From the NCBI GenBank assembly GCA_947501805.1, contig CANMXJ010000008.1, positions 124,001 to 188,000 of the forward strand: 64,000 nt of DNA, read 5' to 3'. The translations under genes and the position numbers were made by a program. Positions 1 through 64,000 of this stretch are shown here, piece by piece (the first letter of the stretch is position 1; every line of letters begins with the position of its first letter). The notes beneath the pieces are model-generated. The model had not been told where the DNA came from, did no database searches, and saw only the letters and a list, made by a program, of their open reading frames with translations. Origin of the DNA: an uncultured Sulfitobacter sp. (GTDB taxonomy: Bacteria; Pseudomonadota; Alphaproteobacteria; Rhodobacterales; Rhodobacteraceae).

Positions 1-1
1 C

Positions 2-1000
2 AAGTTCCCCGTCATCATGGGGCATGCGCAAAACCTTCCCGAGGCGGGGTCGTATTTCACCAACGATGATTTTGGTGTGCCTATTCTGGTGACACGCAAC
101 AATGATGGTGTGGTCAAAGCTTTCATGAATGTCTGCCGTCACCGTGGTGCCCGCTTGACAGAGAGCGAATGCGGAAAATCGAAGACTTTCGCATGCCCCT
201 ATCACAAATGGACATATGATCTGAACGGCAATCTGCGCGGTTTACCGCATGCTTCCGGATTTGGCGACATCAACAAAAGCGAACTTGGTCTGGTTGAGCT
301 GCCCGCGTTCGAGCGGTTCGGTCTGATCTGGGTGCGTCCTTCAGCGGGTGATGAACCACTTGATCTGGACACATGGATCGCGCCAATGGCAGAGCAACTT
401 AAGTCACTGGGGCTGGAAAACCATGTGGTTTTTCGTGAATGGACGCTGGATCGCAAGATGAACTGGCATCTCGCGCTTGAGGGCTTTCAGGAATCCTATC
501 ACTTCTGTGGTGCGCATGAACATACCGCGTGTTCGGCATACCTCGACAATCAAAGTGTGTGGACGGATCAATACCCGCATGTACGCCATTCCGTTCCGTT
601 GCCGACAGTTGTGTCCTTGAAAGACAAAGCCCCCGAGGAATGGGAACATCGGCCCTATTTCATGACACAGAACTACATCTTTCCTTGCAACTACGTGCAG
701 GTGATGACGGACCATGTCTATATTCACACAATTATTCCGACGGGTGTGGATACGTGCATTTTCAAATGCATGATGTTGATTGCCGAGGAACCCAAGACTG
801 AAAAAGCTCGAGGCTATTGGGAAAAGAACTACGACGTCATCCGCACAGTGTTCAACGAAGACTTTGAAATTGGCGAGAACATCCAGAAGGGTTTGAACAC
901 AGGTGCCAATACAGAATTCCTGTTTGGCCGGTACGAGATTGGCCTGCATCTGGGCACAAAGGCGATCCATGACGCGCTTGAAGGTCGTTTGACAGCCTAA
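2..1000 (+). CDS. Rieske [2Fe-2S] ring-hydroxylating oxygenase, alpha subunit (5'-truncated)
   Basis: The reading frame is open to the left edge, so the N-terminus lies outside the window. Counting from the Met codon at 17, a Rieske motif C40-x-H42 ... C60-x2-H63 (CRH / CPYH) is intact, followed by the mononuclear iron region with N149-W150, E159-S-Y-H162 and H167. An acidic EDFE stretch near the C-terminus could supply the carboxylate ligand. Enzymes of this family use electrons from a separate reductase to hydroxylate aromatic rings or to demethylate N- or O-methyl groups. No reductase or beta subunit is visible here. The substrate cannot be told. The stop codon overlaps the stop of the convergent GntR gene by three bases. 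Confidence 0.88.
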   Translation, partial: KFPVIMGHAQNLPEAGSYFTNDDFGVPILVTRNNDGVVKAFMNVCRHRGARLTESECGKSKTFACPYHKWTYDLNGNLRGLPHASGFGDINKSELGLVELPAFERFGLIWVRPSAGDEPLDLDTWIAPMAEQLKSLGLENHVVFREWTLDRKMNWHLALEGFQESYHFCGAHEHTACSAYLDNQSVWTDQYPHVRHSVPLPTVVSLKDKAPEEWEHRPYFMTQNYIFPCNYVQVMTDHVYIHTIIPTGVDTCIFKCMMLIAEEPKTEKARGYWEKNYDVIRTVFNEDFEIGENIQKGLNTGANTEFLFGRYEIGLHLGTKAIHDALEGRLTA

Positions 1001-1758
1001 CCCAGAATAGCCGCCAGATCATCCTGCGGTTGCTGAAGGGCGTCCATATCAAGTCCGTTTTGAATATGGTTCAGATGCGAAATCAGAAGGTGTTCAGCCT
1101 GATCGGGTTTTCCAGTCTGGATCGCAAGGAGGATGTTGGTATGTTCGTCTTCTGCACAGCTTGTGCTTTCGGAAGATCCGAAAAGGCCGACAATTAACGA
1201 GGTTCGCGTGACAAGTTCCCGCATCATACGGGTTATAAACTTGTTTCCCGACGCCTGTGCAAGTTTCGTGTGAAATTCGCCGGAAAGGCGAATGATCTCG
1301 GTGCGTTCATTCTGTGCGCGTGCTTCGTCTTCAAGCGTTATATGATCGGTTAGAAGTGCCAGATTGATCCTGCTCGGATCCTGCGCCAATTGCCGCACAA
1401 GCGGGGGCTCAATCAGCATCCGGGCGGCAAAAACATCGTTTGCTTCGGCCTTGTCAGGACAGGCGACATAAGCGCCGCGGTTAGACTGCAGGTCGATGAT
1501 TCCCTGACTGGAAAGAAGCAAAAGCGCGCGTCGAACGCGCATCCGGCCGACTCCAAAGGTTTCGCATAGGCGGGCTTCACTCAGCTTGGTCTTGGGGGCA
1601 AGCCGTTGCTCCATGACTGCTTTGTAGATTCTTTCAACAATCACGTTTTCATCAGGTTCAGATGAAATATCCCTTTGATCTTGGTTATTTGCCCGAGAAT
1701 TGGCGGTCACAATTTGATCTTTCCATGTCGGTTCCGGCTGCGATGTATGCCACTGCAT
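997..1758 (-). CDS. GntR-family transcriptional regulator, FadR/FCD subfamily
   Basis: The protein has an N-terminal winged helix (LSEARLCETFGVGR followed by the wing SNRGAYVA) and a C-terminal all-helical FCD effector domain with the typical EFHTKLAQASGN and EHTNILLAIQTGKPDQAEH segments, which carry metal-coordinating histidines. FCD regulators usually repress catabolic genes and are released by a small organic acid or its metal complex. The ATG at 1758 gives 253 aa. A TTG at 1788 has no ribosome site, and a GTG at 1710 preceded by GGAAAGA is a credible shorter start. The gene is divergent from the ABC importer, and a perfect palindrome lies in the shared intergenic region, so it probably controls the importer. 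Confidence 0.88.
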   Translation of the reverse strand: MQWHTSQPEPTWKDQIVTANSRANNQDQRDISSEPDENVIVERIYKAVMEQRLAPKTKLSEARLCETFGVGRMRVRRALLLLSSQGIIDLQSNRGAYVACPDKAEANDVFAARMLIEPPLVRQLAQDPSRINLALLTDHITLEDEARAQNERTEIIRLSGEFHTKLAQASGNKFITRMMRELVTRTSLIVGLFGSSESTSCAEDEHTNILLAIQTGKPDQAEHLLISHLNHIQNGLDMDALQQPQDDLAAILG

Positions 1759-1823
1759 ATCGTCAAAGCTCGGCTTACTGTACGTCAAATTTCAAAAAAT
1801 TGTCGACAGGGAATTCAAAGTTG

Positions 1824-1852
1824 TTGACATAGATTGTTAACAATCGTGAACT
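1824..1852 (+). promoter_or_regulatory. Candidate promoter with internal GntR/FCD operator
   Basis: TTGACA (1824-1829) is followed 17 bases later by a weak -10, TGAACT. The spacer holds the perfect 14-bp palindrome GATTGTTAACAATC (1832-1845), which contains the TNGT...ACNA half-sites common for FCD regulators. An operator between -35 and -10 would block polymerase, fitting repression of the ABC importer at 1946 by the divergent regulator. Confidence 0.5.
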
Positions 1853-1945
1853 GACGCTGCGGCAATCACCGATGGTGTGTCCATCAAACAGCCGGCCAAA
1901 AATGGCGTGCAAAGCGTCGAAAACGAATTCAACGGGAGTTAAGAC

Positions 1946-3133
1946 ATGCAACGTAGAACACTTTTTAAAGCCGCGCTGACAGCCGTGGCGCTGACATCGT
2001 TTCAGGCCACCATGGCCTTTGCGGAAAATCCGGTTCTGAAAATCGGCTTTGTGGGTGTGACCAGTGGTCCTGCCGCGGCGTGGGGCATTTCCAACCAGCG
2101 TTCGATGGAGACGCGCGCGGCGTGGATCAACGAGACCGGCGGTTACACCATCGGTGACACCACCTATGACATCGAGATCGTTTCATTTGACGACCAAAAA
2201 GACCCCAAGCGCGCCATTGCGGGCATGGAAAAGATGGCCCAAGAGGGTATCCACTATGTTGTCGGGCCAAACGTCGATGACGGTGCCGCTGCTGTGCGCC
2301 CCGTCGCGGAAGCCAACGGCATCATGTATTTCCCCTATGCTTTCCCGAAATCCTTGTATCAGGCACCTGCGTCAAACGCTGTTCTGGGCATGGTCGCCAA
2401 CTACCAGTCGGGTCCGGCAATCTATAAACATCTGATGGAAAACGAAGGTGTCAAAACTGTTGCTTTCATCGCTGCCAACGAATCCGATCCTCTTAGCCAG
2501 CGTGATGGTGGCGTCGAAGCGGCCAAGGCGTTGGGACTTGAAGTTGTGTCGGACAACGTGACCTATCAGGTCGATACCACGGACTTCACACCGGTTCTGA
2601 CACCTGTAATGCGCTCGCGCCCCGATCTGCTGGTCCTTTCCGGTGTGTCACCGGCAAACGCACCACAGTTGATCCGCTCTGCGCGCGAATTGGGCTTTGA
2701 AGGCTTGATTTCAACCGAAACGGCGCAAGACGCTGGTGTTCTGGCCGAAGGTGCCGGTGATCTGGCGAATGGTTTCATCTCGGTTGGTGGTGCCTCCACA
2801 CCGGAGCTGGCCTCACCCATGATGAACGAATTTGTCGACCGCTATACCAAGATGTTTGGCGAGTATAACGATGAATCCAACACCAAGGTTTATGCGCTTG
2901 AGTACATCCTTGAGACACTCAAGGCAGACCCGTCCGCGATTGATAACGTTGAGGCGTTTCAGGCAACCATGGACTCGTTCGAAGCACCAAATCCTTACAT
3001 GAACGGTGATGCAAAGCTGCGCTATGTGGGCTCAACGTCCTTCGGGCAGAAGCGTCAGGTTGCGGTACCATTGGTTGTGAACGTCTATCAGGATGGTGCA
3101 TTCGAAACGCTGTTCGTCGCTGAAGTTGACTAA
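1946..3133 (+). CDS. ABC transporter substrate-binding protein, branched-chain amino acid (LivK) type
   Basis: The 395-aa protein starts with a signal peptide (MQRRTLFKAALTAVA..., likely cut after AFA) that has a twin-arginine-like RR. The mature part has the periplasmic binding protein type I layout (LKIGFVGVTSGPAAAWG, then VVGPNVDDGAAAVRPVAEA, and a hinge and C-lobe with DLLVLSGVSPANAPQLIR). It is the first gene of a complete five-gene importer cluster. Proteins of this family bind amino acids, amides, urea or aromatic acids, so the ligand is not predictable. The adjacent racemase-family gene suggests a small amide or carboxylate. A GGGAG ribosome site sits seven bases before the ATG. Confidence 0.9.
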   Translation: MQRRTLFKAALTAVALTSFQATMAFAENPVLKIGFVGVTSGPAAAWGISNQRSMETRAAWINETGGYTIGDTTYDIEIVSFDDQKDPKRAIAGMEKMAQEGIHYVVGPNVDDGAAAVRPVAEANGIMYFPYAFPKSLYQAPASNAVLGMVANYQSGPAIYKHLMENEGVKTVAFIAANESDPLSQRDGGVEAAKALGLEVVSDNVTYQVDTTDFTPVLTPVMRSRPDLLVLSGVSPANAPQLIRSARELGFEGLISTETAQDAGVLAEGAGDLANGFISVGGASTPELASPMMNEFVDRYTKMFGEYNDESNTKVYALEYILETLKADPSAIDNVEAFQATMDSFEAPNPYMNGDAKLRYVGSTSFGQKRQVAVPLVVNVYQDGAFETLFVAEVD

Positions 3134-3173
3134 ACTTCCTCCTCTGCTTTCGGTTCCCTCCTGAGCAGACCTT

Positions 3174-3196
3174 CCCCGGGCCGCATTGGCCCGGGG
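3174..3196 (+). terminator. Hairpin after the substrate-binding protein gene
   Basis: A perfect 9-bp stem CCCCGGGCC / GGCCCGGGG with a 5-base loop is followed by CTTTTCC. It lies between the binding-protein gene and the permease gene of the same operon, so it is best read as a partial terminator or 3'-end stabiliser that lets the binding protein be made in excess of the membrane parts. Confidence 0.6.
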
Positions 3197-3219
3197 CTTT
3201 TCCAAGAAAGAAATCCCTC

Positions 3220-4089
3220 ATGGAACAGATACTGGCCAACGGCGTCTATCTGGGGTCCCAATACGCGATGATCGCGCTTGGTCTGACCCTGATCTTTGCC
3301 CTGATGAACGTCCTGAACTTTGCCCACGGGCAGATGTATGTGATCGGCGGCTTTGTCACTTATACTTTCTACGGTCAGTGGGGCGTGCCCTTTGTTCTGG
3401 CGTTGGTGATGTCCTGTGTTACGCTGGCGATCCTTGGTGCGTTGATTGAGCGATACCTTTTCGCCCCTGTGATCAAAGGTTCGGCGCGTGAGGAAAGCAC
3501 GATGCTGCTGGCGGCGGGTATTGCCTTCTTTCTGGATGCCGTGATCCTGCTGGTCTTTGGTGAAAAACAACGCGGCGTTCCCAAGATCGTTGACGGTGTG
3601 TTCAACTACGATTTCCGCCTGATCATGCCTTATGACCGCATATTGATCTGCGTCTTGGCGATCCTATCCATCGTCGCCTTTATCGGTCTCATGCAATACA
3701 CCAAGACGGGCCGCGCCCTGCGCGCCCTGGCCCAAGATCGCACGGCGGCACAACTGATGGGCGTAAACGTGGACCGTTATTCGATGATCGGGTTCGCCCT
3801 TGGTGCAATGCTGGCCGGTCTGGTGGGTGGCCTGCTGGTAACGATCACCGGTGTGAACCTTGGCATGGGTGGCCCGACCTCGATCAAAGCCTTCATGATG
3901 GTCATGATCGGCGGTGCAGGTGTGATTTCCGGCGCGATCTGGGGCGGTATCATCCTCGGTTTCATGGAGGCCATCGGCCTTGCCGTTCTCTACCAGTACG
4001 GTGACATCACGTATCTCCTGATATTCGTGTCGCTGATGATCTTCCTCGCCATTAGACCACAAGGTCTGATGGGCAAGCCGTGGGGTTGA
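3220..4089 (+). CDS. Branched-chain amino acid-type ABC transporter permease, LivH family
   Basis: This 289-aa inner-membrane protein has multiple hydrophobic helices and the LivH signatures near the N-terminus (LGLTLIFALMNVLNFAHGQ) and in the cytoplasmic coupling loop (TGRALRALAQDRTAAQLMGV). It pairs with the LivM-type permease encoded four bases downstream to form the transmembrane channel. Length is normal for the family. It stands 86 bases after the binding-protein gene, past the hairpin. Confidence 0.92.
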   Translation: MEQILANGVYLGSQYAMIALGLTLIFALMNVLNFAHGQMYVIGGFVTYTFYGQWGVPFVLALVMSCVTLAILGALIERYLFAPVIKGSAREESTMLLAAGIAFFLDAVILLVFGEKQRGVPKIVDGVFNYDFRLIMPYDRILICVLAILSIVAFIGLMQYTKTGRALRALAQDRTAAQLMGVNVDRYSMIGFALGAMLAGLVGGLLVTITGVNLGMGGPTSIKAFMMVMIGGAGVISGAIWGGIILGFMEAIGLAVLYQYGDITYLLIFVSLMIFLAIRPQGLMGKPWG

Positions 4090-4093
4090 GCGC

Positions 4094-5074
4094 ATGTTTG
4101 GATTTACCGCAAAGCAGCTGACCGGCGTTGGCATCTTTCTCTTCGTGCTCTTTATCGGTGTGCCTTTGATCATCGGTGCAACGGGGCGCTGGGATTTCTA
4201 CTTTACCCTGACGTCTGTCGCCCTTTTGGCCATCGCAAGTGCTGGCGTCTGGCTGACCTTCTACATTGGGCGGATCAACATCGGGCAGGGGGCATTTGCC
4301 CTGATCGGTGCCTATGTCTCGGCCATTCTGGTGGTCAAGGCGGGCTGGTCTTTCTGGATTTCACTGCCTGCCGCTGGGATATTCGCCGCTATCGTCGCCA
4401 TTCTGATCGGCCTGCCCATCTTGCGCCTGCGCGGCGTGTATTTCGCGATGATCACGCTGGTACTGACGCAGGTTGTTACGCTGACAGCATTGGCGTTGCC
4501 CATCACCAACGGTGCAAAAGGGATTTCAAACATCCCGCTGCCGTCCGGTGTGTCGCTCTTTGGCATCCCGATCCTGCCTGACTTCGCAGGTATGGAAAAC
4601 ACTAAGCTGGCCTTCTACTACACGGCCTGCATCCTCATGGTTATCACCTATGCCGCGCTTTACCGTTTGGTGAATTCGCGCCTTGGACACCTGTGCCGTT
4701 CCATGCAGCAGAACGAGGAACTGGCCAGCTCTATTGGCGTCAATATTGCCTATATCCGCATTGTGATCTTTGCGATTTCGAGCTTCTTTGGGGGGATTGG
4801 CGGCGCCATGTTCGGCTCCATCGCGCAATCGGTATACCCATCCAGCTTCCAGGTCGCGGATTCAGTGAACTTCATGCTGAACTGTTTCCTCGGGGGTCTC
4901 GGCTTTGTCTTTGGCCCGATGCTTGGGACGCTGGTGCTCTATTTCGGCTGGGATCTGTTGTTCGAATTCGGTAAATACCAAATGCTGATTTATTCCACGA
5001 TCCTGATCCTGATCATCCGCTTCCTGCCCAACGGTTTGTTGAGCCTGCGCTTTGGCAAAGGAGGTGACAAATGA
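4094..5074 (+). CDS. Branched-chain amino acid-type ABC transporter permease, LivM family
   Basis: The 326-aa membrane protein has LivM-type features: an N-terminal helix, LTFYIGRINIGQGAFALIGAY, and the coupling-loop segment SRLGHLCRSMQQNEELASSIGV. It is the partner of the upstream LivH-type permease. Its end overlaps the start of the next ATPase gene by the bases ATGA, so translation is coupled. Confidence 0.92.
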   Translation: MFGFTAKQLTGVGIFLFVLFIGVPLIIGATGRWDFYFTLTSVALLAIASAGVWLTFYIGRINIGQGAFALIGAYVSAILVVKAGWSFWISLPAAGIFAAIVAILIGLPILRLRGVYFAMITLVLTQVVTLTALALPITNGAKGISNIPLPSGVSLFGIPILPDFAGMENTKLAFYYTACILMVITYAALYRLVNSRLGHLCRSMQQNEELASSIGVNIAYIRIVIFAISSFFGGIGGAMFGSIAQSVYPSSFQVADSVNFMLNCFLGGLGFVFGPMLGTLVLYFGWDLLFEFGKYQMLIYSTILILIIRFLPNGLLSLRFGKGGDK

Positions 5075-5853
5075 GCCCGCTTCTTCAGGTCAAGAATGTC
5101 ACCAAGAAATACGGTGGTCTGACCGCGAATAATGACATCAGTTTTGATGTGGCCGAAAATGAGATTCTGTCAGTGATCGGGCCGAACGGGGCGGGCAAAT
5201 CGACCCTGTTTAAAATGATTTCCTCGTTTACGCCCACGACGTCGGGCGAGGTGTTGTATCGCGGCGAACGTATTTCGAACCTCAAGCCGCATATTGTGGC
5301 CCGTAAAGGTGTTGTGCGCACCTTTCAGGAAACTACAATTTTCAAAAGCATGACGGTGCGTGAAAGCGTTGTGGTGGCGCAGCATCTGCGTGCAAAGGCT
5401 TCGCTAGCGGGTTATTTCTGGGGTTCCAGAACAGCGCAGGAAGATGTGACCGCGTTTGAGAAATACGCGGATGAACTGCTGGAATTTCTGGGTATGACTG
5501 CAATCAGCAATGAGCAGGCCAGCAATCTACCCCAAGGCAGTCTGCGCGCGCTTGGCATTGCCATTGGCCTTGCGACGGATCCCAAGGTGTTGCTGCTGGA
5601 TGAGCCATTTGCGGGCATGAACCACGATGAAACCATGAATATGGTTAACTTGGTCCGCTCCGTACGCGACGAGCGTGGTGTCACCGTCATGCTGGTGGAA
5701 CATGACATGCCAGCGGTGATGAACATTTCCGACCGGATTGTGGTGCTGAACTTTGGTGAAAAGATCGCCGAGGGCACACCTTCCGAAATCCAAAACAATG
5801 AAAAAGTCATCGAGGCCTATCTGGGCAGCGTCGACGACGAGATCGGGATGTAG
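5071..5853 (+). CDS. ABC transporter ATP-binding protein, LivG family
   Basis: The 260-aa ATPase shows Walker A GPNGAGKST, Walker B KVLLLDEP followed by FAGMNHDE, and switch His EHDM. Its signature reads LPQGSLRALGIA, not the usual LSYGQQRRLEIA, which is a marked departure from the family consensus while the gene is otherwise intact. A near-perfect ribosome site AAAGGAGGTGA lies directly before the ATG, which overlaps the LivM stop. With the LivF-type protein it forms the ATPase pair of the importer. Confidence 0.92.
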   Translation: MSPLLQVKNVTKKYGGLTANNDISFDVAENEILSVIGPNGAGKSTLFKMISSFTPTTSGEVLYRGERISNLKPHIVARKGVVRTFQETTIFKSMTVRESVVVAQHLRAKASLAGYFWGSRTAQEDVTAFEKYADELLEFLGMTAISNEQASNLPQGSLRALGIAIGLATDPKVLLLDEPFAGMNHDETMNMVNLVRSVRDERGVTVMLVEHDMPAVMNISDRIVVLNFGEKIAEGTPSEIQNNEKVIEAYLGSVDDEIGM

Positions 5854-5856
5854 ACC

Positions 5857-6579
5857 ATGACAGCCATGTTGGATTTCAAAGACGTCGAACTGTATTACGA
5901 TCATGTTTATGCGCTGAAAGGTGTGTCGCTGACCGTCAATCAAGGTGAAACCGTTGCGCTGATCGGGGCGAATGGTGCGGGCAAATCGTCCATTCTGCGG
6001 GCGATTACCGGCCTTGCGAAACCTGCCAAAGGATCGGTGACATTCGAAGGCGAACGCGTCGACAGCACCGACCCCTCCGCCATCGTCAAACGCGGCATCG
6101 CGATGGTGCCCGAAGGGCGGCGCGTTTTTCCGTTTATGTCGGTCAAAGACAACCTGATGATGGGTGCCTTTACCCGCACCGATAAGGCCGACATTCAGAA
6201 TACCCTCGACAGTATCCTCACCCGCTTTCCCCGCCTGAAAGAACGCTATTCGCAGGCGGCAGGAACACTTTCAGGGGGCGAGCAGCAAATGATGGTGATT
6301 GGTCGCGCATTGATGGCCAAGCCGAAGTTGCTGCTGCTGGACGAACCCAGCCTCGGCATCGCGCCCAAACTGGTGCAGGATATTGCCCGCTCGATCGTGG
6401 CGATCAACCGCGACGAGGGGGTTTCGGTCCTGTTGGTTGAACAAAATTCGCGCATGGCTTTGAGCATCTCGAACCGTGCCTATGCCATGGCGACAGGCAA
6501 TGTGGTGATCGAAGGCAATTCCAAAGAACTGCTGCATGATGACCGTATCAAGGCCGCCTACCTTGGCGGCGAGGTCTGA
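5857..6579 (+). CDS. ABC transporter ATP-binding protein, LivF family
   Basis: The 240-aa ATPase has Walker A GANGAGKSS, canonical signature LSGGEQQMMVIGRAL, Walker B KLLLLDEPSLGIAP and the switch segment LLVEQNS, all typical of LivF. It starts three bases after the LivG-type gene and completes the importer. Confidence 0.93.
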   Translation: MTAMLDFKDVELYYDHVYALKGVSLTVNQGETVALIGANGAGKSSILRAITGLAKPAKGSVTFEGERVDSTDPSAIVKRGIAMVPEGRRVFPFMSVKDNLMMGAFTRTDKADIQNTLDSILTRFPRLKERYSQAAGTLSGGEQQMMVIGRALMAKPKLLLLDEPSLGIAPKLVQDIARSIVAINRDEGVSVLLVEQNSRMALSISNRAYAMATGNVVIEGNSKELLHDDRIKAAYLGGEV

Positions 6580-6585
6580 TATCCC

Positions 6586-7269
6586 ATGAAAATTCTGGTT
6601 ATCAACCCCAATACCACTGCCTCCATGACATCCAAGATCGGTGCAGCTGCGCGCGCTGTTGCCCGCGCTGATACTGAAATTGTTGCGGCCAATTCGCAGA
6701 ACGGTCCTGCCAGCATTCAGGGGTTTCTTGATGTAGCTACTTGTGTGCCTGGACTGCTCGAAGAGGTGGCGCGCCATTCTGATGTCGACGCTATCGTTGT
6801 CGCCTGTTTTGATGATACGGGCGTTGATGCGGTGCGCTCTCTGGTCTCGGTTCCGGTCTTGGGCATTGGTGAAGCCGCCTATCATGCAGCAAGTATGATC
6901 TCGACAAAATTCAGTGTCATCACCACCTTGTCGCGTTCCGTGCCGGGCTTGGAAAATAATCTGCTGCGCTATGGTCTTGCGCAAAAGTGTGCACGTGTTC
7001 GTGCGACGGACATTCCCGTACTCAAGCTTGAAGAAGGTGATCCTGCGACACTGGAGAAGATACGCGCCGAAATCCGTCTTGCGATTGATCAGGACAAGGC
7101 AGAAGCGATTGTTCTGGGTTGCGCAGGCATGGCCGACCTTATGGAGCAGCTAAGCGCCGAGTTCGGGCTCCCAGTGATTGATGGTGTCGCAGCGGGTGTG
7201 ACGTTTGCAGAAGCGTTGGTGAATAATGGGCTGCGGACCTCCAAAATCGGGGCCTATTCGACAGACTAG
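6586..7269 (+). CDS. Asp/Glu/hydantoin racemase-family protein
   Basis: The 227-aa protein begins MKILVINPNTT, as in hydantoin racemases, and carries the two catalytic cysteines in VVACFDDTG and VLGCAGM that define the cofactor-independent racemase fold. Relatives racemise hydantoins or amino acids, isomerise maleate or decarboxylate arylmalonates. It lies six bases after the last importer gene in the same direction, so it probably acts on the imported compound or its first product. Exact chemistry cannot be told. Confidence 0.85.
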   Translation: MKILVINPNTTASMTSKIGAAARAVARADTEIVAANSQNGPASIQGFLDVATCVPGLLEEVARHSDVDAIVVACFDDTGVDAVRSLVSVPVLGIGEAAYHAASMISTKFSVITTLSRSVPGLENNLLRYGLAQKCARVRATDIPVLKLEEGDPATLEKIRAEIRLAIDQDKAEAIVLGCAGMADLMEQLSAEFGLPVIDGVAAGVTFAEALVNNGLRTSKIGAYSTD

Positions 7270-7348
7270 CACAGTTTCAAATGATACTGATGTTTGGCAT
7301 GATTACTATTCGGTTGGTTTTTGCCTGATCGAAAGAGGAGTTAAAGGG

Positions 7349-7408
7349 ATGTCGCGCATGGGCATGTCTTTCTGGCATTCGTGCTTTTTCACCACTGGCG
7401 TAGGATGA
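7349..7408 (+). CDS. Possible 19-residue leader peptide
   Basis: In the 190-base gap before the acyl-CoA dehydrogenase, AGAGGAG and AAAGGG purine runs precede an ATG that opens a 19-codon frame, MSRMGMSFWHSCFFTTGVG, ending 51 bases before the next gene. The strong ribosome-binding context is the only support. It could be a regulatory leader, a microprotein or chance. Confidence 0.25.
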   Translation: MSRMGMSFWHSCFFTTGVG

Positions 7409-7459
7409 TTTTCTGGATAAATGCGCCATCGCCTCAGTCCAGATAAAGGAGATAACCGG

Positions 7460-8602
7460 ATGGCAAAAACTGCAGAACATGAAGCACTTCGCGCCTCGAT
7501 CCGGACCTTTATTGATCGCGAGATCAACCCCAATGTGAGCGAATGGGAAGCGCGCGAGGAGTTTCCGACAGAGCTGTTCAAGAAGGCGGGGGATGCGGGA
7601 TTTCTGGGGATCACCAAGCCGGTAGAATACGGCGGGTCCGGCCTTGACTACAGCTATAACGCCATCTGGGCAGAAGAATTGGGCCACATCCATGCGGGCG
7701 GCATTGCCAGCGCACTTGGCGTCCAGACGGACATGGCAACGCCCGCGTTGGCGCGCCATGGCAGCGATGCGCTGCGCCGCGAATATCTGGCCCCCGCGAT
7801 TGCAGGTGACATGGTTGCATCATTGGGCGTGTCAGAGATCGGTGCCGGATCGGATGTGTCCAGCATCAAGACCACCGCGCGCAAAGACGGTGGTGATTAC
7901 GTCATCAATGGCGGCAAGATGTGGACGACCAACGGCAATCGGGCGGATTTCATGTGCCTGCTTGCCAACACGAGTGAGGAAGGCGGGCCGCACAAGAACA
8001 AGTCGCTGATCATCGTACCGATGGATACCAAGGGCTTGGACCGCAGCACCAAGCTGCGCAAGCACGGGTTCTGGTCTTCTGATACTGCGCAGGTGTTTCT
8101 GGATGACGTGCGCGTGCCGCAAAGCCATTTGATCGGTGAGGAGGGCATGGGGTTTATCTACCAGATGCAGCAATTCACCGAAGAACGGTTGTTTGGCGCA
8201 AGCCGCACGATCATCCAGATGCAGGAGTTGCTGGACGAGACAGCAGATTATCTGCGTGAGCGCGAAGCTTTTGGCAAACCGCTGCTGGACAACCAGTGGA
8301 TCAACTACACGCTGGCAGATTTGGCCACTGAAATTGCCTGCTTGCGGGCCTTGGTGCATGAATGTGTCGATGGCTATGTGCGCGGCGATGATGTGCGATT
8401 GCGCACGGCGCAGGCTAAACTTGCGGCTGGTAAATTGGTACGCAAGGTGCCGGATCAATGTCTGCAATTTTGGGGCGGGGCTGGATACCTTTGGGAATCC
8501 CGTGTTTCGCGGATGCTGCGTGATGCACGGTTGGTTGCTATTGGCGGGGGCGCGAATGAGGTGATGATGCAGATCATCGCGCGGGAACTTGGGTATCAGT
8601 GA
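7460..8602 (+). CDS. Acyl-CoA dehydrogenase (isovaleryl/long-chain-like)
   Basis: This 380-aa flavoprotein should oxidise an acyl-CoA to the 2,3-enoyl-CoA, passing electrons to ETF. The FAD/substrate motif GVSEIGAGSDVSS and the C-terminal helix with IGGGANEVM are present. The MCAD-type Glu is replaced by Gly at the C-terminus, and the base is probably the Glu in FTEERLFGA, as in isovaleryl-CoA and long-chain enzymes. The ATG at 7460 follows an excellent ribosome site, AAAGGAGA. An in-frame ATG at 7421 lacks one. The gene converges on glsA, with two bases between the stops. None of the acyl-CoA-island operator sites is seen upstream. Confidence 0.9.
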   Translation: MAKTAEHEALRASIRTFIDREINPNVSEWEAREEFPTELFKKAGDAGFLGITKPVEYGGSGLDYSYNAIWAEELGHIHAGGIASALGVQTDMATPALARHGSDALRREYLAPAIAGDMVASLGVSEIGAGSDVSSIKTTARKDGGDYVINGGKMWTTNGNRADFMCLLANTSEEGGPHKNKSLIIVPMDTKGLDRSTKLRKHGFWSSDTAQVFLDDVRVPQSHLIGEEGMGFIYQMQQFTEERLFGASRTIIQMQELLDETADYLREREAFGKPLLDNQWINYTLADLATEIACLRALVHECVDGYVRGDDVRLRTAQAKLAAGKLVRKVPDQCLQFWGGAGYLWESRVSRMLRDARLVAIGGGANEVMMQIIARELGYQ

Positions 8603-8604
8603 CC

Positions 8605-9507
8605 CTAGAATACCGACCAGTTTGTTGCCTTTGACAACATTGTGGCGGCGCGTGTGCCGGCGTGGGAGTTGCCATAGTGGTTCAGGCCGGGGGACCAGAT
8701 GCCGATGGAGGCGACCTTGGGGGCTACAATCAGAATGCCGCCCCCGACACCGCTTTTCCCCGGCAGGCCAACCCGGAAGGCAAAGTCGCCAGACCCGTCA
8801 TAATGGCCGCAGGTCATCATCAACGCGTTCACCCTGCGCGCATGTTGCAGGGAGATCACCCTTGGTGCGCTGGCCAGTCCCGCCAGCGACCGCCCCGCCA
8901 TGGCCAATTGCGCGGTTGTCATCTCGATTGCGCATTGGTGAAAATAGGTGCCAAGGGTGAGGTCGGGCGCATTGTGAAGATTGCCATGTGATTGCAGGTA
9001 ATAGGCAAGCGCCTTGTTGCGCGACCCTGTTTTCTGTTCGGAGGCCGCAACTACATCGTTGATGTAGATGTCATCACAATCCGACATCTGCCGGATCAGC
9101 CCTAGAACCTCGGCCAATGCCAGCTTTGGCTCCCGACCGGACAGCAGCGCATCTGTTGTGACGATAGCACCCGCATTGACAAAGGGATTGCGCGGATGCC
9201 CTTTCTCCTGCTCCAGCAGAACAACGGAGTCAAAGGACGTACCGGAAGGTTCGCGGCTGACGCGGGTCCAGAGTTGGTCCCCAACACGCCCAAGCGCTGC
9301 AACAAGGGCAAAGACCTTGGAAATGCTTTGAATGGAAAACCGTTTATCAGTGGATCCGGCATTGAACTGGCGACCGTCCGCAGTGCACACACTGATCGCA
9401 AATTGTTTGGGGTCGATGGAGGCAAGCTCGGGGATATATTGCGCGGTTTGTCCCCAATCATCTTCGGCGAAAATCTCTGCCACGATCGATGTTAGCGTTT
9501 CCTGCAT
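8605..9507 (-). CDS. glsA: Glutaminase
   Basis: The 300-aa protein belongs to the serine-dependent glutaminase family (beta-lactamase-like fold), which hydrolyses glutamine to glutamate and ammonia in the cytoplasm. The SxxK active site is in FSIQSISKVF (S61, K64). Other family blocks are NPFVNAGAI, YINDVVAASE and LPGKSGVGGGI. The ATG at 9507 matches the N-terminus of bacterial glutaminases. A GTG at 9525 would add six residues. It is monocistronic and sits between unrelated acyl-CoA genes. Confidence 0.95.
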   Translation of the reverse strand: MQETLTSIVAEIFAEDDWGQTAQYIPELASIDPKQFAISVCTADGRQFNAGSTDKRFSIQSISKVFALVAALGRVGDQLWTRVSREPSGTSFDSVVLLEQEKGHPRNPFVNAGAIVTTDALLSGREPKLALAEVLGLIRQMSDCDDIYINDVVAASEQKTGSRNKALAYYLQSHGNLHNAPDLTLGTYFHQCAIEMTTAQLAMAGRSLAGLASAPRVISLQHARRVNALMMTCGHYDGSGDFAFRVGLPGKSGVGGGILIVAPKVASIGIWSPGLNHYGNSHAGTRAATMLSKATNWSVF

Positions 9508-9801
9508 TTCTGATCCCGCTTGCACGTTGCTTGTCTGGCTGGGGGAAGATGTGGTGGTTCGCCCCGCGCAGGCACCCCCTTGAAGTACCTGATATCCCGT
9601 CTGAAGCCAACGTCGACAAGAAGCGCTTTGCGGGTTGTGTCACTTGCAAGATAATACTTCACTGGATAGGAGTTCGCGATCATTCAGGGTTGAGAGAATG
9701 AAAATGATATGCACCATGCGCAGCCTGTGTCGTCTGGCGGGCGCTCTATGCAGTGGCAGAGTTGCACGGGTGACCGTGGCTTGAGGAGTTAGACCGGTAG
9801 T

Positions 9802-10236
9802 ATGAAAAAACGCGACAAGTTAATCGGGTTTCTGTTCAGTGATATTGCGCGGTTTCGCGGGATCATTTTTGAAAACCTGATGAAGCCGCACGGACTGACC
9901 CATGCGCAGGCTTATGTATTGAACCACCTGTTTCTCGAGGACGGGCTGACTCAAACTGAGCTGGCTGCCCGTATGCATGTCGGGACCGTGACGGTCAGTG
10001 GTCTGCTGGACCGGCTTGAGACACGCGGGTTTGTGCGCCGTTCTGCGGATGACCGCGACCGTCGGGCCAAGAAAGTCTGGCTGACGGACGAGGCAAGTGG
10101 GTTGCTGGATCATATGGTGCGGGAATTCTCGAACATGAACGACATTGCGGTTGAGGGATTAAGCGATGATGAAGTTGCCGAGATGACTCGGATGTTGCGC
10201 AAGGTGCGGGCAAATCTTGCGGCAAAGGTGACCTGA
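9802..10236 (+). CDS. MarR-family transcriptional regulator (first of two paralogues)
   Basis: The 144-aa protein has the MarR winged helix: LTQTELAARMHV (helices 3 and 4), recognition helix VGTVTVSGLLDRLE, and wing RSADDRDRRAKKVWLT. It closely resembles the MarR protein at 38375, including the exact segment RMHVGTV, so the two are probably paralogues. It stands 149 bases before the acyl-CoA dehydrogenase operon, whose promoter holds a copy of the shared operator. MarR proteins commonly repress acyl-CoA or aromatic-CoA catabolism and are released by the CoA thioester. That role here is inference. Confidence 0.9.
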   Translation: MKKRDKLIGFLFSDIARFRGIIFENLMKPHGLTHAQAYVLNHLFLEDGLTQTELAARMHVGTVTVSGLLDRLETRGFVRRSADDRDRRAKKVWLTDEASGLLDHMVREFSNMNDIAVEGLSDDEVAEMTRMLRKVRANLAAKVT

Positions 10237-10285
10237 CAAGTGTCTATTTGCGGGCAAGTCAAACTGGAATAGCGAAATTATCGGT

Positions 10286-10330
10286 TTGTAGATTCTGAAA
10301 CTTCGCTTAATCTATTAGCGTGCGAACTAA
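10286..10330 (+). promoter_or_regulatory. Promoter with shared operator, copy A
   Basis: TTGTAG (10286-10291), 16 bases, then TAATCT (10308-10313) forms a plausible sigma70 promoter for the dehydrogenase operon at 10386. Directly downstream lies TTAGCGTGCGAACTAA (10315-10330), whose reverse strand carries the core TTCGCNNGCTAA found in four other intergenic regions of the window. Position just after the -10 suits repression. Confidence 0.55.
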
Positions 10331-10385
10331 ATTGTGGTCGAGTGGCCGGGACAGGTTTTCGACGTAGCCAAGTGGAGGACAGCAA

Positions 10386-11573
10386 ATGGATTTGACCTAT
10401 GGCAAAGAGGACATCGCGTTCCGTCAGGAAGTGCGTGAATTTCTGGCTGAACATTTCCCCCAACAATTGGCTGACAAGGCACGGGCCGAAATACGGTTCA
10501 AGCTGGATGACTATCTGCTTTGGCAACGCATTCTGGGCGACAAGGGCTGGATCGCGCCACATTGGCCGGTTGAATACGGCGGTTGTGGCTGGACGCCTGT
10601 ACAGCTCAATATCTTTGATGAGGAAGTGACGGCAGTCGGCGCGCCGCGCGTCATGCCCTTTGGTATCCGTCTGGTCGGGCCGGTGATTTATACCTACGGC
10701 ACAGACGCGCAAAAGGCGCAGTACCTGCCGCGTATTTTGGCGAGCGAGGATTTCTGGTGTCAGGGATTTTCCGAACCGGGTGCCGGGTCTGACCTTGCCT
10801 CCCTGCGCACGTCGGCGGTGCGTGACGGGGACGAATATGTGGTCAACGGGCAGAAAATCTGGACCTCTTACGCGCATTACGCTGATTTGATTTTTTGCCT
10901 CGTGCGCACCGATACCACGGTGAAGAAGCAACTTGGTATTTCCTTTCTGCTGATTGATATGAAGTCCCCCGGTGTCAGCGTGCGCCCGATCCGGACATTG
11001 GATGGCGATCACATCGTGAACGAGGTGTTTCTGGAAAACGTCCGCGTGCCGGTGGAAAATCTGGTGGGAGAGGAAAACAAAGGCTGGGACTACGCCAAGT
11101 TCCTGTTGAGCAACGAACGCACGGGGATTGCGGGCATCGGCATGGTCAAGGCGGACCTCGCGCGCCTGCACCACATTGCCCTGACCGAACGGCGCAATGG
11201 CCAGCCTTTGATTGACGATCCATTGTTCCAAGCCCGGTTGGCGCGGCTGGAGATTGACCGCCGCGCGTTGGAACTGACCAACCTGCGGATGTTGACCACG
11301 GGCGGGGACAGCGGTGCGTTTCCCTCGATCCTCAAGATCAAGGGGTCGCAGTTGCAGCAACGCAGTGTTGAATTGCAGATGGAGGCTGTCGGTCCCTATG
11401 CACTACCTTGGCAATCGGATGCGATGGAGCCTGCTTGGAACGGTGAACCGGTCGGCCCTGATCATGTGCGTGCCCGCACGCCTGTCTATTTTGATCGACG
11501 CAAGACGACGATTTATGGCGGCTCAACCGAAGTGCAAAAGAACATCATCAGCAAAATCCTGCTGGACGTGTAA
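10386..11573 (+). CDS. Acyl-CoA dehydrogenase, probable catalytic subunit of a two-gene pair
   Basis: The 395-aa protein has the core motif CQGFSEPGAGSDLASLRTS, NGQKIWTS and the C-terminal TIYGGSTEVQKNI. A Glu in SNERTGIAGI occupies the position used as catalytic base by long-chain-type enzymes. It is followed 12 bases later by a divergent second acyl-CoA dehydrogenase gene, an arrangement known from the heteromeric (alpha2beta2) enzymes of steroid side-chain degradation. A strong GGAGGAC ribosome site precedes the ATG. It is the first gene of an operon running to 17586. Confidence 0.9.
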   Translation: MDLTYGKEDIAFRQEVREFLAEHFPQQLADKARAEIRFKLDDYLLWQRILGDKGWIAPHWPVEYGGCGWTPVQLNIFDEEVTAVGAPRVMPFGIRLVGPVIYTYGTDAQKAQYLPRILASEDFWCQGFSEPGAGSDLASLRTSAVRDGDEYVVNGQKIWTSYAHYADLIFCLVRTDTTVKKQLGISFLLIDMKSPGVSVRPIRTLDGDHIVNEVFLENVRVPVENLVGEENKGWDYAKFLLSNERTGIAGIGMVKADLARLHHIALTERRNGQPLIDDPLFQARLARLEIDRRALELTNLRMLTTGGDSGAFPSILKIKGSQLQQRSVELQMEAVGPYALPWQSDAMEPAWNGEPVGPDHVRARTPVYFDRRKTTIYGGSTEVQKNIISKILLDV

Positions 11574-11585
11574 GGGAGAGTTGAG

Positions 11586-12737
11586 ATGGATTTCAGCTAT
11601 AGCGATGAACAGCGGATGTTGTCCGAGAGCCTTGAAAAACTCTTTGCGGGTCATGCGGGGAGGAATGAAGACAGGGCGGCAGCGGATAAGCTGTGGCAGG
11701 CCTGTGCCGAGACCGGTCTGATCGGGTTGACTGTGCCCGAAGATCACGGCGGCCTATCCGGTGGATCTGCGGATGTGATGGTGGCCGCGATCGAAATCGG
11801 GCGGCATGGGGTGAACACGCCCTTTCTGTCCACGGCTGTGGCAGGGGCAGGGGCGTTGCGGCTGGCAGGAACCGATGCGCAACAACAGAGCCATCTAGGG
11901 CGGCTGGCCGAAGGCGGTTTGAAAGTGGCCTGCGCCTTTGCCGAACCGGGCGCGCGCTATGATCTGGCAGATGTGGATACGCGTGCGATCGAGGATGGCG
12001 ACGGCTATGTTCTGAGTGGCGATAAATGCGTTGTGTTTGGCGGTGATGATGCGGACCTGTTTGTGGTGTCCGCGCGCGCTCCCGATGAAGCACGCCATGG
12101 GGCTGAAGGGATTTCCCTGTTTCTGGTGGATGCTGAATTGGCCGGGATCACGCGCAAGGGATACCAGATGATTGACGGGCGCGGGGGCGCGGATGTGACC
12201 TTTGACAATGTACGCCTGCCGGCCGATGCTTTGCTGGGTACGCAGGGGCAAGGCTATGTCACGCTGGAAGCGGTCAATGATCTTGCCGCCGCTGCGATAT
12301 GTGCAGAGGGTCTGGGCGCATTGGAAAAGGTGGTTGAGTTGACCAAGGAATACCTCGAAACGCGCAAACAATTCGGCAAGGCGATTGGTGAATTTCAGGC
12401 GTTGCAGCATTTCTTTGCCGATATGGTTGTAGATTATGAGCACATTAAGTCGCTGGTGTTCGAGGCCGGCGCGATTGCCGACAGTGCAGATGTTGTTGAA
12501 CGCCAGCAGGCCGTGTCAGCGGCCAAGGTTGTGCTGGCCGAGGACGGACGCCGCATTTGCCAACAGGCAATCCAGATGCACGGCGGCATCGGGGTGACGC
12601 AGGAATACCAGCTGGGCGATTTTACCAAACGGGTCGCGGTTGCCGATTTTGCCTTTGGCGACGCTGATCATCATATCGCGCGGTATGGTCGCCATATGGT
12701 TGCCGCTGCCGCAGCTCGGGTGGCGCAAAATGGCTGA
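11586..12737 (+). CDS. Acyl-CoA dehydrogenase-like protein, probable non-catalytic partner subunit
   Basis: The 383-aa protein has the acyl-CoA dehydrogenase fold (ACAFAEPGARYDLADV, AIQMHGGIGVTQEYQLGDF). By eye, neither usual catalytic-Glu position is filled: the ERL-like position reads EAVNDLAAAA, and the C-terminal YEGT-like position reads FAFGDADHH. With the adjacent Glu-bearing gene, this suggests a heterotetramer sharing active sites. A GGGAG ribosome site precedes the ATG, and the end overlaps the next ligase gene by eight bases. Confidence 0.87.
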   Translation: MDFSYSDEQRMLSESLEKLFAGHAGRNEDRAAADKLWQACAETGLIGLTVPEDHGGLSGGSADVMVAAIEIGRHGVNTPFLSTAVAGAGALRLAGTDAQQQSHLGRLAEGGLKVACAFAEPGARYDLADVDTRAIEDGDGYVLSGDKCVVFGGDDADLFVVSARAPDEARHGAEGISLFLVDAELAGITRKGYQMIDGRGGADVTFDNVRLPADALLGTQGQGYVTLEAVNDLAAAAICAEGLGALEKVVELTKEYLETRKQFGKAIGEFQALQHFFADMVVDYEHIKSLVFEAGAIADSADVVERQQAVSAAKVVLAEDGRRICQQAIQMHGGIGVTQEYQLGDFTKRVAVADFAFGDADHHIARYGRHMVAAAAARVAQNG

Positions 12738-14283
12738 GACAAGCCTGACCCGGCTGCTTGAAACCGTGGCGCGTGCGCATCCGGGTGATCCGGCGGTGAC
12801 GTTTTTGGGCCGCACCCAAAGTTGGGCTAATTTTGCAGAACGGGCACGACGGCTGGGCGGGGCGTTGCGCGCCCTTGGTGTGGGCGAGGGCGACAGGATT
12901 GGTGTGCTTTCGCTCAATTCAGCGCGGTTCATGGAAGCATTTTATGGTCCCTTTTACGCTGATGCCGTGATGGTGCCGCTGAACTATCGCTGGGCCGTCC
13001 CGGAAATGGTGCAATGCATGCAAGACAGCACGCCTGTTGTATTGCTGGTAGACGAAAACCACGTCGATGACGCCCGCGCCATCATGGCTGAGTGCGGATT
13101 TTGCAAACACCTCATCTTTATCGGCGAAGGTGAGACGCCAGAAGGTTTGCTGAACTACGAAACCCTTTTGGCGCAAGCGGACAGCGATGTGCGATCCAAT
13201 CGAAGCGGCGATGATCTGGCCGCGCTGTTTTATACCGGCGGGACGACGGGACGGTCAAAGGGTGTGATGTTGAGCCATGCCAACCTGTGCGCCAATGCGG
13301 CGGGGTCGGTTGTCAGCTACAAGATGCCTGCAGGTCAGAGTTTTCTGACCTCGGCCCCGATTTTTCATCTGGCAGCGGGTGGCCGGGTCTATGCGCTGGC
13401 CGCAGCCAACAATCATGCGGTTGTGATGCAGCGGTTTGACCCGCGCGAGGCGCAGAGGTTGATCGAGACGCTACAGATCAACGATGCGATGCTGGTGCCA
13501 AGCATGATGAACATGATTTTCAACGCGCTGGATTTTGGTGAATTCGACCTTGGTTCCCTACGCCGGATTACCTACGGGGCGGCACCCATGTCCCTTGGGC
13601 TTCTCAAGCGGGTGATAGCAGCGCTGCCGGGGGTTGATTTCTATCAGGGATACGGCGCCACCGAAACAGGTCCGTTGATATCGACATTGCATCCGGATGC
13701 ACATGACCCTGACAGCCCGCTTGTAGATAAACTGGCATCGGTGGGTCGTCCGGTGTCCCATTGTGATGTGCGTGTTGTGACCCCTGACGGCAGCCCTTGT
13801 GCACCCGGGCAAGTAGGAGAAGTGACAGTGCGCGGTCCCAATGTCATGCAGGGGTATTGGAACATGCCGGAAAAGACCGCCGAAGTTCTGGTGGACGGCT
13901 GGTATCATACCGGCGATGGGGGTTACTTTGATGCAGATGGGTATCTGTTTCTGGTCGACCGCATCAAGGATATGATCATTTCAGGCGGTGAAAACGTCTA
14001 TTGTGCAGAGGTGGAAAATGCCCTGTCTGCCCATCCAGCGGTCAAGGATTGCGCGGTGATTGGTGTGCCGGATGAACAATGGGGCGAAGCCGTGCACGCG
14101 GTGATTGTCTTGATGGAGGGGCAAAGCGTGACCGCACAGGCGTTGATCGAACATTGCAGGACGCGGATTGCCCGCTACAAATGTCCCAAGTCCGTCAGTT
14201 TTATTGACAAGATGCCCCTGTCTGCGGCCAACAAGGTTCTCAAAACGGAGTTGCGGGCCATGCAGCGTCGTGCGGTGCAATGA
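12730..14283 (+). CDS. AMP-forming acyl-CoA ligase
   Basis: The 517-aa adenylate-forming enzyme activates a carboxylic acid to its CoA thioester via an acyl-AMP. Motifs are the P-loop LFYTGGTTGRSKGVMLSH, YGATETGP, the hinge YHTGDGGYFDADGYLFLVDR and the C-terminal lysine in LSAANKVLKTEL. The ATG at 12730 overlaps the previous stop by eight bases and gives a normal N-terminus. An upstream in-frame start at 12640 would read through coding sequence of the previous gene. The acid used is unknown. Confidence 0.92.
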   Translation: MAETSLTRLLETVARAHPGDPAVTFLGRTQSWANFAERARRLGGALRALGVGEGDRIGVLSLNSARFMEAFYGPFYADAVMVPLNYRWAVPEMVQCMQDSTPVVLLVDENHVDDARAIMAECGFCKHLIFIGEGETPEGLLNYETLLAQADSDVRSNRSGDDLAALFYTGGTTGRSKGVMLSHANLCANAAGSVVSYKMPAGQSFLTSAPIFHLAAGGRVYALAAANNHAVVMQRFDPREAQRLIETLQINDAMLVPSMMNMIFNALDFGEFDLGSLRRITYGAAPMSLGLLKRVIAALPGVDFYQGYGATETGPLISTLHPDAHDPDSPLVDKLASVGRPVSHCDVRVVTPDGSPCAPGQVGEVTVRGPNVMQGYWNMPEKTAEVLVDGWYHTGDGGYFDADGYLFLVDRIKDMIISGGENVYCAEVENALSAHPAVKDCAVIGVPDEQWGEAVHAVIVLMEGQSVTAQALIEHCRTRIARYKCPKSVSFIDKMPLSAANKVLKTELRAMQRRAVQ

Positions 14284-14687
14284 TGACCACCAACGGGTTT
14301 ACATCGACCACGGATTTCAATGCTTACCTTGGCTGCCGTCTGGTGGACTGGGGCGTGGGCACATCCACGATCGAGCTTGAGATTGATGGGCATCATTTGA
14401 ATTCGCAGGGCATTGGCCACGGTGGTGTCCTGCTGTCCCTGCTTGATTCAGCCTGCGGGGCCTGTGGCAGTCTCAAACCGCCACCCGCGCCACGGTGTAT
14501 AAGCGTCACGTTGTCGCTGAGTGCGAATTTCGTGCAGCCGATGCGAGGCTCCAAAATATGGGCACGGGGGAAATTGACCGGCGGTGGCCACAAGATCTAC
14601 TTCGCGCAGGCAACCATCCATGATGACACCGACCAGCTGATTGCGACCGCGAACGGGGCGTTCAAGCGGGTCGACAAGAAATCATGA
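14280..14687 (+). CDS. PaaI-type hotdog-fold thioesterase
   Basis: The 135-aa protein is a single hotdog domain with the PaaI/4HBT core NSQGIGHGGVLLSLLDSACG, in which the Asp of LLDS is the likely catalytic acid. Such enzymes hydrolyse dead-end or excess acyl-CoA and free CoA. It is held between two acyl-CoA ligase genes by ATGA overlaps on both sides, fitting a proofreading role in the same pathway. Confidence 0.85.
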   Translation: MMTTNGFTSTTDFNAYLGCRLVDWGVGTSTIELEIDGHHLNSQGIGHGGVLLSLLDSACGACGSLKPPPAPRCISVTLSLSANFVQPMRGSKIWARGKLTGGGHKIYFAQATIHDDTDQLIATANGAFKRVDKKS

Positions 14688-16198
14688 CCGGGACCGCAGA
14701 GGGGCGGCTGATCATTGGGGAGCGGACCATTTCTTTTGACGCTGTTCACCGCGATGCGCGTCACATGGCGTCGGGTCTTGTCGCGGCCGGCCTGACGCGC
14801 GGGTCCACACTTGCGATCATGCTGCGCAATGACGAAGCGTTCTTTACCGCGACCGTTGCTGCCGCTCTGATTGATGCAACCGCGACCCCGATAAACTGGC
14901 ATTTCACCGCAGATGAAGTGACTTATCTCCTCAAGGACAGTCAGGCGAAAGCGTGGATCGTGCATGCCGACCTGTGGCGCAAGATCGGCGGTGACATACC
15001 CCAAGAAGTCCTTGACGCTCTTTTGGTGCTGGTTGTCGAAAGTCCCGAAGAAATTGCACAAGCCTTTGGCATCGCACAGCAGGATTGTGTGATACCCGAA
15101 GGGATGACGGACTGGCGGAACTGGCTTGAAGGGTTTCCGGAATGGGACGGTCCGCCTCCGCAGCCGGGATATGCGACAATCTATACCTCCGGCACCACGG
15201 GCCGCCCCAAAGGGGTCAAGCGCGTTGGCGTTGTCGGAGTTGCCAGCAAGGGAAATTACAACGCCTTTGTCAAAGGTGCGCGTGTGTTGATGGTGGCTCC
15301 GATGTATCACAGCGCGCCGAACCGGAACGCAATCTCGTCGTTTTTCACAGGCGGTGATATTGTTCTGATGCCGCGCTTTGATCCCGAAGCGATGTTGTCT
15401 CTGATACAGCAATACCGCATCACGCATATGTTCATAGTGCCGACGATGATGGTGCGGTTGCAAAAACTACCGGCTGAAGTGCGCGCGCGTTATGATATGT
15501 CTTCGCTGGAACATGTTGTGCATGCGGGTGCGCATTGCCCGCCGGATGTCAAAAGCGCCATGATTGATTGGTGGGGGCCAGTGATTTACGAATTCTATGG
15601 CGGGACCGAAACCGGTGCTGTGACCTATTGTACCTCTGCCGAAGCGTTGGAAAAACCTGGCACCGTGGGCTGTGCGGTGCCTGACGCGACCATCAGGATC
15701 ATCGACGAAAACGGGCGCGAATGTCCGGTTGGCGCGGCCGGCGAAATCTATGTACGACTGCACACGCTGCCTGATTTCACCTATCAGGGATTGCCGGAAG
15801 AACGGCTGAAGGTCGAACATGAAGGGCTGATCACCTGCGGCGATGTCGGCCATCTGGATGCGGACGGCTATCTGTTCCTGACGGACCGCAAGAAAGACAT
15901 GGTGATTTCCGGCGGCGTCAATATCTACCCCGCGCAGGTTGAAGCCGTGATGCTGCGCCACCCTGCCATCCTGGATTGTGCTGTCTTTGGCCTGCCTGAT
16001 CCGGACATGGGTGAAAAGGTGGTCGCCGCGATAATGTTGGCAAAGGATCACACACTGACGCTGGTAGAACTCAAGGACGCACTTGAGGGGCAGATCGCAA
16101 CCTACATGATCCCGCGTGAATTGTTCGTGATGGACAGTTTGCCGCGTGATCCATCGGGCAAGATGTACAAGCGCAAACTGCGTGACCAATTCGTATGA
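14684..16198 (+). CDS. AMP-forming acyl-CoA ligase (second in operon)
   Basis: The 504-aa enzyme shows TIYTSGTTGRPKGVKRVG, EFYGGTETGA, GDVGHLDADGYLFLTDRKKD and the catalytic lysine in PSGKMYKRKLR. It is clearly different in sequence from the ligase at 12730, so the two probably activate different acids or successive intermediates. It overlaps the thioesterase gene before it and the membrane-protein gene after it by ATGA, so all are cotranslated. Confidence 0.92.
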   Translation: MTGTAEGRLIIGERTISFDAVHRDARHMASGLVAAGLTRGSTLAIMLRNDEAFFTATVAAALIDATATPINWHFTADEVTYLLKDSQAKAWIVHADLWRKIGGDIPQEVLDALLVLVVESPEEIAQAFGIAQQDCVIPEGMTDWRNWLEGFPEWDGPPPQPGYATIYTSGTTGRPKGVKRVGVVGVASKGNYNAFVKGARVLMVAPMYHSAPNRNAISSFFTGGDIVLMPRFDPEAMLSLIQQYRITHMFIVPTMMVRLQKLPAEVRARYDMSSLEHVVHAGAHCPPDVKSAMIDWWGPVIYEFYGGTETGAVTYCTSAEALEKPGTVGCAVPDATIRIIDENGRECPVGAAGEIYVRLHTLPDFTYQGLPEERLKVEHEGLITCGDVGHLDADGYLFLTDRKKDMVISGGVNIYPAQVEAVMLRHPAILDCAVFGLPDPDMGEKVVAAIMLAKDHTLTLVELKDALEGQIATYMIPRELFVMDSLPRDPSGKMYKRKLRDQFV

Positions 16199-17586
16199 GC
16201 CGAACCGGGTTCTCCTCCCTCAGCATTGTTCTTACCAGCCTGATGGCTGCGGTGCATCTGCTAGGATTTGCACAGGCCACAACCGTTTTGTCAGGTGTTT
16301 TTCTGACGATATTCGTTGTGCTGGAATGGCCGCGCCTGATCTGGGCGGCGCGCGGGGTGCTGTTGACGGCACTTGTCTTGTTTTGCGCATTATGGCTCAT
16401 GGGCAGGACCACGCCGGAATTGCTGGCAGCTGCGGTTGATCGTGCCGCCTTTTTTGTCTGTTTCGTTGTCGTGCTGAGCGTGCTGGGTGATGCTGCGCGC
16501 ACGTCGAAACTGGTGCGCACCAGTGGGCGTATCATTGTCAACCAAACTCCGGGGCGGCGGTATCTGACGCTTACATTTGGCGGTCATCTGATGGGCGTTT
16601 TGATGAACCTTGGCACGGTTACCCTGCTCAGTACCATGATCTACGGTTCGGTGACGCAAGGCACGCAAACCGCGGATCAAAGGGTCCGCGACATTCGGTT
16701 GAAACGGATGACAATGGCGATGCTGCGCGGGTTTTCCGCGGTAACTTTCTGGGCACCAACATCCGTTACCATCGCGATTATCCTCTCAAGTTCACTTCAA
16801 TTGCGTTGGATTGACCTGCTCCCGCTCGGTATTCCGGGGTTTGTGTGCTATATCGCGCTTGGCTGGTTGGTTGACCGGATGACATTTGCGCGCCCCAAGT
16901 CGAGCCTTGTGGCCGGTCCATCCGAACCGTGGTTGCGTCCTTTTGCTCAATTACTGGCGATCATTTTTCTTGTGCCCTCATCCGCCGCGATTGTGTCCTA
17001 TACGTTCGATCTAAGCTTGATCGGCGGCTTGTTCCTCTGCATTCCGGTGATTGGTCTGGGCTGGATGACCCTGCAATACCGGCATGCGGGCAGAGGCCGT
17101 GCCATTCTGCTGACGTTGCGCCGTGCAAGGACCAAGACAGTACCGTCGCTTTGTGATTTGCGTAACGAAATGACCATATTTGCCGCATCGGGTTTTCTTG
17201 CGGTGATCTTGCTGCCGCAAATCGACGTCGTCTGGCTGGGTGAAAATATCACGCGGCTCGGGTTGGGCGAGGGGGCCGTTCTGGTCGCGGGGTCATGGAC
17301 AATCATTTTGCTGGCATTGGTCGCCGTCAATCCGCTGGTATCGGCACCTTTGGTGATTGAAACGCTGGTGCGGTTGCCAAATCTGGAGTTCGATCCGGCA
17401 GTGATCGCGTTCACTGTCACTGCCGCTTGGGGCATCATTGTGGGGTTCTCACCCTTTGCCGCATCGGTGCGTTTGACAGCGCGCGGCGTAAATCGCCCAG
17501 CGTCAGATGTCGGCGCAAAGTGGAATTTCGTGTTTTCACTTTGCGCAGTTATGCTGCTGAATGTGGGACTGCTTGTACTGGTGTAA
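16195..17586 (+). CDS. Polytopic membrane protein of unrecognised family, possible carrier
   Basis: The 463-aa protein is strongly hydrophobic with about ten to twelve predicted membrane segments and no signal peptide. Two short polar-in-hydrophobic motifs, FGGHLMGVLMNLGTVTLLS in the first half and WGIIVGFSPFAASVRLTARG near the end, look like the paired re-entrant loops of ion-transporter-superfamily carriers, but I cannot place it in a named family. Its start overlaps the acyl-CoA ligase stop (ATGA), so it belongs to the operon. Uptake or efflux of the acid substrate is a guess. It ends 19 bases from a convergent acyl-CoA dehydrogenase gene. Confidence 0.7.
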   Translation: MSRTGFSSLSIVLTSLMAAVHLLGFAQATTVLSGVFLTIFVVLEWPRLIWAARGVLLTALVLFCALWLMGRTTPELLAAAVDRAAFFVCFVVVLSVLGDAARTSKLVRTSGRIIVNQTPGRRYLTLTFGGHLMGVLMNLGTVTLLSTMIYGSVTQGTQTADQRVRDIRLKRMTMAMLRGFSAVTFWAPTSVTIAIILSSSLQLRWIDLLPLGIPGFVCYIALGWLVDRMTFARPKSSLVAGPSEPWLRPFAQLLAIIFLVPSSAAIVSYTFDLSLIGGLFLCIPVIGLGWMTLQYRHAGRGRAILLTLRRARTKTVPSLCDLRNEMTIFAASGFLAVILLPQIDVVWLGENITRLGLGEGAVLVAGSWTIILLALVAVNPLVSAPLVIETLVRLPNLEFDPAVIAFTVTAAWGIIVGFSPFAASVRLTARGVNRPASDVGAKWNFVFSLCAVMLLNVGLLVLV

Positions 17587-17605
17587 CAAAGCTGCGGGTG
17601 ATCCC

Positions 17606-18766
17606 TTAATATGATTTCGGCAGACCCAATCCACGCTCCGCGATAAAGCACAGGGCAAGTTGTTGGCTGACGGGTGCAAGATACGGAATCATCACTTCGC
17701 GGAACAAGCGCTCCACATGATATTCACGGGCATAGCCCATGCCCCCATGTGTCGCCATGGACTGACGACACATATCCTGTGCGGCTTCGGCTGCGAGGTA
17801 TTTCGCGGCGTTCGCCTCGACCCCGCAAGGGGCCCCCGCATCGTACAGCGCGGCGGCCTTATGGATCATCATCCGCGCCGCTTCCAGTTGCGCCCAACCG
17901 GCGGCAAGCGGATGCTGGATGCTTTGGTTCATGCCAATGGGGCGTTCAAACACCACACGATCCTTGGCGTATTGGGTGGCGCGGCGCAGCGCATCAAGGC
18001 CCAACCCGACTGCTTCGGCGGCGATCAGAATACGTTCGGGATTGAGCGAATGCAGCAGATAGCTGAACCCTTTGCCTTCCTCACCCACCAGATCACAGGC
18101 CGGAATTTCGAAGTTGTCGATGAACAGCTCATTTGTGTCGATGGCCTTGCGCCCCATTTTGTCGATCAACCGCACGTCAATGGCATCGCGGTCCATATCG
18201 GCAAAGAACAGGCTAAGGCCCGCCGTTGGATTGGCATCGTCACGCTCTGACGTGCGGGCGATCAGCATTATCTTGTCCGCCACCTGCGCCGTCGAGGTCC
18301 AGATTTTATGACCGTTCACGATATACTTGTCGCCCTTGCGCACCGCGCGGGTTTTCAGGCGCGTTGTGTCAAGGCCGGTGTTGGGTTCGGTCACTGCAAA
18401 ACACATCCGCGACTTACCCGCAATGATGTCGGGCAGCCAGCGGGCGGATTGCTCGGGCCTGCCGAACTTGATCAAGGATTTCGGCCCGAAGATGTTCATA
18501 TGCACGGCAGAAGCCGCTGTCATGCCGCCGCATTTGGCGACTTCGGTCATCATCAGGGCTGCATCAAATACGCCTAAACCGCTGCCCCCGAATTCTTCGG
18601 GCATGGTGATGCCAAGCCAACCGCCGTCTGCCAGGGCCTTGACGAACTCCGTTGGGAAATCGCCGGTTTGATCGTGATCGGCCCAATAATCGTCATCGAA
18701 AGGTGTCATCGCCGATTGCAATGCTGTGATCAGCGTCTCGTGCTCGGCCGTTAAAGTGAAGCTCAT
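17606..18766 (-). CDS. Acyl-CoA dehydrogenase
   Basis: The 386-aa enzyme has MCFAVTEPNTGLDTTRLKTR, NGHKIWTST and the C-terminal block MATHGGMGYAREYHVERLF. The probable base is the Glu in LNPERILIAAEAVG. It is transcribed alone on the minus strand, divergent from the acyl-CoA carboxylase operon. Its promoter is unusually good (TTGACT, 17 bases, TAATAT) and holds a shared operator in the spacer. An AAGGAA ribosome site lies eight bases before the ATG. Confidence 0.91.
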   Translation of the reverse strand: MSFTLTAEHETLITALQSAMTPFDDDYWADHDQTGDFPTEFVKALADGGWLGITMPEEFGGSGLGVFDAALMMTEVAKCGGMTAASAVHMNIFGPKSLIKFGRPEQSARWLPDIIAGKSRMCFAVTEPNTGLDTTRLKTRAVRKGDKYIVNGHKIWTSTAQVADKIMLIARTSERDDANPTAGLSLFFADMDRDAIDVRLIDKMGRKAIDTNELFIDNFEIPACDLVGEEGKGFSYLLHSLNPERILIAAEAVGLGLDALRRATQYAKDRVVFERPIGMNQSIQHPLAAGWAQLEAARMMIHKAAALYDAGAPCGVEANAAKYLAAEAAQDMCRQSMATHGGMGYAREYHVERLFREVMIPYLAPVSQQLALCFIAERGLGLPKSY

Positions 18767-18809
18767 GGCAACATTTCCTTGCTCTCGATGCGGGAAGTAC
18801 TTTAAACAA

Positions 18810-18838
18810 ATATTAGTTAGCTAGCGAACAGTAGTCAA
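18810..18838 (-). promoter_or_regulatory. Promoter with shared operator, copy C
   Basis: On the minus strand TTGACT (18838-18833), 17 bases, TAATAT (18815-18810) is a near-consensus sigma70 promoter for the dehydrogenase at 17606-18766. The near-palindrome TTAGTTAGCTAGCGAA (18813-18828; core TTCGCTAGCTAA on the minus strand) fills most of the spacer and enters the -10. It could also serve the divergent carboxylase operon. Confidence 0.6.
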
Positions 18839-18860
18839 ACTGCGAATGCACAGGCAGGCG

Positions 18861-18875
18861 GTTTCAACTTGAAAC
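18861..18875. promoter_or_regulatory. Perfect 7-1-7 palindrome before the carboxylase operon
   Basis: GTTTCAA-C-TTGAAAC is a perfect inverted repeat 36 bases before the carboxyltransferase ATG. It is unlike the shared operator and may be a second regulator site or a short hairpin in the 5' leader. Confidence 0.35.
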
Positions 18876-18911
18876 GACGCTTTTCGGCAGGACAAATTTG
18901 GAAGATGTGAC

Positions 18912-20534
18912 ATGGCGAGATTTCACTCAAAGATCGAATGCGGCACACCGGAATTCGAGACCAAGCAGGCAGAGATGTCAATGCTGCTGGACCAATTGGC
19001 AGAGCTGAACCTACGGGCCGGAACCCTGTCAGAGAAACGGCGGGCAACCTTCGATCAACGTGGTCAGCTTTCGCCTGCTGAACGGCTGGGCCACTTGCTT
19101 GACCCCGGTATGCCGTGGCTGGAAATGTATAACCTTTGTAATTACTTGGTCGAAGATACCAACCCCGAAACATCGGTCCCAGGTGGATCAGCGATTGCCG
19201 GGATCGGTTACATCAGCGGCGTGCGGATGATGGTCTTTGTCACCGACAGTGGCATCAACGCGGGTGCATCCACACCACGTTCCAGTCAAAAGCTGCGCGC
19301 CTGTCTGGACCTGTCGCTGCGCCATAAGTTGCCGTTTATCCATCTGGTTGAAAGCGCGGGTGCCAATTTGCGCACCTATAATGTGGAGGGATGGGCCAAT
19401 GGCGGCGGCACCTTCCGCAGGTTGGCGCAACTGTCGGCAGCAGGCATTCCCACATTCGCGGTCTTGCACGGGCCATCGACAGCGGGCGGTGCCTATTATC
19501 CGGGGCTGAGCGACTATGTGATCGGTGTCAAAGGGCGCGGTGCCGCATCACTTGGCGGCGCGGCTCTGGTCAAGGCCGCAACAGGCGAAGACGCTGATCC
19601 CGAAGCGCTGGCAGGTGCAGAAATGCACGCGACCATTTCAGGGTTGGTTGAATATCTGGTGGATGATGACGCCGCCGCAATTGCGATGGCCCGCGACATC
19701 ATTGCGCGGCTTGACTGGAACCGCAATTGTACGCCACCCCCTGTCCGCAATTATGCGCCCCCCGTGTATGATCCATCGGAAATTACCGGCGTTGTCGCGG
19801 TAGATTACCGCAAACCTTACGATGTGCGCGAAGTTGTGGCGCGGATTGTTGACGGGTCGGAATTTGATGATTTCAAACCGGGCTATGGTGCCTCTGTTGT
19901 CTGCCTTCAGGCCAATATCATGGGCCATGCCTGTGCGATCATTGGTAACAACGGCCCGATTGATACACAGGGTGCCACAAAGGCGGCGCAGTTTATCCAA
20001 TTGTGCGACCAGTCCGATACGCCACTGATTTTCCTGCATAATGTGACGGGCTACATGGTCGGCACCAGCTACGAACAGGCAGGCATGGTCAAGCACGGAT
20101 CAAAGATGATTCAAGCGGTGGCAAATGTGAAGGTGCCCAAGATTTCGATGCACATCGGGGCCAGTTTCGGGGCGGGCAACTACGGTATGGCGGGGTTCGG
20201 GTACGAGCCGGACTTCCTGTTCTCGTGGCCTAATTCCTGCTCTGGGGTGATGGGCGGGGAGCAAGCCGCGATCACCATGGAACAAGTCGCGCGCTCTTCT
20301 GCGGCCCGCAAAGGCATCGAAGTGGACGAGGCTAAACTGGCCAAACAAACCGCCGAACTGATCGCGCATTTCGATGGTCAATCAAGCGCGTTCTATACCT
20401 CGGGCCGGTTGCTGGACATGGGCGTGATTGATCCGCGCGACAGCCGCAAGGTGCTGGGCTTTTGCCTGCAAACCTGTCGAGAGGCGCGGCACCGTGTGGT
20501 GCGCCCGAACAGCTTTGGCGTGGCACGGATGTGA
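18912..20534 (+). CDS. Biotin-dependent acyl-CoA carboxylase, carboxyltransferase (beta) subunit
   Basis: The 540-aa protein covers both crotonase-like carboxyltransferase halves: the N-half with LIHLVESAGANLRT-like acyl-CoA site (IHLVESAGANLRTYN) and HGPSTAGGAYYPGLSDY, and the C-half with LHNVTGYMVGTSYEQAG and SFGAGNYGMAGFGYEPDF for carboxybiotin. Length and motifs fit methylcrotonyl-CoA/geranyl-CoA carboxylases. The adjacent biotin-carrier subunit gene completes the enzyme. Because an AtuA homologue is encoded in the next plus-strand operon, a geranyl-CoA-like or other branched enoyl-CoA substrate is a better guess than plain 3-methylcrotonyl-CoA, but sequence reading alone does not decide. 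Confidence 0.9.
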   Translation: MARFHSKIECGTPEFETKQAEMSMLLDQLAELNLRAGTLSEKRRATFDQRGQLSPAERLGHLLDPGMPWLEMYNLCNYLVEDTNPETSVPGGSAIAGIGYISGVRMMVFVTDSGINAGASTPRSSQKLRACLDLSLRHKLPFIHLVESAGANLRTYNVEGWANGGGTFRRLAQLSAAGIPTFAVLHGPSTAGGAYYPGLSDYVIGVKGRGAASLGGAALVKAATGEDADPEALAGAEMHATISGLVEYLVDDDAAAIAMARDIIARLDWNRNCTPPPVRNYAPPVYDPSEITGVVAVDYRKPYDVREVVARIVDGSEFDDFKPGYGASVVCLQANIMGHACAIIGNNGPIDTQGATKAAQFIQLCDQSDTPLIFLHNVTGYMVGTSYEQAGMVKHGSKMIQAVANVKVPKISMHIGASFGAGNYGMAGFGYEPDFLFSWPNSCSGVMGGEQAAITMEQVARSSAARKGIEVDEAKLAKQTAELIAHFDGQSSAFYTSGRLLDMGVIDPRDSRKVLGFCLQTCREARHRVVRPNSFGVARM

Positions 20535-20545
20535 GGGATATGCAC

Positions 20546-22543
20546 ATGCAGAAATTCGATACCGTCCTGATTGCCAACCGTGGCGAAATTGCTTGTCGGG
20601 TTATCCGGTCAGCGAAAAAAATGGGTCTGCGAACCGTCGCGGTCTATTCCGAGGCGGATCGCGGGGCGCCTCATACGCTGCTGGCGGATGAAGCTGTTTG
20701 TATCGGGCCTGGGCCGTCAGCGCAGTCCTATTTACAGGGCGCAAAAATTATCGAAGCTGCGCAGAAAACAGGCGCACAGGCGGTGCATCCGGGCTATGGT
20801 TTTCTGTCCGAAAATGCGGAGTTTGCCGAAAGTTGTGACGCTGCGGGGCTGACCTTTGTCGGGCCGGATGCGCGGGCGATCCGCCTGATGGGCGACAAGG
20901 CCGCTGCAAAACGCCGGATGATAGACGCAGGCGTGCCCTGCGTGCCGGGTTATCAGGAGGCCGACCAGTCTGACGCCACGCTGATCAAGGCAGCAGCAGA
21001 GATCGGCTTTCCGGTGATGGTCAAGGCCACGGCGGGCGGTGGCGGGCGCGGCATGCGGCTGGTGCATCAGGCAGGTGATCTGGTTGACGCCCTTGGCAAT
21101 GCGCGGTCCGAGGCGTTGAACGCTTTTGGCGATGATACGCTGATCCTTGAACGCGCCGTGATTGCGCCGCGTCACGTTGAAATCCAGGTATTCGCGGATA
21201 CCCATGGCAATGTCATCCATCTGGGCGAGCGGGATTGTTCCGTGCAACGCCGCCATCAGAAAGTGGTGGAGGAAGCACCTTGTCCGGTGATGACATCTGA
21301 GTTGCGCGCACGTATGGGGGCTGCGGCGGTTGAGGCCGCGCGTTCCATTGAGTATCGCGGTGCGGGCACGGTCGAGTTCCTGCTGGATGCAGAACAGAAC
21401 TTCTATTTTCTCGAGATGAACACCCGGCTTCAGGTGGAACACCCCGTCACGGAAATGGTGACGGGTCTTGATCTGGTCACGATGCAGTTTCAGGTCGCCG
21501 CAGGTGACGTGCTGAGCGTCACGCAGGATGAAATCAATCTCAATGGTCACGCCATCGAAGTGCGGCTTTATGCCGAAGATCCTGCCAATGATTTCCTACC
21601 CGCAACGGGCCGCATCGCCGCATGGCATGTGCCTGAGGCAGAGGGCATTCGCGTGGATTCCGGTGTGGTCGCGGGGCAGGACATCTCGCCCTTTTATGAT
21701 CCGATGGTTGCCAAGGTTATCGCATGGGGCGTGACCCGTGACGCGGCGCGGCTGTCTTTGATCACTTCCCTGCGCCAGACCCGTTTCTTTGGACCAGCTT
21801 GCAATCTGCCTTTCCTGTTGGACATTTTGGAACGCCCGTCATTTGCCAAGGGGGAGGCAACCACCGCTTTCATCGCGGAAGAGTTTGGTGAGGGTGGTTT
21901 TGCCCCTGCAGAGGCCGGAACCGATCTATTCGCCGTCGCGGCGGCACTTGAATATCTGGCGCAGCATCGCGCAGCGGTTGATACCGCCATTCAAGTTCCG
22001 GCGGAACTGATGAACTGGGCGTCGACCAACACGGTGGCGAGCAGTTTTGAGCTTTTATCGGGCGAGGTAACGCACCGTGTGGCAGCCGTGGCCACAGGCG
22101 CGCAAAGCTACCGGGTGACACTGGACGGATCAGCACATGAGGTCGAGGTTCTGAGACAAGACGCGGATGCAATCCGCTTGCGCCTTGACGGTGCACAGCG
22201 CGAGGTTCTGTTTGCCCGAACCGCGCCGAATACATGGCAACTGGGAACAGGTCGCGCCGTCCATACGTTTGAGCGGAAAATCCCCGGCCAGGAAAACACC
22301 GACACCTCCGGGCAGGACGGGATTGTGCGTTCGCCCATGCATGGTGTGCTGATTGAGGTCTGTGTGGAGGCAGGACAGGATGTCAGTGCCGGCACGCGAC
22401 TTGCCGTGGTTGAAGCGATGAAGATGCAGCACGATGTGCGCGCCGCTGTTGCCGGTAAGGTGGCACGGATTGCAGCGGAGGTCGGCACACAGGTCGCCGA
22501 TGGTGCACTGCTGGTCGAGATTTCGCCGCAGGAAGATGCCTGA
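20546..22543 (+). CDS. Biotin-dependent acyl-CoA carboxylase, biotin carboxylase/BCCP (alpha) subunit
   Basis: The 665-aa protein holds an N-terminal biotin carboxylase (TVLIANRGEIACRVIRSAKK; ATP-grasp glycine loop KATAGGGGRGM; EMNTRLQVEHPVTE) and a C-terminal biotinyl domain with VVEAMKMQHDV, where Lys626 would carry biotin. It charges biotin with bicarbonate for the carboxyltransferase encoded directly upstream. The ATG at 20546 is preferred because GAGGGA lies seven bases upstream. The ATG at 20540 is too close to it. The stop overlaps the next start by one base (TGATG). Confidence 0.93.
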   Translation: MQKFDTVLIANRGEIACRVIRSAKKMGLRTVAVYSEADRGAPHTLLADEAVCIGPGPSAQSYLQGAKIIEAAQKTGAQAVHPGYGFLSENAEFAESCDAAGLTFVGPDARAIRLMGDKAAAKRRMIDAGVPCVPGYQEADQSDATLIKAAAEIGFPVMVKATAGGGGRGMRLVHQAGDLVDALGNARSEALNAFGDDTLILERAVIAPRHVEIQVFADTHGNVIHLGERDCSVQRRHQKVVEEAPCPVMTSELRARMGAAAVEAARSIEYRGAGTVEFLLDAEQNFYFLEMNTRLQVEHPVTEMVTGLDLVTMQFQVAAGDVLSVTQDEINLNGHAIEVRLYAEDPANDFLPATGRIAAWHVPEAEGIRVDSGVVAGQDISPFYDPMVAKVIAWGVTRDAARLSLITSLRQTRFFGPACNLPFLLDILERPSFAKGEATTAFIAEEFGEGGFAPAEAGTDLFAVAAALEYLAQHRAAVDTAIQVPAELMNWASTNTVASSFELLSGEVTHRVAAVATGAQSYRVTLDGSAHEVEVLRQDADAIRLRLDGAQREVLFARTAPNTWQLGTGRAVHTFERKIPGQENTDTSGQDGIVRSPMHGVLIEVCVEAGQDVSAGTRLAVVEAMKMQHDVRAAVAGKVARIAAEVGTQVADGALLVEISPQEDA

Positions 22544-23340
22544 TGGAACAGGCGCGCGATTTCCTGGTGGAATGCGAGGGGCTGTCCCGCCTCTTGGCAC
22601 AGCTGAGCGAGGATGATTTCAAACGTGAGACGCAGTTCAAGAACTGGACGATCAATGAGATCGTGCAGCACCTTTATTTTTTCGATCGGCTTGCGGGTCT
22701 GTCGGTCAGCGATCCCGACGCCTTCGATGCCGGCTATGTCACGCTGAACGAAAAGCGCGCGCAGGGGTTGGGTCTGCCACAAGCCACTGATGAATTGCTT
22801 GATGGTTTGCGGGGCAGAGCCCTTCGCACCACATGGCAGCAAGGCACCAAAGAACTGGCTGCGATTTTTGAACGTACTGACCCCAAAGCACGGGTGAAAT
22901 GGGTGGGGCCGGACATGAGCGCACGCTCCTCCATTACAGCACGGCTGATGGAAACATGGTCTCACGCGCAGGCGATCTATGATCTGCTGGGGGCGCGCCG
23001 TGTGAACACGGACGGCATCGCCAATATCGTACGGCTTGGTGTAAATACTTTCGGTTGGACCTTTGTGAACCGGCAGGAACCTGTCCCTGACGCGATGCCC
23101 TTTGTGCGGCTTCAGGCACCTTCTGGCGCGGTCTGGACCTATGGCGATGCGGACAGCGGCGAGAGCATCAAAGGGCTGGCCGAGGAATTTTGCATGGTCG
23201 TTACCCAGACCCGCAATATTGCCGATACGTCTTTGCAGGTGAGCGGGCCGAACGCCGCGCGGTGGATGGAGGTCGCGCAGTGTTTTGCCGGGCCTGCGCG
23301 CATGCCGCCCCCGGCAGGCACTCGTTTCAGTGTTCGCTAA
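22543..23340 (+). CDS. DinB/MDMPI-fold metal-binding protein, TIGR03084-like
   Basis: The 265-aa protein opens with a four-helix DinB-type domain similar to the metal-binding domain of mycothiol-dependent maleylpyruvate isomerase (NWTINEIVQHLYFFDRL and ETWSHAQAIYDLLGARR carry candidate metal histidines) and ends with a smaller alpha/beta part. The family is mostly known as uncharacterised proteins beside acyl-CoA genes, many in actinobacteria. It is translationally coupled to the carboxylase (TGATG), so a role in the same pathway is likely. Function unknown. Confidence 0.75.
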   Translation: MEQARDFLVECEGLSRLLAQLSEDDFKRETQFKNWTINEIVQHLYFFDRLAGLSVSDPDAFDAGYVTLNEKRAQGLGLPQATDELLDGLRGRALRTTWQQGTKELAAIFERTDPKARVKWVGPDMSARSSITARLMETWSHAQAIYDLLGARRVNTDGIANIVRLGVNTFGWTFVNRQEPVPDAMPFVRLQAPSGAVWTYGDADSGESIKGLAEEFCMVVTQTRNIADTSLQVSGPNAARWMEVAQCFAGPARMPPPAGTRFSVR

Positions 23341-24593
23341 AGACCCTTTTCACCAAAGGCACCCGCTTTTTCCAACTCCTCAATCCGCGCCGCATCATAT
23401 CCGTTGAGCGCCATCAGCACCTCGCGCGTATCTGCCCCGACAGTGGGTGCGGCGACTGGCGCGACAGTTGGCGTGTCCGAAAACCGCAGAGGCAAAGCGA
23501 TGTTGGGTACCTTTCCAGCCGTCGGATGGTCAATTGCTGAAATCACACCAGTGGCATCGGTCACGTCTGAATGCAGTGCTTCTGCCATCGTGCGCACAAG
23601 CCCGGCAGGCACGTTGTTGGCGCGAAAGATCGGTTCCCAATGGCTCCACGGATGCTTTTCAAACTCCGCCTGAAGGGCGGCCTCTACCTCATGGCGCCGT
23701 GCAATACGCGTGCTGGTGTCTTTCAATTCCGGATCATCTGCTATTTCGGACAGGCCCGCGGCGCGGGCTACGCGCTGGAAAATAGTGGTGCTGGGGGAGG
23801 ACAGAAAGAACGGCTGATCCTGCGCGCGAAACACCCCGCCCGGTGCGGAATCTGCTGACCCGTTGCCGGATCGCTGAGGCTCTGTGCCGCTGACGAGGTA
23901 TTGCATCGGCGCCCAGCCCAGCATCGTCAGCGCAGTCTCATAGAGAGAGATTTCGACGCGCTGCCCTTTGCCAGTGATCCCTCTGCTCAACAGTGCTGCA
24001 AGGATCGCATTTGTCGCCATCATGCCAGTGGAAATATCCATAATCACCGGCTGCGTGCGCATGCCCGCCGCCTCTGCATCGCCGTTCAGCGACATAAAAC
24101 CGCTTTCTGCCTGCACAACCGGATCAAACCCCAGCCGATCCGCAAACGGCCCTGACTGGCCATAGGCGCTGATGGCGCAATAAATCAGGTCGGGTTGTTC
24201 GCGTTGCAAGTCTTCGAATCCCAGCCCGAACCGCGCCATGACACCAGCCGAGAAATTCTCGATCACCACATCGGCTGTGCGCACCAGATCACGCGCCACT
24301 GCCGCCCCTTCGGCGCATTTCATGTCCAGCACGATGCCCTTTTTATTGCGGTTGGCCCAAAGGAATGCCGCGCCCTGATTGTCCAGCTCTGGCCGTGGCG
24401 TGCCGTATTTGCGAAAGGCCTCGCCGCCCGGTGCCTCGACCTTGATCACTTCCGCACCCATATCCGCGAGGGTCATCGAACAGAACGGCCCCGCGATGAA
24501 ATGCGTGAAATCAACCACCCGCAAACCCTTGAGCGGCGCGTCTGTGCCAGCGGTGCCAGTGTGATCAGGGAAGTCTGCAAGAGGGCTTGTCAT
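23337..24593 (-). CDS. CaiB/BaiF-family CoA transferase
   Basis: The 418-aa class III CoA transferase has the N-terminal block LRVVDFTHFIAGPFCSMTLADMGAEVIKVE (shown here only in outline: FIAGPFCS, DMGAEVIKVE), GAAFLWANRNKK and the catalytic-Asp region DRLGFDPVVQAESG. It moves CoA between carboxylic acids without using ATP. It stands alone on the minus strand, converging on the carboxylase operon with a four-base stop overlap and sharing an intergenic operator with the enoyl-CoA hydratase operon at 24677. Confidence 0.9.
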   Translation of the reverse strand: MTSPLADFPDHTGTAGTDAPLKGLRVVDFTHFIAGPFCSMTLADMGAEVIKVEAPGGEAFRKYGTPRPELDNQGAAFLWANRNKKGIVLDMKCAEGAAVARDLVRTADVVIENFSAGVMARFGLGFEDLQREQPDLIYCAISAYGQSGPFADRLGFDPVVQAESGFMSLNGDAEAAGMRTQPVIMDISTGMMATNAILAALLSRGITGKGQRVEISLYETALTMLGWAPMQYLVSGTEPQRSGNGSADSAPGGVFRAQDQPFFLSSPSTTIFQRVARAAGLSEIADDPELKDTSTRIARRHEVEAALQAEFEKHPWSHWEPIFRANNVPAGLVRTMAEALHSDVTDATGVISAIDHPTAGKVPNIALPLRFSDTPTVAPVAAPTVGADTREVLMALNGYDAARIEELEKAGAFGEKGL

Positions 24594-24611
24594 GGGTGCT
24601 TCCGATAAATG

Positions 24612-24643
24612 TTAGCTTGCGAATTAAATACGGCAATTATAGT
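24612..24643. promoter_or_regulatory. Divergent promoter region with shared operator, copy B
   Basis: TTAGCTTGCGAATTAA (24612-24627; core TTCGCAAGCTAA on the minus strand) lies between the CoA transferase and the hydratase operon. Its right part overlaps TTGCGA, a possible -35 for a TATAGT -10 at 24638-24643 on the plus strand (spacing 15, short). Occupancy could affect both directions. Confidence 0.5.
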
Positions 24644-24676
24644 CTTCACACAATCTATTTCAGCGAGGATACGGCC

Positions 24677-25504
24677 ATGGCATTAGACCTTCCCGAGTGT
24701 GAAACCCTGTTGTTGACGCAAAAAGGCAGCCGTCTGGATGTGACCCTCAACCGTCCCGAAAGCCGCAATGCGATCAACGCGCGGATGGCAGAGGAGTTTT
24801 CGAATTTGCTCGATTGGCTGATGGGAAATGACGCCATTCGCCTTGTTGTGCTGCGCGGTGCGGGCGGGCATTTTTGCGCGGGCGGTGACATCAAGGAACG
24901 CCGGACGATGAGTGAAAGCATGCCAGAGGATGGCAGCGATCCGGTCAAGGCGCGAAACGAGCGGGCGGGGAAGGGGTTTCTCAAGTTCCAGAACCTGCCG
25001 CAGACCACGATTGCGGCTGTTGAAGGGTCAGCTTTCGGCGGCGGGCTGGGCTATGCCTGTATGGCCGACATTACAATCGTCACCAAGGGTGCGCGAATGG
25101 GCATGCCCGAAACCCGCCTTGGCATTGCGCCTGCGCAGATTGCCCCCTTTGTCGTGAAACGTGTCGGGCTGGCACGGGCGCGGCAGTTGGCGCTGACCGC
25201 CAGCCGCTTTGGCGGGCAGGAGGCCCATGACTACGGCATCGCGCAATATCTGTGCGAGGATAACGCCATGGATGCCACAATCGAAGACGTTGCCGCGCAG
25301 GTCATGGCCTGTGCCCCCAAGGCAAGTGCCGCGACCAAGGAAATTCTGCTGGCGGTCGGCACCATCCCCGATGATGAGCTGCCCGGTTTTGCCGCCACCC
25401 GTTTTGCCGAACTCAGCCGTGGAACAGAAGGCCGCGAGGGCCAGACCGCCTTTGCCGAAAAACGCGCTCCGAACTGGGCAAGCACCGAGGGGGAGGCAGG
25501 ATGA
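24677..25504 (+). CDS. Enoyl-CoA hydratase/isomerase-family protein (AtuE-like position)
   Basis: The 275-aa crotonase has the two oxyanion-hole segments GAGGHFCAGGDIKERR and EGSAFGGGLGYACMAD and a Glu in MPETRLGIAPAQ. The ATG at 24677 follows GAGGAT. An earlier in-frame start at 24587 would run through the operator region and is rejected. It begins an operon with the AtuA homologue and an NDP-forming acyl-CoA ligase, joined by ATGA overlaps. In pseudomonad terpene clusters an equivalent hydratase hydrates the carboxylated enoyl-CoA. Confidence 0.9.
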   Translation: MALDLPECETLLLTQKGSRLDVTLNRPESRNAINARMAEEFSNLLDWLMGNDAIRLVVLRGAGGHFCAGGDIKERRTMSESMPEDGSDPVKARNERAGKGFLKFQNLPQTTIAAVEGSAFGGGLGYACMADITIVTKGARMGMPETRLGIAPAQIAPFVVKRVGLARARQLALTASRFGGQEAHDYGIAQYLCEDNAMDATIEDVAAQVMACAPKASAATKEILLAVGTIPDDELPGFAATRFAELSRGTEGREGQTAFAEKRAPNWASTEGEAG

Positions 25505-27297
25505 CCCGTTCCATTCGCATCGGCGGTGCCGCAGGATACTGGGGCGACAGCAATCAGGCGCCGCGCCAGTTGGTTGAGCAGGGCAACGTCGAATATCTGG
25601 TGTTCGACTATCTGGCCGAAGTCACCATGTCGATCCTTGTACGGGCCAAGGCCGCTGACCCGACCAAAGGCTATGCCGCTGACTTTGTGCATCTGGTGAT
25701 GAAACCCCTGCTGCCTTTGCTCAAGGAAAAGGGCGTGAAGGTTGTGGTCAACGCCGGTGGCGTGAACATCGCCGCCTGTGCCGAAGCCCTGCGCAAGGTC
25801 GCGGCGGATCAGGGCATTCCGCTGAAGGTGGGGATTGTCGAAGGCGACGACCTGTTGGGCCGCATGGATGATCTGCGCAGCCGTGACATTCGCGAGATGT
25901 TTTCGGGTGCGCCTTTGCCCGATGAACTGGCCAGCGCCAATGCCTACCTTGGTGCTTTCCCGATTGCCGCTGCGCTGGATGGCGGTGCCGAAGTCGTTAT
26001 CACGGGCCGCTGCGTCGACAGCGCCGTGACCTTGGGTGTGTTGATCCACGAATTTGATTGGCAGCCGGACGCTTACGACCAACTCGCGGCTGGCACATTG
26101 GCGGGGCATATTCTGGAATGCGGGGCGCAGGCCACGGGGGGGAACTTCACCGATTGGAAGGATTCAGCTGACGGTTGGGACAACATGGGCTACCCGATTG
26201 CCGAATGTTTCCCCGATGGCCGCTTTGTGATCTCCAAGCCCGAAGGCACAGGCGGCATCGTCTCGCGGCTCTCGGTTGGCGAACAGATATTGTATGAGAC
26301 CAGCGACACGCAAAACTACATCGTGCCGGATGTGATCTGTGATTACGCGCAGGCGGTACTGGACCAAACCGCGCCCCAAGAGGTCACCATTACAGGCGTC
26401 AAAGGTCGCCCGCCCACCGATACGTTCAAGGTTTCCGCCACCTACCGCGACGGATACCGCGCCACGGCAACCACGCTTGTCACCGGATTTGATGCGGTTG
26501 CCAAGGCGCAGCATTACGGCGCGGCACTGCTCAAACGGGTCAGCAGATTGCTGGGCGAACGCGGCATGCGCGACTTTGACCGCACGGCGGTTCATGTGAT
26601 CGGCGCGGAAACGCTTTGGGGGGCCAATGCATCGCCCCATGCAGCGGCGGCCCGCGAAGTTGTGGTGCAAACGGACGTGCGCCATCAGGAAAAAGCAGCA
26701 CTTGAGTTGTTCTCGAAGGAAACCACAGGTGTTGCGCTTTCCATGACCACGGGACGTTGTGGTGTGGGTGAAGCGGGGCGGCCAAAGGCAACGCCGGTGG
26801 TTGCGCAGTTTGCCTTCCTTATCGACAAATCGGAGGTGGTGCCGACGGTTTCGGTAGATGGCACAGTGCTCGATTTCTCACCGCCCGTACAGGTCCACTC
26901 ACCCACACCTGCACCATCCGACCCGCCGCTGGCAGTGCTTTATGACGGTCCGACAACACCCTGCCAGTTGATCGACATCGCGGTGTCTCGCAGCGGTGAC
27001 AAAGGCAATTCCGCCAATGTTGGTTTGATGGCACGCAGCCCGGTATTCTATGATGTCATCTGCCGCGAAGTGACCGCGCAAAAGGTCGCTGACTGGTTCG
27101 GTCATGTCACCAAGGGCGAGGTCTCGTGCTATGCCGCACCCGGCATGGGCGCCGTGAACTTCCTGCTGCGCGAAACGCTGGATGGCGGCGGCACGTCCTC
27201 ATTGCATCTGGATAAACTGGCGAAAACCTACGGCCAGCAATTGCTTGCCATGCCGGTTGAGGTGCCCACCGCGCTGCTGAGCGGAAAAGGCGGATGA
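25501..27297 (+). CDS. AtuA-family protein (DUF1446 plus AtuA-like C-terminal domain)
   Basis: The 598-aa protein starts SIRIGGAAGYWGDSNQAP, typical of the DUF1446 domain (to about residue 450), and ends with the AtuA-like ferredoxin-fold domain (LIDIAVSRSGDKGNSANVGL to about residue 590). AtuA is needed for acyclic terpene use in Pseudomonas, but its reaction has not been settled to my knowledge. It is translationally coupled to the hydratase before and the ligase after it, and the carboxylase genes are 3 kb away, so the four AtuA/C/E/F-type functions are all present here, although in two operons. Confidence 0.85.
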   Translation: MTRSIRIGGAAGYWGDSNQAPRQLVEQGNVEYLVFDYLAEVTMSILVRAKAADPTKGYAADFVHLVMKPLLPLLKEKGVKVVVNAGGVNIAACAEALRKVAADQGIPLKVGIVEGDDLLGRMDDLRSRDIREMFSGAPLPDELASANAYLGAFPIAAALDGGAEVVITGRCVDSAVTLGVLIHEFDWQPDAYDQLAAGTLAGHILECGAQATGGNFTDWKDSADGWDNMGYPIAECFPDGRFVISKPEGTGGIVSRLSVGEQILYETSDTQNYIVPDVICDYAQAVLDQTAPQEVTITGVKGRPPTDTFKVSATYRDGYRATATTLVTGFDAVAKAQHYGAALLKRVSRLLGERGMRDFDRTAVHVIGAETLWGANASPHAAAAREVVVQTDVRHQEKAALELFSKETTGVALSMTTGRCGVGEAGRPKATPVVAQFAFLIDKSEVVPTVSVDGTVLDFSPPVQVHSPTPAPSDPPLAVLYDGPTTPCQLIDIAVSRSGDKGNSANVGLMARSPVFYDVICREVTAQKVADWFGHVTKGEVSCYAAPGMGAVNFLLRETLDGGGTSSLHLDKLAKTYGQQLLAMPVEVPTALLSGKGG

Positions 27298-29408
27298 CCC
27301 ATCCGCTGGAGCCGCTGATCAATCCGCGCTCTGTCGCGATCATCGGCGCGTCTTCTTCGGTGCACCGCGTTGGCGGGCGGCCTTTGCATTATCTGATCGA
27401 GAACGGTTTTGGCGGCGCGATCTATCCGGTGAACCCGACCCGCGATGAAGTACAGGGGATCAAGGCTTACCCAAGTATTAATGACCTGCCCGAAGCGGTG
27501 GATTGCGCCATCGTCGCGGTGCCTGCGGTGATTGTTCTGGACACGCTCCGCGATTGCGTGAAGGCAGGCGTGCGCTGTGCAGTCATCTTCAGCTCTGGCT
27601 TTGCCGAAACTGGGGACGCGGGCGCACAGATGCAGGCGGAACTCTCTGCAATCGGCGCGGAAAGCGGCATGCGCATTCTTGGGCCGAATTGTCTGGGGGT
27701 GCTGAACCTGACGCGCAACTGGTTTGGCACCTTTGCCAATGGTCCGGCCGAGGCAATCAGGGCACGTGGCAAAACCGGCATCGTGTCGCAAAGCGGTGCC
27801 TTTGGCAGTCACATCTTTATGGCGTCGCAACTGCGCGGGGTTGGCGCGTCGCTATGGGTGACCACAGGCAACGAGGCTGACATCGACGTGGCCGAGGTGA
27901 TTGATTTCTACGCCCATTCCGATGATGTGAAGGTGATCGTCGCCTATGTGGAATCCGTGCAAAACGGCGACCGCATGCGCCGCGCCTTGGCGGCGGCCCG
28001 AGCCAACGGCAAACCTGTGATCATCATGAAGGTGGGCAGTTCCGACATCGGGGCCAAGGCCGCTGCGTCCCATACCGCGTCAATCGTCGGGCAAGACGCG
28101 GTCTATGACGCATTGTTCCGGCAATACGGGGCGCACCGCGCGGCGACCACGACGGAGGTCGTCGATCTGGCTTATGCCTGCCAGTTCGGGCAGTTCCCCG
28201 CCGGACGCCGCGTTTGTTTGCAGACGATCTCAGGCGGCGCGGGCATTCAGATGGCCGATGTTGCGGAAGCGGAAGGGCTCGAGGTGCCCCCCCTGAGCGA
28301 TGATATTCAGGCCGAGTTCAAAGCATTGATCCCGCAAGGTGGTGTGCTCAATCCGGTTGATTTCACCGGTGCCGCGCTGAACGAGCCTGAAAAGATGGCA
28401 GCGATTATTGACCGCACGTTGAGCAGCGGCATGTTTGATGCCCATGTGATTTATGTGTCGTCCCTGCCGGGGTCGCCCTTCACCAAAGACGCTTGCTTGG
28501 GCGTGTTTAAAAAAATCCGCGCCGCCCATCCCGATGCGGCGATTGTTCTCAGCATGTTGGCGTCTGACGAGGTTGCGGCGGAGTATGAGGCGCTTGGCCT
28601 GCCGTGCCTGCGCGATCCGGCTGAGGCGGTGCATGTGACGGGCGTGTTGTCGCGTTTCGGGGCCAGCTTTGCGCAGGCGCAGATTGACTTGCCACCGGAC
28701 GATATGCCCGCCACACCCGACGACATGCCCTTGGCACCGGTCCGCGCCACAACGGAGATCGAGGCCAAGCAATTGCTGGCTAAATCGGGCCTGCGGATAC
28801 CGCAAGAACGCTTGGCCGAAACGGCGCAGGAAGCGGTGGAATTTGCGGGTTCAATAGGCAGCGCGGTTGCGCTCAAGATCGCATCCCCCGACATCGCGCA
28901 TAAAACCGAAATCGGCGGCGTCCTTTTGGATGTACGCGGCGAGGATGCCGTGAGTGCCGGATATGAAACGCTGATCTCCCGCGCCAAATCTGCCCGCCCT
29001 GATGCAAAGATCGAAGGGATCACGGTTTCCGAAATGGTGCCGCAAGGCGTTGAAGCGGTGATCGGCTTTGCCAATGATCCGGTTTTTGGTCCTGTAATGA
29101 TGTTCGGTCTGGGCGGCATATTTGTCGAGGTTTTGCAGGACGTGTCCTTTCGCCTCGCCCCCTTTGGCCGGTCCGAGGCGCGGCGTATGATCGACGAAAT
29201 TCGCGGGCGGGCGGTGTTGGACGGCGTGCGCGGCCAGCCCGCCATCAATATTGATTTGCTGGCGGATGCCCTGTCACGCCTGTCGGTTTTTGCTGTGAAA
29301 AATGCGGCGACATTGGAGAGCGTCGACATCAACCCGCTGATCCTGACAGCGGATGCTGCCTATGCGGTGGACGGGTTGATGGTGCCGCTTCTTAATGCGG
29401 CCACTTGA
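27294..29408 (+). CDS. NDP-forming acyl-CoA ligase (acetate--CoA ligase family, fused alpha-beta)
   Basis: The 704-aa protein has an N-terminal CoA-binding Rossmann domain (SVAIIGASSSVHRVGGRP), a succinyl-CoA-ligase-like flavodoxin domain with the phospho-His candidate H260 in AASHTASIVG, and a C-terminal ATP-grasp domain (FGLGGIFVEVLQDVSFR). This family forms acyl-CoA while making or using ATP/GTP reversibly through a phosphohistidine, unlike the three AMP-forming ligases nearby. Coupling to AtuA suggests use on the same branched acid, perhaps in the thioester-cleaving direction at the end of the route. Confidence 0.88.
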   Translation: MTHPLEPLINPRSVAIIGASSSVHRVGGRPLHYLIENGFGGAIYPVNPTRDEVQGIKAYPSINDLPEAVDCAIVAVPAVIVLDTLRDCVKAGVRCAVIFSSGFAETGDAGAQMQAELSAIGAESGMRILGPNCLGVLNLTRNWFGTFANGPAEAIRARGKTGIVSQSGAFGSHIFMASQLRGVGASLWVTTGNEADIDVAEVIDFYAHSDDVKVIVAYVESVQNGDRMRRALAAARANGKPVIIMKVGSSDIGAKAAASHTASIVGQDAVYDALFRQYGAHRAATTTEVVDLAYACQFGQFPAGRRVCLQTISGGAGIQMADVAEAEGLEVPPLSDDIQAEFKALIPQGGVLNPVDFTGAALNEPEKMAAIIDRTLSSGMFDAHVIYVSSLPGSPFTKDACLGVFKKIRAAHPDAAIVLSMLASDEVAAEYEALGLPCLRDPAEAVHVTGVLSRFGASFAQAQIDLPPDDMPATPDDMPLAPVRATTEIEAKQLLAKSGLRIPQERLAETAQEAVEFAGSIGSAVALKIASPDIAHKTEIGGVLLDVRGEDAVSAGYETLISRAKSARPDAKIEGITVSEMVPQGVEAVIGFANDPVFGPVMMFGLGGIFVEVLQDVSFRLAPFGRSEARRMIDEIRGRAVLDGVRGQPAINIDLLADALSRLSVFAVKNAATLESVDINPLILTADAAYAVDGLMVPLLNAAT

Positions 29409-30180
29409 ACTTGAACGGCTGCTTGTCCAGGAAACGGGCCGCCGCATCGCGGTGATAGTCGCTGACAAAGCAAACCGCCTGGTTGGTCGCTTCGGCTTCA
29501 CCGATCTGGCGGATGTCCATGCCATAGGTCTGGTCCAGCAGCATCTTGCTAACACCAATCGCGGTGGGCGAAGCGTTGCAGAAGGATTGCGCCATTTCCT
29601 GCGCCACATCCGCGATCTTGTCGCCTTCAATGACGCGGTAAACCAGACCCATCTCTAACGCCTCATCCGCTTTCACTTCCCGTGCAGAAAAGATCAGGTC
29701 TTTGGCGCGGGCCAATCCGACAAGGCGCGGCAGGGTGTAATGCAGACCAAAGTCCGGCGCGAGACCCAGTTTACCGAAGGACGCGCAGAACCGTGCTTCG
29801 GGCGTGGCCAGCACAAAGTCCGCCAGCATCGCCCAGCCGAAACCGGCACCATAGGCAGGGCCGTCCACGGCGGCGATCACCGGTTTGTCGATGGAGGCAA
29901 CTGCCTGCAACAAGGTGCCCGTGGCGCGCATCCGGTTGCGGCCCACATCAACGGAAGTAACGCTGCCCATGTCCTTGATGTCACCGCCTGCACAAAAGCT
30001 GCCGCCTGCACCTGCGATGATCAACGTGCGAATTTCGGGGTCGGTGGCGACCCGTTTGATGGCAACCGGCAGCTCCTCGCGCATTTGCAGGCTGATGGCG
30101 TTTTTGTATTTCGGGCGGTTGAAGGTCAGCGTGGCGATGCCGTTCGTGACGTCAAACGCGATGGATTCAAATTCGCTCAT
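29392..30180 (-). CDS. Enoyl-CoA hydratase/isomerase-family protein
   Basis: The 262-aa crotonase has GAGGSFCAGGDIKDMG and DGPAYGAGFGWAMLAD. The second catalytic-Glu position reads KLGLAPDFGLHYTL with Asp instead, as in some isomerase-like members, so hydration is not certain. It is the last gene of the seven-gene minus-strand operon that starts at 36412, and its end overlaps the convergent ligase gene by 17 bases. AAGGACAG serves as ribosome site. Confidence 0.88.
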   Translation of the reverse strand: MSEFESIAFDVTNGIATLTFNRPKYKNAISLQMREELPVAIKRVATDPEIRTLIIAGAGGSFCAGGDIKDMGSVTSVDVGRNRMRATGTLLQAVASIDKPVIAAVDGPAYGAGFGWAMLADFVLATPEARFCASFGKLGLAPDFGLHYTLPRLVGLARAKDLIFSAREVKADEALEMGLVYRVIEGDKIADVAQEMAQSFCNASPTAIGVSKMLLDQTYGMDIRQIGEAEATNQAVCFVSDYHRDAAARFLDKQPFKFKWPH

Positions 30181-30211
30181 GTGAACTGTCCTTCTGTCGG
30201 GTCAACTGGGA

Positions 30212-31009
30212 TCAAAGACCGCTGAACTGCGGTTTGCGTTTCTCGGTAAAGGCGGCGATGCCTTCTTCGAAATCAGGGCTGGCAAAGGCTTTCTGCTGTG
30301 ACGCCGCCTCGAATGACAAAGCCTCCTGCAAGGTTGAGGTCTGGGCATATTCCAGCCCCGCCTTGATCAAACCCAACCCGCGTGTGGGGCCACGGGCCAA
30401 GCGCTGCGCCAGCTTTTCTGCTTCCGCATGCAGCGCGTCTTCTTCATAAACATCAAGCGCCAGACCAATCTCAACGGCTTGTTGTGCCTCAACCGGTTTG
30501 GCCAGCATCGCAAGCGCCGTGGCGCGGGCCAGCCCGATCTTGCGCGGCAGGATATGGGTGGCCCCGCCGTCCATCATTGCGCCAAGGCGCGAGAATGACA
30601 TGATCAGTTTTGCCGATTGTGACACCAGCAACAGGTCAGCCGCCAGCGCAATGCTGAACCCGGCACCCGCCGCTGGTCCCTGCACGGCGGCAATCACCGG
30701 AACCGGAACGCTGCGCATCATATAGATCAGGCGATTGATGCCCGCCTCCATTTCCGCACCGATGGTGCCGCGCCGTTCAAGGATAACCTGTGGGTCGAGA
30801 TCGGCACCTGCGCAAAATCCACGCCCTTCGGCGGTGATCAGGATGGCCCGCGCCGCTGTCTCACGCGGCGCGTCGCACTCTTTGGCAAAGGCCTCAACCA
30901 ACCCGTCGCGCATGCTTGGCGAAAAGGCGTTCAACTGCTCAGGCCGGTTCAGCCTGATGTGCAGAACGTCGCCCTCACGGTTAACCAACAAGTGGCTGTC
31001 GGCGCTCAC
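30212..31009 (-). CDS. Enoyl-CoA hydratase/isomerase-family protein (PaaG-like)
   Basis: The 265-aa crotonase carries TAEGRGFCAGADLDPQ and GPAAGAGFSIALAAD. The region after it, SRLGAMMDGGATHIL, lacks the second Glu, as in PaaG-type isomerases. It starts with GTG one base after the thiolase stop, so translation is probably coupled. It belongs to the minus-strand beta-oxidation operon. Confidence 0.88.
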   Translation of the reverse strand: MSADSHLLVNREGDVLHIRLNRPEQLNAFSPSMRDGLVEAFAKECDAPRETAARAILITAEGRGFCAGADLDPQVILERRGTIGAEMEAGINRLIYMMRSVPVPVIAAVQGPAAGAGFSIALAADLLLVSQSAKLIMSFSRLGAMMDGGATHILPRKIGLARATALAMLAKPVEAQQAVEIGLALDVYEEDALHAEAEKLAQRLARGPTRGLGLIKAGLEYAQTSTLQEALSFEAASQQKAFASPDFEEGIAAFTEKRKPQFSGL

Positions 31010-31010
31010 G

Positions 31011-32216
31011 TCAGGCGCCCTCGCGCCCGACGATGGTGATGGAACAGACGTTCTGATGCGGGAAACCGCCCAGATTATGCGTCATGCCGATGGAAGGGTC
31101 TTCCTGCCGCTGACGATCCCCCGCGCGGCCCTGCATTTGCAGATACATCTCGTAGATCATGCGCAGACCGGAGGCCCCGATGGGATGGCCGAAACATTTC
31201 AGACCGCCATCAATCTGGCAGGGCACCTTGCCATCGGCATCATAGAACCCGTCCATGATGTCCTTGATCGCGCCCGCTTCGGGCGAGATGAACAGGTCTT
31301 CCATGGTGACCAGTTCAGTGACCGAAAAACAATCATGCACTTCGAACAGGCTGACCTGATCGCGGGGCTTTTCGATGTCGGCTTCCTTGTAGGCACGTGC
31401 AGCGGCGGCGCGGGTGGTCTGGAAATAGCTGCCGTCCCATGAGTTGTGTCCGGCTTCCGTGCCGCTGGACACGGCCAGTTGCAGCGCCTTGACGGTAATC
31501 AGGTCTTTCTTGCCCAAAGCCTTGGCGATTTCAGGCGTGGTCACAATCGCCGCTGCCGATCCGTCCGACACGCCGCAGCAATCAAACAGGCCCAGAGGTT
31601 CCGCAACAACAGGCGCGTTCAGCACCTGATCCATGCTGATCTTTTTGCGCAGGTGTGCCTTGGGATTACGCGATCCGTTGTCGTGGCTCTTGACCGAAAT
31701 ATGCGCCATGGCACGTTTCAGGTCTTCGGGGTTGATGTTGTGTTTCGCCTGATAAGCCGATGCCAGTTGCGCAAAGGAACCGGGGGCGGAGGCGTTGGGC
31801 CAGTACATGTCATTTGTAGTGCCACGGGACCGCTGGGGCAGACCGCCATAACCGGTGTCTTTCAGCTTCTCAACGCCTTGCGCCAGCGCAATGTCGCAGG
31901 CACCCGAGGCCACCGCATAGACCGCACCGCGAAACGCTTCGGTGCCGCTGGCGCAGTAGTTTTCAACACGGGTGACAGGAATGTTCTGCAAGCGCAGCGC
32001 CATCGCCAATGGGACAGAGGATTTACCGACATGCTGTTCTTCGATGCCGGTGCCGAACCACGCCGCGTCGATCTGGCTCTTGTCGATGCCCGCATCTGCC
32101 AGCGCCTCAACAAATGCTTCGACCATCAGATCATCAGCAGAATCTTCCCAACGCTCCCCGAAGCGGGAACAGCCCATGCCAAGAATGGCAACCTTATCGC
32201 GAATACCTGTAGCCAT
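31011..32216 (-). CDS. SCP2-type thiolase
   Basis: The 401-aa enzyme is of the SCPx/archaeal thiolase class. The nucleophile Cys88 is in VENYCASGTEAF, His294 in FEVHDCFS and His344 in CFGHPIGASG. The usual C-terminal CxG motif is replaced by HNLGG, as in this class. It should release acetyl- or propionyl-CoA from a 3-ketoacyl-CoA. Two bases separate it from the upstream gene for a condensing-enzyme/DUF35 fusion, and SCP2-type thiolases and aldolases often need a DUF35 partner, so a complex of the two is likely. GAGGAG serves as ribosome site. Confidence 0.9.
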   Translation of the reverse strand: MATGIRDKVAILGMGCSRFGERWEDSADDLMVEAFVEALADAGIDKSQIDAAWFGTGIEEQHVGKSSVPLAMALRLQNIPVTRVENYCASGTEAFRGAVYAVASGACDIALAQGVEKLKDTGYGGLPQRSRGTTNDMYWPNASAPGSFAQLASAYQAKHNINPEDLKRAMAHISVKSHDNGSRNPKAHLRKKISMDQVLNAPVVAEPLGLFDCCGVSDGSAAAIVTTPEIAKALGKKDLITVKALQLAVSSGTEAGHNSWDGSYFQTTRAAAARAYKEADIEKPRDQVSLFEVHDCFSVTELVTMEDLFISPEAGAIKDIMDGFYDADGKVPCQIDGGLKCFGHPIGASGLRMIYEMYLQMQGRAGDRQRQEDPSIGMTHNLGGFPHQNVCSITIVGREGA

Positions 32217-32218
32217 GA

Positions 32219-33673
32219 TTATATCTCCTCTTGGGTGGCAGGCATGGCTTTCCAGAAGTACCGGCGGAAGCCACGATTTCTGTCGTAATCCTTGACGCGG
32301 AAGACCATGCGCATCGCCATGCCCACTTCGGGCTGGTGATCCGGGTCACTGTCGATATCGGTGAAATCACACATCAACCGTCCGCCTGTTTCAAACTGTA
32401 CCATACCATAATAGGCGGGCGGATCAGGGGAATATGTCAGACGGTCAGCGGTAAAGCTGTTGAGCTTGCCGATCTTGTCAGAGAACCCTTCGTCGCGCTG
32501 CGTATCCACCGCGCCACATTCGGGGTTCACACAGATACGGGCCTTGGGGAACTGGTTGGTGCCGCATTCGGTGCAATGGCCCCCCATCATCCGCTGGGTC
32601 ATGTCCTTGTTGCGCCAGTGGTTGGAAAGCGCCGTGGCCTTGTCCAACTCGGCACGGATGCCCAGCTCGACGTTTACCAATCCATTGAGCGTCATGTAGC
32701 GGGCATAGTTATCATCAGCGCGGCCCTTGTCGATCTGCGTCGCGATGCTCTTGGCGGGGCGGTTCTTGATCGCGTCGGTTGCTTCAAAGAGCAGGGCATC
32801 ACAGCCCTGACCAAAGCTGGCGACCAGAATGCGGTCGCCCGGCTGTGCGCTTTCCAGCGCTTGTGCGAGCATCAGCAGGGGGTGCGCGGCACCCGTTTCA
32901 CCGATGTTGCTTTGCAGGTTGTCGGCAACAGAGCCCTCCGGCAGGCCCGCGGCCTTGGCAACCATCGCAGTCACATTGCGGCCCGCCGCAGGATAGCAGA
33001 AACGCGCAATGCTTGCAGCATCCGTGCCAGTGCTTTCCAACAGTGCCTTGATTGCCTTTGGTGTAATTTTCAGATGGCCCTCATCACGGACCCAGCGTTC
33101 TTCCCAGGCATAGTCAAACTCGCCGTCTTCACCGCGATAGTGATCGACAAAATCAACGGCTTCGGTGTGTGCGCTGATCAGCTTGGCCACCACATCGCCT
33201 TGACCCACCAACAGGGCCGCCGCCCCGTCGCCATAGGTCATTTCCTGCGGGCTGCCTGCGCGTGCGCCACGACGATCCGCAGCAACCACGAGGGCAGGGG
33301 TATCACCCTTCAATGCTGCCATCAGCGCGGTTGTGCCCGCCCGCTGCGATGAAGCAACGTCCAGTGTCATTGCCTCAGATTTCAGAGACAGCGCATCACC
33401 CACAATCCCTGCATTCTGGCGGTCCTTGAACGGCAGGCTGGTTGAGGCAAGCCACACCGCGCCAATCGCATCACGGTCCTGACCACTCAGACAATTACGC
33501 GCGGCTTCCACCGACATCGTCACCGCATCTTCGTCCCAGTTCGCAATGGTGCGTTCGCCTTTGCCCAGACCTTTCAGGCCCGGCGCAAACCACGCGTGGG
33601 TCTTTGCCACGGCGGCCCGTTGCAACCGCCGCACCGGCAGGTAGGCCCCATATGCCAGCAATCCTGTTTCCAT
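32219..33673 (-). CDS. HMG-CoA-synthase/KAS III-like protein fused to a DUF35 zinc-ribbon/OB-fold domain
   Basis: The 484-aa protein has a thiolase-fold condensing-enzyme domain (about 1-310) and a C-terminal DUF35 domain with zinc cysteines C367, C370, C381 and C386, then an OB fold. Compared with the ACKAGTAAL active-site pattern of archaeal HMG-CoA synthases, the segment here reads SQRAGTTAL, so the nucleophile position is Gln110. The FHxP histidine appears as Cys226 (RFCYPAAGR), and the Glu79-type acid is Ser79. Asn256 seems kept. It is therefore unlikely to be a normal condensing enzyme. It may be a scaffold for the adjacent thiolase or a decarboxylase. Alignment was by eye. Confidence 0.82.
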   Translation of the reverse strand: METGLLAYGAYLPVRRLQRAAVAKTHAWFAPGLKGLGKGERTIANWDEDAVTMSVEAARNCLSGQDRDAIGAVWLASTSLPFKDRQNAGIVGDALSLKSEAMTLDVASSQRAGTTALMAALKGDTPALVVAADRRGARAGSPQEMTYGDGAAALLVGQGDVVAKLISAHTEAVDFVDHYRGEDGEFDYAWEERWVRDEGHLKITPKAIKALLESTGTDAASIARFCYPAAGRNVTAMVAKAAGLPEGSVADNLQSNIGETGAAHPLLMLAQALESAQPGDRILVASFGQGCDALLFEATDAIKNRPAKSIATQIDKGRADDNYARYMTLNGLVNVELGIRAELDKATALSNHWRNKDMTQRMMGGHCTECGTNQFPKARICVNPECGAVDTQRDEGFSDKIGKLNSFTADRLTYSPDPPAYYGMVQFETGGRLMCDFTDIDSDPDHQPEVGMAMRMVFRVKDYDRNRGFRRYFWKAMPATQEEI

Positions 33674-33698
33674 GTTCGGCTATCCTTCTTGTTCGTCG

Positions 33699-35261
33699 TT
33701 ATTCTTGTTCCTGCGCTGCCAGAACGGCCTTGCGCATGGTGGTTTTGTCCATCTTGCCCACGTTGGTCAGGGGCAGCGCACCGTCCCAGACCGTCAGACC
33801 GCGCGGGCATTTGTATCCGGCAATCAACGGGCGGCAGTGCGCGTCGAGCTCTTCGAGCGTCACGCTGCAACCGGGCTTGAGGCTGATCACCGCATGCACA
33901 GTTGCCCCCCAATGCGGATCAGGTATGCCGATGATCGCCGCTGCGTCGACGGCAGGGTGCAACGTCAGCGCATTCTCGATCTCCACCGGGTAAACGTTTT
34001 CACCGCCACTCACGATCATCTCGGTGGTGCGACCCGCGATATGCAGGAAACCGTCTTCGTCCAACCAACCCGCATCGCCGGTATGATACCAACCACCGCG
34101 CAGCGCCTTGGCGGTGACTTCGGGCTGGTTCCAATAGCCGTTCATCACATGCGGGCCACGTGTCAGGATCTGTCCGGTGGTGCCGGTGGGCACATCGTTA
34201 TCATCCTCATCCGCAATACGGATTTCGGCGTGGGGCATTGGCGTGCCGACAGTCCCCAGTTTGGTAGAGGTCGGGCTGTGTTGATCTGAGGTCAGCACGG
34301 TGCAGACAGGCGAGGTTTCGGTCATGCCAAAGGCCTGCACGAATTTCACTTTCGGCAGTGTATCCAAGGCCTGACGCAGCAGTTCCGTTGGCATTGTCGC
34401 AGCACCATAAGTGACAAGTCGCAATGAACTCAGGTCGAAGTCCGAAAACTGTGGATGCTTCAGCAGCATCGCCAACATGGTCGGCACCAGTTGGATCGAG
34501 GCAATGCCGTGATCCTGTATCGCCTGCATTGCGTCCACCGCATCGAACTTTGGCACGATGATCGTATGGGAGCAAAGCAGCGAGGCGCTGAACACCCGCG
34601 AGCCGGAGCCGAGGTGGAACATCGGGCCTGACATCATCTGAGTTTCGCGCGGGCGGAAGCCGTAGACGGAGACCGCGCTGGAGGAATTCACAAAGAGGTT
34701 TGTGTGGCTCAGCATCACACCCTTGCCACGCCCCGTGGTGCCGCCGGTGTAGAAAATGATCGCGGTTTCGCGGTCGGACGTGCCTAGGTCTTCGATCCCC
34801 GCGCCGTCATCCTCGCCGTCACCGGCAACCAGCGCATCATAGCTTTCCACGCCTTCAGGGGCGGGTTGATCATCGGCCCAGATCACCTGCCGGATTGACG
34901 GCACGACCTTTTGCAAATCCAATGCCGCCTCATAATGCAGGGCATCGGCAAAGAGCAGGGTTGGCGTGCAATCCGTCAGCGTCTGGATCAACTCCGCCTG
35001 CGCGAGGCGAAAGTTCAGCGGCACCGCAATCGCGCTGATGCGTGAGGGCGCATAGTACATTTCAAAATAGCGATGCGAATTCACGCCGAGGTAGGCAACG
35101 CGGTCGCCCTTTGCCACGCCAAGTGCCGTCAACGCCCGCGCCATGCGCCAGACGCGGGTTTCCACATCTCGCCAGGTCAGGGTGGTCGCGCCGCAGGTCA
35201 GCGCGGGCAGGTGGCCCGAATGCCGCGCCGCACGCGTTATCAATCGGCCAAGCTGGATCAC
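33699..35261 (-). CDS. AMP-forming acyl-CoA ligase (third in window)
   Basis: The 520-aa ligase has IFYTGGTTGRGKGVMLSH, QAFGMTETSP, YHTGDAGWLDEDGFLHIAGR and the C-terminal Lys in NVGKMDKTTM. The GTG at 35261 overlaps the stop of the upstream dehydrogenase as GTGA, and the following residues (IQLGRLITRAARHSG) form a normal N-terminus. An ATG-like start at 35351 would lie inside the preceding gene. It activates an unknown acid for the minus-strand beta-oxidation operon. Confidence 0.92.
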   Translation of the reverse strand: MIQLGRLITRAARHSGHLPALTCGATTLTWRDVETRVWRMARALTALGVAKGDRVAYLGVNSHRYFEMYYAPSRISAIAVPLNFRLAQAELIQTLTDCTPTLLFADALHYEAALDLQKVVPSIRQVIWADDQPAPEGVESYDALVAGDGEDDGAGIEDLGTSDRETAIIFYTGGTTGRGKGVMLSHTNLFVNSSSAVSVYGFRPRETQMMSGPMFHLGSGSRVFSASLLCSHTIIVPKFDAVDAMQAIQDHGIASIQLVPTMLAMLLKHPQFSDFDLSSLRLVTYGAATMPTELLRQALDTLPKVKFVQAFGMTETSPVCTVLTSDQHSPTSTKLGTVGTPMPHAEIRIADEDDNDVPTGTTGQILTRGPHVMNGYWNQPEVTAKALRGGWYHTGDAGWLDEDGFLHIAGRTTEMIVSGGENVYPVEIENALTLHPAVDAAAIIGIPDPHWGATVHAVISLKPGCSVTLEELDAHCRPLIAGYKCPRGLTVWDGALPLTNVGKMDKTTMRKAVLAAQEQE

Positions 35262-36412
35262 TTGCCACGCCCGACAATGGAACGCCCGATAATCTCGCGC
35301 ATGATCTCGCATGCGCCGCCCGCGATGCGAGTCATGCGGGCATCGACCCAAGCGCGTGCAATCGGATATTCCGACATATAGCCGTAGCCGCCGAACATTT
35401 GCAGACAGGTATCAAGGCATTCGCCCAGGGTTTCAGATGTCACCATCTTGACCATCGCCGCATCGGTACCGTCGAGCTTGCCCTGCATGTGCAATTCAAT
35501 GCAGCGGTCGGTGAACACGCGCAGCATCACTGCTTGCGTCTTTACATCCGCCAGCTTGAACCGTGTGTTTTGCAGATCGGCAATCGTGCCGCCAAAGGCT
35601 TTACGCTCGGTGGTATAGTCAACCGTCCACTCCAGCGCCGCCTCAAGGTTCGACGTGGCCCGCACCGCCTGCATCAGACGTTCCTGCGGCAATTGCTCCA
35701 TCATCTGATAGAACCCGCGCCCTTCGACATCGCCAATCAGGTTGCTGACAGGCACGCGCACATTGTCAAAGAACAGCTCGGATGTGTCCTGCGCTTTCCA
35801 GCCCAGCTTGTCGAGGTTCTTGCCCCGTGCAAATCCGTCGCGGTCCGTTTCGACCAGGATCAGGCTGATGCCCTTGGCACCGGCATTCTTATCCGTCTTA
35901 CAGGCGACGAGGATCATATCGGCCATCTGACCGTTGGAAATAAACACCTTCTGCCCGCTGATGATGTAATCATCGCCATCACGCACGGCAGAGGTTTTGA
36001 GGTTCTGCAAATCAGAGCCGCCTGCCGGTTCCGTCATCGCAATCGCGCCGATTTTCTCACCCGCGACCATCTGCGGCAACCAGCGCTGCTTTAGCTCGTC
36101 AGAGCCGTAGTGGCGCAGATAAGGCATCACGATATCGGAGTGCAGCGAGAAACCGGGGCCAAAGGCGTTGGCGCGTGCCAGCTCTTCCATGACGATAATA
36201 CTGAACAGGAAATCCGCGCCTGCACCGCCGTATTCTTCGGGCACATCACAGCCCAGCAAACCGTGTTCACCCGCCTGTTTCCAGACCTCGCGGCTGACCA
36301 TGCCGTCTTCTTCCCAGTGCGCGTGGTAGGGCATGACGTTTTGCTCGACAAACTTGCGAACCGAGTCGCGGAACATGTGGTGTTCGTCTGAAAACAAAGT
36401 GCGCTCGATCAT
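35258..36412 (-). CDS. Acyl-CoA dehydrogenase
   Basis: The 384-aa enzyme has IAMTEPAGGSDLQNLKTS, SGQKVFISNG and the C-terminal block QMFGGYGYMSEYPIARAW. The probable base is Glu in LPQERLMQAV, the long-chain/isovaleryl arrangement. It is the promoter-proximal gene of the minus-strand operon. The ATG at 36412 has GGGGAGAAG at good spacing. Its promoter region holds shared operator copy D. Confidence 0.92.
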   Translation of the reverse strand: MIERTLFSDEHHMFRDSVRKFVEQNVMPYHAHWEEDGMVSREVWKQAGEHGLLGCDVPEEYGGAGADFLFSIIVMEELARANAFGPGFSLHSDIVMPYLRHYGSDELKQRWLPQMVAGEKIGAIAMTEPAGGSDLQNLKTSAVRDGDDYIISGQKVFISNGQMADMILVACKTDKNAGAKGISLILVETDRDGFARGKNLDKLGWKAQDTSELFFDNVRVPVSNLIGDVEGRGFYQMMEQLPQERLMQAVRATSNLEAALEWTVDYTTERKAFGGTIADLQNTRFKLADVKTQAVMLRVFTDRCIELHMQGKLDGTDAAMVKMVTSETLGECLDTCLQMFGGYGYMSEYPIARAWVDARMTRIAGGACEIMREIIGRSIVGRGK

Positions 36413-36467
36413 GGACTTCTCCCCAAAAGGCACCGGCATAGGTCAGGCGGTGCCAAATTCCCTAAAT

Positions 36468-36508
36468 TTACTTCACTCGCTAATAATACACTAGTTTACT
36501 TTTGTCCA
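36468..36508 (-). promoter_or_regulatory. Promoter with shared operator, copy D
   Basis: On the minus strand TGGACA (36508-36503), 17 bases, TATTAG (36485-36480) is a plausible promoter for the operon starting at 36412. TTACTTCACTCGCTAA (36468-36483; core TTCACTCGCTAA) overlaps its -10. The flanks (AATTTA before, TA after) match the reverse strand of copy A over about 20 bases. The SDR operon at 36571 is divergent and may share it. Confidence 0.55.
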
Positions 36509-36570
36509 GCGAGATTATAGAAAGCACTCAACGGCCCGCTGGTTTGGGTTACTTTTGGAAAGGATTGATC

Positions 36571-37494
36571 ATGTCAGAGAACGGAAAATTGCTGGAGGGC
36601 AAAACTGCCATCGTAACAGGCGGCGGGCGCGGCCTTGGCCGCGACATCGCGCTGCAACTGGCAGCAGCCGGTGCCAACATCGTGGTGAACGATCTGGGCG
36701 GTGCGGCCAGCGGTAAAGGATCGGACCTTGGTCCAGCCGCAGAGGTTGTTAAAGAAATCGAAGCGGCGGGTGGCAAGGCCGTTGCCAATGGCGAGAGTGT
36801 CGCCAGCAACAAGGCCGCGCATGAGATGGTGGCACAGGCCAAAGACACCTTTGGCGGGCTGGATATTGTCGTGAACAATGCAGGCATCCTGCGCGATGCG
36901 ATTTTCCACAAGATGACCGAGGAAGATTGGGATTCCGTGATCTCTGTGCACCTAAAGGGTGCGTTCAACATCTCGAGCGCCGCCGCGCAGGTGTTCCGCG
37001 AGCAAAGCTCTGGCCGCATGGTTCACATGACCTCCACCTCAGGTCTGATCGGCAATCTAGGGCAGGCGAATTACTCCGCTGCCAAGCTGGGCATCGCGGC
37101 GCTGTCGCGTTCTATCGCGCTCGACATGGCGCGCTATAACGTGACCTCAAACGCCATTGGTCCCTTCGCGTGGAGCCGTCTGATCGGCACGATCCCGATG
37201 AACTCCGAGGCTGACAAAATCCGTATCGAGCGGATGCAGAAAATGACACCGGCCAAGATCGCACCGCTGGTTGTCGCGCTGTCTTCCGACAAGGCGCAGC
37301 ATATCACAGGTCAGATTTTCGTGGCCCGTTCCAACGAAGTGCTGCTGTTCAACCAGCCGCGCCCGATCCGTTCCATGGCACGTTCCGAAGGCTGGACACC
37401 GGAAACGCTGATCGAACATGCCTTCCCCGCATTCGACAATTCGCTGACGCCGCTGGAACGCTCGCCCGACGTGTTCTGCTGGGATCCGGTGTAA
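36571..37494 (+). CDS. SDR-family (3R)-hydroxyacyl-CoA dehydrogenase, MFE-2 dehydrogenase-domain type
   Basis: The 307-aa short-chain dehydrogenase has cofactor motif TGGGRGLG, the diagnostic IVVNDLGG and GGKAVANGESV segments seen in the dehydrogenase domain of peroxisomal multifunctional enzyme type 2, NNAGILRD, and catalytic Ser/Tyr-x3-Lys in TSTSG ... YSAAK. It should oxidise a (3R)-hydroxyacyl-CoA. The ATG at 36571 follows AAAGGA. The start at 36502 is rejected as lacking a site. The MaoC hydratase two bases downstream is the matching second half. Confidence 0.88.
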   Translation: MSENGKLLEGKTAIVTGGGRGLGRDIALQLAAAGANIVVNDLGGAASGKGSDLGPAAEVVKEIEAAGGKAVANGESVASNKAAHEMVAQAKDTFGGLDIVVNNAGILRDAIFHKMTEEDWDSVISVHLKGAFNISSAAAQVFREQSSGRMVHMTSTSGLIGNLGQANYSAAKLGIAALSRSIALDMARYNVTSNAIGPFAWSRLIGTIPMNSEADKIRIERMQKMTPAKIAPLVVALSSDKAQHITGQIFVARSNEVLLFNQPRPIRSMARSEGWTPETLIEHAFPAFDNSLTPLERSPDVFCWDPV

Positions 37495-37496
37495 AT

Positions 37497-38363
37497 ATGA
37501 CGGCTGATTTTGAGAAACACCTCAAGAGCTATCCTTTCGAGGAGATAGAGCAGCGCTGGAGCGATAAGGATTCGATTCTTTACGCACTGGGTCTTGGCTT
37601 TGGCCATGATCCGCTCGACGCGGCGCAACTGCCGTTTGTATTCGAGGAAGCACCGGGGTTCTCTGCGGTGCCGACGATGGCGGTTGTACTGGCCGGGCCA
37701 GGCTTCTGGGCGCGTAATGAGGACACCGGCATTATCTGGCAAAAGGTGCTGCACGGTGAGCAGGGAATGGAGCTTTTCCGCCCGCTGCCCGCCTCCGGCC
37801 ATGTCAAAGCGACCAGCCGTGTTGTTCGTGTGCTCGACAAGGGCGAAGGCAAAGGCGCGCTGATCTATGTGGAACGTGACCTGATCGACGTGGAAAGCGG
37901 CGAGAAGATCGCAACGCTGACCTCCACCACCTTTGCCCGTGGCAATGGCGGGTTTGGCGGCGAGGCGGGGCCGCAACCGGCACCGCACACGATCCCTGAT
38001 CGCGCACCGGATGTTGAGGTTGATCTGCCAACGCTGCCACAGGCCGCGCTGATTTACCGTCTGTCCGGTGACTTCAATCCGCTGCATGCGGACCCCGCTG
38101 TCGCCAAACAGGTAGGCTTTGAAAAGCCAATTCTGCACGGGCTGTGCACCTTGGGTGTCGCGGGTCATGCGGTGCTCAAGGCGTTCTGCGACTATGATGC
38201 GGCGCGGATGAAATCGCTCAAGCTGCGCTTCTCTGCCCCCGTCTATCCGGGCGAAACCATCCGCACGCAAATGTGGAAAGACGGCAATGTCATCTCTTTC
38301 CGCGCCCGTGTGGTAGACCGTGATGTGACCGTGCTGGACAACGGTCGCGCTGAAATCACCTGA
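37497..38363 (+). CDS. MaoC-family (R)-specific enoyl-CoA hydratase 2, double hotdog
   Basis: The 288-aa protein has the length and order of MFE-2 hydratase 2: a degenerate N-terminal hotdog (GLGFGHDPLD, VLAGPGFWA) and a C-terminal hotdog with the hydratase motif YRLSGDFNPLHADP and GFEKPILHGLCTLG, giving the catalytic Asp/His pair. It would convert a trans-2-enoyl-CoA to the (3R)-hydroxyacyl-CoA used by the SDR encoded two bases upstream. Confidence 0.92.
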   Translation: MTADFEKHLKSYPFEEIEQRWSDKDSILYALGLGFGHDPLDAAQLPFVFEEAPGFSAVPTMAVVLAGPGFWARNEDTGIIWQKVLHGEQGMELFRPLPASGHVKATSRVVRVLDKGEGKGALIYVERDLIDVESGEKIATLTSTTFARGNGGFGGEAGPQPAPHTIPDRAPDVEVDLPTLPQAALIYRLSGDFNPLHADPAVAKQVGFEKPILHGLCTLGVAGHAVLKAFCDYDAARMKSLKLRFSAPVYPGETIRTQMWKDGNVISFRARVVDRDVTVLDNGRAEIT

Positions 38364-38374
38364 AAGGCCATGTC

Positions 38375-38851
38375 ATGAACCACGACCTGCACGCCAGACG
38401 CTCCGCGTTCAACGATGTGTCGCGCCTGCGCAGCACGCTGTTTGACCGGTTGATCGCCTCGCAAGGCATTACGATGTCGCAGGCGTGGTTGCTGACGCAG
38501 CTGTTTATTGAGGACAACCTGACGCAATCGGAACTGGCACAGCGCATGCATGTCGGCACGGTTGCAACAGGGGCCACGATCAACCGGCTTGAGGCACAGG
38601 GGCTGGTGACGCGGACCACCGACAGTCATGACAAACGCGCCAAGCGCATTCGTCTGACCAAGGCGGCCTATCCGATTGGGCGGGCCATGGGACGCTGTGA
38701 AAAAGAGGTGAACAAGATCACCTATGGCGACATCAGCGCAGCAGAGCTGGACGCGATGTTTGCCACGATGTTCAAGATTCGCGAGAACCTGCAAGCGGGA
38801 TTGGACGCAAATAGTAGTGACGACACACCCACAGTAAGGATCGCAGGATGA
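38375..38851 (+). CDS. MarR-family transcriptional regulator (second paralogue)
   Basis: The 158-aa protein has the winged helix [19 protein letters not shown], recognition helix [11 protein letters not shown] and wing [16 protein letters not shown]. It shares the RMHVGTV segment and overall layout with the MarR protein at 9802. It lies 11 bases after the MaoC gene and overlaps the next CoA transferase gene by ATGA, so it is made with the pathway it may control. It is a candidate reader of the shared operator. Confidence 0.9.
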
Positions 38852-39924
38852 CGGGCGGGCCGCTTGCCGGAATACGGATTGTCGAATTTGCCGGAATCGG
38901 GCCGGGCCCCTTTGCCGCGATGATGCTGGCGGATATGGGCGCGGATGTTGTGCGGATTGTGCGGGCGGGGGCGGCGGACAACTTGGATGATCCGGTCTTG
39001 CGCGGTCGCCGCTCTGTGGCGCTTGACCTCAAATCAGCAGACGGGCTGGCGGCGGCCTTGCATCTGATCAAACAGGCGGATGGCTTGATCGAAGGGTTCC
39101 GCCCTGGCGTGATGGAGCGCCTGTCGCTTGGTCCCGAAGACTGCCATGCCGTGAACCCCGCGCTGGTCTATGGCCGCATGACGGGATGGGGACAAACGGG
39201 GCCGTTGTCCCACGCAGCGGGCCACGACATTAATTATATCGCACTGTCCGGCGCCCTTTGGTCGACGGGTGAGGCAAACCGCCCACCCGTCGCTCCCCTG
39301 AACCTGTTGGGCGATTACGCGGGCGGGTCGATGTTTCTTGTCTCGGGCATGTTGGCCGCGTTGCTGGCGGCGGCCCGCACGGGCAAAGGTGATATTGTGG
39401 ACGCCGCGATCAGCGATGGTGCGGCAACTCTGATGACGATGTTTTATGGCAAGATGGCGCAGGGCGACTGGGATGTTGCGCGACAGTCAAACCGGCTGGA
39501 TGGTGGTGCGCCTTACTACGGCGTTTATGAGTGCAGCGACGCCAAGTGGATCACCATTGCGCCACTTGAACCGCAGTTCTTTGTTCTGTTCCTTGAGCTT
39601 TTGGGGCTGCCAGCGGATCACTACCCTGACCGCACTGACAAAGCGCAATGGGCCACACGCCGCGCCGAGTTTGCTGAGATTTTCATCAAGCGATCCCGCG
39701 ATGAATGGTGTGATCTGTTCGAAGGCACCGACGTCTGCTTTGCCCCCGTTCTGGACCCTAACGAGGCACCGGACCATCCGCATAATCGCGGGCGTTCTGT
39801 TTTCTCGCAGGGCAGTTCTCCCATCCCCGCGCCAGCGCCACGGTTCACTGAAGCTGTTGCTGCGGCGCGTGGACAGATTGAACCTGTCGAATGGAATGAC
39901 ATTCGTGATTGGCCCTTGATTTAA
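38848..39924 (+). CDS. CaiB/BaiF-family protein, alpha-methylacyl-CoA racemase-like
   Basis: The 358-aa protein resembles alpha-methylacyl-CoA racemases in length and in the active-site stretches [15 protein letters not shown] (His) and [17 protein letters not shown] (Asp). Racemases invert the 2-methyl centre so that branched acyl-CoAs can be dehydrogenated. Members that transfer CoA look similar, so transferase activity is not excluded. It follows the SDR, MaoC and MarR genes in one operon. Confidence 0.87.
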
Positions 39925-40831
39925 GGCAAGCGTTGAAACCTGCTTTCAGCCAGTAGAGATGCGCAACTTATCCGGTACTCGCTCCGATTCGACAGACGGG
40001 GAACAGTTGGGGCAGGTTTTATGTGAACGTCCTTTAGGTTGTGTTGGGGGCAAGATTGGTCGTGGCTAAAAGAGGGTCGTGCGGTCGAAGTTCCCGTTGA
40101 ACTAGGTTACGAAAACAATACAGTGCAACAGAAGAACTTTCTTGGAGCGCTTCATGTCACTCGCAAAGGCAGCAATTGCTTGCATTACTCTAGAATTTCT
40201 TGGAGCGCGAGTCGCTGTATCAGAGCAAATTGATACGTTGGCGGGCTTTGTCTTAGGTAGTTCATTTGAGAAGGCGCAAGAATACGCAGCGTCCCGTGAA
40301 TGGACGTTAAAACAAGAAATACCCTCTCAACCTAAGGAATGGTCTGTTTTAGAGGCGCATATCGGCCTGTTTATATGTGGCAACAAAGTAGTAGCTGTTC
40401 GCAGGTATGCGCTTGGTGGCGTCGATGAATTTGCATCCATTGTCTGGGATTTACAGCTGACGAGAGGTGAACCTACTACTCAAATCGTAACATTCATGTC
40501 TGGTTCAACTCGCATTTCGAATATCGATACACAGTTTTTCGACACAGATGGGACGGAGATAAAAATTCAGTTGCAAAGCATAGCAGGGCGGGTTGGTGTA
40601 TCTACAAACCACGTGGGAAACCTTGAATGTGCAGAAGGAATTGACCCTAATTAGGAGGGCACAATAGACTCACAGCGGTCATCAAGTGTTCAGCATCTGA
40701 AATCACGCTCATAACTTCAAGATACTGTTCTTGTTGTATTATTTACTGAAAATAACGAGCGATATGTTGTAAGTCGCCGCTCTTCCGATCCGTCGGTGAT
40801 GGGCACGGCGCACAAACGCCGCCCCCAATCA
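39925..40831. other. Low-GC pocket between the acyl-CoA island and the TRAP operon
   Basis: GC content drops visibly in this roughly 0.9-kb stretch, which holds only one orphan gene (40154-40654). Other contents are a 13-bp direct repeat TTTCTTGGAGCGC (40138-40150 and 40196-40208), an imperfect short hairpin around 40801-40825 just after the TRAP stop, and a 13-mer identical to part of an Illumina adapter at 40778-40790. No integrase, tRNA or terminal repeats are visible. Confidence 0.5.
40154..40654 (+). CDS. Orphan hypothetical protein, possibly exported
   Basis: This 166-aa protein is not recognised. The N-terminus (MSLAKAAIACITLEFLGARVA) could be a weak signal peptide, and the rest looks like a small alpha/beta domain with the segment LGSSFEKAQEYAASREW and two cysteines (in LFICGNK and LECAEG). 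Codon use is AT-richer than in neighbours, suggesting recent acquisition. GGAG seven bases before the ATG at 40154 supports that start. An in-frame ATG at 40142 lacks one. Confidence 0.55.
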   Translation: MSLAKAAIACITLEFLGARVAVSEQIDTLAGFVLGSSFEKAQEYAASREWTLKQEIPSQPKEWSVLEAHIGLFICGNKVVAVRRYALGGVDEFASIVWDLQLTRGEPTTQIVTFMSGSTRISNIDTQFFDTDGTEIKIQLQSIAGRVGVSTNHVGNLECAEGIDPN

Positions 40832-42175
40832 TCAAAACATCGAATTCGGCACGAACAACGACAGGATCGGGAAGCTGAGCAGCAAGAGCAGCACACCGAT
40901 GTCGAGGATCAGGAACTTCATCACGCCAAAGAAGATCGTATGCACCTGCGCGGCCTTGCCGACGACCGAGTTGATCACAAAGACGTTCAACCCCACAGGC
41001 GGTGTGATTAATCCGATCTCAAGCAGCTTGATCACGATAACCCCGAACCAGATCAAATCATAGCCCATGCCCTCAACCAGAGGCACAACAAAGGGCAGGG
41101 TCAAAAGCATGGTGCCAATCGGATCAAGGAACATGCCCATGATCAGATAGATGAACACGATGCACAAAAGCACCTGCCAGTTTTCCAGACCGGAGGCCGA
41201 GACCAGTTCAACCAGCTGGCTGGTGACGCCGGTGAGGGACACGAAGGACACAAAGATTTTCGCACCCACCGCGATAAAGAACAAAGCGGCAGATTGAAAC
41301 GCTGTTTCGCGCATTGAAATGATGAAGTTCGCCCACGACAGACGTTTGGCAATGAAACCAAACAGGGTGACAAAAGCCAGACTGACAGCAGCCGCTTCGG
41401 TCGCGGTAAAGATGCCGCCATAGATACCGCCGATGATGATCGTCATCAGCATCACGGCCGGCCATGCCTTGATCGCGGCGGCGGTTTTCTCGGCGCGTGT
41501 GTATTGCACCGTGACTGCAGGGGCGACCTCGGGGCGTAGTTTCACCCAGATCACCACCGTCAGGATAAAGCCCAACAGACTTAAGATACCAGGGATAACG
41601 CCTGCTAAAAACAACCGGCTGATCGAGGTTTCGGTGAACAATCCGTAAATGATGAACAATACCGATGGCGGGATCAGCGACCCAAGCGTACCACCGACGG
41701 CCACCGTAGAAGTAGCAAGCTGGGGCGAATACCCGTAACGCAGCATTTCCGGCACACAGATGCGGCCCATCGAAGAGGCACAGGCGACACTGGAACCGGT
41801 GATGGCAGAGAAGCCCCCGCAACCGATCAGCGACGCGATGGCCAACCCACCCGGCGCTTTGCCCATCCAGACGCGCACGGTGTCGTAAATGTCGGTGGTG
41901 ATGCGAGCGTGATAGGCCACATGCCCCGCTGCGATGAACAGCGGCACCATCGACAGCGAATAAGAATGGATGAACTCAAACGCGTTGGATTCGATCAAGC
42001 CCAGAGCAGGACGCAAACCACGGTCGAAATCAAACTCGCGACCGGGGCGCCATGCGTAGGCCACCAGAGAGCAGACAGAGGCAACCCCTGCCAGCGTAAA
42101 GCCAATCGGCACGCGCAGGGAAAGCAGAATAAGAACGGCGGCAAACCCGTAGACGCCAATCGTTTGCGGATCCAT
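40832..42175 (-). CDS. TRAP transporter large permease (DctM family)
   Basis: The 447-aa inner-membrane protein has the DctM layout with LSLRVPIGFTLAGVASV at the start, AITGSSVACASSMGRICVP and SLIPPSVLFIIYG in the first half and the matching second half (MFLDPIGTMLLTLPFVVPL; GLITPPVGLNVFVINS). It is the ion-coupled channel of a TRAP importer. Its ATG overlaps the DctQ stop by one base (TAATG). Confidence 0.94.
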   Translation of the reverse strand: MDPQTIGVYGFAAVLILLSLRVPIGFTLAGVASVCSLVAYAWRPGREFDFDRGLRPALGLIESNAFEFIHSYSLSMVPLFIAAGHVAYHARITTDIYDTVRVWMGKAPGGLAIASLIGCGGFSAITGSSVACASSMGRICVPEMLRYGYSPQLATSTVAVGGTLGSLIPPSVLFIIYGLFTETSISRLFLAGVIPGILSLLGFILTVVIWVKLRPEVAPAVTVQYTRAEKTAAAIKAWPAVMLMTIIIGGIYGGIFTATEAAAVSLAFVTLFGFIAKRLSWANFIISMRETAFQSAALFFIAVGAKIFVSFVSLTGVTSQLVELVSASGLENWQVLLCIVFIYLIMGMFLDPIGTMLLTLPFVVPLVEGMGYDLIWFGVIVIKLLEIGLITPPVGLNVFVINSVVGKAAQVHTIFFGVMKFLILDIGVLLLLLSFPILSLFVPNSMF

Positions 42176-42762
42176 TAATCAAGGCCCTTCGTCAGATCAT
42201 GTTCTTCGGGTTCGTAAGACAGCACGCCAAAACCAACCAGTAGATCGTGAACCAGCAGATCCAGAAGGCGGAGTACAAAGACAACGTAGCCAAGAAAGAA
42301 CGCGAGGCGTCCGGGCCACTCGGGCAGGGACAGCAAGCCAAAGAAGTAGTTGCCACTGGTCAGCGCAACTTCCGCCGCATGATAGGCGGCATATGCAATC
42401 GGCATAGTGGCAAGCAGACCGACTGAAACGGCCAGCACGTTAAGCCATTTCTGGACCGATGCAGGCATGCTGTTGGTCAGCAATTCGACCGCGATGAATC
42501 CACGGTCCGCCGCGACAAATCCCAGTGGCAGGATCAGTGCTGCAACCATCAATTCGCCCACAACCACAACTTCATCAGGGACTTGCGAGGCAAAGAAGGT
42601 GCGCAGGATGATGCCCGTACAGATGTAAATGCAGAACAGAATAATCGCCAAAGCACCCAGATCGAGGAACAGTTTTTCAACCCGTCCCATCAGACCGCGC
42701 ACTTTGGCATAGGTGGAACGGCCCTTTTCCGGGGCCGCTCCGTTTGTGTTCAGCGGGCCCAT
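42175..42762 (-). CDS. TRAP transporter small permease (DctQ family)
   Basis: The 195-aa protein has four membrane helices and the DctQ-type RTFFASQVPDEVVVVGELM and PLGFVAADRGFIAVELL segments. It links the binding protein to the large permease. It starts inside the end of the binding-protein gene (13-base overlap), so the three genes are one transcription unit. Confidence 0.92.
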   Translation of the reverse strand: MGPLNTNGAAPEKGRSTYAKVRGLMGRVEKLFLDLGALAIILFCIYICTGIILRTFFASQVPDEVVVVGELMVAALILPLGFVAADRGFIAVELLTNSMPASVQKWLNVLAVSVGLLATMPIAYAAYHAAEVALTSGNYFFGLLSLPEWPGRLAFFLGYVVFVLRLLDLLVHDLLVGFGVLSYEPEEHDLTKGLD

Positions 42763-43808
42763 GGGTACCCTTTGGCGTCACGCTCAGCTGTGTATTTGGC
42801 GATCAGATCCTGAAACTGGTTGTAGATGCCATCACCATCATAACCTGCCGCATTCATCTCGGATTTCCACGATTCAACAAATGGCTCACCCGCCGCGAAA
42901 AGCTTCGCGCGTTCTTCCTCGGCCATTGGGGTCACAGTGACCTTGGACCCGATCTCGCCTGATTTCATCGCCGCAAGCGTGGTATCAAAGTCTTCGATCT
43001 GCAATTGGGCAAAATGATCGGTCATCATGGAACCCGCCTTGAGCATCACTTCCTGTTGCTCAGGCGTGAGCTCCTCAAAGGTGTCCTTGTTCATCACAAT
43101 GCCAAAACCGGAAACCTGACCCCAGTTGGTCAGCGTCATCGTGTCGGCAACTTCGTGCAGCTTGTAAGCCTTTGTCGTGTAGACATAACCAGCAGAACAA
43201 TCGATCAGGCCGGAATCAAGCGCCTGATAGACCTTGTCAAAGGTCATGTTAACCATGGTCGCGCCCAGTTCGGACAACACCTTGGCATATACGCCAGAGG
43301 CGCGCATTTTCTTGCCATTGATATCCTCGACCGTGCGAATGTCATGGCCCGGCGCGCATTCCATTTGCAAAGACGTGGTCGTAAAATTACCGATGTAGAC
43401 AACGTTTTGCTTGGCCAGAATTTCTTTCATCTGGTCGTTTGTGGTCATCAGTTCATACATCGCGCGCATCCCGACCCAAGGGTCAGAGTTATCACCGGGC
43501 AGATCGCCGATGGTCATCGCCTTGAGTTCGTTGGGTGTATAAACTGCAATGACAGCACCCAGATCAGCAGTGCCCGCGCCGATACCGCCAAGCGCGGCTT
43601 TGAACTTGAGCAGCGCACCGCCCCAGTGGATGTCCAGCTTCAGCTCGCCACCTGAAAGCTCTTCGATCTGTTCCGCGAAATAGGTCTGCGCCGCCGCGCG
43701 CGTGCCGCGGTTCGGCCCGCCATCCGTGTATCGCAGCACGATTTCCGCGCTTGCCATCGAGGCCATAGACGCGAGGGCAAGGCCCATCATTGTGGCTTTA
43801 AAGTTCAT
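42750..43808 (-). CDS. TRAP transporter substrate-binding protein (DctP family)
   Basis: The 352-aa periplasmic protein has a clear signal peptide (MNFKATMMGLALASMASMASA) and the DctP core, including the conserved Arg in INGKKMRASG that binds a substrate carboxylate, and FDKVYQALDSGLIDCSAGY. The ligand should thus be an organic acid. Shared operator copy E lies just upstream, which links this importer to the acyl-CoA island and suggests that it brings in an acid used there. Confidence 0.93.
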   Translation of the reverse strand: MNFKATMMGLALASMASMASAEIVLRYTDGGPNRGTRAAAQTYFAEQIEELSGGELKLDIHWGGALLKFKAALGGIGAGTADLGAVIAVYTPNELKAMTIGDLPGDNSDPWVGMRAMYELMTTNDQMKEILAKQNVVYIGNFTTTSLQMECAPGHDIRTVEDINGKKMRASGVYAKVLSELGATMVNMTFDKVYQALDSGLIDCSAGYVYTTKAYKLHEVADTMTLTNWGQVSGFGIVMNKDTFEELTPEQQEVMLKAGSMMTDHFAQLQIEDFDTTLAAMKSGEIGSKVTVTPMAEEERAKLFAAGEPFVESWKSEMNAAGYDGDGIYNQFQDLIAKYTAERDAKGYPWAR

Positions 43809-43915
43809 CTTATCATTCTCCCTGTTCGTTTTTGTTTTTTGGTATTTTATCGAAGAGCCAACGGGTTTTCACCGTGGAGCCGACTATCTGCGGCATTTCT
43901 CCCCAGCCGCGCAAA

Positions 43916-43958
43916 TTAGTTTGCTAGCTAACTATAACCAATCTCGAATTTGCATCAA
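43916..43958 (-). promoter_or_regulatory. TRAP promoter with shared operator, copy E
   Basis: On the minus strand TTGATG (43958-43953), 16 bases, TATAGT (43936-43931) is a good promoter for the TRAP operon. TTAGTTTGCTAGCTAA (43916-43931; core TTTGCTAGCTAA) begins at the -10 end, the same geometry as copy A. It is the most symmetric copy of the motif. Confidence 0.6.
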
Positions 43959-44011
43959 ACATTATTTTGCAGGGGTGCTGCACCATTTACGGCAGCGCCG
44001 CTCTTGTGCTC

Positions 44012-44896
44012 TCAAGTCGCCAATGACGCGCTTTGTAAAGCCTCGCCTTTGTATCCCAAACACACAATACCATCCGCCCTGTGGTCCGGGGCATCGCTGA
44101 TATCCCAACGATTGCCGACAACCTGTATCAACATTTTCTGGCCTGTCAGCGATGTTGCAAAACCCTTTGCCCTGATCAAACCATGGGCATCGCTGGCCAG
44201 ATGTTGCGCAAGACCCTCGACGTCACAGGGATTGTCGGGGATCAACGTTGTCATTTCGAGGTTTTGCGTATGATGATATCGCCCGGAAGACGCTGGTTTT
44301 TCAAGAAAGCTGTCGAGAACGGCTTGTGGTGGGACCACACCATGTTGCGCGTCAAGGATACCCACGTTCGGGTTTTGCTGCTTGAGCCAGCTTATTGTTT
44401 CACTCAACTCTGACTTAGCCACCAAATCTGTCTTGTTCAGCACAATGATGTTTGCATCCGAAAGTTGACGTAGAACCGTGTCGCTCATGTATTTTGATTG
44501 CGCATTCATCTGAACGGTTTCCGCATCTGCAAGAATCACAATCCCGTCGACGCGATACCCATCCAGCAGCGAAACTGATCCGACAATCGCACTGGGAATC
44601 GCAACACCGGAGCTTTCGATCAACAAATGATCCGGACGTGGGTCCAGCTGGGCCATTTCCAGCAACGCGCCTGTCAAATCGCTGCCAAAAGAGCAGCAGA
44701 CACAACCACCCGCGATGGAAATAATGTCATCGTCTTCCGCTTCGATCAGATCCTCGTCGATGGCCAACTCGCCAAATTCATTGACCAGCACCGCCAGTCG
44801 CAACCCATCTGCATGGCGCAGCAGGTGGTTCACCATTGTCGTCTTACCGGAGCCGAGATAGCCGCCGATCACTGTTACCGGAAGCGGTGGTGTCAT
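44012..44896 (-). CDS. CobW/COG0523-family GTPase, metal chaperone-like
   Basis: The 294-aa protein has the P-loop GGYLGSGKTT (11-20), the zinc-binding CxCC motif (C65-V-C67-C68 in GGCVCCSF) and NKTDL for guanine binding, followed by a C-terminal domain. COG0523 proteins hand metal, often zinc, to client enzymes. Its ATG overlaps the stop of an amidohydrolase gene (ATGA), a metal-dependent family, so that enzyme is the likely client. The ATG at 44896 is chosen; upstream residues would lie within the amidohydrolase gene. Confidence 0.88.
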   Translation of the reverse strand: MTPPLPVTVIGGYLGSGKTTMVNHLLRHADGLRLAVLVNEFGELAIDEDLIEAEDDDIISIAGGCVCCSFGSDLTGALLEMAQLDPRPDHLLIESSGVAIPSAIVGSVSLLDGYRVDGIVILADAETVQMNAQSKYMSDTVLRQLSDANIIVLNKTDLVAKSELSETISWLKQQNPNVGILDAQHGVVPPQAVLDSFLEKPASSGRYHHTQNLEMTTLIPDNPCDVEGLAQHLASDAHGLIRAKGFATSLTGQKMLIQVVGNRWDISDAPDHRADGIVCLGYKGEALQSASLAT

Positions 44897-46536
44897 AGGT
44901 CTGCGGCGCAGAAAATGCGCCCGCCCTGCACCGTGCCCCAAACCCGTATGTCCTTGAGGTTTTCGCCGCCAATTTCGGTGGGGTCGTCTTCGAGCACGGC
45001 AAAGTCCGCTTTTTTGCCGACCTCAATGGATCCCACTTCGTCATCCATGTGCAGCGTATAAGCCGCCCCGATGGTGATCGCATAAAGCGCCTCGGCCACG
45101 TTGATCTTCTCGTATTCGCCTTGGGTGCGGCCAGACGCCGTGATGCGGTTCACCGCACACCACGCTGTAAACAATGGCCCCAGCGGCGTGATCGGCGCAT
45201 CCGAATGGATGGACATCGGAACACCCGTGTCGAGGGCGGTACGGCAGGCGTTCATCCGCAAAGCGCGCTCGGGTCCAACCGTCAGGCGATAGTGTTCGTC
45301 ACCCCAGTAAAAATGGTGATTGGCAAACAGGTTCACACACATGCCCAGTTTGTTCATACGTCGAAATTGTGCGGCGTCGGCCAGCTGGCAGTGTTGCAAG
45401 GTAAAGCGGTGGTCGGGGCTGGGCACCTCCATCAGGGCAGGACCAAGCGTATCGAGCACCATTTCTGTCGCCTCATCGCCATTGGTGTGGGTGTGTACCT
45501 GCACACTTGCCGCCAAGGCCAACCGGTAGAGTTCTGCCAACTGTTCAGGTGCGGTGTACCAAAGTCCGTTTGGCGCACCGTTGTGATACCCCGGCCAGCG
45601 CATACGAGCGGAGAAACCCTGAATGGAGCCATCGGCAAATGCCTTGATCTTACCCAACCGCAAGCGGTCCGATGACATGCCTTTAAGCTCAACAGCCCTG
45701 TCGACCGTTTCAGCGGCGGTGGCACCCATAAAGGCTTTCAACGGCACAACGCAGGTGGGATACCGGTTATCTCCGGTCACTTTGAGCATCGCCTCGACCC
45801 CGTCCGGTTCCAGCCGCGCGGCCAGATCGGTCACAGTTGTCACGCCGGTACGCACACAAAGACGGCCAAAATCCCAGAGACCTTTTTCATCACCGTCCGC
45901 CTTTGCGCGATCAAAGCCCACAAGTGCGGCGACAGGCGTCATCACTTCGGGGCTGAACAACTCGCCTGTTGGCAATCCGTCTGTGCCCAGGGGAATGCCG
46001 GGATGGTTGATTCCGGTCTTCAGGTATCCACCAAGTTCAAGCGCACGGGTGTTTGCATTCATGATGTGGCCAGAGGCATGCAAGACGCCGATGGGTCTGG
46101 TCGTGGAAACTGTGTCCAAATCCGCGCGCGTGACCCGCGTGTTGTCCATATAAATCGGATCAAGCGACCAGCCAAACAAAGGCGCTTCAGGATCATCAAG
46201 CTGTGCATCGGCCTCTTTCAGACGGTCCAGAACAGTTTCAATCGTCGTTGCACCTTCCCAGACCTTACCATCCGGATCGGCGCGATCAAAGTAACCACAA
46301 TAGACATTGCGCCAAAACGTTCCCTCCGATTTATGGGCATGGCCTTCTACAAGACCGGGCATCAGGATTTTATCCGCAAAGGTTTCGTCCAGCTTGTAAT
46401 CACCCCACGTATCAAGTTCTGCCAGATCACCCACCGCCAGAATCCTGTCGCCCCGCACCGCTACGTGACTTGCCACGGGGCGGCTCGGGTTCATCGTGAT
46501 AATCTTGCGGGCGGCATAGATGATCGTGTCGGTCAT
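44893..46536 (-). CDS. Amidohydrolase, YtcJ-like (amidohydrolase 3 family)
   Basis: The 547-aa protein opens like a YtcJ/DUF-type metal hydrolase (AARKIITMNPSRP, then GLVEGHAHKS with the HxH metal pair H66/H68) and has later family blocks VQVHTHTNGDEATEMVL, TLQHCQLADA and SIHSDAPITPLGP. Such enzymes hydrolyse amides or related C-N bonds, but the substrate is unknown. The ATG at 46536 follows AAAGGGAT. The gene is coupled to the CobW-type chaperone and divergent from a LysR regulator; a peptide/opine-type importer lies just beyond. Confidence 0.88.
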   Translation of the reverse strand: MTDTIIYAARKIITMNPSRPVASHVAVRGDRILAVGDLAELDTWGDYKLDETFADKILMPGLVEGHAHKSEGTFWRNVYCGYFDRADPDGKVWEGATTIETVLDRLKEADAQLDDPEAPLFGWSLDPIYMDNTRVTRADLDTVSTTRPIGVLHASGHIMNANTRALELGGYLKTGINHPGIPLGTDGLPTGELFSPEVMTPVAALVGFDRAKADGDEKGLWDFGRLCVRTGVTTVTDLAARLEPDGVEAMLKVTGDNRYPTCVVPLKAFMGATAAETVDRAVELKGMSSDRLRLGKIKAFADGSIQGFSARMRWPGYHNGAPNGLWYTAPEQLAELYRLALAASVQVHTHTNGDEATEMVLDTLGPALMEVPSPDHRFTLQHCQLADAAQFRRMNKLGMCVNLFANHHFYWGDEHYRLTVGPERALRMNACRTALDTGVPMSIHSDAPITPLGPLFTAWCAVNRITASGRTQGEYEKINVAEALYAITIGAAYTLHMDDEVGSIEVGKKADFAVLEDDPTEIGGENLKDIRVWGTVQGGRIFCAADL

Positions 46537-46605
46537 GGGCTGATCCCTTTGTTTGCAGGCTTTGTTTGGCAATTTCCTTCACGCTATGCCGCTTTCCTTG
46601 ATGCG

Positions 46606-46641
46606 GAAAATAGTTTTAACTGCTGAATAACCGCTATTTTC
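46606..46641. promoter_or_regulatory. Long-spaced inverted repeat between amidohydrolase and LysR genes
   Basis: GAAAATAG and CTATTTTC form an 8-bp inverted repeat with a 20-base spacer (46606-46613 and 46634-46641), widened in part by GCGG/CCGC. It sits in the divergent promoter region and could be a site for the LysR regulator at 46660, although it is not the classic T-N11-A form. Confidence 0.35.
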
Positions 46642-46659
46642 TGTACGAAGGGATTGATC

Positions 46660-47580
46660 GTGAACTTCACCCTGAAACAACTGCGCTATGTCGAAGCGAC
46701 CGGACGGCTTGGCTCTATTGCGAATGCGGCACATGAGTTGAATATCTCGCAATCTTCGATCACCGCCGCGATTGGGTCATTGGAAAGTCAGGTCGGGTTC
46801 GATTTGTTTGTAAGGACGCCCGCCAAAGGCATCAGTGTGACCCCGGCAGGTCAGGAAACACTCAAACTGATCCGGAACTTCATCACGCAAAGCCGCCAGT
46901 TCGAAGCAGAAGTCACTGCGATCGGCGGGGATGATACGGGTTCGGTCCGGATTGCGTGCTATGCCACTGCTGCGCCATCTTTTTTGCCCCCGATCCTGAA
47001 GAATTTCAAATCCATCTACCCCCATACGTCGATCAAATTCCTTGAAGGCAACATGGAAACGATCATGGCGTATCTAAAAAGTGGTGAGGCAGACCTCGCT
47101 TTTACCTATGAGGATACGCTGGAAGACCGTCAGGAATTCACACCGCTTTTTGAAGCACCGCCTTATGCGCTGTTAGCGGCCGAGGATCCGTTAGCCAAGG
47201 GAGACACGGTGGATCTGGCAGACCTAGCCGACATGCCGATGATCATGCTGGACCTGCCGCGGACCAAAGAATATTTCATCTCGATGTTTGAAAAAGCCGG
47301 TTTGAAACCGAACCTCGTCCACTCCACCCGTTCGACAGAAATCGTACGCGCACTGGTCTCGGGGGGACACGGGTATTCGCTGCTCAACATCTGCCCCCCC
47401 GACTACAGGAGCGGCGACACGCGCTTTCGTGCGTTACCCTTGCGGGATCAAGTCAAAGTACCGGTCTTTGGCATCGTGACACTTGCCGATACCCGGCAAC
47501 CAAGCATTGTAGACGCATTCATCAACCAATGTATTGATTTGAAGAATGCCGGTGTCTTTGAAGAAATTACCGCCAAATGA
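46660..47580 (+). CDS. LysR-family transcriptional regulator
   Basis: The 306-aa protein has the N-terminal LysR winged helix (TLKQLRYVEATGRLGSIANA, then HELNISQSSITAAIGSLE) and a periplasmic-binding-like effector domain. A GTG at 46660 is the best start, with AAGGGA six bases upstream. A TTG at 46654 is too close. It lies between the divergent amidohydrolase operon and the ABC importer, so it probably activates one or both in response to the imported compound. Confidence 0.92.
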   Translation: MNFTLKQLRYVEATGRLGSIANAAHELNISQSSITAAIGSLESQVGFDLFVRTPAKGISVTPAGQETLKLIRNFITQSRQFEAEVTAIGGDDTGSVRIACYATAAPSFLPPILKNFKSIYPHTSIKFLEGNMETIMAYLKSGEADLAFTYEDTLEDRQEFTPLFEAPPYALLAAEDPLAKGDTVDLADLADMPMIMLDLPRTKEYFISMFEKAGLKPNLVHSTRSTEIVRALVSGGHGYSLLNICPPDYRSGDTRFRALPLRDQVKVPVFGIVTLADTRQPSIVDAFINQCIDLKNAGVFEEITAK

Positions 47581-47702
47581 GCGCGCCCATTCCTCTACAA
47601 AATGTCTCAATGAACCATATTAAAACTGTTTTGTGCTGGAAAAGGGTTGGGCTACGCTTTGCCATAATAACGACAAAAAACGTCTACTAGGGAGTTATAT
47701 CT

Positions 47703-49274
47703 ATGAAAAGAATCGTCAAAAGTCTGGTGTTGGCCACTGCGCTGACAACAGCCATTACGGGCTTTAGCCAAGCTGAGGAACCCAAGACGGGCGGTACGCT
47801 TGTTACTGTTTTGGGCACAAACCCGCGGAACCTGAACTCTGCCGTGCAATCGGGTATCGTCACCGGTTTTCCGGGTGCACAGCTGTTTGCCTCGCCCCTG
47901 CGCTATGACAGCGATTGGACACCGCAGCCCTATCTTGCAGAGACATGGGAAGTGTCCGACGATGGCCTGTCCGTCACGTTGAACCTCGTGAAGAACGCCA
48001 AGTTCCACGATGGCACGCCGATTACATCCGAAGACGTTGCGTTCTCCGTCGAGGTGATCAAAGCGAACCACCCGTTCAAAGCTATGTTTGCGCCGGTAGA
48101 AACTGTCGAAACACCGGATGCCCATACGGCGATCCTGAAGCTGTCCAAGCCGCATCCAGCCTTGTTGCTGGCAATGTCCGGGCAGCTGATGTCGATCATC
48201 CCCAAGCACATCTATGGCGATGGCGAGATCACAGACGTGAAAGCGCACCCGCGCAACAACGAAAATGTGGTTGGTTCCGGCCCATTCAAACTGACCGAGT
48301 TTAAGAACGGCGAGCATGTCATTCTTGAGCGTTTTGACGACTTTTTTATGGAAGGGCGTCCGTATCTCGACAAAGTTGTGATGCGCATCATCACCGACCC
48401 TGCGGCCCGTGCGATTGCCTATGAAAACGGCGAACTGCACATGGGCGCATTTGAATCCCTGCCACGCATTGTGAACCGTCTGAAAAAAGTCGACAGCCTG
48501 ACCGTGACAGCAGATGGTTACGGCGCGATTGGCCCGATCAGCTGGTTGGCGATGAACACCGCCAAAGGTCCGTTGACAGACGTGCGCGTGCGCAAGGCGA
48601 TTGCCTATGCGGTGGATAAAGACTTTATTCACAAGGCGTTGATGCAAGGCACGGCAAGTGACAGCACTTCGGGCATTCACCCCGATAGCCCGTTCTATGC
48701 AGAACAAGAAGGCTACGCGCTTGATCTGGAAAAATCAGCGGCGCTGCTGGATGAAGCAGGCTTCCCTGTCAAAGACGGCTCGCGCATGTCCCTGACAATT
48801 GACTTTGGCTGGCCCGGTGTGAAAGCCGAAGTCGAATACGTCAAAGCGGCCCTGAAAAAGGTCAACATCGATGTTGAAGTGCGCGCCTCTGCTGACTTCC
48901 CGACATGGGCTAAAAAGATGGGTTCGGGTGACTTTGATATGTCATGGGACACCGTATTCAACTGGGGCGACCCTGTGATCGGTGTTCACCGTACCTATGA
49001 CAGCACAAACATCCTGAAAGGTGTCTGGTCAAACACGCAAAGCTATTCCAACGCCCGTGTGGACGAGTTGATGGCAATGGCCGGTGTTGAAGCCGATCCT
49101 GCAAAACGCACCGCGCTTTATGCAGAGTTCCAGGCGATTATCGCGGACGAGCTGCCTGTCTATCATGTCAACACAGTGCCGTACCACACGATTTACCAGA
49201 CCGATAAGGTCGGCAATCCGCCGGTTGGCATCTGGGGCACATCGACACCCATCGATATGACGTACCTCAAGTAA
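47703..49274 (+). CDS. ABC transporter substrate-binding protein, family 5 (dipeptide/opine type)
   Basis: The 523-aa protein has a signal peptide (cut near FSQAEE) and the solute-binding family 5 core: AETWEVSDDGLSVTLNLVKN, KFHDGTPITSEDVAFS, VGSGPFKLTEF and VRVRKAIAYAVDKDFI. It would deliver oligopeptides, opines or N-acyl compounds to the permeases encoded downstream. AGGGAG precedes the ATG. A strong hairpin follows the gene. Confidence 0.92.
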   Translation: MKRIVKSLVLATALTTAITGFSQAEEPKTGGTLVTVLGTNPRNLNSAVQSGIVTGFPGAQLFASPLRYDSDWTPQPYLAETWEVSDDGLSVTLNLVKNAKFHDGTPITSEDVAFSVEVIKANHPFKAMFAPVETVETPDAHTAILKLSKPHPALLLAMSGQLMSIIPKHIYGDGEITDVKAHPRNNENVVGSGPFKLTEFKNGEHVILERFDDFFMEGRPYLDKVVMRIITDPAARAIAYENGELHMGAFESLPRIVNRLKKVDSLTVTADGYGAIGPISWLAMNTAKGPLTDVRVRKAIAYAVDKDFIHKALMQGTASDSTSGIHPDSPFYAEQEGYALDLEKSAALLDEAGFPVKDGSRMSLTIDFGWPGVKAEVEYVKAALKKVNIDVEVRASADFPTWAKKMGSGDFDMSWDTVFNWGDPVIGVHRTYDSTNILKGVWSNTQSYSNARVDELMAMAGVEADPAKRTALYAEFQAIIADELPVYHVNTVPYHTIYQTDKVGNPPVGIWGTSTPIDMTYLK

Positions 49275-49285
49275 AACGCTTAATT

Positions 49286-49310
49286 GCACGGCGGGTCCGA
49301 CCCGCCGTGC
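49286..49310 (+). terminator. Perfect hairpin after the family 5 binding-protein gene
   Basis: GCACGGCGGGT, a 3-base loop CCG, and ACCCGCCGTGC form a perfect 11-bp stem 11 bases after the stop. There is no T-run, so RNA 3'-end protection or partial termination within the operon is likelier than full termination. Confidence 0.65.
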
Positions 49311-49340
49311 ATCCCTCTGATCCAAGAGAAGACCCATCCC

Positions 49341-50318
49341 GTGACATCTCTTCAAACTTTGCTCATGCGCGTCTTTTATGCCGTGATATTGTTGCTCGCT
49401 GTTCTGGTGCTCAACTTCTCGATGATGCATCTGGCACCGGGCGATGTGGCTGACACCATCAGCCAGTCGATGGGCGGTGCGGATGAAGAAATCCTTGACC
49501 AGATCAGGGCTGATTATGGTCTGGACCAACCATTTCTGGTGCAGTTGGGCCGTTACATCGGCAACGTGCTGCGCTTCGATCTGGGGTATTCGTTTTTCTA
49601 TAACAAACCCGTCACCGAGCTGATCTTGCAGCGGTTGCCCGCAACACTGCTGCTGGTCTTCGTTGCACAAATTCTGGCGCTGTTCATTGGCGTCATCCTT
49701 GGCGTCATTTCCGCGCGCAAGCCAAACGGCATCGCCAGCCACTTTGTCACAATGCTGGCGTTGTTTGGCTACTCCGCGCCTGTGTTCTGGACCGGCATCC
49801 TGTTGTTGATTGCCTTCTCTCTCAAGATCCAGATTTTTCCCGTCGCAGGCATGCGCGACATTACGATCTCGGGCGGTTTCTGGGTCCACTTTGTTGATGT
49901 TGTGCGCCATCTTGTTTTGCCGGTTATCACCCTTGGCTCGATCTTCCTTGCGCTTTATTCGCGACTGTCCCGCGCCACGATGATGGAAGTCCTCGGCTCC
50001 GACTATGTGCGCACCGCCAAAGCCAAAGGTCTGTCAGAGCGCGAAGTTGTCTATAAACACGCCCTCAAGAATTCTCTGTCCCCTGTCATCACGCTTGCGG
50101 GTCTGCAATTCTCCGCCGTAATCTCTGGCGCGGTTCTGGTAGAAGCCGTGTTCAGCTGGCCGGGCCTTGGCACGCTGGCGTTCCAGTCCATAATCGCGCG
50201 CGATACGCCCACCATTCTGGGTATCCTGTTTTTCTCTGCCCTCGTCGTCATCGTGGGCAACCTTTTGACCGATCTGGCCCTCAGACTGGTCGATCCACGT
50301 ATGAGGGGCAAAGGATGA
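49341..50318 (+). CDS. ABC transporter permease, DppB type
   Basis: The 325-aa membrane protein has the DppB features NFSMMHLAPGDVADTI, YGLDQPFLVQLGRYIGNVL and the coupling loop RTAKAKGLSEREVVYKHAL. A GTG at 49341 is the likely start. An upstream TTG lies before the hairpin, which would fold over the leader. It overlaps the next permease gene by ATGA. Confidence 0.92.
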   Translation: MTSLQTLLMRVFYAVILLLAVLVLNFSMMHLAPGDVADTISQSMGGADEEILDQIRADYGLDQPFLVQLGRYIGNVLRFDLGYSFFYNKPVTELILQRLPATLLLVFVAQILALFIGVILGVISARKPNGIASHFVTMLALFGYSAPVFWTGILLLIAFSLKIQIFPVAGMRDITISGGFWVHFVDVVRHLVLPVITLGSIFLALYSRLSRATMMEVLGSDYVRTAKAKGLSEREVVYKHALKNSLSPVITLAGLQFSAVISGAVLVEAVFSWPGLGTLAFQSIIARDTPTILGILFFSALVVIVGNLLTDLALRLVDPRMRGKG

Positions 50319-51199
50319 GCGATTTGAATATAGTGCCAACCGAACCTGCACCCGTTGCCCGCCATCCCGCCGCCGAGGCCTGGGAAATGTTCCGCCGCAA
50401 CCACGCTGCGATGGTGGCTTTGGTGGTGCTGTCGCTGATCATTCTGGTCGCGATCTTCGGGCCTTACATTTATCCGACGGACCCGTTTGACATGGTCTGG
50501 GCACCCTTTTCGCCGCCCGGCGTTGACGGGTTCATACTGGGGACCGATTATCTGGGCCGTGACCTCATGGCCGCAATCATCCACGGTGCCCGCGTGTCGA
50601 TCCTGATCGGTCTAGCCGCCGCTCTGATGTCGGTCTTTATCGGCGTGACGGTGGGTGCCTTGGCGGGCTTTTATCGCGGCTGGGTCGAAGAGGTGCTGAT
50701 GCGCATTACCGAGTTCTTTCAAGTGCTACCGACGCTGTTGTTTGCAATGGTCATCGTTGCGCTGTTCGGGGCCTCCTTGCCGATGATCACCCTTGCTATT
50801 GGCATCGTCAGCTGGACGGCTGTGGCACGGATCACCCGCTCAGAGTTTTTGCGGATCAGGGAACTGGAATACGTCACAGCCTCGCGTGCTTCGGGCGCGA
50901 AGAATGCCAAACTGATGTTCCGGATCATTCTGCCAAACGCGCTGCCGCCAATCATCGTGCAGGCGGCGCTGATGGTTGGATCTGCAATCTTGTTTGAAGC
51001 GGGCCTGTCCTTCCTAGGCCTAACCGATCCAAACGTGGTGTCATGGGGGCAGGTGATTGGGTCAAACCGTCAGTACATCCTTGATGCAAGCTATACCGTG
51101 ACCATCCCAGGCATGGCGATCTTTGTCACGGTCCTGGCGATTTCGCTGGTCGGCGACGGCCTGAACGACGCTCTAAATCCAAAGTTGAGACAGCGATGA
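50315..51199 (+). CDS. ABC transporter permease, DppC type
   Basis: The 294-aa membrane protein shows the DppC-type N-terminus with one helix, GTDYLGRDLMAAIIHGARVS, and the coupling loop EYVTASRASGAKNAKLMFRI. It forms the channel with the DppB-type partner. ATGA overlaps join it to genes on both sides. Confidence 0.93.
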   Translation: MSDLNIVPTEPAPVARHPAAEAWEMFRRNHAAMVALVVLSLIILVAIFGPYIYPTDPFDMVWAPFSPPGVDGFILGTDYLGRDLMAAIIHGARVSILIGLAAALMSVFIGVTVGALAGFYRGWVEEVLMRITEFFQVLPTLLFAMVIVALFGASLPMITLAIGIVSWTAVARITRSEFLRIRELEYVTASRASGAKNAKLMFRIILPNALPPIIVQAALMVGSAILFEAGLSFLGLTDPNVVSWGQVIGSNRQYILDASYTVTIPGMAIFVTVLAISLVGDGLNDALNPKLRQR

Positions 51200-52185
51200 C
51201 AGCCCCCTTATTGAAAGTCGAAAACCTGCGGATCGAGCTGACAACCCGTGACGGTGTTGCTCCGGTCATTGACGATTTGTCATTCGAGTTGGGTGCCGGA
51301 GAAAGCATCAGCTTTGTCGGGGAATCCGGCTGCGGCAAATCCATGACCGCCCTTGGCATCATGGGCCTGCTGCCTGAAAAGATCGGGCGGATTGCCGCTG
51401 GATCGATCCTGTTCGAAGGTGAAGAACTCAGCACTGCCAGCGAAAAGCGCATGCGCGAAATCCGGGGCAACGACATCTCGATGATCTTTCAGGAACCGAT
51501 GACTTCGCTGAATCCTGTCTATACCGTGGGCGAACAGATTGCCGAAGTGCTGCGCGCACATCAGAATCTCAGCAAATCCGCCGCATGGTCCAAGGCCACC
51601 GAACTGCTCGACGCCGTGCGCATTCCAAACGCACAGCGGCGGGTGAACGACTATCCGTTCCAGATGTCGGGCGGCCAACGCCAGCGCGTGATGATTGCCA
51701 TCGCACTCGCCTGTGAGCCGAAAATCCTGATCGCGGACGAGCCGACAACGGCGCTTGACGTGACCGTGCAGGCGCAGATCTTTGACCTCTTGAATGACCT
51801 CAAACGCCAGACCGGCACCGCAATTATCATGATCACGCACGACATGGGCGCGGTTGCAGAAATGGCGCAGCGCATGATCGTGATGTATGCGGGCCGTAAT
51901 GCAGAGCAGGGACCGGTCGAGAATATCATCGAACACCCGCGCCATCCTTACAGCCGCGGTCTGATCTCCTGCGTGCCGCATATCATGGCGACACTAACAG
52001 AAGAACGGCATCCGCTGACCGAAGTGGCAGGCATTGTGCCGTCGCTGCGTGAATTTGGCAAAGACCAATGCCTGTTTGCCTCCCGTTGCACCATGGTCAG
52101 CCAGAAATGTCTGGACAAACGTCCGCCCGAGGTGGCGTTCGCGGACGGTCAGAAATCAGCTTGCTGGCATGCGGAGGCGGTGTGA
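51196..52185 (+). CDS. ABC transporter ATP-binding protein, DppD type
   Basis: The 329-aa ATPase has Walker A GESGCGKSM, signature MSGGQRQRVMIA, Walker B ILIADEPTTALD and the C-terminal oligopeptide-transporter extension with cysteines (CLFASRCTMVSQKC, KSACWH), which in this family can hold an iron-sulphur cluster. Its stop overlaps the start of the partner ATPase gene by one base. Confidence 0.94.
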   Translation: MTAPLLKVENLRIELTTRDGVAPVIDDLSFELGAGESISFVGESGCGKSMTALGIMGLLPEKIGRIAAGSILFEGEELSTASEKRMREIRGNDISMIFQEPMTSLNPVYTVGEQIAEVLRAHQNLSKSAAWSKATELLDAVRIPNAQRRVNDYPFQMSGGQRQRVMIAIALACEPKILIADEPTTALDVTVQAQIFDLLNDLKRQTGTAIIMITHDMGAVAEMAQRMIVMYAGRNAEQGPVENIIEHPRHPYSRGLISCVPHIMATLTEERHPLTEVAGIVPSLREFGKDQCLFASRCTMVSQKCLDKRPPEVAFADGQKSACWHAEAV

Positions 52186-53195
52186 TGAAAGATCAGATGC
52201 AAGACGAAGTCCTGCTGGACGTCCAAGACCTGACCGTCCGGTTCAACGTTGGCGGTGGCGGTTTATTCGGCGAGGCCAAATACCTCTACGCCGTCGACAA
52301 CATCTCGTTCCAGATCAAGCGCGGCGAAACGCTGGCGATTGTGGGCGAGAGCGGGTCGGGCAAAACAACAGCGGCGTTGGCCGTGGCGCGATTGGTGGAA
52401 GCCTACAAAGGCCGCGTCGATCTGGCCGGAACCGATTTCCTGACCCTGAACGACGAAGAATTGCGTCAGGCCCGCGCCAAGATGCAGTTCATTTTCCAAG
52501 ATCCGTACTCCAGCTTGAATCCGCGTGTGCGCGCCGAGAAGATCGTGCGCGAACCGCTTGATAATCTGGACGCTGTTCCCGAAAGTGAACGTCAGGCGAT
52601 TGTTGATAAGCTATTTGAGGCCGTGGGTCTGCATCCCGAACAACAACGCCTGTTTCCGCATCAGTTCTCTGGCGGTCAACGCCAACGTATCGGAATTGCG
52701 CGTGCGCTGGCGACACAGCCGGACCTGATCATCTGCGATGAACCTGTTTCGGCTTTGGACGTGGCGGTGCAGGCGCAAATCCTTAATCTCTTGCGTAAAC
52801 TACAGGCTGATTTTGGCCTGACATTCCTGTTCATCAGCCACGATCTAGGCGTTGTTCAACACATGTGCGACAGCATTGCGGTCATGTATATGGGCAAGGT
52901 AGTGGAATATGCCGACCGTTTGTCTTTGTTCAACAATCCACTACATCCCTACACGGTCGCGCTATTGTCTGCCGTGCCATCCGTGGACAAGGAACGCCGC
53001 GCCGCAACCAAGCGCATTCTGATCCCCGGCGACCCGCCCGATCCCTTGGCGCTGCCCAAAGGGTGCCGCTTCGCCAATCGCTGCCCCGTGGCACAGGACC
53101 GGTGCAAAACCGAACAACCCGAACTGAACGAAGTTGCTCCGGGTCACAAAGTGGCCTGTCATCTGGTAGACGAACGCGCTGTTTCGCCGCTCTGA
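52185..53195 (+). CDS. ABC transporter ATP-binding protein, DppF type
   Basis: The 336-aa ATPase has Walker A GESGSGKTT, signature FSGGQRQRIGIA, Walker B LIICDEPVSALD and the C-terminal cysteine extension (GCRFANRCPVAQDRC). The ATG at 52185 forms TGATG with the previous stop and has GGAGGCGG upstream. An in-frame start at 52068 would overlap 39 codons of the previous gene and is rejected. It ends the importer operon. Confidence 0.94.
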   Translation: MKDQMQDEVLLDVQDLTVRFNVGGGGLFGEAKYLYAVDNISFQIKRGETLAIVGESGSGKTTAALAVARLVEAYKGRVDLAGTDFLTLNDEELRQARAKMQFIFQDPYSSLNPRVRAEKIVREPLDNLDAVPESERQAIVDKLFEAVGLHPEQQRLFPHQFSGGQRQRIGIARALATQPDLIICDEPVSALDVAVQAQILNLLRKLQADFGLTFLFISHDLGVVQHMCDSIAVMYMGKVVEYADRLSLFNNPLHPYTVALLSAVPSVDKERRAATKRILIPGDPPDPLALPKGCRFANRCPVAQDRCKTEQPELNEVAPGHKVACHLVDERAVSPL

Positions 53196-53270
53196 ACAAA
53201 GCAGCATAGAGCTTTCAAGACAGAAGTGTGTTTCGCAATCAGGTGTTTTCACCGGCAATATGTTTCTTCT

Positions 53271-53299
53271 CGTTTGCAAAACAGGACTTGCGTTTGCAA
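53271..53299. repeat. Two direct repeats CGTTTGCAA at 20-bp pitch upstream of the flavoprotein gene
   Basis: CGTTTGCAA occurs at 53271-53279 and 53291-53299, start to start exactly 20 bases, about two helical turns, so both face the same side of the DNA. Each copy also contains the palindrome TTGCAA. They lie in the 274-base gap before the flavoprotein gene at 53470 and look like a tandem regulator site. Confidence 0.4.
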
Positions 53300-53469
53300 G
53301 AGTCAGCCGTGACCCTTTTCATGAGTGACGCCTGATAGCGGCAATTCGTGTAAGCCAGAAACAAATGCCTTTCGTCTAGAATCCGGCCCACCCGATTTGC
53401 CAAACGCGCAATCATCCTCCAGAAATTAGACAATGACATCCACACCGCTGACAAGGACATCTGATCTCC

Positions 53470-55434
53470 ATGGACACTTCGCATTTTCCCAACCTGTTTT
53501 CGCCCCTGCAATTGGGTGATCTAAAGGTAAAGAACCGCATCGTTTCCACAGGTCACGAGACCCATTTGAACGAACAAGGCCAAGTCGGTGATGCGATGAT
53601 TGCCTATCACGAAGCCCGCGCAAAAGGCGGGGCAGGTCTGATTGTCATCGAAGTGGCGCTGGCGCATCCCAGCGGGGTGTTCGTGGCCCATCCGATCCGT
53701 GTTGATCATGATGATTGCATCCCCGGGTATCGCAAACTGGCGACTGCCTTGCACAAACACGATTGCGGCATTGTTGCGCAGTTGTTTCATCCGGGGCGCG
53801 AAATTCTGGCCTCCGAGGATGGCACTACACCTGTGTCATACAGCGCGTCCGCAACGCCGAACGAGCGTTTTCATGTGATGCCACGCTCCATGCCCGTCGA
53901 GATGATCGAAGAGGTCATCTCGTCCTTTGGTGATGCCGCGATCCGCATGCAAAAGGCAGGGCTGGATGGTGTCGAGATTGTCGCGTCGCACGGCTATCTG
54001 CCGGCTCAATTCCTCAATGCTCAGGTTAATGTTCGGGGTGATGAATATGGCGGGTCGCTTGATAACAGGACACGCTTTATCAGGGCGATTGCCGCTGATA
54101 TCCGCAAGAAAACGTCACCCGGGTTTGTGATTGGATTGCGGATTTCCGGTGATGAACGCAGTCACGAAGGACTTGAAGCCAAAGAGGTTCAAACTGCCTG
54201 CGAAAGGATCGCGCAAGACGGCAATCTGACGTATCTTAGCATTGTCGCTGGCTCTTCTGCCACCTTGGCGGGGTCCGTGCATATCGCGGCCCCCATGTAC
54301 GAGGACGTTGGATATACCGCGCCGCTTGCTGACGGCATGTCCGTGCGCACCGGGTTGCCTACCATCGTGACGGGCCGCATCAACCAGCCACAGGATGCGG
54401 AGCGGATCCTTGCCGCGGGTCAGGCGGACATGTGCGGGATGACTCGGGCGATGATCTGTGATCCCGAAATTGGCAACAAGGCGCGGGAGGGTAAAGTCGA
54501 CGATATCCGTGCCTGTATCGCTTGCAATCAGGCGTGCATCGGGCATTTCCATGCGGGCTATCCGATTTCCTGTATCCAGAATCCGGTAAGCGGACGCGAG
54601 CTGGTTTTCGGCGTGACCAAACCAGCCACACAAAAGCGGCGGATCATGGTAATCGGAGGAGGGCCGGGCGGCATGAAAGCTGCTGCGGCCGCTGCTGATC
54701 GTGGACATGATGTGACCCTGTTCGAAAGAGACGCACAGCTTGGAGGGCAGGCCCGTCTGGCACAGCTTTTGCCACACCGCGCTGAATTTGGCGGGATCAT
54801 CACAAACCTTGCCCGTGAAATGGAACTGGCCGGGGTCGAGGTGCGTAAAAACGTGTCGGTCGACAGGGAGACTATTGCTGAATTCGCACCTGACGAAGTG
54901 ATCGCCGCGACAGGAGCCACACCGCGTTGGCCGGAGTTCGAGGGCCGCGACAGCGCACAAGTTGTCGATGCGTGGCAAGTGTTGCGGGGTGAAGTAAAGG
55001 CAGGGTCTTCGGCGCTTGTTGCGGATTGGCGTGCCGACTGGATTGGTATTGGTGTGGCTGAAATGCTGGCCGAACAAGGCTGCTCCGTCAAGCTGGCGGT
55101 TAATGGCTATATGCCCGGTCAGACAATTCAAATGTACGTACGTGACGCCAGTATTGCGCGCCTGCACAAGCTGGGCGTTGAGGTCATTCCCTATGTCCGG
55201 CTATTCGGTGCTGACGAGGATACTGTTTATCTGCAACATCTGATGAGCGGGGAGGCTGTGATTTGCGAAAACGTGGACACTCTTGTGCTGGCGCAGGGTC
55301 ATACACCGGATAACGCTGTTGAAACGATGCTGCGCGAACTTGGCCTCCCGCATCACCTTGTCGGTGATTGCATCGCGCCGCGCACCGCCGAAGAAGCGGT
55401 TTTGGAAGGTCTGCGCATCGGGCTAACGGTTTAG
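53470..55434 (+). CDS. TMADH/2,4-dienoyl-CoA reductase-type FMN, [4Fe-4S], FAD/ADP flavoprotein
   Basis: The 654-aa protein has an N-terminal old-yellow-enzyme barrel (HGYLPAQFLNAQVNVRG with H174 and Y176, DEYGGSLDNRTRF), a [4Fe-4S] motif C349-x2-C352-x3-C356-x11-C368 and a C-terminal dinucleotide-binding part (MVIGGGPGGMKAAAAAADRG). The same architecture is found in trimethylamine and histamine dehydrogenases, the dimethylglycine and N-methylproline demethylases (DgcA/StcD type), and dienoyl-CoA reductases. The nearby betaine-type importer favours N-demethylation of a methylated amine. No ETF genes are visible. It stands alone between two intergenic gaps. Confidence 0.87.
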   Translation: MDTSHFPNLFSPLQLGDLKVKNRIVSTGHETHLNEQGQVGDAMIAYHEARAKGGAGLIVIEVALAHPSGVFVAHPIRVDHDDCIPGYRKLATALHKHDCGIVAQLFHPGREILASEDGTTPVSYSASATPNERFHVMPRSMPVEMIEEVISSFGDAAIRMQKAGLDGVEIVASHGYLPAQFLNAQVNVRGDEYGGSLDNRTRFIRAIAADIRKKTSPGFVIGLRISGDERSHEGLEAKEVQTACERIAQDGNLTYLSIVAGSSATLAGSVHIAAPMYEDVGYTAPLADGMSVRTGLPTIVTGRINQPQDAERILAAGQADMCGMTRAMICDPEIGNKAREGKVDDIRACIACNQACIGHFHAGYPISCIQNPVSGRELVFGVTKPATQKRRIMVIGGGPGGMKAAAAAADRGHDVTLFERDAQLGGQARLAQLLPHRAEFGGIITNLAREMELAGVEVRKNVSVDRETIAEFAPDEVIAATGATPRWPEFEGRDSAQVVDAWQVLRGEVKAGSSALVADWRADWIGIGVAEMLAEQGCSVKLAVNGYMPGQTIQMYVRDASIARLHKLGVEVIPYVRLFGADEDTVYLQHLMSGEAVICENVDTLVLAQGHTPDNAVETMLRELGLPHHLVGDCIAPRTAEEAVLEGLRIGLTV

Positions 55435-55539
55435 GTTCTTGAAAACTGACGTTTCAGCAAAAAACCAACAACGGTTCTTGCACTGGTAACAGAGACGCAC
55501 CCGCCAAACAGCCATCAGGTCAGAATTGAAAGGGCCGTT

Positions 55540-56328
55540 CTACCAATGCGCCCCTCCGGTGATCTGGATGTTGTCCATCGACAGGCCAAACGCCTCGTCA
55601 CGACACAGGAAGGTCGCCAAAGCAGCGACTTCTTGGGGTTGGATGATACGTTTTTGCGGATTTTCTTCCCTGATGTCACGAACGATATCCGCGCTGCTGC
55701 GCCCCTTGCCCTCCCGTTCGGCAATTTCAGCGGTGTTGGAATGCAACATATCCGTTTCGACCCATGTAGGACTTATCATGCTACAGCCAACACCATGCGC
55801 TGCGCCCTCCAGTGCGACGCAACGCGTGAGGCCCAAGAGCCCGGCCTTTGATGCGCAATAGGCGGGGTTGTCCATCCAGCCCACTGTGGCAGCCGTTGAA
55901 CCTATATTGATAATCCGGCCCCATTTGCGCTCAATCATTTCGGGCAACACCGCACGGGTAAGGCGAAAGGCCCCATTCAGATTTGTATCCAGTATCTGTT
56001 GCCACAAGGCGTCAGAATGACCAACCACCCCCTGTTCCGCTGTCATACCCGCAGCGTTCACCAGAATGTCGACCGGCCCCAAAGCCCCTTTTACATCTGT
56101 GACCGCTTGCGTCACGCCAACGCCATCGCACACATCAAGGATGACCAAATGAAACTGCTTCCCAAGGGTGCCGTGATTTCCTTGTCTTGCACGGCGCGAA
56201 CCAACGGCAACCCGCGCACCATGCGCTGCAAGATCCGTCGCAATCGCAAGGCCGACACCTGAAAGCCCACCACTGACAAAAGCGGTTTTGCCGGTCAGGA
56301 ATGTGCCCGAAGTGGGGGTATTGGTCAT
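55540..56328 (-). CDS. Short-chain dehydrogenase/reductase
   Basis: The 262-aa classical SDR has GGLSGVGLAIATDLAAHGA for cofactor binding, VNAAGMTAEQG, and the catalytic Ser and Tyr-x3-Lys in NIGSTAATVG and AYCASKAG. Length and motifs resemble 3-hydroxybutyrate or sugar/polyol dehydrogenases, but no substrate can be given. It is followed 70 bases upstream on the same strand by the sulfotransferase-like gene, so the two may be cotranscribed. Confidence 0.88.
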   Translation of the reverse strand: MTNTPTSGTFLTGKTAFVSGGLSGVGLAIATDLAAHGARVAVGSRRARQGNHGTLGKQFHLVILDVCDGVGVTQAVTDVKGALGPVDILVNAAGMTAEQGVVGHSDALWQQILDTNLNGAFRLTRAVLPEMIERKWGRIINIGSTAATVGWMDNPAYCASKAGLLGLTRCVALEGAAHGVGCSMISPTWVETDMLHSNTAEIAEREGKGRSSADIVRDIREENPQKRIIQPQEVAALATFLCRDEAFGLSMDNIQITGGAHW

Positions 56329-56398
56329 TTCGTATCCTTTTCAGGCAACTTGCCTGCGTCAATCTGATTATTCAGACAGAGACCATCGATCATAACTG

Positions 56399-57154
56399 TC
56401 AGATTTCGAGCGCATGCGCCTTTAACATCTCATAATGTGGCAAATGATAATCGAGGTAGTCCCGCGCGCGGGGATGTTCGCGCACCAGCGTATCAAATTC
56501 ACGCTGCTTTTTGTCGATCTCTTCTTGTGTAATAGGCGCAATCCCTTTGGACGCACTTACCTTCCCATGCCATTCACCGACCTGTTTCCAGTCCTCGGGC
56601 TGTTCGTCCTGCCATGAAAATGCGTGATCAGCGGGCGGCAAGCCAATCGCACGCCAAAGCGCGCCCATGGCTGCCGGTGTATTGCGGCGCACGTCCTCGG
56701 CACGGATCACAGGGGCATCAATTCCTGCATCGGCCAGCGCCTTGAAATGAAACGCCTGAGCTTCCAGTCCAACCTCCTCAAGAGTAACGTCAGGATCAAG
56801 TTTGAAATAGGACGTGATCGACGCGATCGGATCACGGATCAGAAAGCAGTTCACCAACCGGTCCGAAAGTGCGGCATCCTGCATGATACGCGGCATGACA
56901 TAGTAACTCATGTCTTTAATAAAAACCGGTTCACTTTCGGCCTGCTGCAACAACATCTCGCGGACATCCTCGTATGATACCGGACGATCTTTTTCAGCAT
57001 CAAAGTGGGGCATTATCCGGACCTGCCTGTGCAAATAGTAATCATACATGAACGGCTCGTGATGGCAGCGCAGGTCGCCGCGTTCACGCATGATCCGCTC
57101 CATTGCGGTCGACATTGAACGGGGGTGGGACCAGAGGGCAAAGATGGGATGCAT
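56399..57154 (-). CDS. Sulfotransferase-like P-loop protein
   Basis: The 251-aa protein starts MHPIFALWSHPRSMSTAMER, where PRSMST is the phosphosulfate-binding loop of the sulfotransferase fold, and has the 3'-phosphate-site Arg/Ser segment LIRDPIASITSYF. The ATG at 57154 follows GGAGA and places the loop at the N-terminus as expected. An upstream frame to 57271 has no site. Proteins of this sort are often found with betaine genes, but the acceptor is unknown and a true sulfotransferase activity is not proved. Confidence 0.75.
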   Translation of the reverse strand: MHPIFALWSHPRSMSTAMERIMRERGDLRCHHEPFMYDYYLHRQVRIMPHFDAEKDRPVSYEDVREMLLQQAESEPVFIKDMSYYVMPRIMQDAALSDRLVNCFLIRDPIASITSYFKLDPDVTLEEVGLEAQAFHFKALADAGIDAPVIRAEDVRRNTPAAMGALWRAIGLPPADHAFSWQDEQPEDWKQVGEWHGKVSASKGIAPITQEEIDKKQREFDTLVREHPRARDYLDYHLPHYEMLKAHALEI

Positions 57155-57411
57155 ACACGTCTCCACAGCCCTTGAGCTGTTCAAAATTTCAGCGCAACAT
57201 GTCGCAGATACCCGCGTCATTGCCAAATCGTAGTGCGTCAAGGGTGTGAACGTCATGGTGCCTTTAGGCACTAACCGAATGGGAACAAGCGCGCTAGACT
57301 ACCAGAATGAAACATCATCTTTCGCCGAATCCAGTGTTTTTGGATGCGCTGAAAGGCAAGGGGCGGCCAAAACGCTTCGGTTAACAGGAACGATCCAACA
57401 AGGAAGACAAC

Positions 57412-58374
57412 ATGAAAATGATCCAGAACCTTTCCGCCGCATTGCTCGCGGGTGCTTCAACCCTTGGAATGGCACAGGCTGCAGAAATGGGCGCGGTTGA
57501 TACACCTATCAAACTGGCGATCAACGAATGGACCGGTCAGCATATCACCACCCACACCGCAGGCGAGATCCTCAAAAGCATGGGATATACTGTGGAATAC
57601 GTCACGGCCGGTCTCTATCCGCAGTTTACGGCACTGGGAGACGGCGATCTGGCCGCTTCGCTTGAAATCTGGCTGAACAACGCGGGTGATATCTATCCCA
57701 AAATGAAAGAAGCGGGCAAAACGGTTGATATCGGCCCGCTTGGCCTTGAGACACGCGAATCCTGGATGTACCCGATCCACATGGAAGAAACCTGCCCGGG
57801 TTTACCGGACTGGAAGGCGCTGCTGGCTTGTAAAGATGTATTGGTGACAGCAGATACTTTCCCGAAGGGGCGCATCCTGTCTTATCCCGCTGACTGGGGC
57901 ACGCGATCAGCTGATATTATCTCGGCGCTGGACATTGATTACAAAGCTATCCCTGCGGGCTCCGAAGGGGCGTTGGTCGCCGAGTTGAAATCATCTGCAG
58001 CACGCAAGACACCGCTGGTAATGATGTTCTGGAAACCCCATTGGGTGTTTGCCGAGGTCGAGGCAGGCTGGGTTGAATTACCGGCATACGAGCCTGAATG
58101 CGACACCGACCCGGCATGGGGGCCAAACCCGAATGCCACCGGCGATTGCGGCGTTGCTCCGCCCATCACAATGAAGGTCGCCTGGTCCGGCTTTGAAGAG
58201 AAATGGCCAGCGGCCTATGCTTTTCTTGAAGAGTTCAAAATGAACACCGCCGATCAGGAACGCATGATGAAGGCGATCGACCAAGACGGCGAGAAAATCG
58301 AAGATGTTATTGCGGCCTATGTAGAGGAAACCAAAGCGACCTGGACCCCATGGGTCGAGGCAGCACAGCAGTAA
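57412..58374 (+). CDS. Glycine betaine/proline-type ABC transporter substrate-binding protein (OpuAC family)
   Basis: The 320-aa protein has a signal peptide (cut near AQAAEM) and OpuAC-type segments rich in aromatic residues that could form the cation-pi cage: AINEWTGQHITTHTAGEIL, LEIWLNNAGDIYPKM, YPADWGTRSADII and MMFWKPHWVFAEVEAGWVE. Ligands in this family are quaternary amines such as glycine betaine, proline betaine or choline. AAGGAAGAC lies before the ATG. A hairpin separates it from the ATPase gene. Confidence 0.9.
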   Translation: MKMIQNLSAALLAGASTLGMAQAAEMGAVDTPIKLAINEWTGQHITTHTAGEILKSMGYTVEYVTAGLYPQFTALGDGDLAASLEIWLNNAGDIYPKMKEAGKTVDIGPLGLETRESWMYPIHMEETCPGLPDWKALLACKDVLVTADTFPKGRILSYPADWGTRSADIISALDIDYKAIPAGSEGALVAELKSSAARKTPLVMMFWKPHWVFAEVEAGWVELPAYEPECDTDPAWGPNPNATGDCGVAPPITMKVAWSGFEEKWPAAYAFLEEFKMNTADQERMMKAIDQDGEKIEDVIAAYVEETKATWTPWVEAAQQ

Positions 58375-58380
58375 TCAACT

Positions 58381-58416
58381 AAGGCGCGGCTTGCGCGTTT
58401 GCATGAGCCGCGCCTT
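58381..58416 (+). terminator. Hairpin after the OpuAC-type binding-protein gene
   Basis: AAGGCGCGGCT (58381-58391) and AGCCGCGCCTT (58406-58416) form a perfect 11-bp stem with a 14-base loop six bases after the stop, followed by GTCTGTT. It is the third binding-protein gene in the window to be followed by such a structure. Confidence 0.65.
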
Positions 58417-58461
58417 GTCTGTTACGTTTCGCTACATTCCGCCGATTTTCTGGAGCCTCTA

Positions 58462-59547
58462 ATGCCTGAATCCTCTAACGCCGCAGCTGCAAAGGTTGCG
58501 CCGAAAAAGGCAAAGTTGTCGGTACGAAATTTATGGAAAGTTTACGGCACCGATCCAGAAGGCGTTACATCAGGTGGCTTTGCCGAAATGCCGCTGGAAC
58601 GCAAACTCAGCCATGTGCGGGATGCCGATCATTTCGTTGCCGCAGCAGATGTAAGTTTCGACGTGGCAGAGGGCGAAATTTTTGTGATCATGGGCCTGTC
58701 AGGTTCGGGGAAATCCACTGTGTTACGCTGCCTTTCGCGTCTGGTGGAGCCGACGAAAGGCGAAGTTTTCCTTGACGGCGAAGACCTCCTAAAGGCGAAC
58801 CCGCGTGGATTGATCGAATTGCGCCGTCACAAAATGGGCATGGTGTTTCAGGATTTCGGTCTGCTGCCACATCTTGATGTTGTGCAGAACGTGGCCTTCC
58901 CGCTTAAGGCACAAAGACGCCCACGTGAGGAGCGGCGTGCGCTTGCCCGCGAAATGATCGAACTGGTTGGCCTCAAAGGCAAGGAAAGCTCTTATCCACA
59001 TGAACTATCAGGGGGCCAGCAGCAACGCGTCGGTATCGCCCGCAGTCTGGCGGCTAACCCCGAGCTCTGGTTTCTTGATGAACCATTCTCGGCGCTCGAT
59101 CCCCTGATCCGGAGCCAGATGCAGGACGAATTCCTGCGACTGCAAAAACAACTGTTAAAAACCATTATTTTTGTGACACATGATTTTCTGGAGGCGCTCA
59201 AGCTGGCCGACCGGATTTGCATCATGAAGGACGGGCAAATCGTACAAATTGGCACACCTGCCGAAATCGTGCTGCATCCCGCAGACGCCTATGTCCGTGA
59301 ATTCATCGGTGATGTACCGCTGGCCAATGTGCTGGCCGCCGAAGATGTCATGGCCCCGGCACATGAGGACGGCAAAGATCACCCGCAAGTACAACGCCGC
59401 ACCATTCTGGACGAAGCGATCAAGCTTTTTGACGATAATACAGTGACAGTAGATGTGGTGGATGATGACGGACACGTGGTTGGCGCGTTGCATCCGCTTG
59501 CAGTGATCCGCGCCCTTTATCACGACGATATTGTCGCCGACATATGA
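58462..59547 (+). CDS. Glycine betaine/proline-type ABC transporter ATP-binding protein (ProV/OpuAA family)
   Basis: The 361-aa ATPase has the family N-terminus (VRNLWKVYG), Walker A GLSGSGKST, signature LSGGQQQRVGIARSL, Walker B LWFLDEPFSALDP and a short C-terminal CBS-like tail (TVTVDVVDDDGHVVGALHP), which senses ionic strength in some relatives. The ATG at 58462 has TGGAG upstream; an earlier TTG-initiated frame begins inside the hairpin. Its stop overlaps the permease start by ATGA. Confidence 0.92.
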   Translation: MPESSNAAAAKVAPKKAKLSVRNLWKVYGTDPEGVTSGGFAEMPLERKLSHVRDADHFVAAADVSFDVAEGEIFVIMGLSGSGKSTVLRCLSRLVEPTKGEVFLDGEDLLKANPRGLIELRRHKMGMVFQDFGLLPHLDVVQNVAFPLKAQRRPREERRALAREMIELVGLKGKESSYPHELSGGQQQRVGIARSLAANPELWFLDEPFSALDPLIRSQMQDEFLRLQKQLLKTIIFVTHDFLEALKLADRICIMKDGQIVQIGTPAEIVLHPADAYVREFIGDVPLANVLAAEDVMAPAHEDGKDHPQVQRRTILDEAIKLFDDNTVTVDVVDDDGHVVGALHPLAVIRALYHDDIVADI

Positions 59548-61604
59548 ACCGTACCGCCAAACGCACGTTACGCTCTGCCAGACTGGCCTGGCCTTGGCTG
59601 GTGCTGATCATTATCAGCGCGATCCTTATTTTGTTGCGAGACAGTTATCCGCAAATCATCGCCTATCCCGATGGATTGACCCTACCGTTGGCCGATTGGG
59701 TCAATGTGGGTGCCGATTGGTTTATCGCGCATGCGCAATCGTTCTTTCGCGCGCTTGCCGAAGGTCTCGGCTTCGCGTTTATTTTGGTGCAGAACATCCT
59801 GACCGGATTACCATGGCTGACCCTTGCCCTGATTGTCGCTTTGGTTGCTTGGCAAGGTGGGGGCAACAGGTTGGCCGCTTTGTCGGTCGCGGGACTGCTC
59901 TATGTTCTGATTTCCGGCTACTGGGTTCAGACGATGAACACGTTGTCGCTCGTTGTTGTTGCCCTGCCTTTGGCGGTGATCCTTGGTTTTGCCTTTGGTT
60001 ATCTCGGGTATAGGTCAAAAGCCGCGCGCAAGATCATCATGCCGGTCCTTGACCTGATGCAAACGATCCCTGCATTCGCCTATCTCATCCCGATCCTGCT
60101 GTTGTTCGGCTTTGGCCCTGTTGTCGGGCTTGTCGCCAGTGTGATTTTTGCTGCCCCGCCGATGGTGCGCAACACAGTGCTGGGGTTTCAATCAATCCCG
60201 CCTGCAATACTGGAAAGTGCCCGCATGTCGGGTTGTACCGGTTGGCAGCGATTTCTATGGGCCGAATTGCCAACAGCTTGGCGACAGATGCTGATCGGGA
60301 TCAACCAGACGACAATGGCGACGCTGTCGATGATCATTATCGCCGCGATAATCGGCGGCTTTGAGGACATCGGATGGGAAGTCCTATCAAGCATGCGCAA
60401 GGCGCAATTTGGTCAAAGCCTGATGTCTGGCCTTGTCATCGTTGTGTTGGCCATCCTGCTGGACCGTATCACGTCGGCCTATGCCGCGCGGCAACTGCCG
60501 ACAGCCAGTTTTGCAGGACTGCCAACACTGCATTTTTTCGGTTTGATCGTGGTTGTAACCGGACTGAGCATTGCAGCAAGTTACGTCATACCCGGTCTTT
60601 GGCGCTGGCCTGAATGGGCGGTCTGGTCGCCAGCGCAGGACATTAATAAATGGACGGAGACCTTTTTGATCCGCTACGGCAGCGCGATGGACACGCTCAA
60701 AAACACAGCGACTTATTTCGTCTTGCTTCCGGTCAAAATCGGCTTGGAAAAAGCCATCGTGCCTTTCACATGGGGCGTGACCTTCGTACCTGCGGCCAAG
60801 ACCGCGTATTGGGCCATTGCAACACTCTTTTGCCTTGTCGCTTTTGCGCTGGGTGCTTGGCGCCTTGGCATTGCACTCATCATTGGTCTGGCGTTTCTTT
60901 ATTTCGGTGCAACGGGTCTGCCTTGGGTGTCTGTTCTGGGTTTCGCGATGCTACTGGCCTACCAGTTGGGTGGCTGGCGGCTGGCTGCATTTGTTGGTGG
61001 CAGCACCGCATATCTTCTAGTCAACGGGATATGGCAGCAAGCCATGCTATCGGTCTACCTCTGCTCTGTTGCCGTGTTGATCTGTATCGTATTCGGCGGC
61101 CTGTTAGGCATCTGGGGAGCGTCATCCAAATGGGCGTCCAACGTAATCCGCCCGATCAATGACATGCTGCAGACGCTGCCGCAATTTGTCCTCCTGATCC
61201 CTGCGCTTATGCTGTTTCAGGTGGGTGAATTCACGGCGCTGCTGGCCATTGTTGCCTATGCCATCGTTCCAATGGTGCGCTATACTGAGTTTGGCCTGCG
61301 TTCGGTTTCACCTACTTTGATTGACGCGGGTATCTCCAGCGGCTGCTCGCCTTGGCAATTATTTTGGCAAGTCCGTTTACCCCAGGCCTTGCCGCAAATC
61401 CTGATCGGGATGAACCAAACCGTTCTGTACGCACTGGGTATGTTAGTCATCGCGGCCTTGGTTGGTACAACCGGTCTGGGACAGTTGATTTTTCTGGCAC
61501 TGGGTCGCGCAGATGCCGGCGCCGGACTTGTCGCGGGCCTTGGTATGGCGTTGCTTGCAATGACCGTCGACCGGATATTGCAGGCGGTTGTCCGGCGCAT
61601 GTAG
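59544..61604 (+). CDS. Glycine betaine/proline-type ABC permease, tandem-duplicated
   Basis: The 686-aa membrane protein is about twice the usual ProW length and holds two permease domains. The coupling-loop pattern occurs twice: SARMSGCTGWQRFLWAELP then QMLIGINQTTMATLSMII near residue 224, and DAGISSGCSPWQLFWQVRLP then QILIGMNQTVLYALGMLV near residue 594. The single polypeptide should thus supply both halves of the channel for one ATPase gene product. No frameshift is seen, so the fusion is genuine and not an assembly of two genes. Confidence 0.9.
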   Translation: MNRTAKRTLRSARLAWPWLVLIIISAILILLRDSYPQIIAYPDGLTLPLADWVNVGADWFIAHAQSFFRALAEGLGFAFILVQNILTGLPWLTLALIVALVAWQGGGNRLAALSVAGLLYVLISGYWVQTMNTLSLVVVALPLAVILGFAFGYLGYRSKAARKIIMPVLDLMQTIPAFAYLIPILLLFGFGPVVGLVASVIFAAPPMVRNTVLGFQSIPPAILESARMSGCTGWQRFLWAELPTAWRQMLIGINQTTMATLSMIIIAAIIGGFEDIGWEVLSSMRKAQFGQSLMSGLVIVVLAILLDRITSAYAARQLPTASFAGLPTLHFFGLIVVVTGLSIAASYVIPGLWRWPEWAVWSPAQDINKWTETFLIRYGSAMDTLKNTATYFVLLPVKIGLEKAIVPFTWGVTFVPAAKTAYWAIATLFCLVAFALGAWRLGIALIIGLAFLYFGATGLPWVSVLGFAMLLAYQLGGWRLAAFVGGSTAYLLVNGIWQQAMLSVYLCSVAVLICIVFGGLLGIWGASSKWASNVIRPINDMLQTLPQFVLLIPALMLFQVGEFTALLAIVAYAIVPMVRYTEFGLRSVSPTLIDAGISSGCSPWQLFWQVRLPQALPQILIGMNQTVLYALGMLVIAALVGTTGLGQLIFLALGRADAGAGLVAGLGMALLAMTVDRILQAVVRRM

Positions 61605-61609
61605 CGACA

Positions 61610-62548
61610 TCAGTTGACGGAAATCGCCTTAATGTAGCGCACGAACAGATCACGTTCACCCAGTATGTCCAGCTTGGCGTAAATTCGGCGCTTGTGGTTC
61701 TTAACATTCCCCAGCGAGAGGGACAGAACCTCGGCAATGCGCGCATTTGCATGACCGGTCAGACAAAGCTCCACAATCTCGCGCTCACGTGGTGTCAGAT
61801 CAAGTCCGGCCACCCACTCGCGTTGATCCATGCGTGGCGCAGTGCGTCCCGCAGCGACAGTTGAATTGTAAGTATCCGGCGCGTCACAGCACAGCACGTC
61901 CCCCTCAGATAACAGGATTTCCGGAATTTGCTGGGCCCGCCATTCATTAGTGAGCCAGATCGTCTCGCCGGTATCACTGGTCAAACGCGGCGGGCTCCCC
62001 AGCGATGGCGAGCCTACAGTCGTGCCGCTTTGCTCGTGCTGCATCAACGCACGGATGTGGACGCGGTATAGCGCCGCCCCGACATCAAAAACCCGCCGAA
62101 CACTCTGTACGTCATCTGGCGCATAAAGCCGCTGCCGGTTGTTGTAGAACAACGCAACAGAGTCTCGCCCTACAGCAGGCAGGAAAACACCAATCTCGTC
62201 TTTGACACCAATCTGGGGCAGAAAGACCTCGGTATATCTTGCGTATTGCTTGTGCGCAAAAGCGATATCCTGCAACCAGACAACTCCCGGTTCTTCGGCT
62301 GCACGCCAGTGTTCGATATAGGGGTCCGCGTCAACAAATTGCGACAGATAGAGTTCAGCCATATGTGACGGAAACGTATGTGAATGAATAAGAAAGCGGG
62401 GTTTATCTGCGATCGAATAGCGTGCCATTGTAATAAAGTCATACTCCAGCACGCTGCCTATTGCGTCAGCCAACTGTTTTTCGAAACGCGCCGTTCCCAC
62501 CGCGTCCATTGCGGCGGACAAAGTCTCCAGAAAACCCGCATCACTCAT
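61610..62548 (-). CDS. LuxR-family transcriptional regulator
   Basis: The 312-aa protein ends in a LuxR helix-turn-helix (LTPREREIVELCLTGHANAR, then LSLSLGNVKNHKRRIYAKL). The N-terminal roughly 200 residues look like a GAF/autoinducer-type sensing domain but match no class I can name. The ATG at 62548 follows AAAGGG seven bases upstream; a GTG lies three bases earlier. It is 39 bases after the aminotransferase gene on the same strand and converges on the permease gene, so it probably regulates this methylated-amine region. Confidence 0.87.
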   Translation of the reverse strand: MSDAGFLETLSAAMDAVGTARFEKQLADAIGSVLEYDFITMARYSIADKPRFLIHSHTFPSHMAELYLSQFVDADPYIEHWRAAEEPGVVWLQDIAFAHKQYARYTEVFLPQIGVKDEIGVFLPAVGRDSVALFYNNRQRLYAPDDVQSVRRVFDVGAALYRVHIRALMQHEQSGTTVGSPSLGSPPRLTSDTGETIWLTNEWRAQQIPEILLSEGDVLCCDAPDTYNSTVAAGRTAPRMDQREWVAGLDLTPREREIVELCLTGHANARIAEVLSLSLGNVKNHKRRIYAKLDILGERDLFVRYIKAISVN

Positions 62549-62587
62549 CACCTGACCCTTTGGTCATTGAAATAGGACATAAATTTC

Positions 62588-63901
62588 TTAACGCGATAGC
62601 GATGCAAATGCTGCCTCCAGACCATCAGCAACCATTCCTACATCGTCCATTGAAAGGCACAAGGGGGGCACCATACGCAACACCGACTGGTTCGGGCCGG
62701 ATTTCGAGAGGATCAATCCCGCATCACGGCAGGCTTCAAAAACAGCAGCCGTTGCCGCCTTGTCCGGTTCTTTTGTTTTGCGGTCACTGACGATTTCGAT
62801 TGCCTGCATCAATCCGCGTCCACGTACGTCACCGATACACCTGTGCCTTTGTTGAAGTTCGCGCAATTGCTCTAGCAATGCGCCGCCCACGTCTTTTGCG
62901 TTGCGTTGCAAACCATCTTCCGCGATGACCCGTAAAACCTCGCGTCCGGCGGCGCAGCTTGTCGGGTTCGCCCCATAGGTATGGAACATAAATTTCTCGG
63001 CCATCGGCGTTGCCACATGTTTACGCGCCACAACGGCACCAAGCGGGAAACCGTTGCCGATGCCTTTGGCCATGACCACAATGTCGGGAATGGCCCCGTC
63101 TGCTTCAAATGCCCACATGTGATCACCGGTGCGGCCAAAACCGGACTGCACCTCGTCCGCGATATACAGACCACCCGCCGCACGCACCCGTTCAGCCGCA
63201 CCGCTCAGATAGCCTTCTGGCATCTCGACAATACCGCCATATCCCTGCACCGGTTCAATAAACATCCCCGCAATCTGTCCGGTTGTGGCCGTCTGGATCG
63301 TGCGCTCTATCTCGTCCAGATAAGGTTGCGTGCCAGCGCCAAAGATACCGCGATACTGGTTCGGGTCCGCCACAAAGGCGACATTGCCCGGCATGCCGGG
63401 ATGCCGCCATCCTGCAATACCTGTAATTGATTGCGCGGCTGCAGTTGGTCCGTGATACGCCGTGCGCAGGGCCAGAAGATCCAGATTGCCCGTGAACGTG
63501 CGCGCCATTGTCATCGCCAGATCAATCGCTTCAGCACCCGAATTGGTAAAATGCACAACCCATTCAATATCGCCCTGCGGCCCTTTGGGCATGGTCGCTG
63601 CCAGTTCCTCTGCAAAATGCGCCGGAACAGGGTGATAGAACATTGTTGTGCAATGGGTCAGTTCCTGCGCCTGTTCCATCGCAGCCGCAACAACACGCGG
63701 ATGGGAATGACCCACTGAAATACAAAGGTTCATGCCCAGAAGATCGGTATATTTGCGGCCTTCCACATCCCAAAGATATTGCATCTGACCTTTCTTAAAA
63801 ACCAACGGTTCGCGAAACGGTACGAATTTGGCCAAAGACGCTGCATAATAGGCATCACGCCGGGCAGCGGTCGCACCTGTCGTCCAATCGGTTTGCATCA
63901 T
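62588..63901 (-). CDS. Class III PLP-dependent aminotransferase (AGXT2-like)
   Basis: The 437-aa enzyme has NSGAEAIDLAM (phosphate site), DEVQSGFGRTGDHMWAFE and the PLP lysine K279 in VVMAKGIGNGFPLG. Its general form matches alanine-glyoxylate/omega-amino acid transaminases. Starts at 63901 or 63898 (ATG ATG) are both possible; AAAGG precedes the first by seven bases. It begins right after the stop of the truncated upstream gene, so it is part of that operon and could handle an amine product of demethylation. Confidence 0.9.
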   Translation of the reverse strand: MMQTDWTTGATAARRDAYYAASLAKFVPFREPLVFKKGQMQYLWDVEGRKYTDLLGMNLCISVGHSHPRVVAAAMEQAQELTHCTTMFYHPVPAHFAEELAATMPKGPQGDIEWVVHFTNSGAEAIDLAMTMARTFTGNLDLLALRTAYHGPTAAAQSITGIAGWRHPGMPGNVAFVADPNQYRGIFGAGTQPYLDEIERTIQTATTGQIAGMFIEPVQGYGGIVEMPEGYLSGAAERVRAAGGLYIADEVQSGFGRTGDHMWAFEADGAIPDIVVMAKGIGNGFPLGAVVARKHVATPMAEKFMFHTYGANPTSCAAGREVLRVIAEDGLQRNAKDVGGALLEQLRELQQRHRCIGDVRGRGLMQAIEIVSDRKTKEPDKAATAAVFEACRDAGLILSKSGPNQSVLRMVPPLCLSMDDVGMVADGLEAAFASLSR

Positions 63902-63904
63902 CAC

Positions 63905-64000
63905 TCAGCCTTTCAATCTTGCATTTTCAGGGTCAAACGGAGGGCGGTCCAAGACACGTGCTACACAGGAACGACCAAGAATTTCGACACTCAGGCCTTC
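63905..64000 (-). CDS. C-terminal end of a probable GcvT-domain oxidoreductase (dimethylglycine/sarcosine dehydrogenase type), truncated
   Basis: Only the last 31 residues are in the window, ending RPPFDPENARLKG before TGA. The pattern P-x-FDPENARLR/K is the usual terminus of the aminomethyltransferase-like domain of dimethylglycine and sarcosine dehydrogenases, which pass one-carbon units to tetrahydrofolate. Assignment rests on this short tail and its methylated-amine neighbourhood. Confidence 0.5.
   Translation of the reverse strand, partial: EGLSVEILGRSCVARVLDRPPFDPENARLKG

Follow-up and report, generated by a model that had tools for sequence, protein, structure and literature searches.

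CouR of Rhodococcus jostii RHA1 is a MarR repressor of acyl-CoA catabolic operons that is released by CoA thioesters; in the accessible part of its description, four promoters are named and a single operator serves divergent promoters (PMC4737184). Release by CoA thioesters is also known for other MarR repressors (review PMC5487221). Control of this sort is ordinary in bacteria, and the locus described here is well supported as an operator/MarR regulon of this well-known type. Among the papers listed by literature searches, and in the accessible part of PMC5343134, no description of this operator or regulon was seen.

In this study, we analyzed 64,000 nucleotides of an uncultured Sulfitobacter sp. 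(the window), for which a first-pass annotation had reported five intergenic copies of one palindrome. All five were found between genes, at 10315, 18813, 24612, 36468, and 43916. The palindrome belongs to a MarR-type operator family which is concentrated in one island of acyl-CoA genes and recurs in related islands that encode this MarR subfamily. Judged by sequence, a regulator encoded in the cluster very probably binds it, and the genes of the cluster are likely to be switched on together.

Island genes and the operator motif

The features are as follows, with the evidence for the predicted sites in brackets:

9802..10236, plus strand, marR1, MarR-family regulator (Pfam MarR_2, 6.9e-15)
10311..10330, predicted operator P1, core 10315-10326 (TTAGCGTGCGAA), upstream of the acad1 operon (genome counts, matrices)
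10386..17586, plus strand, P1 operon: two acyl-CoA dehydrogenases (PimC/PimD-like), acyl-CoA ligases, thioesterase, 463-aa protein
17606..18766, minus strand, acad3, acyl-CoA dehydrogenase
18813..18832, predicted operator P2, core 18817-18828, between acad3 (minus) and pccB (plus) (genome count, promoter scan, matrices)
18912..23340, plus strand, acyl-CoA carboxylase subunits and a mycothiol-isomerase-like protein
23337..24593, minus strand, caiB1, class III CoA-transferase
24587..29408, plus strand, enoyl-CoA hydratase, AtuA-family protein, ADP-forming acyl-CoA synthetase
24608..24627, predicted operator P3, core 24612-24623, between caiB1 (minus) and ech1 (plus) (genome count, promoter scan, matrices)
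29392..36439, minus strand, P4 left operon: hydratases, thiolase, HMG-CoA-synthase-like protein, acyl-CoA ligase, acyl-CoA dehydrogenase
36468..36487, weak predicted operator P4, core1 36472-36483 (TTCACTCGCTAA), between acad4 (minus) and sdr (plus) (one mismatch genome-wide, matrix rank 5)
36487..36509, second P4 element, core2 TACACTAGTTTA at 36487-36498 within TACACTAGTTTACTTTTGTCCAG, candidate MarR2 operator or kept promoter part
36502..39924, plus strand, P4 right operon: SDR, MaoC hydratase, marR2, CoA-transferase
38375..38851, plus strand, marR2, MarR-family regulator (Pfam MarR_2, 3.8e-12)
40832..43808, minus strand, TRAP importer dctM-dctQ-dctP
43916..43935, predicted operator P5, core 43920-43931, upstream of the TRAP operon (genome counts, promoter scan, matrices)

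The listed start of the enoyl-CoA hydratase is TTG at 24587, while the true start is probably an ATG downstream of P3. With operon limits as predicted, an operator copy precedes every operon between acad1 (10386) and the TRAP genes (43808), both included. The proposal of one regulon over island and importer is not supported as it stands, given two MarR proteins and the different element kept at 36.5 kb where MarR2 is present.

The pattern proposed earlier, TTCGCNNGCTAA, matched the window seven times with up to one mismatch against 3.78 expected, two of the matches (19070 and 31744) lying outside the five sites, and 8 of 100 shuffled windows gave at least seven. This count was not significant and was replaced by genome-wide counts and a matrix from outside the genome. 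The palindrome itself is present, but the proposed 16-mer dyad was rejected, since the 12-bp core TTMGCNNGCKAA, centered 2 bp away, had the higher fraction of complementary pairs in 17/17 sites, though the window sites showed only a small margin. Core dyad pairs numbered 3-5 of 6 in the five window sites and 4-6 of 6 in 12 sites of other genomes.

Weight matrices were built from these 12 outside sites without any window letters; they are not wholly independent, as the outside sites had been located with the aid of the window motif. With the symmetric 20-bp matrix, the five sites took ranks 1-5 in the window (27.7, 24.9, 24.4, 20.2, and 17.7 bits), followed by the next independent place at 11.7 bits. 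The maxima of ten shuffles were 10.1-13.5 bits in nine and 18.6 in one, the latter outscoring 36468 at rank 5. The one-directional 16-bp matrix gave four sites 19.8-23.8 bits, above all ten shuffle maxima (12.8-16.5), but placed 36468/36472 at 11.6/14.8 bits, within chance, as 14.8 was exceeded by 4/10 shuffles. None of the best window places of the symmetric matrix belonged to the acyl-CoA dehydrogenase gene at 7421-8602, which lies beyond the island's drawn limits.

A genome scan had been suggested as a check, and it bore out the concentration in the island: in 4.56 Mb, TTMGCNNGCDAANTAA occurred exactly at four places, all of them island sites (10315, 18813, 24612, and 43916), with 0 for the reversed control. 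With up to one mismatch there were 12 places including the five sites (reversed control 22), 36468 being one of eight with one mismatch. The form TTAGYTNGCNARCTAA found the same four sites at 0-1 mismatch; with up to three mismatches, the number that 36468 has when counted by hand, 146 places were obtained (reversed control 621). The seven other one-mismatch places of TTMGCNNGCDAANTAA all lie within open frames of at least 190 codons, a loose test, since three of the five island sites also coincide with such stop-to-stop frames. One of them, TTCGCTTGCGAAATAC on contig C15, was rejected as an extra member because it lies inside an IclR-family frame (Pfam); the remaining six were set aside, their frames hinting at coding sequence. 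No place reached 11 bits in 56 kb of the window's contig (C8) outside the window plus 19 kb of contig C21, and a plasmid search with 10 kb gave no match. On these counts and scores, we firmly regard 10315, 18813, 24612, and 43916 as real sites of the motif and 36468 as a probable fifth; the copies are of unequal standing.

Promoter context and conservation of the sites

Sigma70 -10 elements had been placed at or next to four of the sites; a consensus promoter scan recovered promoters at three sites, while none passed at 10.3 kb (P1) and 36.5 kb (P4). As previously described, the P2 core occupies the spacer of TTGACT-17-TAATAT, here on the minus strand. P3 lies 8 bp after the -10 of the minus-strand promoter CTGAAA-16-TATAAT, and P5 overlaps the -10 of TTGATG-16-TATAGT.

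Conservation in orthologous promoters, a further check suggested earlier, turned out uneven. In genome G080, which has the sister island, P2 is 15/16 identical though its flanks diverge. The P1 counterpart (TTCGCACACGAACTAA, only 14.5 bits) is identical at 12/16 positions versus 53/70 around it, and P3 at 14/16 versus 35/40, so neither is better kept than its surroundings and sharp conservation is seen at P2 alone. The P4 core1 counterpart looks broken in G080 and is exact in G329, a genome of another genus with MarR1 and no MarR2 found, which also has sites at the P1 and P5 counterparts (the latter TTCACTAGCAAACTAA).

Among 60 genus genomes, the three holders of the MarR1 type had 4, 3, and 3 exact matches (4, 2, and 1 distinct island places); the other 57 together had 15, and the reversed control gave 18 over the full set of 60. 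Core counts across genera covered seven genomes, in all of which the reversed control equaled or exceeded the matches (a tie of 5 and 5 in G318); at no more than one mismatch, the MarR2-only genomes G433 and G491 had 12 and 3 matches, all outside the MarR2 island. Similar sites lie near related MarR proteins at loci L178, L222, and L225. A 31-bp double form occurred near a related MarR in 15/16 genomes, with a reversed control of 0 in 16/16; this search covered 16 of 21 loci, and the two cores were cut at fixed offsets on 25 loci. In the stretches read, no strong site was seen at the loci of three MarR1-group proteins, L110/L179, L115/L176, and L116/L177 (best 15.5 bits, L179), or at the relatives L107, L108/L182, L109, L111-L113, and L224.

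Regulators and the P4 region

MarR1 and MarR2 score 55.4 and 46.6 bits with Pfam MarR_2, both above its cut-off of 27 bits. Orthologues of MarR1 are 82% (G080) and 61% (G329) identical. In a MarR tree drawn without L222-L225, the MarR2 clade has a support of 100/100 and the wider MarR1 group 86/94, with long branches flagged. The Roseobacter-clade MarR was rejected as either protein because it forms a third clade. The palindromic operator in target promoters typical of the MarR family is found here, provided that these promoters are the targets. Many MarR genes are autoregulated; for marR1, autoregulation through this operator was dropped, as the matrix scan saw no site upstream of the gene.

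At P4, the element 36487-36509 is present in 4/4 MarR2-bearing islands examined and absent from MarR1-only G329; the consensus is absent at P4 in the two MarR2-only islands. A pattern for the element, derived from the same four genomes, matched one place in each of them and none in G329, while its reversed control matched five places across the five genomes. The element could be kept promoter sequence and no operator. Tentatively, P4 may be a double operator where two MarR/operator modules of a composite island overlap, with cores 15 bp apart (in a frame picked after core2 had been seen), the MarR1 core being in decay in one species and gone from its sister, and the MarR2 core fixed. The 15-bp double layout at the syntenic Roseobacter-clade promoter suggests two dimers side by side as the ancestral state. 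If true, the two-module reading would give a natural example of divergence among paralogous repressors and their operators.

The model we somewhat favor is that MarR1 represses P1, P2, P3, and P5, and MarR2 mainly governs P4. The MarR1 operator would be TTMGCNNGCKAA flanked on at least one side by an outer TAA; dimers on or beside the core promoters would block RNA polymerase, as the site positions at P2, P3, and P5 fit. An acyl-CoA from the imported substrate, a ligand suggested by the island's enzymes only, would release MarR1, and enzymes and TRAP importer would rise together. Between acad4 and sdr-maoC-marR2, the decayed MarR1-type core at 36472 would stand beside the diverged core at 36487, read by MarR2. 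The model draws on the known MarR repressors released by CoA thioesters, the helix residues at which MarR2 differs from MarR1, the symmetric-matrix ranking, the exact genome matches confined to the island, the island matches in MarR1-type holders against background in the rest of the genus, P2 in G080, the three sites in G329, and the sites near related MarR proteins. Counted against it are the lack of a site upstream of marR1, P1 and P3 being no better kept in G080 than their surroundings, the loci of three MarR1-group proteins with no strong site in the stretch read, the chance-level one-directional score of 36468, and the failure of the P1 and P4 promoters in the scan.

For P1-P3 and P5, sequence alone does not separate MarR1 from MarR2 as the reader. 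The one-regulon view of the first-pass annotation is a serious though doubtful alternative: here both proteins would recognize all five sites equally, and they might respond to two different CoA esters. The two proteins share the island and 38% identity, both recognition helices begin HVGTV, and in G433, which has MarR2 but lacks a close MarR1, P4 contains the palindrome TAAGCTAGCTTA, two mismatches from the core (15.6 bits). However, the Oceaniovalibus MarR2-only island lacks such a core at P4 (best 9.5 bits) yet keeps CACTAGTTTACTT, and the helices differ at the positions of SlyA Ser62/Val64/Arg65 (T, S, G in MarR1; A, G, A in MarR2). The residue argument is weak because Ala/Gly also occur there outside the MarR2 clade. 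A regulator encoded elsewhere, for example a global one of SlyA-like or fatty-acid type, is improbable: the core resembles the SlyA consensus TTAGCAAGCTAA as given in the accessible part of PMC5797941, and the genome has two further, more distant MarR genes elsewhere, but the 57 genus genomes without the MarR1 type are at background, and a global regulator should have sites outside the island, where the seven other places fall in long open frames by the loose test above. Least probable, and very much so, is a by-product of AT-rich promoter sequence; the overlap with -10 hexamers at P2 and P5 would fit it, whereas the concentration in one island with no exact reversed match in the genome, and the recurrence of the core GC pairs across genera, speak against it.

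Comparison with known systems

For a marine island of acyl-CoA degradation genes that encodes an AtuA-family protein and an acyl-CoA carboxylase, the analysis provides operator and regulator candidates. Also, islands with MarR1 only, MarR2 only, or both offer a small natural series for studying operator-specificity change in paralogous MarR proteins.

SlyA/RovA of Enterobacteriaceae share the MarR fold and the 12-bp palindrome form TT.GC..GC.AA, and SlyA chains are among the best solved-structure sequence matches. In contrast, the rule TTAN6TAA, taken from the accessible part of PMC5797941, holds for 0/5 cores here, MarR1 (54.5 bits) and MarR2 (46.2 bits) stay far below the 120-bit cut-off of NCBIfam NF002926, and the sites cluster locally in a catabolic island. 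The CouR operator, cATTGA-5 bp-TCAATg in the accessible part of PMC4737184, overlaps the -35, while TTMGCNNGCKAA lies at or after the -10; by eye, none of the five sites has the CouR box. The Roseobacter-clade acad4/sdr-marR-caiB2 islands have a syntenic divergent promoter, a related MarR, and the same kind of core (TTAGCTTGCAAA), but differ by their 31-bp double operator and a single island MarR of the third clade.

Probable operator sites of the acyl-CoA island

The genome of the window (4.56 Mb, 47 contigs) carries an acyl-CoA island, spanning about 9.8 to 43.8 kb of the window, which encodes PimC/PimD-like and other acyl-CoA dehydrogenases, acyl-CoA ligases, a carboxylase pair, two class III CoA-transferases, an AtuA-family protein, hydratases, a thiolase, an HMG-CoA-synthase-like protein, a TRAP importer and two MarR proteins. 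AtuA together with an acyl-CoA carboxylase and a hydratase gives a weak indication that the substrate is a methyl-branched or terpenoid acid. A 463-aa protein (16195-17586) had no Pfam or NCBIfam match at 0.001; relatives with 37-41% identity are encoded near related MarR genes at the compared loci L176, L179, L225 and L088. Also, a TIGR03084/mycothiol-isomerase-like protein (22543-23340), named from family models only, is encoded within the alphaproteobacterial acyl-CoA carboxylase operon.

Regulator genes and candidate operator sites (starts of 20-bp frames), with symmetric-matrix scores
9802-10236 (+), MarR1, MarR-family regulator
10311, site P1, 20.2 bits
18813, site P2, 24.9 bits
24608, site P3, 24.4 bits
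36468, site P4, divergent promoter region between acad4 (-) and sdr (+), 17.7 bits
38375-38851 (+), MarR2, MarR-family regulator
43916, site P5, upstream of the TRAP genes, 27.7 bits

The first-pass annotation had proposed one palindromic operator in five promoter regions. All five sequences were present at its coordinates and intergenic, while its own pattern was not outstanding by count (seven matches versus 3.78 expected; 8 of 100 shuffles reached seven). A genome scan, as it had suggested, found the motif concentrated in the island, although the total was not raised genome-wide. In the whole genome, TTAGYTNGCNARCTAA with 0-1 mismatch occurred at four places, all among the five sites; exact TTMGCNNGCDAANTAA, the consensus that sites in other genomes yield as well, gave the identical four places and none beyond the island. 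With ≤1 mismatch, TTMGCNNGCDAANTAA gave 12 places, including the five window sites, compared to 22 for the reversed control, and the motif thus lacks genome-wide enrichment.

Matrices were built from 12 sites of the sister genome G080, of G084, of G329 (another genus) and of five Roseobacter-clade loci; because these sites were located using the window motif, the matrix test is not wholly independent. With the symmetric 20-bp matrix, the five sites took ranks 1-5 in the window, followed by the next independent place with 11.7 bits; of 10 shuffles, nine peaked at 10.1-13.5 bits and the remaining one at 18.6. With the one-directional 16-bp matrix, four sites (19.8-23.8 bits) exceeded all 10 shuffle maxima (12.8-16.5), while 36468/36472 scored only 11.6/14.8 bits and four of the 10 shuffles exceeded 14.8. 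Four sites are firmly real, and the site at 36468 is probably so.

According to a promoter scan, the core sits within the promoter spacer at P2, whereas the site as a whole comes after the -10 at P3 and overlaps the -10 at P5. The scan supports the earlier promoter claim at these three sites; at P1 and P4, it detected no consensus promoter. A dimer bound at P2, P3 or P5 would block the polymerase. Very probably, the sites serve in some form as operators for the MarR pair of the island.

Conservation in related genomes

The island of G080 is orthologous (most proteins 66-97% identical, TRAP subunits 50-69%). Of the expected conservation between species, P2 provides the clear case, with 15/16 positions kept and diverged flanking DNA, while P1 (12/16 versus 53/70 for the compared stretch) and P3 (14/16 versus 35/40) are present and no better conserved than their surroundings. 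The P4 core of G080 seems, by eye, to lack four central bases (core dyad 3/6). P5 is not comparable, since the G080 TRAP genes lie inside the thiolase operon without a preceding site. TRAP genes inside or beside the thiolase operon were found in G080 (L075, G080:C3:22804-25597) and in the MarR2-only islands of G433 and Oceaniovalibus. Their products are only 47-71% identical to those of the window, whereas the G329 subunits reach 77-93%; the importer may thus have been exchanged. A 24.2-bit match in G080 (L180:7553-7572, contig G080:C27), between genes for an IclR-family regulator and a branched-chain-type periplasmic binding protein (Pfam), could be a further member of the regulon.

In G329, whose genome is split into about 1180 contigs, a MarR1 orthologue (61% identity) and no MarR2 were found. 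Within its island, sites with one mismatch each precede dctP and acad1 (counterparts of P5 and P1), and the sdr/acad4 intergenic region contains an exact site (counterpart of P4), the sole exact match of that genome. The only island site of G084 lies in front of an acyl-CoA dehydrogenase gene close to its MarR. Sites of 21-23 bits accompany related MarR proteins at L178 (two places, one double with 15-bp spacing), L222 and L225; no site of this strength was found at L110/L179 (15.5 bits), L108/L182 (13.7 bits), L115/L176, L116/L177, L107, L109, L111-L113 and L224. A MarR1-type protein was present in three of 60 genomes of the genus; these three had 4, 3 and 3 exact matches (distinct island places: 4, 2 and 1), and the remaining 57 had 15 together (reversed control: 18 across 60). 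Two of these 57, G020 and G034, have a Roseobacter-type MarR with its own operator form instead.

Proposed double operators, P4 and the two MarR proteins

In the Roseobacter clade (here Pseudooceanicola, Thalassovita, Seohaeicola and others), the acad4/sdr divergent promoter carries ATTAGCTTGCA-N5-TNATCAAGMTAATTA, about 1.1 kb before the related marR. With ≤3 mismatches, this 31-bp form was found in 15 of 16 searched genomes (control matches: 0), its presence at this promoter being by construction, as the pattern was drawn from those loci. In nine genomes, the form recurs at a second, separate place (L162-L170), 7.9-9.5 kb off in eight and 137 kb off on the same contig in G484, which suggests a second target promoter; at L086, a locus long enough, this second copy precedes a maoC gene. 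We read the double form as a pair of 12-bp cores with 15-bp spacing. Both cores at this spacing were found by the matrix alone at L085, L091, L095 and L178; in a separate core comparison, they were taken at fixed offsets.

P4 can be drawn in a similar layout, in a frame picked after inspecting the sequence: core1 TTCACTCGCTAA at 36472 is followed by TACACTAGTTTA at 36487, a spacing of 15 bp. The second element, CACTAGTTTACTTNTGTNNAG, occurs once each in the four MarR2-encoding genomes (window, G080, G433, Oceaniovalibus) and is absent from the MarR1-only G329. As the pattern was derived from those same four genomes and its reversed control gave five places (≤3 mismatches, five genomes), what is informative are the four exact copies, the absence from G329 and the sharp conservation relative to the flanks. 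No close MarR1 was found in G433, which has a distant second MarR (1.9e-21), or in Oceaniovalibus. Core1 of G433, TAAGCTAGCTTA, is altered yet a perfect dyad, and that of Oceaniovalibus is not recognisable.

We moderately favour the full model, in which MarR2 would act at P4. That MarR1 and MarR2 share all sites is a less probable alternative. The recognition helices are HVGTVTVSGLLDRLE in MarR1, HVGTVATGATINRLE in MarR2 and typically VATVTTSKLIDRLE in the Roseobacter clade. In SlyA, Ser62, Val64 and Arg65 contact bases (PMC4737184); at these positions, aligned to SlyA through MarR2 and with Ser62 assigned by our own reading of the chain numbering, MarR1 has T,S,G, MarR2 A,G,A (orthologues A,G,G) and the Roseobacter clade T,S,K. 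These differences only hint at a specificity split, because outside the MarR2 clade, too, the first position can be Ala and the second Gly. In the MarR tree, which carries long-branch warnings, support was 100/100 for the MarR2 clade, 95/95 for the Roseobacter clade, 98/92 for MarR1 with G080 and 86/94 for the MarR1 group (not starred).

Relation to known MarR systems

The island operator resembles that of SlyA, TTAGCAAGCTAA (PMC5797941), but MarR1 and MarR2 fall below the SlyA cut-off, and TTAN6TAA fits no core of the five window sites. For CouR, a MarR protein of acyl-CoA catabolism, relief of repression by a CoA ester is described in PMC4737184, and likewise for other such MarR proteins in PMC5487221. 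The system is a local MarR regulon of known type, and its added interest lies in the possible split of two paralogues at P4, still a proposal.
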